The position numbers and the translations under genes were made by a program. The notes beneath the pieces are model-generated. The model was not told the DNA's origin. It was given only the letters and a program-made list of their open reading frames with translations, and searched no databases. From positions 1 through 22,810 of IMG/VR virus record IMGVR_UViG_3300037447_000017: 22,810 bases of DNA. One strand, written 5' to 3'. This document shows positions 1-22,810 of the stretch, piece after piece (within the stretch, counting starts at the first letter, position 1; each line of letters begins with the position of its first letter). The DNA comes from a virus.

Positions 1-2265
1 CGTTGCCTGAACACCCAGGACGGACGGCCGTACCGGGTGTTCCGTACCGGGTGTACCGGGTGTTCGCCGAATGACCTCAATTGTCCGTTTCGCACCATTG
101 CCGTATGCCTTCTCAGCCGTGACAAGAGACACCTTTCCTTCACTCAAAAGACGGTCTAACGCCTTTGTGAATTTGTCCCGGTTCCATCCCAAGACCTCCT
201 TGAATCCGGTCCTGCTTGGCGACGTGTCCAGCGTGTCCAGCTTCGCCAAGAACTCTTTGCCATCGGCGTCGGCTTTCTCGCCTTTGGCATACTCCTTTGC
301 TTCGTTGTTCAGTCGTTTGAGTTCATCCAAACCCATAACCTTTACGTCCCACTTTCGACCTGAAAAATCTTCGTCAAGTTGCCCCTCATCCACGTCAACG
401 CCCCATAACCCACCATGACCGGCCGAACCGCCCGCACTTAACCAAAGGTGATGTTGCCCCGATCCCGGTTCATAGGGCTTCCGCCGATTCAATAGAACCC
501 ATTGACGTGCAAACTCCTGAACGCCAGCGAAAGCCAAGTCTTCCAGGTCCAAAGGTTGGTGGGGGTTCAGGATCGTTTTCCGTGCATGGTGAGCAAGGAG
601 TGGCGTACAGCCGACGTTCAAACAAGCTCGGGAAACGTCAAGCAGTAGCGGCCCCATGTCGAAAAGGTTCTGAGCCTGCTTTTCGCCACCCGAAAGCAAG
701 CAAAGGTAGAGAGGATCGATGATGGCGGCCTCCATCTTGTGGCGGGCCAACCCCGATGAGAGTTCGGCCAGTTCTTCTTCGACCGACAGTTTTGGAAGGC
801 GGAAGTCCCACCATACATTTGCCGTTGCCAAGTCAACGCCCTTGGAACGACAGATCCGTCGGGCCGTCTCCTGAATGGTGTATTCGCCTGACTCTCCCGA
901 GATGAAAGCGACCACGCTGGGGCGCACCTCAAACCGATTCAGGAAGGGCGAACCCGTCCCGAGTGAGATTGCCAAGTCCGCCAAGGCGTTCGTTTTCAAG
1001 GACTTCTTGGGACCGCCGACAATCGCCGGCTGATCCTTGACGATGACACCTTTCACGAGCCATTCCAACTTGTATGAAGCTCGTGCGAAGTCCGCCGAGC
1101 TTAGCGGCCTGAACACATATTTGCCGCTCGTGGCACTCGCTGGTTTGTCCTCTGTATCCCAGCCATCCAAGCCACCCCCATCCCAAGCAGGACCGGGCTT
1201 TCCACCGTTCACCGAATCGCCAAATACATCTTTGCCATTCCGGTCGGCGCAGTGGGAGTGAAGGCATTTATAACCCACCCATCCTTCTTTGAGTGTTACA
1301 ACGGCGTCACCTTCCGCTCCATTTGTATGACTGTCAGCCCAGGGACATCGTGTGATTCGCCACCGGTAGCCGTCACCCTTCCACGGCATCATTCGGCCAT
1401 GAGTGAGCCCCTTGTCGGCCATCAGCCGTTCCACGGACTCCGGCGTGTGTGGCCCAGTTCTTGGCTCGTCATTGGCAGGTGGAGCGGCCTCTGGTGCCGG
1501 GCCGATTTCATCGGCGAGCGCAAGCAGTTGGTCTTCTGTGACCACGTGGAGATAGTCGGGGGCCTCAAGTATCTGGGAATACCGGTGAGGGCGTTCATGG
1601 GTTGCCACACCCTTCTGTGTGAGGGTGCCGTACAATTTGCTGATTCGTGACGGGTTGCCCACAGAAGTATCAATATCCACGGTGGAGTCCGTGTACCGGC
1701 TGTCCAGTCCGCTCAACACCCATTCCATGAGTCGGTTCGTGTCCTGGGTAACGGGGAGGTCAATGGCGTACACAAGATGTCCGCCGTTTCCCGAGTCAGC
1801 CAAGATGGGTGCCGGCCATCCACGCTTGGTCAAGTCGTCTCGGATCTGTCGAACCCGAGCGATAGCAGCAGTATGTTCAGCATCGGTGGATGGTGCTTTC
1901 TTGTCGGCCCGGACGGGATCGGCATCTATCAACAGGCGTACCCGGCGTGGGACATTGGCATCTTCTGTGGAATCGCCCGCCTTAGACTTGTTCATCGTGT
2001 TCGCCGGCCATCGAACATGAGCGGGAGGACGGACCGGGTTCAGTGTCAGATAGACCGCCGGGGCATTGCCGGAGATTTGAGCGGCGTGTTTGGCAAGGAC
2101 ATCGAGGTCAGTGTAGTACCCGCATAACGTGCGGTATTCGCCACTTGCAACTTGCGCCTTGGGACATCGGATTTCATAGGTCTGTCCTGGCACACACCAG
2201 AGTTCAAGCGTGCGGCGAATCTCTTGTACTTTTTGTCGCCGCTCTGCTATATTATCGTGTCTCAC
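1..2265 (-). CDS. Primase-polymerase / RepA-like helicase, partial at its C-terminus
   Basis: Replication protein that would prime and unwind phage DNA. The frame is open for 755 codons and runs off the left edge without a stop. Residues about 105-215 form an archaeo-eukaryotic-type primase-polymerase domain: acidic pair D114-A-D116, an S-G-N-G-G-H-L motif at 158-164, and a D..R-I-S-K-L-Y-G-T motif at 199-214. Residues 307-339 carry a C-x5-H ... C-x4-C zinc motif typical of this fusion. Residues about 400-590 are a RecA/RepA-type ATPase with Walker [10 protein letters not shown] (417-425), Walker B AAIIDPLY (513-520) and LLAHHARK (556-563). The start is GTG at 2265, five bases after GAAAGG; an overlapping ATG at 2267 meets TGA at once. 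A C-terminal region of about 100 residues looks like a winged-helix linker. The fused architecture is known from phages and plasmids that carry their own initiator. Confidence 0.88.
31..63. repeat. Three copies of a 10-base direct repeat inside the primase gene
   Basis: TACCGGGTGT occurs at 31-40, 45-54 and 54-63, spaced 14 and 9 bases. The copies encode a Thr-Pro-Gly-rich tail of the primase (the T-P-G-T-P-G-T region). The non-uniform spacing is not a simple codon repeat, since 14 is not a multiple of 3. Repeats near the 3' end of replication-initiator genes can serve as iterons; here that is inference. The array may continue to the left of the window. Confidence 0.6.
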
Positions 2266-2276
2266 ATTTGCCTTTC

Positions 2277-2315
2277 AGGGGCGGCCGACTGATACCGGCC
2301 GCCCCTACTTTTTGT
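2277..2315. promoter_or_regulatory. Perfect 11-bp hairpin in the primase leader, T-run on the plus side
   Basis: The arms at 2277-2287 (AGGGGCGGCCG) and 2296-2306 are perfect complements around an 8-base loop. On the plus strand the stem is followed by TACTTTTTG, so it could terminate plus-strand transcripts. On the minus strand it lies in the primase leader and ends exactly at the ribosome site GAAAGG (2276-2271). It could therefore act on primase mRNA stability or initiation. The GGCCG core recurs in the hairpin at 2695-2714. Confidence 0.5.
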
Positions 2316-2381
2316 TGATGGTAGTTTCTCCTTGAGCCTACTCGGGACGGAAACGATCCGAACTTTCAAGCACAAAGAATT

Positions 2382-2415
2382 GCCCGACGGACAACGAATC
2401 TGCCGGGCGTTTTTT
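2382..2415 (+). terminator. Rho-independent terminator-like hairpin
   Basis: GCCCGACGG (2382-2390) pairs with CTGCCGGGC (2400-2408) with one mismatch and one wobble. Reading plus, a run of six T follows (2410-2415). The stop codon of the small minus-strand regulator lies at 2414-2416, so the hairpin also falls just past that gene. On that side it is followed only by AATTCTTTG. It may be bidirectional. No plus-strand gene upstream explains the T-run orientation. Confidence 0.5.
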
Positions 2416-2620
2416 ATTGCTCTTCTGCTCGTGGCATGGATGCGACGATCTTGTTGAACTCATCATCGGTGTAGAACTTGGCCCGGTAGTATCCTATCTC
2501 GTGTGTGGGAGCGGGCAGTTGGCCCCGAGAGACCAGATTCCAGACGTAACCACCCTTTGGAAATCCAAGTGCTTTTGCCAAGTCGTATATGCGTTTGTGA
2601 CCCTTTACTGCAATTGCCAT
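2414..2620 (-). CDS. Small MerR/Xis-like DNA-binding protein
   Basis: A 68-residue basic protein. The pattern I-Y-D-L-A-K-A-L-G-F near residues 11-20, a V-S-R-G-Q-L-P-A-P turn near 30-38, and a final Y-T-D-D-E-F-N-K-I-V helix match the short winged-helix seen in MerR-type regulators and phage excisionases. The start ATG at 2620 has a strong GGAGG seven bases upstream. A sigma70-like promoter (2651-2679) precedes it and a hairpin follows the stop. It sits between the primase and the divergent HNH gene, so it may regulate the replication region or this divergent gap. There is no integrase in the window to pair with an excisionase role. The fold assignment is by pattern only. Confidence 0.6.
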   Translation of the reverse strand: MAIAVKGHKRIYDLAKALGFPKGGYVWNLVSRGQLPAPTHEIGYYRAKFYTDDEFNKIVASMPRAEEQ

Positions 2621-2650
2621 GAGGCACCTCCGTCCCTAATTAGAGCGATC

Positions 2651-2679
2651 ACTATAACATTTCCGAAAAAATAACACAA
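2651..2679 (-). promoter_or_regulatory. Sigma70-like promoter for the small regulator
   Basis: On the minus strand TTGTGT (2679-2674) and TATAGT (2656-2651) are separated by 17 bases. This gives a -35/-10 pair of ordinary spacing about 30 bases upstream of the start codon at 2620. It differs clearly from the CTA(N)ATA elements at the structural genes and is probably read by host polymerase. Confidence 0.5.
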
Positions 2680-2685
2680 GCATGT

Positions 2686-2692
2686 CTAAATA
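2686..2692 (+). promoter_or_regulatory. Late-promoter-like heptamer upstream of the HNH gene
   Basis: Exact CTAAATA on the plus strand, 30 bases before the ATG of the HNH gene. It is the same heptamer found at the structural genes. Here, as at the capsid gene, it would give a short leader, which contains a GC-rich hairpin and GGGAG before the start. Confidence 0.5.
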
Positions 2693-2694
2693 CT

Positions 2695-2714
2695 TCCGGC
2701 CATACGAACGGCCG
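2695..2714. repeat. Inverted repeat upstream of the HNH gene
   Basis: CCGGCC and GGCCGG are separated by ATACGAAC, between the heptamer at 2686 and the HNH start. In RNA it would form a hairpin at or near the 5' end of the HNH transcript. As DNA it could be an operator for the neighbouring small DNA-binding protein. The sequence does not decide between these. Confidence 0.4.
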
Positions 2715-2722
2715 GGAGTGCA

Positions 2723-2986
2723 ATGACGAGCAAATACAGGCAATACCTCGAAAGCCAAGAGTGGAAGGAAGTATCGGAAATGTGCAAGGAACGTGACAAT
2801 TGGACGTGCCAAGATTGTCAGAAGCGTTACGTTCCTATGGTCGCTCATCACACCACCTATGCGTTCATCTACAGAGAACGATTTCACTTGTGGTGCCTTC
2901 GGACGTTGTGTGAGGAATGCCACCACGAGCGACATTTTCCAACACCATCGTGGGCCGAGTTAGCAGAGCGATTTCGCAAGCTCTGA
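2723..2986 (+). CDS. HNH endonuclease
   Basis: An 87-residue protein with the classic small phage HNH layout: C-Q-D-C near residue 33-36, the A-H-H metal and catalytic pair near 46-48 followed by T-T-Y, then C-E-E-C-H-H near 68-73. Such HNH proteins often stimulate terminase cleavage during packaging in HK97-type phages, although others are homing nucleases. The start ATG follows GGGAG by four bases. Here it is about 16 kb from terminase and next to the replication genes, so the packaging role is inference. A late-promoter-like heptamer 30 bases upstream fits late expression. Confidence 0.85.
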   Translation: MTSKYRQYLESQEWKEVSEMCKERDNWTCQDCQKRYVPMVAHHTTYAFIYRERFHLWCLRTLCEECHHERHFPTPSWAELAERFRKL

Positions 2987-3004
2987 ACTTTGGGATCGAA
3001 AGAT

Positions 3005-3033
3005 TTGACCAGATTTTTCAAGTCGGTTAAGAT
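3005..3033 (+). promoter_or_regulatory. Sigma70-like promoter
   Basis: TTGACC (3005-3010), 17 bases, then TAAGAT (3028-3033) on the plus strand, about 100 bases upstream of the small gene at 3134. A 7-bp stem (GCGGACC at 3077-3083 with GGTCCGC at 3097-3103) lies in the resulting leader. Confidence 0.5.
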
Positions 3034-3133
3034 GCGTTCATCCAGGTAGAATCAAGTCTGGTTGGCTCAAGGGCGTGCGGACCAGAGACGTTATCCGGTC
3101 CGCCGCTCGTCACTTCGACTGAAAGGATTCAAC

Positions 3134-3412
3134 ATGTCTAATACAGAACAGACGCTTGAAGAGCGTATTGCCGCTTACGTTCTCACTCTTAGAGACGACA
3201 TCTATGAGGATAGCGTATTCTCCTACACCATTATCAGCGACAAGTGGTGCCGCATTTCATCCAAATCCGAGAAATACAAGACAAACACTGTGAGTTGTTT
3301 TGTCGCCCTAAAGGACTACGAAACCAAGCAGCTTGGCGAGGTGAAGGCCGGGAACATCCACAAGTCCGCTGGCTGGACACGACCAGCAAGGCGAGTGATC
3401 GGACAGGTGTGA
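3134..3412 (+). CDS. Small phage protein of unknown function
   Basis: A 92-residue protein. I chose the ATG at 3134 over an upstream in-frame start at 3062 because AAAGGA lies six bases before it, the 24 upstream residues are arginine-rich and look non-coding, and a promoter lies at 3005-3033. The second half (hydrophobic 'CFVALKDY', then N-I-H-K-S-A-G-W-T-R-P-A-R) resembles a recurring family of short phage proteins that end in a Gly/Lys-rich W-x-x-P-A-(K/R) motif. No function is known to me. It converges on the glycosyltransferase gene, with one base between the two stops. Confidence 0.65.
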   Translation: MSNTEQTLEERIAAYVLTLRDDIYEDSVFSYTIISDKWCRISSKSEKYKTNTVSCFVALKDYETKQLGEVKAGNIHKSAGWTRPARRVIGQV

Positions 3413-3413
3413 T

Positions 3414-5156
3414 TCAGAACGCAATGGCCGCTTGGTACATCGCACTCTGCTTGTAAGGTAACCCCGACTCCTTCAGAGCCCTTGCCACGCCAGGACAATC
3501 CTCCCAGCAATAATCATCGAGGATCACTTGGCCGTCAGGGACCATATGTGTCCGAAGATGTTCCAGAGCGTCCTTGGTCGATTGGTATGTGTCCATGTCA
3601 ACCACGGCGAGCTTATACTTCGCATCCTTCAAGGCCGTATCGGGGAACTTCCCGACGTGGTACACGGCCGCCGGATTGTTGACGTAAGCCTTCACCTCAT
3701 CCAAGCCGCAACTGAACTCTCCTTGCACGTGCCACCCAGGATAGATGTCATCGGTCGGAATCCCGCTGAACGTGTCATATATGTCCAGCCGAACGCCAGG
3801 GGCATAGTGGCTAATGAGCTTGGCCACGCCACCCTTATAAGTTCCGAGTTCTGCTATGGCCCCGTCGAGGTGCGCCGTGGCAAGAACGGCATCCCGGATG
3901 CGTGCCAATCGATCCACGCTCACGAGCGTCTTATCGTGAGTCAGGCCGCCGAGGACAACGGCGTCCACTTCGGCTAAGACACGCTCGGGTGTGATGGCTT
4001 GAAGCGAAGGACAGTGCGGCCGACAAGACCGCTCCGAATAGGCGGCCCCCGACCAGTAACACCCCGAACAAGGCAATGGGCCGTCAATCCACTTGGCCGA
4101 CTTATAACATCCGAAGACTTTCTCTCCGCTCGTTTGGCCACAGAGGACCACGACCGGTTTGCCCAGCGTCCCGGCAAGATGAGCGAGGCCGCTGTCGCAA
4201 CCGATCACACAAGCCGAGTTCATCATAATGCCGGCAACTTTCTCCGCTGGTGCGCCGATGACTTTCTCCGACTTCAGCCGTTCAGTGCGGAACTCTTCTG
4301 AATGAAGGACCACACACCGATAACCCTTCGCCTTCAGCAAGTCTTCCAAGGCCATCCAATGTGGCACGCTCCACTCACGGTCTGAGTAAGCAGAGAACGG
4401 ACAAAGGACCACATACCCCGCATACTCCTTGCCGGCATCCCGGACACGTTCGGGCTCCCGCAACGTGGGCATGGCCGGGCCACCCTCCACTCTGGCATTC
4501 CGCAAATAGCGGTCGATCCGGGACACTTCACTTCGACTTCGGATCTCAAGGCCGTAATCATGGTTCAGTTGGAGTTCTGGCCCGCCGATTCGTCTGTTGC
4601 CGTTCAGGTCGCAGTCGTGAACCGTAATCTCGTCGGGCTCCCGGAAAAGAGCGGCGAATGGGAGCCCCTTGTCGCCAACCCGGTAGACGATCTCGACATC
4701 GGGCCGTTCTCGTCGCAAGGCCGCCACCACGAGCAAGCCCTGAACGGCATCGCCGAGGCCGCCTGCGCCCATGTTGAGGACAACCCGCTCCCGCTGTTGG
4801 CGGTCGGGACAAGTCGAGCAACAGGCAATGGCGGTTCCGTCTTCGTTCTTGACCTGTCGAAGTTGTGTGCATTGACCATGCACGGCGCACGAGTGGATCG
4901 GCACCGGGAAGGAGCCACCACACGAGCGACAGGTACGAACTTCACCGGTCTTGTCGCCCCGATGAATGCACGAGATTACCGGCAGGGCGGCCCGCCGTGG
5001 CCGTGTTGGATGGTTGGGATCTGGCCTCGCATCTTCCCGCTTACCACCCCAGGCTTCTCTGTGGTCAGGCGAGTATTCGTACAACCGACATAAGCGACAG
5101 GTCGAGGCGGTCTTATTTGGTTCAGGATGTTTTTTGGCGCACGCTCTTTCAGCCAT
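3414..5156 (-). CDS. Glycosyltransferase (GT9-like) fused to SAM methyltransferase, with N-terminal zinc region
   Basis: A 580-residue three-part enzyme. Residues 1-120 are rich in Cys and His (C20/C23, C63, C76/C79, C90-x2-H-x2-C96, C112/C113/C116), suggesting one or two zinc-binding modules. Residues about 125-400 resemble heptosyltransferase family 9 (GT-B fold): a Gly-rich G-A-G-G-L-G-D start near 130-136 and the donor-side G-C-D-S-G-L-A-H-L at 319-327. Residues about 415-580 resemble TylF/Methyltransf_24 O-methyltransferases: A-E-L-G-T-Y-K-G-G at 435-443, V-V-D-M-D-T-Y at 518-524 and D-D-Y near 547. The start ATG shares a base with the TAA stop of the adhesin-like gene, so the two are coupled. 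It would add and methylate a sugar on a virion or host-surface target; the target is unknown. Confidence 0.8.
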   Translation of the reverse strand: MAERACAKKHPEPNKTASTCRLCRLYEYSPDHREAWGGKREDARPDPNHPTRPRRAALPVISCIHRGDKTGEVRTCRSCGGSFPVPIHSCAVHGQCTQLRQVKNEDGTAIACCSTCPDRQQRERVVLNMGAGGLGDAVQGLLVVAALRRERPDVEIVYRVGDKGLPFAALFREPDEITVHDCDLNGNRRIGGPELQLNHDYGLEIRSRSEVSRIDRYLRNARVEGGPAMPTLREPERVRDAGKEYAGYVVLCPFSAYSDREWSVPHWMALEDLLKAKGYRCVVLHSEEFRTERLKSEKVIGAPAEKVAGIMMNSACVIGCDSGLAHLAGTLGKPVVVLCGQTSGEKVFGCYKSAKWIDGPLPCSGCYWSGAAYSERSCRPHCPSLQAITPERVLAEVDAVVLGGLTHDKTLVSVDRLARIRDAVLATAHLDGAIAELGTYKGGVAKLISHYAPGVRLDIYDTFSGIPTDDIYPGWHVQGEFSCGLDEVKAYVNNPAAVYHVGKFPDTALKDAKYKLAVVDMDTYQSTKDALEHLRTHMVPDGQVILDDYCWEDCPGVARALKESGLPYKQSAMYQAAIAF

Positions 5157-6547
5157 TAGCCCTCGGTCACGGTCAAAATCAAATCCACTTCTGGTGACGA
5201 GAACTCGTGTGTGACCACGAGGCCATCATCCGTCTTAGATGAGTTTCCAGCCGTCAAAGCGAGGCCGGTTATGTCCAAGCTCTTCACGGCCATGTCATCG
5301 TTCAGTTCCACTGAAACCGTCTGCGAACCAACTTGAAGTGAACCGGCAAGTCCAGCCCCGAACAAAATGGACTGTCCGTCAAACATGGTCGAGCCACGTG
5401 TGACCGTGATGGTTGCCGTGCGCCCGAGTGACAGGAAGTGCATCCCACCGGGACAGCCTCCTTCAGTAATCGTGGCCGTGAAGAGCTTGTTCCGGCAAGG
5501 ATGGTCGGGGATGCCACCACCGGATGGCAGTTGATCCCATCGACCGTTGAACACCATCATGAACGGATTGCACTGGAACGAGACGATGTAAGGGAAAACA
5601 TTGAAGCCCGTTGGTTGAGGGCATATCTGTGGCGGACAGCCGGGACCATAACCGAACCCTAAAATACCGATGTAGTTGTAACCCCAGCCAGGAGCCTCGC
5701 CACCGGGAACGACATAACAAGCGAAGTGCCATTGGTATGGACAACAGCAAGCGAATGACCAATCGGAAATCCAACCGCCCGGATTCGATCCAACGAGGGT
5801 GGTCTGGTAACCGTCGAAGCAAGGACAGTCAGGAGCCGAGATTGTAAGACACAGATCCCCGATAGGTCGAAGGTCGCAACAGTAAGAACCGGAGCCGCTC
5901 GGGGGTGGGAGCCCGGTTTCACAACATGAGTTGACCTCCCAAACATTTAGGCCGTTATAAGTCTGTTGATTCTTCCGAGCGATGAACCGAACGCCAGCGT
6001 GTAAGGCGTTCCCATTGGCATGTTGTACGGCGACACTTTCAGCCAACCCCCACGTGTCAGGCAAGCCGGTCTGTATCAGTCGAACACCGGAGTAGTACCC
6101 GCCAGAAATCGGCGAGTTCGACGTGACGAGAACGAAAGCCGTCTCTGAACCGGGAAAGGAACTGAACCAGTAGGTGTCACCGAGGGCGATGATTTCCACC
6201 ACACTGTTGATGGGTGCCGAATAACCGTTCACAGAGAAAAGGTCGGTGCCGGTCCTGCCAGCGTCCTTGTCACGGTGCGACCCGTCCGGCATCAGTTCGA
6301 CTTCAACCCAATCGTGACGTGGCCCGGCGAGTCCTGCGCCGGAGCCAGAACCGCCCACTGTGGAGACAGCCGTTATGCGGCCATAGAATCCGAACGGGAC
6401 GTAGGAGTATGTGACGCCAGCGTCGGTGTCAGACATGCCCAAAGGAGACTTAATCGACAGCTTGCCCTGAGCGGATATGGTGTCCGTCAGTGTGTTGAGG
6501 TCCGAAGCCGACAGCCTTTGCCCGGCTGAATAGTCCTTGATTGGCAC
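5156..6547 (-). CDS. Adhesin/tail-fibre-like protein, paralogue 2
   Basis: A 463-residue protein, GTG start. Its first roughly 190 residues match the next upstream protein (6565-7599) in order and spacing: shared G-Q-R-L-S-A-S-D-L-N near residue 9, H-D-W-V-E-V-E-L-M near 79, D-G-S-H-R-D-K-D, and a Y-W-F-S-S-x-P-G motif. The remainder is divergent, Cys-rich (many CC pairs and C-P-C-F-D-G) and beta-like, ending in a domain with repeated V/T-rich strands. Position at the distal end of the tail module and the constant-N/variable-C design suggest a host-recognition or tip protein; this is inferred. The GTG start is fixed by a CTACATA element exactly four bases upstream; there is no Shine-Dalgarno. 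Confidence 0.6.
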   Translation of the reverse strand: MPIKDYSAGQRLSASDLNTLTDTISAQGKLSIKSPLGMSDTDAGVTYSYVPFGFYGRITAVSTVGGSGSGAGLAGPRHDWVEVELMPDGSHRDKDAGRTGTDLFSVNGYSAPINSVVEIIALGDTYWFSSFPGSETAFVLVTSNSPISGGYYSGVRLIQTGLPDTWGLAESVAVQHANGNALHAGVRFIARKNQQTYNGLNVWEVNSCCETGLPPPSGSGSYCCDLRPIGDLCLTISAPDCPCFDGYQTTLVGSNPGGWISDWSFACCCPYQWHFACYVVPGGEAPGWGYNYIGILGFGYGPGCPPQICPQPTGFNVFPYIVSFQCNPFMMVFNGRWDQLPSGGGIPDHPCRNKLFTATITEGGCPGGMHFLSLGRTATITVTRGSTMFDGQSILFGAGLAGSLQVGSQTVSVELNDDMAVKSLDITGLALTAGNSSKTDDGLVVTHEFSSPEVDLILTVTEG

Positions 6548-6551
6548 GCAT

Positions 6552-6558
6552 TATGTAG
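6552..6558 (-). promoter_or_regulatory. CTACATA element, 4 bases before the start at 6547
   Basis: Exact heptamer in the 17-base gap between the two adhesin-like genes. With a T4-late-type position it would place the transcript start at the GTG, giving a leaderless mRNA. Confidence 0.55.
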
Positions 6559-6564
6559 CCGGGA

Positions 6565-7599
6565 TCAAGCTGTAATCGTCGCCGTGAACGTCACGCCTGG
6601 GCAACAATCAGAGCCCGTGGTGGCGTCGAACTGAATCACATAGATGAACGGGTCACACGAGGCCGACGTGATTGAGCTACCATTGCTGTTCAAACAAGCC
6701 CCGCCGCCACTCGAAAAGAAGCTCACCGTGAAAAAGCCCCCGGAACAAGTCACATCACAATACATCGTGTGGCCGCCGACAGACTTGCTCCCACGCCAGA
6801 AGGGATCTCCACCAAGAGCAAGGTAATTGACCGTCCATGTTTGACCGTCGAAGTCCGGACAGGAGCCGGACGTGATTGTGACCGTGACGTGAATGGTCGT
6901 CGGGATTGGTTGCGGACAGCAGTCCGTCTGGACTGTCGGGCCACTGTCACCGGAGCCAGATCCGGAGCCCGAACCGCCACAACAGAATTCCGTGGCCCAC
7001 TGGTCCAGCCCGCCGAACTGGTCACGGTTGCGCCGGGAGAGATAGTTCTTGCCGGCAGTCAGGTTCCTGCCATTGGCTTCGTACAGCCAGGCGTTCTCCG
7101 CAAAACCCCAGGCCGATGGCACACCGTTCTCAATGCGCCGGATCGCCGGGTAACGCCCCGAGCTTGGCCCGCCGGTCACAGTCAGATATGCCGTTTCGTC
7201 GCCGGGCCAGGACGAGAACCAATAGGTTTCTCCGGCCGCAAACAGCTTGACCACAGAGTTCACGGCCGCCGGATCGCCGGTCACAGAATAAAGGTTCGAT
7301 CCATGTCGGCCCTGGTCCTTGTCCCGATGCGAACCATCGGCCATCAACTCAACTTCGACCCAATCGTGAACCACATAAGTCAAGGCACCGGAGCCGGAGC
7401 CCGAACCAGTCGAAGTGATGGCCGTGATTCGGACAAAAAAGGTGAAGTCGGTCAGGGCCAGCGTGGTGCCGGCACCGGTCGTGGTCGTGTAGAACGGTGG
7501 CTTGGTCGAGAGTTTGCCCTGGCGAGTGGCCTCGCCGGTCAGGTCGTTTAGGTCACTGGCGGAAAGACGTTGGCCCTTGCTGTACTGTTTGATCGGCAT
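6565..7599 (-). CDS. Adhesin/tail-fibre-like protein, paralogue 1
   Basis: A 344-residue protein beginning M-P-I-K-Q-Y-S-K-G-Q-R-L-S-A-S-D-L-N. The N-terminal half is homologous to the following gene product, so the pair arose by tandem duplication. A Gly-Ser repeat linker (residues about 207-216) separates the conserved half from a Cys-containing C-terminal part with D-C-C-P and S-C-P-D-F-D-G motifs and Gly/Ser-rich strands. The gene follows the distal tail protein and is in the usual place for tail-tip or receptor-binding proteins. The ATG at 7599 has no Shine-Dalgarno but has CTAAATA four bases upstream. No enzyme domain is recognised. Confidence 0.6.
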   Translation of the reverse strand: MPIKQYSKGQRLSASDLNDLTGEATRQGKLSTKPPFYTTTTGAGTTLALTDFTFFVRITAITSTGSGSGSGALTYVVHDWVEVELMADGSHRDKDQGRHGSNLYSVTGDPAAVNSVVKLFAAGETYWFSSWPGDETAYLTVTGGPSSGRYPAIRRIENGVPSAWGFAENAWLYEANGRNLTAGKNYLSRRNRDQFGGLDQWATEFCCGGSGSGSGSGDSGPTVQTDCCPQPIPTTIHVTVTITSGSCPDFDGQTWTVNYLALGGDPFWRGSKSVGGHTMYCDVTCSGGFFTVSFFSSGGGACLNSNGSSITSASCDPFIYVIQFDATTGSDCCPGVTFTATITA

Positions 7600-7603
7600 C
7601 AGC

Positions 7604-7610
7604 TATTTAG
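7604..7610 (-). promoter_or_regulatory. CTAAATA element, 4 bases before the start at 7599
   Basis: Exact heptamer between the distal tail gene stop (TAG at 7617-7615) and the ATG. The intergenic gap is only 15 bases, so the element cannot be part of either coding sequence. Confidence 0.55.
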
Positions 7611-7614
7611 CCGA

Positions 7615-8550
7615 CTACCACGACACTGTGAACAACTGGCTGAAGTCCGAGTATTCGTAGATCCTCTGACCAGTTGTCAGGCCAGCATTCGTTCCGGCCG
7701 TCACGAGGTCATATCGACCATAAGCTGAATCAAAGATGTAGTTGTGACCGGCCTGTTCTGTGGTCGAAGATATGGTGACAGGGCCGTTGTCACGAATGAT
7801 GAACTTGTATGCGATGTCCCAGTACAGCCACTTTGAAGTAGCACTGGACAACTTCGGCGTGATTGGTTTTGGCTCCACGCCAGCGAACAACACGGTTCCC
7901 TTGGCCCGGCCGTCGAAGGTTGCATTGTTCACAGTTCCGATCAAATCACGTACAGTGCTTTCGTTCGGAATCTTGTATGGTGACGAGTTGTTCGCTGGGA
8001 CTTGCTTCCAGGTATATGTGCATTCAAGAAACGGCTGAATCATGCCGGGTTGCGATTGCAAGATTGCATCACGTTGGCAGAACTTGAAATAGCTCTGAAG
8101 CGTGAGCATGTCAGCCGCTTCGCTGTATTCCTTCTGAACGTATCGGTCTAGTTCAGTTGTGACTTGTTCGTCCGATTTGACATCCCAGTTCACGGGCCGA
8201 TACGTGACCGTGATGAGGGCTCGTTTCCAACTCGACTTGCGACCGGAGACAGAGGGAGCCCCTTCCGGGTCAATGGAAGCCTCAAGAGCGTAAAAGTTGT
8301 ATAAGTCAGGGTGTTGGTCAGGGAGGACACGATACAGCTTGCCGCTCTGTGTGTAAGCGTAGCCTAACAGGTCATCGAGGAAGGCCGCCCGTTGATTCCA
8401 GTCAACAATGTATTTCTTGACGCTTGACGAACTTGACTCGGAAAAGGTTTCCTTCGCCGTGTCCCGATACATTTCCTTGTAAACGTATGGTCCCCACGTT
8501 GCGTCTGTCGCCGTTGTGCTGTCTGCGAATGTCCATTGGTCAAGTCCCAT
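7615..8550 (-). CDS. Putative distal tail / tail-tip structural protein
   Basis: A 311-residue protein directly after the tape measure gene, where siphoviruses encode the distal tail protein. The sequence is mixed alpha/beta with many aromatic residues and no catalytic motif that I recognise. It has no signal peptide or membrane segment. Position is the main argument, and a baseplate-hub or minor tail role is equally possible. The start ATG at 8550 lacks a Shine-Dalgarno and has CTACATA four bases upstream. Confidence 0.5.
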   Translation of the reverse strand: MGLDQWTFADSTTATDATWGPYVYKEMYRDTAKETFSESSSSSVKKYIVDWNQRAAFLDDLLGYAYTQSGKLYRVLPDQHPDLYNFYALEASIDPEGAPSVSGRKSSWKRALITVTYRPVNWDVKSDEQVTTELDRYVQKEYSEAADMLTLQSYFKFCQRDAILQSQPGMIQPFLECTYTWKQVPANNSSPYKIPNESTVRDLIGTVNNATFDGRAKGTVLFAGVEPKPITPKLSSATSKWLYWDIAYKFIIRDNGPVTISSTTEQAGHNYIFDSAYGRYDLVTAGTNAGLTTGQRIYEYSDFSQLFTVSW

Positions 8551-8554
8551 GCCG

Positions 8555-8561
8555 TATGTAG
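8555..8561 (-). promoter_or_regulatory. CTACATA element, 4 bases before the start at 8550
   Basis: Exact heptamer within the 15-base gap after the tape measure stop. Its flanks (CCCTACATACGGC) nearly duplicate those of the capsid-leader copy (GCCTACATACGGC) 7.4 kb away. Confidence 0.55.
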
Positions 8562-8565
8562 GGCG

Positions 8566-10128
8566 TTAGTATCCCAAACCGGCTGGCTCCTGGTTCTTCG
8601 TGTTCTTGTCAATGTTGGCAAGGTAGTCCGAGTTCTTCTTGCTGATTTCCATATGCTCACGATTCACACGCAAGTTTGGATCTTCAACAGCCGATTGCTG
8701 AACCTTCTTGAACATCTCCGAGATCCCAACGAATTGCGGTGCCTGAACGACTGCCTTAGATGCGAAGTCGCTTCCGTCTTTCTTAGCCTTGCCGTCCTTG
8801 TCCTTCTTGGCACCCGGCTTGAAGTCAATGATTCCCTTCAGCGCATCTTCAATGGGCTTATCCAAGATGCCGTTCCCCTCTTTGTCCATCAGTCCTGTTT
8901 TCTGGCCGATGAACTTGGCACCACGCCCCAACATCGTGTTGTCAAGCAACTCCTTGCGAGCGGCCTTCAACATTTGGAAGATGGCAAGTATCTTCTGTGC
9001 CAACATTTGCACGAGTTGACCGATGAACGTGAACAAGTCCTCGGCCGTCTTCATGGCTTCGCCAAGGCCGTCAAGCAGGACTTTCATCACAGTGTCGGCC
9101 GCCTTCTCCCACCAGTCGAAGGCCGGGCGAATCATATTCCACAGTTCGCCAAACAGGTCTTGAACTGCGCTGAATCCTTTCTCCCACATTTCAAACAGTG
9201 GCTCCACGAACTTCCACAACTTGTCGAACAAGGCCGCAATCGGCGTGACGATACCGGCCACGACTGAAAGAACCTTCGCCAACACCGTCATGATGATGGC
9301 CTGGAACTTCATGTAGAGAGGAAGAATGATGCCGACGATTTTCAGCACCGGCTTGAAGATGTCGGCATATACCTTGCCCATTGCGACATAGGCGGGTGCC
9401 ACTGCCTCGATCAGCCCCATCACCGAGGCCGCAACTTTTTCAATCGCAGGCCCCATCTTGTCGAACAACTCGCCAACGGCGGCCGAAATCTTGTCGAAGA
9501 ATGGCTGTAGCGGTTCAAGCAGACCGCCCCACTTGTCAAAAATCTTGCTGATGAAACCGGTCTTTGCCTCCACGAGTGTGAGGACGCCAGCGATGAGTCC
9601 CAGGACCAACAGAATTGCGCCGACAGGACCACCGGCCTTGCCCAAAGAATTGAACGCCATGCCCACGGCCTTCACCCCGGCCGACAGGACCGGGAGGGCG
9701 TTCCCGACTGCTCCAAGGACTCCCACGATTTTGGTGGCGACCATAACGAATGCGGCACCGGCCAAGGCAATCTTGACCCAGTGCAAAATTTGCATTCGTT
9801 GTTCGTCAGTCAGCTTGCGGAAGTAGGCCGCCAACTGGTCAACCCATCGGGTGGCGTCCTTCAAGAGCGGAATGAATATTCGGCCGACTTGCATCGACAG
9901 GATTTGAAGCGAGGCCGTGAAGTTGCGGAATCGAACGGGGTCAGCCGCAGCGACGAGGCCAGTAATGCTGGCCGTCATCACGGCGAAGTTGCGTTGACCC
10001 CCGAGCTTCTGAAGCCCCTCCCCTACGCTCTTCAGCTTGGCTTGGAATTTGGTGAGTTCAGCCTGGATTGCGGCGAAGCCTTTGGAGGCATAGACCACGA
10101 TGCCAGTGGCGATGTTGGACGATTGCAT
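8566..10128 (-). CDS. Tape measure protein
   Basis: A 520-residue alpha-helical protein with the normal tape-measure plan. The N-terminal part (M-M-Q-S-S-N...A-A-I-Q-A-E-L-T-K-F-Q-A-K-L) is coiled-coil-like. A long hydrophobic centre spans about 140-220 (A-G-A-A-F-V-M-V-A..., V-G-A-I-L-L-V-L-G-L-I-A-G-V). Helical repeats rich in W, F and K follow, then a Lys/Asp-rich tail. It lies directly after the frameshifted chaperone pair, as in lambda-like phages. By the usual rule of about 0.15 nm per residue the tail would be about 78 nm, which is short. GTG (10131) and ATG (10128) are both in frame; the CTAAATA element exactly four bases before the ATG favours 10128. Confidence 0.85.
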   Translation of the reverse strand: MQSSNIATGIVVYASKGFAAIQAELTKFQAKLKSVGEGLQKLGGQRNFAVMTASITGLVAAADPVRFRNFTASLQILSMQVGRIFIPLLKDATRWVDQLAAYFRKLTDEQRMQILHWVKIALAGAAFVMVATKIVGVLGAVGNALPVLSAGVKAVGMAFNSLGKAGGPVGAILLVLGLIAGVLTLVEAKTGFISKIFDKWGGLLEPLQPFFDKISAAVGELFDKMGPAIEKVAASVMGLIEAVAPAYVAMGKVYADIFKPVLKIVGIILPLYMKFQAIIMTVLAKVLSVVAGIVTPIAALFDKLWKFVEPLFEMWEKGFSAVQDLFGELWNMIRPAFDWWEKAADTVMKVLLDGLGEAMKTAEDLFTFIGQLVQMLAQKILAIFQMLKAARKELLDNTMLGRGAKFIGQKTGLMDKEGNGILDKPIEDALKGIIDFKPGAKKDKDGKAKKDGSDFASKAVVQAPQFVGISEMFKKVQQSAVEDPNLRVNREHMEISKKNSDYLANIDKNTKNQEPAGLGY

Positions 10129-10132
10129 CACC

Positions 10133-10139
10133 TATTTAG
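10133..10139 (-). promoter_or_regulatory. CTAAATA element, 4 bases before the start at 10128
   Basis: Exact heptamer, embedded in a near-palindrome (CACCTA..TAGGTG). It follows the stop of the frameshift extension (10153-10151) by about 11 bases. Confidence 0.55.
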
Positions 10140-10150
10140 GTGACGCTCAA

Positions 10151-10363
10151 TTAAGTCCGAAAATATGCTTCCGCTTGCCTGACGTAGAGGTCTAACTTTT
10201 CACGGTCCGTGAGCCCCCGATATGCCATAGCTTTGTCGATTGCTCTGCTCACGTCGCTCTTGTCCTCTCCGGCCGAAATATACCGGTGAAGTTCAGGCAG
10301 CGTGAGTGAGCCCACTACATCGGGAGTGAATCGGTATTCGCTGGCAAGGAATCGGTAGATGGC
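10151..10363 (-). CDS. Tail assembly chaperone, -1 frameshift extension (GT-like)
   Basis: An open reading frame with no start of its own, read only by a -1 shift from the preceding gene. Six G (10368-10363 on the minus strand) form the slip site, with codons GGG GGG in the zero frame. After the shift 70 residues follow (A-I-Y-R-F-L-A-S-E-Y..., T-P-D-V-V-G-S-L-T-L-P-E-L-H-R-Y, D-R-E-K-L-D-L-Y-V-R-Q-A-E-A-Y-F), ending at TAA 10153-10151, just before the tape measure. The layout (short product plus longer fusion of about 239 residues) matches the lambda gpG/gpGT system, whose ratio controls tail assembly. It was found by reading the frame by hand. Confidence 0.8.
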   Translation of the reverse strand, partial: AIYRFLASEYRFTPDVVGSLTLPELHRYISAGEDKSDVSRAIDKAMAYRGLTDREKLDLYVRQAEAYFRT

Positions 10364-10869
10364 CCCCCAGGTAAGAGGGGCAGAGCTTTTCCCGGTCGCA
10401 TGGCTTGCAATTTACCGGCCCATACAAGGTACTCTGCTTCCACTTCGGATTCGGTCATTTCAACTGAACCCACGGCTTTGGAAATGATGTCTTCAAGATC
10501 GGCAACATGTTCCATGAGCGCACGGTTCGTCAAGTCCTCCAATTCTGCGGGAGTCATCGACGGATTGCACTTGGCAAACAGCAAGCTGAACAGCTTGTTC
10601 GCCCCTTCCCACGTGGAGGCCAGGGGCATGATGCGCTCATCTTGGATGGTGCCGAACGTAGAAGCACGTGCTTCGGCCTTGGCAATTAGGTCTTTTTGCA
10701 CCTCGGGAGCCAACATGCCGAACACGTCTTTCAGCTTGGCAATCTCCGCATAAGGATCAGATAGCCTTGCCTTGGCCCAGTGTGCGAACTGTTGGAAGGT
10801 GTTAAGGTCAAACTTCGACATGCGGTACGATTTGCCGCCGACGAGAATATCTTGGTCCTGTCCGTCCAT
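10315..10869 (-). CDS. Tail assembly chaperone, short form (G-like)
   Basis: A 184-residue mostly alpha-helical acidic protein (S-K-F-D-L-N-T-F-Q-Q-F-A..., E-L-E-D-L-T-N-R-A-L-M-E). It sits between the tail tube and tape measure genes, the standard place for the tail chaperone. The zero-frame terminus after the slip site is a low-complexity 15-residue tail (P-S-T-D-S-L-P-A-N-T-D-S-L), as expected for the unshifted product. The start ATG at 10869 has AAAGGAG five bases upstream. The gene lacks the CTA(N)ATA element, consistent with co-transcription from the tail-tube gene. Confidence 0.8.
   Translation of the reverse strand: MDGQDQDILVGGKSYRMSKFDLNTFQQFAHWAKARLSDPYAEIAKLKDVFGMLAPEVQKDLIAKAEARASTFGTIQDERIMPLASTWEGANKLFSLLFAKCNPSMTPAELEDLTNRALMEHVADLEDIISKAVGSVEMTESEVEAEYLVWAGKLQAMRPGKALPLLPGGPSTDSLPANTDSLPM
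10363..10368 (-). other. Programmed -1 frameshift slip site
   Basis: A run of six G in the mRNA at the end of the conserved zero-frame chaperone sequence. A P-site GGG tRNA can slip back one base with full re-pairing. The downstream frame is open and has a protein-like sequence. Confidence 0.7.
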
Positions 10870-10883
10870 CGGACTCCTTTCTG

Positions 10884-11261
10884 TTAGCTGATTGTGACGG
10901 CACCGGTTGACTGCGCCGTTCCGCTGAAGCCAATGGCACCTTTGGCCGACACTTCCACGGACACGTTGCTGATGATGAACGATCCGGCAAGCGTCTTAGT
11001 TGACGTTCCGATAAGGCCGGAGAAAGCGACTGTGGCCCCCGGCATCAGACTCAAAGGAGCCCCCGTGGGTGCCGTTGAAGTCCAGAAGCCTTTGAACTGC
11101 AATTCCCACGAGTCAACCGTGGTAATGCGTTCGGTGTGGCCGCTGCTTGCGGTCGTGGTAACGTCGGCAAGTTCTGCCGTTCCGCTTGCGGTCCATGATT
11201 CTGTGTTGAGGGCGTTTGTTCCTGACGAGAGAATGCCGCCTTGTCCTGAGAAGTATGACAT
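10884..11261 (-). CDS. Putative major tail tube protein
   Basis: A 125-residue protein rich in Ser, Thr, Gly and Ala. Its strand pattern is typical of phage tail tubes: M-S-Y-F-S-G-Q-G-G start, S-W-T-A-S-G-T-A-E near 28-36, a conserved W-E-L-Q-F-K-G-F near 52-59, and G-x-x-F-I-I-S-N-V-S-V near 93-102. Position before the chaperone supports this. The ATG at 11261 has no ribosome site; CTAACTA (one mismatch to the heptamer) ends five bases upstream. The next gene's strong ribosome site suggests a two-gene unit. Minor tail or decoration protein is an alternative. Confidence 0.65.
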   Translation of the reverse strand: MSYFSGQGGILSSGTNALNTESWTASGTAELADVTTTASSGHTERITTVDSWELQFKGFWTSTAPTGAPLSLMPGATVAFSGLIGTSTKTLAGSFIISNVSVEVSAKGAIGFSGTAQSTGAVTIS

Positions 11262-11266
11262 GCGTG

Positions 11267-11273
11267 TAGTTAG
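11267..11273 (-). promoter_or_regulatory. CTAACTA, one-mismatch late-element before the tail tube gene
   Basis: One base differs from CTAAATA and the spacing of five bases to the ATG is preserved. It lies in the 15-base gap after the methyltransferase stop. It is weaker evidence than the exact copies. Confidence 0.35.
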
Positions 11274-11276
11274 TCG

Positions 11277-11771
11277 TCACAGCAGCAATTTTCCGAAGAC
11301 AGAGCCAACCTCCCAAAGTGCTGAAGTCTGCTCGGGTGTGACCTGACCATATACGAGGACAACTGAACCAAGTGGGGCTTGTCCTCTCGTGACTTCTGGA
11401 CCGATGGGCGAAATAAACTTGACACGGTAGCCTGGGTAAACGTGAACGTCGGCCGGATTCGCCCGATAGTATTTCGTGGTGAGTGAGTTCGTGTGAACGA
11501 TGAATACCGCCAGCTTCGCTTCATGGGCCTTGGCCATGAAGTCGCCGGGATTCTTGAACGGTGGATTGCAAAAGACCACTTCGTCTGACCAATCTTGCGT
11601 CAAGGCGTCCGTTTCTGGTGTCCAGTAGCGGGGGAGCAAATGGTTGTCGTCGTTGGCGCAGGCATCGACCGTGAATGAGAAGATGGCGTTCAAGGAGTCG
11701 AAGAACTGGGGAGGCGTTTGCCAACACTGTCGGCGGTCGTCTGTAAAGTTGCGCCCGAACTTGTTTACCAT
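11277..11771 (-). CDS. Phage Dam-like N6-adenine DNA methyltransferase
   Basis: A 164-residue protein that matches the phage Dam family (PF05869-type). It has W-Q-T-P-P-Q-F-F-D-S-L near 19-29, then F-T-V-D-A-C-A-N, and the catalytic N-P-P-F motif near 70-73. It would methylate adenine in phage DNA, either for anti-restriction or to mark it. The start ATG overlaps the upstream stop (TGATG at 11773-11769), so it is translationally coupled to the structural gene before it; a TTG one codon earlier is less likely. A modification enzyme inside the tail gene cluster is unusual in position. Confidence 0.85.
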   Translation of the reverse strand: MVNKFGRNFTDDRRQCWQTPPQFFDSLNAIFSFTVDACANDDNHLLPRYWTPETDALTQDWSDEVVFCNPPFKNPGDFMAKAHEAKLAVFIVHTNSLTTKYYRANPADVHVYPGYRVKFISPIGPEVTRGQAPLGSVVLVYGQVTPEQTSALWEVGSVFGKLLL

Positions 11772-12214
11772 CAAATCCCGAGAATCAAAATGTCATACGT
11801 CAGGCTGGCCGATGGTGTCATCAGCAAGTTCTTGTGTGTGCTGTCCACAGTCCGGGCCGTGTCCAGATACAAGCACTTGCCAGGGCCGATGGTGAACAGG
11901 TCCGAGCTACACACCGGGTTGGTAGAACCACCCACTGTGAGCGTGGCCGATGATGACTTGTTGTAAATTTGAATGACTTTCACTGTCGCCATGTTCACGG
12001 TCGAGCCATATCCGGCCTGGGTGAGCGACGTACAGTCAAGGGTTTCCGGCGAAGCAATGGTTCGCTCGTCGGCGAAAACCTTGCTGATGTCTGTGTTTGC
12101 CAGGGCCGACGAATAGGCGATCTTGGGACCACCGGTATAAGTTCCGAGTGGATTGCTGCCCTGGTGTGTGACTCGTGTGCTTACGTCGATTTGTGCGGTT
12201 GCAGTGATTGCCAT
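11771..12214 (-). CDS. Beta-rich virion structural protein
   Basis: A 147-residue protein with alternating strands (Q-I-Y-N-K-S-S-S-A-T-L-T-V-G-G, C-L-Y-L-D-T-A). It looks like a small decoration or tail-spike-base beta-sandwich. Position between the tail terminator-like gene and the tail tube, together with a late element, fits a virion protein. I do not recognise a specific family. The start ATG at 12214 has no ribosome site; CTAAATA ends five bases upstream. The stop is shared with the start of the methyltransferase. Confidence 0.5.
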   Translation of the reverse strand: MAITATAQIDVSTRVTHQGSNPLGTYTGGPKIAYSSALANTDISKVFADERTIASPETLDCTSLTQAGYGSTVNMATVKVIQIYNKSSSATLTVGGSTNPVCSSDLFTIGPGKCLYLDTARTVDSTHKNLLMTPSASLTYDILILGI

Positions 12215-12219
12215 AGGCG

Positions 12220-12226
12220 TATTTAG
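12220..12226 (-). promoter_or_regulatory. CTAAATA element, 5 bases before the start at 12214
   Basis: Exact heptamer overlapping the end of the upstream gene (stop at 12225-12223 lies within it). It thus doubles as a stop codon, as at 16641. Confidence 0.55.
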
Positions 12227-12612
12227 GCAACCGCCACGTCATTCCTTGAATAGTTGAGAAGTGCTGCCCAGTGGCTTTGATAGTCGGGCTCCATAACGAG
12301 CCCCCATCGTTCGATGGTGGTGGTCATGCCACCCGGCGAAATGGTAAACAGGTTCAGAGCGGATAAGACGCCAAGCATCAGCTTGCCGCCCTCATCACGG
12401 TCTATGCCGAATACGTGAACTTCATACTTGCCGTCCCAGAAGTTGATGCCGTTCGTCTGATAGGCCGGAACTTCCTCCCATCCTGAAATGCTCACATAGG
12501 GCGGTTTCAGCTTGTCGCCATAACCCACAACCACGTGGTCAAGATTGATAGGGAAAACGGAGTTTGTTGCAATCTGCTTGCGGATCTGGTCAATGATGTC
12601 TGACGGGTTCAT
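12223..12612 (-). CDS. Tail terminator / tail completion-like protein
   Basis: A 129-residue protein. The N-terminal helix (P-S-D-I-I-D-Q-I-R-K-Q-I) and a central strand region with W-D-G-K-Y-E-V-H-V-F-G-I-D-R-D near 60-74 match the alpha/beta fold of small tail-terminator proteins of siphoviruses (lambda gpU or DUF3168-like). Position after the gp10-like protein fits. No Shine-Dalgarno is visible; TTTTATA with spacing four precedes the ATG and directly follows a terminator hairpin (12628-12654), which suggests an independent start. Confidence 0.6.
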   Translation of the reverse strand: MNPSDIIDQIRKQIATNSVFPINLDHVVVGYGDKLKPPYVSISGWEEVPAYQTNGINFWDGKYEVHVFGIDRDEGGKLMLGVLSALNLFTISPGGMTTTIERWGLVMEPDYQSHWAALLNYSRNDVAVA

Positions 12613-12616
12613 GCCT

Positions 12617-12623
12617 TATAAAA
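12617..12623 (-). promoter_or_regulatory. TTTTATA, possible variant late element
   Basis: Located four bases before the ATG at 12612. Only the ATA end and the spacing match the other elements, and it differs at two positions. Its place directly after a terminator hairpin is the main reason to list it. Confidence 0.3.
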
Positions 12624-12654
12624 GCAACAACGCCCCGGTTTTAGCGGGGCGTTG
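12624..12654 (-). terminator. Rho-independent terminator-like hairpin
   Basis: A perfect 10-bp stem (CAACGCCCCG at 12628-12637 with its complement at 12645-12654) around a 7-base loop. On the minus strand TTGCTTTT follows. It lies after the head-completion genes and immediately before the 12612 start. Confidence 0.65.
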
Positions 12655-12714
12655 CGCAGGTAACAGACAGAGGACGAAGAGCCACAACATCCTTCCAGGC
12701 TGATAATCTATCTA

Positions 12715-13131
12715 TCATCCACCAAGAAGAATCTTGCCCACGTGGTCTTTGTCTCGTTCCCAGGCAATCGTCAGCCAGGGGCGTGGTTGCATCCATTTGG
12801 TTCCGAATTGCAAGAACATCGGATACCCGGCGAGCGATGAGCCCACTTCAAGTGTCAATGCCTTCTTGTCCACCTTGTATGTGAGCGACCGCTGAAACTG
12901 GCCGGTCAACTTGTGTGGGAACTGACCAGGAGCGGATGGATTCAAGCCTTTGTAATAGACAGCCTTCTTGCCGGCATATCTCTTGTACGGTTGGGGATTG
13001 TTGGCGTACTGTCGCCAGGAGGACACCAAGTAGAGCCCGGCCTTGTCCAGATTCTTTTCCATGTCCGTGCGAAGCACGTTCAAGAAAGACTGGCCGTCCC
13101 ACGATACTCGAATAGACAACGGTTCAGACAT
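12715..13131 (-). CDS. HK97 gp10-like tail-completion protein
   Basis: A 138-residue protein. The C-terminal hallmark is F-L-Q-F-G-T-K-W-M-Q-P-R-P-W-L near residues 107-121, the family's 'E/FGT...PRPFL' motif, preceded by a P-H-K-L-T-G-Q-F-Q-R-S-L patch. The ATG at 13131 overlaps the preceding gene's stop (13126-13124) and follows AAGAAG; an in-frame start further upstream at 13182 lies deep inside the neighbour and is rejected. It acts at the head-tail junction. Confidence 0.8.
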   Translation of the reverse strand: MSEPLSIRVSWDGQSFLNVLRTDMEKNLDKAGLYLVSSWRQYANNPQPYKRYAGKKAVYYKGLNPSAPGQFPHKLTGQFQRSLTYKVDKKALTLEVGSSLAGYPMFLQFGTKWMQPRPWLTIAWERDKDHVGKILLGG

Positions 13132-13480
13132 CTTCTTTGTTGAGCCTCTTCTTGGCTTCCTCCGGCCATTCCAAACAGTCAAGCTGGCAATAGTAGCTGA
13201 TGAACAAGTTCTGTTGCGCCCCGTTCACGTGGAACTGATGCTCCTTGCCGGTCGAGTCTGTGAACACGGCCACGTCCTCCCGTTGGTAGTCTTGGACTTG
13301 CGTGGTGTAAATCGTGTGCGAGGCTTCGATTCCACGTTGCATGTAGAACAGTTGTTCGGCCGCCGACAGTGGTTGAACGAAGCTCGGGACGTTCTGAAAC
13401 GTCAGAGTGTACCCGGTGATTTGACCCGCTGAAAACGTCGGCCGCCACACGTCGATAGTATGTCTCATCAATCCTAACAT
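13124..13480 (-). CDS. Head closure / head-tail adaptor protein
   Basis: A 118-residue protein. R-H-T-I-D-V-W-R-P-T near the start and an I-Y-T-T-Q-V-Q-D-Y-x-x-E-D-V-A-V-F strand resemble SPP1 gp16/HK97 gp7-type head-closure ('stopper') proteins. Two ATGs (13480 and 13468) are possible; GGAGG lies three bases before the first and AGGA three bases before the second, both unusually close, so the start is not settled. It overlaps the gp10-like gene by 8 bases and follows the connector gene by 9. Confidence 0.7.
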   Translation of the reverse strand: MLGLMRHTIDVWRPTFSAGQITGYTLTFQNVPSFVQPLSAAEQLFYMQRGIEASHTIYTTQVQDYQREDVAVFTDSTGKEHQFHVNGAQQNLFISYYCQLDCLEWPEEAKKRLNKEDV

Positions 13481-13489
13481 CGTCCTCCA

Positions 13490-14335
13490 TTAAGCGTGCC
13501 AACGTGGGATCGTCGTGAGCTTGTAATAGTTCAAGGCTTGCTTGGCACTCACAGACAAGCTGTCGATACTCGTGGTTGCCAAGCGGGAGTAGCTGTAGCG
13601 GTCGAGTGTTTCCGATGCCAAGCCGGGCGTCATGCGCCGGGAGGCGTACACCAGTTGCACGAGTTCGGCCGTGGCCTGTTGGATCTCTTCCGGCACCGTG
13701 GCGTACCCGCCCGTGTACTGAACCCGACAAGTCTGATACCCATCCCAAAAAGCACCGGGAGCATATATCTCCCCGAGTTCGTAATTGACCCGTTCAAAAG
13801 GCAAGTACCACCAGTACACAAGCAGACTTGCGTTCAGGTTCTTGGCCCCGAATGCTCCTTGCGGCGTCAAGTCCGCCGTTGCCCATGTAGCGAACTGGTC
13901 AGGCACCGTGGCGGACCATCCATTGCCGATGGTGTTGATGTTCGCCCCGAGTGCCGCAAACGTGGCGTAACTGGCGAATGACTTGGTGACAGTTGTGGGC
14001 GTTCCCGAGCTTACCGAATAGAGGACCACGGCCGTACTGGTGACTGTGACCGTTGCCACGGAGACGGCCGAGGAAGTGTTCGTTATCCAGATTGCCGGCA
14101 AAGGCGAGATCCGAACCGCCTTCACTTGGATGATGGGCGGGTTCGCCACCAGGATGTTCGGGTCATCGGTGCCATAAATCAGTTCGTCAAAGTCCTGACT
14201 CGTGAAGCGACGATTGCAATAGTCTTCGACTGTTGCGCTACAGGCCGTGATGAGGCTCGACAGAACGGAGTCATCGGCCGACGGTGTGTTCGGGATTTGT
14301 TGCTTGGCACGAGCAAGTGTGATGAGGTCAGACAC
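13490..14335 (-). CDS. Head-tail connector (gp6-like) with a large inserted domain
   Basis: A 281-residue protein. The first helices (D-L-I-T-L-A-R-A-K-Q-Q-I ... L-I-T-A-C-S-A-T-V-E-D-Y-C-N-R-R-F) are those of HK97 gp6-like connectors, and the helical end (Q-Q-A-T-A-E-L-V-Q-L-V-Y) completes the fold. A Thr/Val/Ser-rich insertion of about 120 residues, with G-N-G-W-S-A-T-V near its end, separates them, making the protein more than twice the usual length. I take the GTG at 14335 as the start, because CTACATA lies exactly four bases upstream and the sequence then begins V-S-D-L-I-T-L. A TTG at 14359 is possible but would put the element inside the coding sequence. Confidence 0.75.
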   Translation of the reverse strand: MSDLITLARAKQQIPNTPSADDSVLSSLITACSATVEDYCNRRFTSQDFDELIYGTDDPNILVANPPIIQVKAVRISPLPAIWITNTSSAVSVATVTVTSTAVVLYSVSSGTPTTVTKSFASYATFAALGANINTIGNGWSATVPDQFATWATADLTPQGAFGAKNLNASLLVYWWYLPFERVNYELGEIYAPGAFWDGYQTCRVQYTGGYATVPEEIQQATAELVQLVYASRRMTPGLASETLDRYSYSRLATTSIDSLSVSAKQALNYYKLTTIPRWHA

Positions 14336-14339
14336 ACCG

Positions 14340-14346
14340 TATGTAG
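14340..14346 (-). promoter_or_regulatory. CTACATA element, 4 bases before the start at 14335
   Basis: Exact heptamer. It lies about 20 bases after the terminator hairpin of the capsid gene. Confidence 0.55.
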
Positions 14347-14358
14347 CCGATGAGCGCA

Positions 14359-14387
14359 AAAGAAAAGGCCGCCCGTTTGGGCGGCCT
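14359..14387 (-). terminator. Rho-independent terminator after the capsid gene
   Basis: A 9-bp perfect stem (arms 14366-14374 and 14379-14387, AGGCCGCCC) with a 4-base loop, followed on the minus strand by TTTTCTTTT. It lies about 20 bases past the stop of the major capsid gene and would isolate the highly expressed capsid message. Confidence 0.8.
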
Positions 14388-14407
14388 CTTGCTTCGTTGG
14401 CGTCGGA

Positions 14408-15802
14408 TTAGGCGGCGACAACAACGATGTTGCTACACGTGGTCGAGTCGGCCCTGGTGTAAGGCGAGAGGACCAAGTTCTTGGTGGCGATGTACTGCAA
14501 GAACCGGAGCGAATCCACGGCCTTGTCGAAGTACAAGGCGTTCGTCTGAGCCGAGTCCAATGGCAGGTATCCACAAGCGATGCTCGGGAAGTGGACGAGG
14601 ATGATGTCACCCACAGAACCAAGAGCGGCGGCTTGTTCACAGACGTGAACCGGGCGACCGAACAAGGTGCCGGCAGGAGCGTAGGACGCATTGCCAGTAC
14701 CACCCGAATAGTTCGGTGGGGTTGGCAGGAAGATTGGATACGTTCCGGAGCCGTTCGGGAATGCCAGCTTCATCAAATCGCCGTAGGCGGTTGGGTTGAT
14801 GATCCAACAGCTTTCACTCTGGAAATCTGTGTACAACGAGGTCCACATTGCCACGATGTCAGGGAAGGTAATGTGGCCGGACGTACCACGAGTGATCGTC
14901 ACCTTGGCCGCATTTCCGATCAGGTTCACACCAGACGACGTGCCGTTCAGGATGCTATCATTGATTTTGAATCGCAGCTTGGCGGGTACGTGCTGACGAA
15001 TGTAGGCTTCCAAGTTGTAATGCTGGAACCGGAGCATTTCGTCTGTGATGTTCACCAATACACCCAACTTGACCAGCGACAACTGGACAGTGTTGGTGAG
15101 TGCGGTCGTGTCTGTGATGGCCGTGTTTTCGTTGGTAACGGAAGCAGTGATACCAGTGTTACCGGCCGTGATGTTGAATTCAGGTACATTGATTACCTGA
15201 TTCTGCATTTCGTATTTGCTCATCATTTCCAAAAACGCTGGGCCACCTGAGAAGCTAAGTGCGTAGATCTCATCCGCCCATTGTTGGGGGATCAACGACC
15301 CACCTGCGGTTGATGTCCCGACATTCATTGCGCCCTTTGTGCGAAGGCGCATGTAGTCATCCATCTTCTTGCTTGCTGACAGGTCGTTGAACTTGGCAGC
15401 AATGGCACAATCCAAGAACGACTTGAAGGTCGGGAACCCGCCCTTACGTTCGTTCTGTTCAACGGTCCATGCGGACTTGTTCACCTTCACGGACGGAAGG
15501 CTGTAGGACTTGTTTGCCTTGACGATCTTCTCCACGGCCGATGTCGTGGCTTTCTCCACGGCAGCTTCCGCCCTTTTGCCCAGGTTCAGAACTTCGTCGG
15601 CCGACGGGCTTTCATCGCCTTCGTCTCCGGCTTCGTCGGCCTCGGGCTCGTCACCTTCGCCACCGTTTACTTCGTCCTCTGAAGCCTCATGAGCGAGGCC
15701 GGCACTGATGAGGGCTTGTCCGGCCTCATCTTCCACGTGGAGAACGGAACCTTCCTCAAGTTCGCCAAGTGGCTTGTCCAATACGACTGCAATAACTGCC
15801 AT
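14408..15802 (-). CDS. Major capsid protein, HK97 fold
   Basis: A 464-residue protein. An acidic N-terminal part (about 1-70, with a short M-A-V-I-A-V-V-L-D-K-P-L-G-E-L domain and runs of E/D) and a helical delta-like scaffold region (70-150) precede the mature shell domain. The latter starts near G-A-M-N-V-G-T-S-T-A-G-G-S-L-I-P-Q and includes the N-arm, E-loop and P-domain patterns (V-N-I-T-D-E-M-L-R, F-P-D-I-V-A-M-W). Scaffold removal by the adjacent protease is expected. The ATG at 15802 has no ribosome site immediately upstream; transcription would start at an element 125 bases before, giving a leader. Confidence 0.9.
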   Translation of the reverse strand: MAVIAVVLDKPLGELEEGSVLHVEDEAGQALISAGLAHEASEDEVNGGEGDEPEADEAGDEGDESPSADEVLNLGKRAEAAVEKATTSAVEKIVKANKSYSLPSVKVNKSAWTVEQNERKGGFPTFKSFLDCAIAAKFNDLSASKKMDDYMRLRTKGAMNVGTSTAGGSLIPQQWADEIYALSFSGGPAFLEMMSKYEMQNQVINVPEFNITAGNTGITASVTNENTAITDTTALTNTVQLSLVKLGVLVNITDEMLRFQHYNLEAYIRQHVPAKLRFKINDSILNGTSSGVNLIGNAAKVTITRGTSGHITFPDIVAMWTSLYTDFQSESCWIINPTAYGDLMKLAFPNGSGTYPIFLPTPPNYSGGTGNASYAPAGTLFGRPVHVCEQAAALGSVGDIILVHFPSIACGYLPLDSAQTNALYFDKAVDSLRFLQYIATKNLVLSPYTRADSTTCSNIVVVAA

Positions 15803-15926
15803 CTAAATCACACTGCATTGTGTGAGCCCTCAATATCTCCGACCTGGGATGCGCCCGATCTCCGGCACCGTTGCCTAATGGGTCGCTCCTTTCTTCGGTC
15901 TGATAAGCCGAGTTCACTAGCTGCCG
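15803..15926 (-). promoter_or_regulatory. Capsid mRNA leader with a strong, apparently unused ribosome site
   Basis: Between the CTACATA element and the capsid ATG lies a leader of about 118 bases. It contains AAGGAG (15891-15886), six bases before an ATT (15879-15877) that opens a 23-codon frame. That frame closes at TGA 8 bases before the capsid ATG. ATT starts are rare in bacteria, so this is either a leader peptide, a ribosome standby site, or chance. Confidence 0.4.
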
Positions 15927-15933
15927 TATGTAG
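15927..15933 (-). promoter_or_regulatory. CTACATA element at the capsid leader
   Basis: Exact heptamer, same flanks (CTACATACGGC) as the copy at 8555-8561, but not followed by a start codon at 4-5 bases. The position before a leader argues that the heptamer is a transcription signal rather than a translation signal. Confidence 0.6.
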
Positions 15934-15946
15934 GCGGGAGGTGGCT

Positions 15947-15971
15947 CAAAATCGCAAGTGTTGCGATTTTG
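15947..15971 (-). terminator. Terminator-like hairpin after the protease gene
   Basis: A perfect 11-bp stem (CAAAATCGCAA / TTGCGATTTTG) with a 3-base loop begins 4 bases past the protease stop (15978-15976). The stem ends in TTTT, making it terminator-like although without a separate long T-run. It lies 13 bases upstream of the capsid late element. Confidence 0.5.
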
Positions 15972-15975
15972 GTTC

Positions 15976-16635
15976 TTAGATTCGCCCGAGGTGCCGGTCT
16001 GCTACCCGGCGAGCAATGGCTTCATGGTCGATGGTCACAGAAGGCAGAGTGGCCCGCTTCTTGGCCCGTGGCTTGGCCTTCTTTGGCATGAGTTTCTTGG
16101 TCACGGCTTGCAAAAGGGTTTCCGGGTTCGATGGGACCGCCACCATACTGACCTCTAACAACATGGCCTTTTCAACCACACGTTCAACGCCAGCGAATTT
16201 GGCCCGCTCGTCTTGAGTGGGCTCACGCCATTCAAGGGGGATGAACCCGCACGAAGCCCCGGCAAGAATCGGCGGGTCACACGAAATAAGGGCGAACACA
16301 CGGTCAGGTTCGAAGGACTCGGAAGGGTGAAGTGAGTCGGGCCGTTTGGGATACTTCGTTTTCATCACAAGGGAGTTGCCTTGTGTCTTAATCCACAGAG
16401 CTTTGCCCACGGGGTTGTTCAGTTCATGGTTGAACAAGACCACGGGATTCAGTTGGTACTGGTCAAGGATGAATGACTCGGGATAGATGAGTTCATTGTC
16501 CCGGTCCATCACGGCCGTGGTGATTTTGTGAACGGCCGTTCGACTCTCCTGGTCAATCTCTGTCGTAACCGGCAATGTGCTTCGGCGAAGTGGCTTGCCA
16601 TCCTTGGCATACTTGGCAATGAGGTCTTTGTTCAT
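15976..16635 (-). CDS. HK97-type prohead protease (S78-like)
   Basis: A 219-residue serine protease that removes the capsid scaffold domain. The catalytic His is in F-N-H-E-L-N-N-P-V-G-K-A (near residue 70-80). The Ser motif is G-A-S-C-G-F-I-P-L-E-W (near 130-140), and the family's A-M-L-L-E-V-S-M-V-A-V-P-S-N-P end is clear. The Lys/Arg-rich C-terminal tail (P-K-K-A-K-P-R-A-K-K-R) is typical of the autocleaved end. I chose the ATG at 16635, because CTAAATA lies five bases upstream; the 14 extra residues from 16677 overlap the portal gene. Confidence 0.9.
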   Translation of the reverse strand: MNKDLIAKYAKDGKPLRRSTLPVTTEIDQESRTAVHKITTAVMDRDNELIYPESFILDQYQLNPVVLFNHELNNPVGKALWIKTQGNSLVMKTKYPKRPDSLHPSESFEPDRVFALISCDPPILAGASCGFIPLEWREPTQDERAKFAGVERVVEKAMLLEVSMVAVPSNPETLLQAVTKKLMPKKAKPRAKKRATLPSVTIDHEAIARRVADRHLGRI

Positions 16636-16640
16636 GCTCC

Positions 16641-16647
16641 TATTTAG
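16641..16647 (-). promoter_or_regulatory. CTAAATA element, 5 bases before the start at 16635
   Basis: Exact heptamer, overlapping the portal stop TAA (16646-16644). GGAG also lies in the 5-base spacer, but too close to the ATG to be an ordinary ribosome site. Confidence 0.5.
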
Positions 16648-18749
16648 TCCGTCACATATTGCAAAGTGCAAAAACAATGCGGGTGGAACGGTGGCGCATC
16701 CACCGTGCCATATGGCCCCGGCTCGGTGTGTGCGAACGGTTCATCCAGGTCACGAGTCTGACCATTCAGTCCTTTGCAGTGGTCACACACGTTCGGCGAT
16801 CCTGCCAACCATTTCTTTTTGATGTTCAATCCCGTCTCCTTGGCCGCAATGATTTCGCCGGTGTGACGAGCCCGTGAACTTTCCGTCCATGCGATGAGGT
16901 TGGCACGCTCGGACCGCATGTTCTCAAAGACATCCATGATTCTGCCGGTCAGTTGCTTGTTCGCTTCACCTTCCGACATCCCTTGCCGGAGTTGTTCACG
17001 TGTCTGTTCAATGGCATCATCCACGAGCTTGCTCGTGGTGTCCATCGTGCTTTGGGCGAACGCCAGAACCGCTTGGTTCATGGCTTCGTTCAGTTTGGGG
17101 ATCGGGAGGACGGTATCCACGCCCAGGCCGTTCAGGAGCCGTTGACCCGAGCGTTCGTAGACGATTCGCAGAATCGGAGACACACGTTCGACAATCTCGC
17201 CGGTCCAATCGTCCAGGGCCACGAATGCCTTCACGTCGATGTCCGGGATGGACTTGTGATTCGGCAGTTCGGTCTGTGTCAGGTAGAACTGTTCCATCAT
17301 GGTGAAGATGGCCCGTAGCTCTTGCGCCAGAAGAACCTCTTCTTTGTTCCCGACGGACTTGTACGACCGCTTCCACTTCTTGGTGGCGGTCAGGGCCTTG
17401 GCTTCTTGCGAGTCCTGTTTCGGTTGTGGCTCCCCTTGCTCGTGGTCCCGTGGTGTGTTCAGAAGTCCGGCGAAGGGATCGCCCTGGGCCTTGTTCACGG
17501 GCTCGTCGCCCCACGGCTTCGGCCCTAACCCGAGCTTGGCCCGCCGCTCATTGGGCGTGATGACGTTGTTCTGAAGGTCTCCGGCATCTTCCAAATACTC
17601 TTGCTGTCGTTCCCGAAGTTCCAACTCCTGGTCCTTCTCCACCACGTCTTCGACCATGAGGAAAAGCCGGTCGTCATATTCGGCGACAAGGTGACGGTTC
17701 AGGACATCCACGATGGCGTTGACTCGTGGTTCCAAGCAGAACTCTTGGTAGGTTCGCTTGGCGGTCGTGGCACTCGCAAGATTGCTGTCTTGCGGGTCGA
17801 GAATCGGGCGAGGCATATGGAATGCCCGATATACAGCCGTGGTGATTTCATCATGAAGTTGCAAGGCCGACAAATCCCGAGGTGGTCGAGACAACGGCGA
17901 AGCGTTGACCGGTTCGGGATACGTCATGATGCCGTTCGACTCTCCTTGCCGGAACAGCTTCGTCATTTGCTTGCTGATGCGTTCCGAGTTCGCCGGGCTC
18001 CATTTCTCTCCCTCTAGTGGCGTGATGAGCAAAGACGGGAAAGCAGTGTTCTTGAGAATGGCGTGCCACGTGTCGGTTTCTTCCCGCAACAGAAGTAGCT
18101 GTTGCCACACACTGGCGACCGGCGACACGCCCGCCACGTTGTACGGGTCGAAGGGGTTTACGCTCTTGAACACGAGCATGTCAGACGGTGGGATCGCCGG
18201 CGCATCCTTGGCGAAGCCGTTCTGGAAGTAGTCAATGAAGCCAGCGTCCGTGTATTCGACTCTGATGTTCTGCGTCGGCAGGAGGACCACGGCCTCGACC
18301 CGGCCAGCATGTCGAACCTTGTACCAATAGGCCGTGCCACACAAGTCAAGAATGGTCTGTGTGATCTGAATCAACTGGCTCCATGACTGAACATCGTTCG
18401 GCCGCTCCATCAGTTCAAGGAACGGGTGGTCAAGGATTTCGTGGGGATCGCCCTTGCGGTTCAGGTGCTTGAACGACTTGGTGAGCCGGGTTCGCTTGCT
18501 CTTGACGGCCGGAGTGGTGCCTGTCGGAATGACGGCGCAGAGCGAAACGTCCCTGGTCAGGTGCTTCGCCACATTGTCGGCAATGTGGGTGACGCAAGCG
18601 TAAACCGTGTCCTCCATCGCCAACAGCAAGTCCTGGGTGGTCGGGGCTTCTCTGTTCCACTTGCTGCCGTAGGTGGAAATGGTCTGTGAGTGACTGCTTC
18701 CCATCGGCCGCCAGAGCGAGGCCAGGGCATTCTTGAGTTTCGTGAACAC
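16644..18749 (-). CDS. Portal protein fused to a Mu gpF-like head morphogenesis domain
   Basis: A 701-residue protein. Residues 1-430 are an HK97-type portal: D-T-V-Y-A-C-V-T-H-I-A-D-N-V-A near the start, H-P-F-L-E-L-M-E-R-P-N near 107-117, A-Y-W-Y-K-V near 137-142, and H-M-P-R-P-I-L-D near 313-320. Residues about 480-701 match Mu gpF-like minor head proteins: R-A-N-L-I-A-W-T-E-S-S-R-A-R, then V-C-D-H-C-K-G-L-N-G-Q and P-P-F-H-P-H-C-F-C at the end, a CxxC...HxxCxC zinc-like motif. The two are usually separate genes. The linker is Gln/Pro/Asp-rich. The GTG start at 18749 has CTACATA four bases upstream; there is no Shine-Dalgarno. Confidence 0.85.
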   Translation of the reverse strand: MFTKLKNALASLWRPMGSSHSQTISTYGSKWNREAPTTQDLLLAMEDTVYACVTHIADNVAKHLTRDVSLCAVIPTGTTPAVKSKRTRLTKSFKHLNRKGDPHEILDHPFLELMERPNDVQSWSQLIQITQTILDLCGTAYWYKVRHAGRVEAVVLLPTQNIRVEYTDAGFIDYFQNGFAKDAPAIPPSDMLVFKSVNPFDPYNVAGVSPVASVWQQLLLLREETDTWHAILKNTAFPSLLITPLEGEKWSPANSERISKQMTKLFRQGESNGIMTYPEPVNASPLSRPPRDLSALQLHDEITTAVYRAFHMPRPILDPQDSNLASATTAKRTYQEFCLEPRVNAIVDVLNRHLVAEYDDRLFLMVEDVVEKDQELELRERQQEYLEDAGDLQNNVITPNERRAKLGLGPKPWGDEPVNKAQGDPFAGLLNTPRDHEQGEPQPKQDSQEAKALTATKKWKRSYKSVGNKEEVLLAQELRAIFTMMEQFYLTQTELPNHKSIPDIDVKAFVALDDWTGEIVERVSPILRIVYERSGQRLLNGLGVDTVLPIPKLNEAMNQAVLAFAQSTMDTTSKLVDDAIEQTREQLRQGMSEGEANKQLTGRIMDVFENMRSERANLIAWTESSRARHTGEIIAAKETGLNIKKKWLAGSPNVCDHCKGLNGQTRDLDEPFAHTEPGPYGTVDAPPFHPHCFCTLQYVTD

Positions 18750-18753
18750 ACGA

Positions 18754-18760
18754 TATGTAG
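18754..18760 (-). promoter_or_regulatory. CTACATA element before the portal gene
   Basis: Exact heptamer, four bases before the GTG at 18749, in the 32-bp gap shared with the divergent terS gene. Confidence 0.6.
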
Positions 18761-18769
18761 CAGTGCCGG

Positions 18770-18776
18770 CTAGATA
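18770..18776 (+). promoter_or_regulatory. CTAGATA element before terS
   Basis: The plus-strand copy, five bases before the ATG of the terminase small subunit. Its presence on the opposite strand, facing away from the portal element, shows that the motif is tied to gene starts rather than to one strand's base composition. Confidence 0.55.
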
Positions 18777-18781
18777 ACGTC

Positions 18782-19174
18782 ATGCCTGACAGAGACGAGC
18801 GTGGCCGGTTCCTTGTCGGAAACAAGGTTTCCCAGGGGAACCTGGGCCTTTCCAAAGACCTCTACCGACTGAAGCGTGAATGGGTCACTTTTTGGGACAG
18901 CGAAAAATTCAATGACATCATGGTCGAGCTTCACCGCATTGCATTGACCGCCGACAAGATCGAGGACCGGCTTGAAGCTATCGAAATGGTGTTCTCCCGG
19001 ACGTGGGGCAAGCCCGTGGCACCGGTTCAGTTGGACGTGACCACAGAGACGAACGCCCCCATCGTTGACTTGTCCGATGAGGAAATGATTCTGGTCGAGA
19101 AGATTCTGAACAAGACGACCCCGCACATTATTGACGTGGAGCCGGTCAATGTGAGGGCGATTGAATCAGCGTGA
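18782..19174 (+). CDS. terS: Terminase small subunit
   Basis: A 130-residue protein directly before the large subunit. The basic N-terminus with R-D-E-R-G-R-F-L-V-G-N-K-V is common in TerS proteins that bind the packaging site. A helical centre (K-I-E-D-R-L-E-A-I-E-M-V-F-S-R-T-W-G-K-P) and a C-terminal part that would contact TerL follow. The ATG lacks a Shine-Dalgarno; the CTAGATA element lies five bases upstream. The end overlaps the terL start by 14 bases. Confidence 0.8.
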   Translation: MPDRDERGRFLVGNKVSQGNLGLSKDLYRLKREWVTFWDSEKFNDIMVELHRIALTADKIEDRLEAIEMVFSRTWGKPVAPVQLDVTTETNAPIVDLSDEEMILVEKILNKTTPHIIDVEPVNVRAIESA

Positions 19175-20699
19175 ACTCGGATTACTGGCCGCCCTGACCA
19201 AGACGAAGTTCAGGAAGTTTGTCGAACGATTTTGGCATCTTGCTTCACCAGATCCTTTCCAGCCGTCCTACCACGTCGATGCAATCTGCGAACACTTACA
19301 AGCACTCGCCCAGGGGGACATTCGACGGCTTGCAATTCAGGTTGCGCCCCGTCATGCCAAGTCACTTCTGTGTTCGGTGCTTTTCCCGGTGTGGTGTTGG
19401 ATTCGCCAACCGCAATGGCGGGTCATGTCGGCCACGTATTCACAGACGTTGACTGTACGGGATGCCGTCCGATCACGTCGGGTTCTGGAATCCGAGCTTT
19501 TCAAATCATGCTTCCCGCACGTTCGCTTGGCACCGGATGAAAACAGGCAGGACAAGTACAAGAACACTGCCAACGGCGAACGGTTCAGCACTTCGACCAC
19601 GGCACGTACAGCCGGGTTCGATGCCGATCTCATCATCGCCGATGATTTGATTGACTTCGCCGAGCGTAGCTCCCGAGCGGCCTTGGATGAGGCGTCGGAC
19701 TACTTCCTTCGGACGTTGTTGGCTCGACTTGTCCGGCTTGGTGAGGACCGTGTAGTCCTTGCCGGCCATCGGATTTCGGACCAGGACGTTTTCGCACGAG
19801 TGCAAGAAACCCTTGGCGACGAGTATTGCTATCTCATCTTGCCCGAGGAAGCTCGTTCCCTGCCGGTCAACTCTCTTGGATGGAAGGACACACGAGCGGA
19901 AGGTGAGCTTCTGTGGCCAGAAGCATACGGACATGAGGTCTTGAAAGGGGAGCGCAAGAAGTACAGAGCCGAATATGCGGCGGTGTTCTTGCAAGATCCC
20001 CGGCCACAAGAAGGCAATCTGTTCCGGCCGGAATGGTTCAAGCAGTACAGCACACAAGAGCAAGTTGTCGAAGATGCCGTTCAGGTGTCCTATCGGCTTG
20101 GCGACAAGACGGTTCGGGCGTCGGACTGTTGGCGGTTCGCCACGGTAGACCTGGCTGTATCTGTCTCGGACTCTGCCGACTGGACTGTCTGCCAAGTGTG
20201 GGATTGCTGGCGGGGTCACTTGATCCTGGTCCATCAGTTGCGGGCTCGTCTTGACGGAACCCAAATCATTCCACGGCTCGTGGAGATTCAGAACGAGTAT
20301 AAGCCCCAGTTCATGGTGGTGGAGTCCGAGTTCACCGGTAAGTTCGTTCAGGACCAGTTGCGGGAAAAGGATGTCATGGTCCGACCGTTCCGGGCCAAGG
20401 ACCACGGAAGCAAGGAAATCAGATCCATTGCGGCCCAGGTGATGATGGAGGACGGCCGTGTGTGGTTCCCGACCGATAAGGGGTGGGTGGCGGACTTGGA
20501 AAGCGAACTGATGAGCTTCCCGACGGCGGCCCATGACGATCAAGTTGACTGCTTGTCGGCCGCCGCTCTGACGGCGCAGCGATACGACAGCCACGAGCCG
20601 GAGCCCGTTATCCTGACCGCCGAACAAGAGCGGGAGCAACAGGAGAAGGAACGTCAGGAACGCCACCTTCAGATACTTGAGGCGGGGAGCCGGTTCTAG
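19161..20699 (+). CDS. terL: Terminase large subunit
   Basis: A 512-residue packaging motor and nuclease. Walker A-like V-A-P-R-H-A-K-S-L-L lies near residue 59-68, Walker B L-I-I-A-D-D near 155-160, and the coupling region follows. The RNase H-like nuclease domain includes F-A-T-V-D-L-A-V near 321-328, V-V-E-S-E near 386-390 and H-D-D-Q-V-D near 456-461, which carry the acidic residues. The start is TTG at 19161, the first possible start after an in-frame stop at 19152-19154, with GAGG five bases upstream. It is coupled to terS. The C-terminus is charged. The stop overlaps that of the convergent small gene. Confidence 0.93.
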   Translation: MNQRELGLLAALTKTKFRKFVERFWHLASPDPFQPSYHVDAICEHLQALAQGDIRRLAIQVAPRHAKSLLCSVLFPVWCWIRQPQWRVMSATYSQTLTVRDAVRSRRVLESELFKSCFPHVRLAPDENRQDKYKNTANGERFSTSTTARTAGFDADLIIADDLIDFAERSSRAALDEASDYFLRTLLARLVRLGEDRVVLAGHRISDQDVFARVQETLGDEYCYLILPEEARSLPVNSLGWKDTRAEGELLWPEAYGHEVLKGERKKYRAEYAAVFLQDPRPQEGNLFRPEWFKQYSTQEQVVEDAVQVSYRLGDKTVRASDCWRFATVDLAVSVSDSADWTVCQVWDCWRGHLILVHQLRARLDGTQIIPRLVEIQNEYKPQFMVVESEFTGKFVQDQLREKDVMVRPFRAKDHGSKEIRSIAAQVMMEDGRVWFPTDKGWVADLESELMSFPTAAHDDQVDCLSAAALTAQRYDSHEPEPVILTAEQEREQQEKERQERHLQILEAGSRF

Positions 20700-20923
20700 C
20701 TAACCGGTCCGAGTGCCTTGTCGGGCGTGAAAGTGTTTCGTCTGACTCTGGCCTTGGCGACAAGCACGAGCTTGTACAAGTCTTTCAGGAGTGCGGCCTC
20801 GGCTTTTTCTTCGGCCGTGAACTGGTCGAACTCTTCCCGGCCCTCGTCTTCCGCCCTCTGGAAAAGGGCGTCACCGATCTTGCAAATGTAGTCGTCTAGC
20901 TGATCGAGGCGGTCGTGGGTCAT
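20696..20923 (-). CDS. Small acidic protein, unknown
   Basis: A 75-residue acidic helical protein (T-H-D-R-L-D-Q-L-D-D-Y-I-C-K ... F-D-Q-F-T-A-E-E-K-A-E-A-A-L-L-K-D-L-Y). I chose the ATG at 20923, preceded by TGGAG four bases upstream. The upstream ATG at 20959 would add a hydrophobic 12-residue stretch and has no ribosome site; it lies in a stem (20953-20977). No family recognised. The stop overlaps the terL stop, tail to tail. Confidence 0.5.
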   Translation of the reverse strand: MTHDRLDQLDDYICKIGDALFQRAEDEGREEFDQFTAEEKAEAALLKDLYKLVLVAKARVRRNTFTPDKALGPVS

Positions 20924-21016
20924 GAGGCTCCATACGGCAGCGACGAGAACACGGAACATCGTGGAGAAAAATGTTCCCGCCGCTGCCTTGTAAGTAGATA
21001 CGTGGCCGACGATTTT

Positions 21017-21331
21017 TCAGGGCGGGCTCATGCGACGGCCTAGTTCCTTCGCCAAGTTCTCCTGAGTCCGGTCCATTCGCCGTAGGTTCCGAATGGCGTT
21101 CACGACGGTGGCCGTCAAAAAGTTGAAGACATTCTGGCTCGTGTCGATCCGGTCAAGGTTCCGGGCCACGCAAAGGAATGTTTCGCCGTGGATGTCCGAC
21201 GGGTCAGTCCGATACTCTTGGCACACGCCCCGAACAATCTTCATCAGAATGCAAGCGAACTCGTCAGTGACCCGGCCTGCCTTCTGGCTTGCCGTGACTG
21301 CTTCGTTCAGTTGTTCGGGTTTGACGTACAC
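21017..21331 (-). CDS. T4 gp55-like late sigma factor
   Basis: A 104-residue protein. The order Y-V-K-P-E-Q-L-N-E-A-V (start), T-D-E-F-A-C-I-L-M-K-I-V-R-G-V, then D-I-H-G-E-T-F-L, N-L-D-R-I-D-T-S-Q-N-V-F-N-F-L and T-A-T-V-V-N-A-I-R-N-L-R-R-M-D follows T4 gp55 ('YVnnkeLl...', '...il.ia.g', '...DEM..dgi', 'hnFdpekS.npFaYf', '...naFi.rikkek'). gp55 is a small sigma-like subunit that directs RNA polymerase to TATAAATA late promoters. This version is short, as T4 gp55 is 185 residues. The GTG start has no Shine-Dalgarno; CTTTATA (one mismatch to the heptamer) ends five bases upstream. The call rests on pattern recall. Confidence 0.65.
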   Translation of the reverse strand: MYVKPEQLNEAVTASQKAGRVTDEFACILMKIVRGVCQEYRTDPSDIHGETFLCVARNLDRIDTSQNVFNFLTATVVNAIRNLRRMDRTQENLAKELGRRMSPP

Positions 21332-21336
21332 AAGGG

Positions 21337-21343
21337 TATAAAG
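21337..21343 (-). promoter_or_regulatory. CTTTATA near-match before the gp55-like gene
   Basis: One base differs from CTA(N)ATA, and the five-base spacing to the GTG is the same as at other late genes. If active, the factor would stimulate its own gene. Confidence 0.4.
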
Positions 21344-21353
21344 GGACCGGCCG

Positions 21354-22109
21354 TCAGTTCTTCGTGATCCCCACGACTACCGTGGCGATCCTGGTGCCGG
21401 CCTCCTTGAACGTGCCGCTCGGAAGTTCGGTCAGGACTTCGCCACCCATGTCTTCCATCAACTGGCGGAAGGCAACACGAGCCTTGTTCGTGCCGAACGT
21501 CCATCCCTTCGCCATGATGCTCACGAGCTTCCCACCGGGCTTCAAGAACTTCAGAGCGTGGGTCACGTGCTTCACGTCCTGGTCCTGGGCGAAGGGCGGG
21601 TTCATGATGATTCGGTCATATCGGTTCGACGTGTCGTAAGTCAGGAAGTCGGCCTGAACGGTCGGGAAGTCAAGCCGCTTCAGTTCCTTGACGGACTCCG
21701 AATTCAGTTCGACACACTGAACTTGGCAACCACGTTGGCGCAGGACATTGGCGATGGCTCCTTGACCGGCGGACGGTTCAAGGCAGGAATGTCCGGCATT
21801 CACTTCGGCGAGATCGGCCAGTCGTTCAGCTACGGCTGTCGGCGTGAAGAAAGCATTGAACGTCTTCTTTTCATCGACCACTTTGCCAGTGTTCAGGAGT
21901 TCGTCTAGCTTCGACTTGCTGGTCGGGCCGAACACGTGCTTGCCGGCCTTGCGGTTCCAACTGGCCCCGGCCGTTTCAAGGAACTTGTTCACGGCCACGT
22001 AGTCTTTGCGGTCGAGCTTGTACGGGAGTTGGATGCCGTCTTGGTCAATGGTCGATTGGCGCAGGACAGCCAAGACTTGATTGGATGCGTTCAGGGTGGT
22101 TGGCTTCAT
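21354..22109 (-). CDS. N6-adenine DNA methyltransferase
   Basis: A 251-residue protein. After a divergent N-terminal part (about 1-80) comes F-F-T-P-T-A-V-A-E-R-L-A-D-L-A near 86-100, motif I L-E-P-S-A-G-Q-G-A-I near 109-118, and the catalytic N-P-P-F near 169-172. The order and sequence are of the gamma-type, HsdM-like adenine methylases. No restriction partner is visible, so it probably modifies phage DNA. The ATG at 22109 has no clear ribosome site; TTTTAAGGC precedes it, as TTTTATAAGGC does at 12612. It is one of three adenine-type methyltransferases in the window. Confidence 0.85.
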   Translation of the reverse strand: MKPTTLNASNQVLAVLRQSTIDQDGIQLPYKLDRKDYVAVNKFLETAGASWNRKAGKHVFGPTSKSKLDELLNTGKVVDEKKTFNAFFTPTAVAERLADLAEVNAGHSCLEPSAGQGAIANVLRQRGCQVQCVELNSESVKELKRLDFPTVQADFLTYDTSNRYDRIIMNPPFAQDQDVKHVTHALKFLKPGGKLVSIMAKGWTFGTNKARVAFRQLMEDMGGEVLTELPSGTFKEAGTRIATVVVGITKN

Positions 22110-22148
22110 GCCTTAAAAGAGTGGGCTTTGGCGGGAATCCCTCGTGAG

Positions 22149-22155
22149 TATAAAT
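22149..22155 (+). promoter_or_regulatory. TATAAAT, possible promoter for the small ORF
   Basis: TATAAAT on the plus strand, 28 bases before the ATG at 22184, with a possible TTTGGC 16 bases upstream. Either a host-type -10 or a T4-late-like core is possible. Confidence 0.3.
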
Positions 22156-22183
22156 GGGTGGGGATTTTTCCGAAGGAGAAACG

Positions 22184-22324
22184 ATGTCAGTTTCGTTAAT
22201 CACCGCTGTTGCCTTGTTGGTCCGTGCAGTTGCGTCGTTGGTGGGTTCAATCGGCAGGTATCGGGGATGTCGTCAACCGCTCGCCGTGCGCAGTAGGCTC
22301 GTCGTCATCCGGGTTGGGAGATAG
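22184..22324 (+). CDS. Tiny hydrophobic ORF, unknown
   Basis: A 46-codon frame whose first half is hydrophobic (M-S-V-S-L-I-T-A-V-A-L-L-V-R-A-V-A-S-L-V) with a basic second half. AAGGAG lies five bases before the ATG, the best ribosome site in this part of the window. About two thirds overlaps the end of the MT-A70 gene antisense (22247-22324), which lowers confidence. A membrane peptide is possible, but a chance ORF is equally so. Confidence 0.35.
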   Translation: MSVSLITAVALLVRAVASLVGSIGRYRGCRQPLAVRSRLVVIRVGR

Positions 22325-22810
22325 TTGTCTCATGGCCTGGGTAATGTCCATGCCGTCGATGCCGTCACCCAGGCAAGTCCACCCGTCTCGTGGCCGCCGG
22401 GCGAATAGCTCGACCCGTGGCTCGTGGCTGACTTGTTCGATGAGTTCGTAGGAGCATTCCGGCTTGGTGGAGTGCTTGCCCGGATTGGCAAAAAGGACGT
22501 TCGGCTTGAACCGCTGCCGCATGTCGAGCTTGCCACGGTAGGCGAACAAGATGGGTTGTGTGCGGTTGATGAAATACGGCCCCATTCCAGAGGGCTTTAC
22601 CCAGGTCACCATGTTGTGGAAGCGAAAGCCCCAGTGGTCCACGAGGTCGAAGCCGTCCGGCAAGGAGCGGACAGTACACCAGAGCCACAAATGGCAATTG
22701 TCGGCGGCCAGATCCGGGACAGGCAATGCCCGGATCTCGTCTATCGTCATCGTTTGGTATGGGAGGCGGTCGGGCCGTGAGTGGCGTGGGTTCTTCCACT
22801 TGCCAATCAT
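22247..22810 (-). CDS. MT-A70-family methyltransferase, 5' end outside the window
   Basis: The last 187 residues of an MT-A70 (N6-adenine) methyltransferase. Seen are T-M-T-I-D-E-I-R-A-L-P-V-P-D-L-A, L-W-L-W-C-T, then G-F-R-F-H-N-M-V-T-W-V-K-P near 81-93, and a C-terminal G-K-H-S-T-K-P-E-C. The D-P-P-W catalytic motif, which precedes this region in the family, is absent. The frame begins at the right edge with an ATG by chance of cutting, so this is a partial gene rather than a short one. Confidence 0.85.
   Translation of the reverse strand: MIGKWKNPRHSRPDRLPYQTMTIDEIRALPVPDLAADNCHLWLWCTVRSLPDGFDLVDHWGFRFHNMVTWVKPSGMGPYFINRTQPILFAYRGKLDMRQRFKPNVLFANPGKHSTKPECSYELIEQVSHEPRVELFARRPRDGWTCLGDGIDGMDITQAMRQLSPNPDDDEPTAHGERLTTSPIPAD

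Follow-up and report, generated by a model that had tools for sequence, protein, structure and literature searches.

A probable gp55-class late promoter motif adjoining structural gene starts suggests leaderless late mRNAs in an uncultured phage

The late promoter of phage T4, TATAAATA, spans positions -13 to -6, and the late promoter predicted for phage Aeh1, CTAAATA, begins at -12 (PMC1524935). Dependence of the Aeh1 late promoters on gp55 is inferred (PMC1524935). In the Thermus phage phiYS40, middle and late mRNAs are leaderless (PMC3594737). Further, several bacterial phyla commonly have leaderless genes with a TANNNT box approximately 12 bases before the start codon (PMC3160421; PMC12340547). 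Both leaderless mRNAs in phages and late promoters of the T4 type have been described before; we found no report that combined them.

Here we analyzed a 22,810-nt stretch of viral DNA (the window; positions 1 to 22,810 of IMG/VR record IMGVR_UViG_3300037447_000017), in which the initial annotation had noticed eleven copies of the heptamer CTANATA near the starts of structural genes. A scan of the window located all eleven at the positions reported (Table 1), compared with 1.22 ± 1.01 expected, and none of 100 dinucleotide shuffles reached this number. None of the copies was within a gene, although 91% of the genome is coding; two overlapped the last four bases of the preceding ORF. When the spacing was re-measured, nine of the eleven ended exactly 4 or 5 bases 5' of a start codon, as had been claimed, and the exceptions were the copies with leaders upstream of the capsid and HNH genes. 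The predominant spacing of 4 is one less than in the T4 register. For randomly placed positions, the probability of finding 9 or more of 11 at a spacing of 4-5 from any of the 25 starts was 1e-25, or 5e-16 when placement was limited to non-coding bases. Six of the nine start codons were the first possible one of their ORF, indicating that the starts were not picked to fit the spacing. The TerS and portal copies stand back to back.

Table 1. Putative promoters, variant heptamers and associated features of the window. Spacing is the distance in bases from the end of the heptamer to the start codon.
Feature	Sequence	Position	Strand	Downstream start	L007 ortholog or remark
HNH gene promoter	CTAAATA	2686..2692	+	ATG 2723, 30 bases	
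HNH leader	hairpin CCGGCC/GGCCGG and SD GGGAG	between heptamer 2686..2692 and ATG 2723	+		
ORF463 promoter	CTACATA	6552..6558	-	GTG 6547, spacing 4	
ORF344 promoter	CTAAATA	7604..7610	-	ATG 7599, spacing 4	
ORF311 (tail region) promoter	CTACATA	8555..8561	-	ATG 8550, spacing 4	
Tape measure promoter	CTAAATA	10133..10139	-	ATG 10128, spacing 4	
ORF147 promoter	CTAAATA	12220..12226	-	ATG 12214, spacing 5	
Variant heptamer (tentative)	TTTTATA	12617..12623	-	ORF129 ATG 12612, spacing 4	preceded by terminator 12655-12627
Head-tail adaptor promoter	CTACATA	14340..14346	-	GTG 14335, spacing 4	CTACATA+6+GTG
Intrinsic terminator	GGCCGCCC-AAAC-GGGCGGCC-TTTTCTTTT	14363..14390	-		between capsid gene and adaptor promoter
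Capsid mRNA leader		15803..15926	-		approximately 86% identical in L007
Major capsid promoter	CTACATA	15927..15933	-	ATG 15802, 124 bases	TTACATA
11-bp hairpin	CAAAATCGCAA-CAC-TTGCGATTTTG	15947..15971	-		directly upstream of capsid promoter
Prohead protease promoter	CTAAATA	16641..16647	-	ATG 16635, spacing 5	CTACATA+5+ATG
Portal promoter	CTACATA	18754..18760	-	GTG 18749, spacing 4	CTAAATA+4+GTG
TerS promoter	CTAGATA	18770..18776	+	ATG 18782, spacing 5	CTAAATA+5+ATG
Candidate gp55-like late sigma (104 aa, sigma region 2 only)		21017..21331	-		profile matches
Variant heptamer (tentative)	CTTTATA	21337..21343	-	sigma gene GTG, spacing 5	

When viral and genome collections were searched with the sigma, portal, terminase, capsid and ORF311 sequences, a single close relative, L007, was found, the portal of which is 75% identical to that of the window phage. 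At orthologous starts, L007 contained four heptamers, compared with 0.25 expected, and their spacings were 4, 5, 5 and 6. The motif was kept at all five corresponding starts, counting the variant capsid copy, with different letters in the spacers. The initial annotation had named loss of the spacing in relatives as a possible refutation; the spacing was instead retained in L007, and the heptamer was not scattered through genes. The L007 sequence is without the sigma region. The motif was not shared by two sets of controls, namely 80 distant terminase contigs and the portal-related phage MW202444.

The heptamer exactly matches the late promoter predicted for Aeh1 (PMC1524935). A TAAATA-like -10 element precedes the structural genes, and the sole further element detected upstream of it was a weak A/T stretch lying 15-17 bases from the heptamer; the earlier statement that no -35 is evident was therefore nearly right. 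We consider it likely that CTANATA is a gp55-class late promoter from which the structural genes are expressed, mostly on leaderless mRNAs, by means of a minimal gp55-like sigma factor. CTANATA would correspond to positions -12 to -6 of a T4-type late promoter, and the predicted transcription start is the first base of the ATG or GTG, give or take one base. In the Aeh1/T4 register, a spacer of five bases places +1 on the start codon. Because the start codon lies 4-5 bases after the promoter, the RNA would begin at the start codon, most structural genes would be translated from leaderless mRNAs, and the promoter would also set the translation start. The predicted leaderless GTG starts would require a host that tolerates such starts.

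No Shine-Dalgarno (SD) sequence was found at the nine genes with the heptamer at 4-5 bases, and no SD-bearing leader of the T4 or Aeh1 type separates promoter and gene there. The proposal that heptamer and SD are complementary signals was true on average (anti-SD energy, -1.8 vs -5.2 kcal/mol; P = 0.007) but not universal, because the major tail protein and MTase genes possess neither. The absence of an SD, together with a -10 element placed such that +1 coincides with the start codon, is the arrangement expected of leaderless genes, as judged from sequence.

The same layout was detected in other phages. G003 (IMGVR_UViG_3300042319_001471), a distantly related T4-type genome of 177 kb that encodes gp55 (E = 6e-23), contained 48 ORFs preceded by TANATA-N5-RTG, compared with 3.96 for each of the other spacings; the late genes that follow these sites included those for tail sheath, terminase and neck. 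Its A/T element, at -29 to -24, occupies the same place as that of the window. Recoding of TAG in G003, suspected from an in-frame TAG, was ruled out, as this TAG is the end of gp55. G002 (IMGVR_UViG_3300027769_000271), 12 kb long, encodes gp55 and possesses five sites with TANATA 5 bases before RTG. The Aeh1 identity, the G003 sites, the candidate sigma, the hairpins and the 30- and 124-base leaders support the suggestion of the initial annotation that a T4-late-like promoter yields leaderless or near-leaderless mRNAs; that annotation had not mentioned the putative sigma gene, the precedent in Aeh1 or other phages organized in this way.

A pyrimidine, the usual base preceding a transcription start, was present at -1 in 11 of 13 putative leaderless starts, compared with 5 of 13 others (Fisher P = 0.04), and in 42 of 49 cases in G003. 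This distribution, together with the exact placement of +1 on the start codon at a spacing of 5 in the -12/-6 register, argues against near-leaderless RNAs that start from the same promoter 2-4 bases ahead of the start codon. Such RNAs are conceivable, given that the spacing ranges over 4, 5 and 6 and that start-site choice can shift by a base or two, although we regard them as rather unlikely.

It is improbable that the host housekeeping sigma-70 reads the heptamer as a leaderless promoter of the bacterial TANNNT class, with no phage sigma involved, although such genes occur commonly in bacteria of several phyla (PMC3160421; PMC12340547). The sixth base of the TANATA hexamer was A, not T, in all 11 window sites, so that the strongest sigma-70 feature is missing. 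Further, the first T would lie at -10 or -11 instead of -12, the motif precedes structural rather than early genes, and the exact heptamer is that of a T4-type late promoter.

Strong hairpins occur directly 5' of several heptamers in both the window and L007. The terminator preceding the adaptor promoter has an L007 ortholog at 6264-6288, and an L007 terminator at 4675-4700 occupies the position equivalent to the hairpin at the capsid promoter. Conservation of the capsid leader between the window and L007 starts 1-4 bases after the heptamer; this leader showed no SD and no Rfam match, and folded no better than shuffled sequences. That the heptamer replaces the SD as an mRNA signal for translation initiation would account for the constant distance to the start codon and the complementarity with the SD, but is very improbable. 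Two of the copies are as far as 30 and 124 bases from the start, and a normal SD follows one of these. Copies also stand directly after terminators, at which point a new transcript has to be initiated. In addition, the leader of the capsid gene shows conservation from the expected transcription start onwards, and no complementarity of the heptamer to the tail of the 16S rRNA is evident.

Under the gp55-class promoter model, the host RNA polymerase core would be directed to CTANATA by the phage's 104-aa protein, which is probably the sigma factor that reads the motif. This protein matched Pfam Sigma70_r2 with an E value of 0.0027, where true T4 gp55 scores only 0.087, and NCBIfam sigma70-ECF with 0.001. 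With a gp55 HMM, it ranked best among 322 ORFs (E = 4.7e-4; 0 of 2,000 shuffles), and it has YV..EL, MKI..G and N-x-F/Y motifs in common with gp55. It thus weakly resembles the gp55 family in both sigma region 2 and the gp55-specific N-terminus; the homology is below curated cut-offs (hhalign probability, 7.7%), and pairwise BLAST against T4 gp55 was not significant. An AlphaFold model built without an alignment was poor (pLDDT 64) and gave no PDB match in Foldseek, and was kept out of the evidence. The protein ends after region 2, and the C-terminal sliding-clamp binding tail (LDFLYE in T4) is absent; an obvious LDFLYE is likewise missing from cyanophage, G002 and G003 gp55. The annotated part of the fragment gave no family match to the gp33 co-activator or gp45 clamp. 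As the record is only a fragment of the genome, a different sigma or an activator may have its gene outside it. The CTTTATA variant at the candidate sigma gene tentatively suggests possible autoregulation. The second-best NCBIfam match of the sigma, a Rhodopirellula/Verrucomicrobium family, was too weak to name a host.

We lean towards the view that leaderless T4-type late transcription is general and previously unreported, the gp55-class promoter having shifted, in several unrelated lineages, to a constant distance of 4-5 bases ahead of the start codon, and that the window version uses an unusually small, 104-aa gp55-like sigma without the clamp-binding tail. Two separately known things would thereby be united in one compact design, in which a single seven-base element determines where RNA and protein both begin. 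Start codons of uncultured phages could then be predicted from the promoter alone, and a histogram of the spacing is a simple screen for any phage genome, which already picks out G003 with its approximately 48 such genes. The design would also offer a natural case in which to test how very abundant proteins are translated from leaderless mRNAs, and it hints at a minimal sigma of one domain that operates without coupling to the clamp.

Compared with known systems, the window shares with bacterial TANNNT leaderless genes a -10 element abutting the ORF, which yields a leaderless mRNA. However, housekeeping sigma sites end in T, whereas the window has TANATA with a strong preceding C, and only 5' of late phage genes. 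In phiYS40, late genes are likewise expressed via leaderless mRNAs, although host and phage differ and the published description includes no gp55-type promoter directly adjoining the start codon (PMC3594737). G003 and G002 resemble the window in encoding a gp55-class sigma (a candidate in the window) and in TANATA adjoining RTG starts. In contrast to the window, G003 is a contractile-tailed phage of the T4 superfamily with a normal-length gp55 and a terminase of a different family, its spacing is almost always 5, and the first base is C, T or A. The T4 system (gp55, gp33 and gp45) shares the -10-only promoter, the core TAAATA, the -13 to -6 register and a factor with sigma region 2 only; however, its spacing is never less than 14, with an SD between, compared with mostly 4-5 in the window, and the 104-aa protein is without the C-terminal tail of gp55. 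In Aeh1, the heptamer is identical, lies 5' of late structural genes and also occurs in back-to-back pairs, but it precedes the start by 14-57 bases and an AGGAG-type SD intervenes, unlike the 4-5 bases without an SD in the window.

The complete IMG/VR record (22,810 bases) is a fragment of a tailed phage that encodes terminase, portal, protease, capsid, adaptor, major tail and tape measure proteins. All eleven copies of CTANATA that the initial annotation had found by eye were present, compared with 1.22 expected from shuffled sequences, none of which reached 11. The proposed fixed distance of 4-5 bases to the start codon was found for nine of them (six at 4, three at 5), and the remaining two precede leaders, with the start codon 30 and 124 bases away. 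None was located inside a gene, though 91% of the window is coding. For 11 randomly placed positions, the probability that nine or more show this spacing was <1e-15, even when only non-coding bases were considered. A matrix trained on the heptamer sites scored those same sites at 14.2 or higher, and the next best positions at 12.4 and 9.8. Two further T-rich heptamers (Table) may be weak variants of the CTANATA class or a second promoter class that shares its geometry. Further, the tail-region protein and the adjoining ORF463 have a common N-terminal plan (MPIK.YS.GQRLSASDLN) and therefore look like duplicates.

The sole close relative found, L007 (7.6 kb; identity of portal 75%, terminase 84% and capsid 81%), possessed four heptamers versus 0.25 expected, located 4-6 bases before the start codons of TerS, portal, protease and adaptor. 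The spacer letters differed between the window and L007 (TCGT/CACC, GGAGC/CCCCC, ACGTC/CCCCC, CGGT/CCTTTT), suggesting selection on the element and its distance rather than on the spacer.

Features of the window and of its relative L007
Feature	Genome	Position	Strand	Description
Sigma-region-2 ORF	window	21017-21331	-	104 aa; Pfam Sigma70_r2 E=0.0027, NCBIfam sigma70-ECF E=0.001
CTTTATA	window	21337-21343	-	spacing 5 before sigma gene
TTTTATA	window	12617-12623	-	spacing 4 before ORF129
Capsid leader	window	15803-15926	-	
Capsid leader	L007	about 4727-4846		TTACATA, then about 124 bases
TerS	L007			CTAAATA+5+ATG
Portal	L007			CTAAATA+4+GTG
Protease	L007			CTACATA+5+ATG
Adaptor	L007			CTACATA+6+GTG
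Terminator, capsid	L007	4675-4700		strong, directly upstream of heptamer
Terminator, adaptor	L007	6264-6288		strong, directly upstream of heptamer
Tail-region protein	window	6565-7599	-	GSGSGSGSG run, many cysteines
Glycosyltransferase family 9 domain	window	3414-5156	-	fused to TylF-type methyltransferase; in structural operon
DNA adenine-methyltransferase-like genes (Dam, N6_Mtase, MT-A70)	window	11277-11774, 21354-22109, 22247-22810	-	three genes

A translation signal would also lie close to start codons, and the occurrence of the heptamer and of the Shine-Dalgarno sequence (SD) was on average complementary, as proposed: mean anti-SD pairing was -1.8 kcal/mol at genes with the heptamer at 4-5 versus -5.2 kcal/mol at other genes (P=0.007; one control start, ORF155, is uncertain). 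However, the heptamer is most probably a promoter and not a translation signal. In L007, terminators directly precede the capsid and adaptor heptamers, and in the window an 11-bp hairpin and a 12-bp terminator, respectively, do so; these are places at which a new transcript must start. Between the HNH copy and its start codon lies a 30-base leader that contains an SD. The capsid leader (~124 bases, ~86% nucleotide identity) is conserved from the expected transcript start and contains frame-changing indels, indicating conservation at the RNA or DNA level; it had no SD, no Rfam family and no unusual stability.

The T4 late promoter TATAAATA spans -13 to -6, and in the T4-type phage Aeh1, whose gp55 (late sigma factor) is unusually diverged, the predicted late promoter CTAAATA is reported to start at -12 (PMC1524935). 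In this register, +1 coincides with the start codon's first base if the spacer has 5 bases, and lies no more than one base away if the spacer has 4. A pyrimidine occupied -1 at 11/13 heptamer starts versus 5/13 other starts (P=0.04), consistent with the purine of ATG/GTG being the first base transcribed. The initial annotation saw no -35; a weak upstream element does exist, with A/T 17 bases ahead of the heptamer in 16/16 sites and 15 bases ahead in 15/16 sites of the window and L007 taken together.

An IMG/VR scan for back-to-back CTAAATA pairs with ATG at 4-5 yielded two contigs with clear gp55, G003 (177 kb, E 6e-23) and G002 (12 kb, E 2e-23). In G003, 48 reading frames of 40 or more codons that open with RTG had TANATA at spacing 5, versus a mean of 3.96 at other spacings. 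The search pattern includes the 4-5 spacing but picked one locus only, so these 48 sites are not a selection artefact. The genes that follow encode tail sheath, large terminase, neck, tail fibre and homing endonucleases. A pyrimidine was present at -1 in 42/49, and T/A was enriched at -29 to -24, the same place as the upstream element of the window and L007. G003 (IMGVR_UViG_3300042319_001471) is a T4-superfamily phage whose terminase is only 31% identical to those of known phages. In a third contig (IMGVR_UViG_3300035698_021806, 49.5 kb), 5/6 CTANATA copies in a 6.7-kb locus lay 4-5 bases before RTG; gp55 was not detected there, and either a different sigma factor is used or one that escaped recognition. 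A spacing peak at 4-6 was absent from T4, Aeh1, Moby, S-RIM2, Ackermannviridae phage 0507-KN2-1 and 80 distant terminase contigs (0/80).

With a seven-protein gp55 profile, the 104-aa ORF ranked first among the 322 ORFs of the window (E=4.7e-4; next 0.19), and 0/2000 shuffles equalled its score with a nine-sequence profile. Its sub-threshold domain scores are expected for this class, because T4 gp55 itself reaches only 0.087 on Pfam Sigma70_r2. The protein possesses neither region 4 nor the C-terminal tail of T4 gp55, and structure prediction was uninformative. The CTTTATA before its gene perhaps belongs to the same promoter class as CTANATA. We infer that this candidate protein reads the heptamer. 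Most likely, gp55-class late transcription starts at the start codon, which would result in leaderless late mRNAs.

Leaderless late mRNAs are known from Thermus phage phiYS40 (PMC3594737), leaderless -10 elements from hosts (PMC3160421, PMC12340547) and the heptamer itself from Aeh1. It is the combination for which we found no report; a search of the papers available, combining T4-like, late promoter and leaderless, returned nothing relevant. In T4 (50 kb scanned), by contrast, the motif never lies less than 14 bases from a start, and in Aeh1 (85 kb scanned) leader sites lie 14-57 bases away, in both phages with an SD between.
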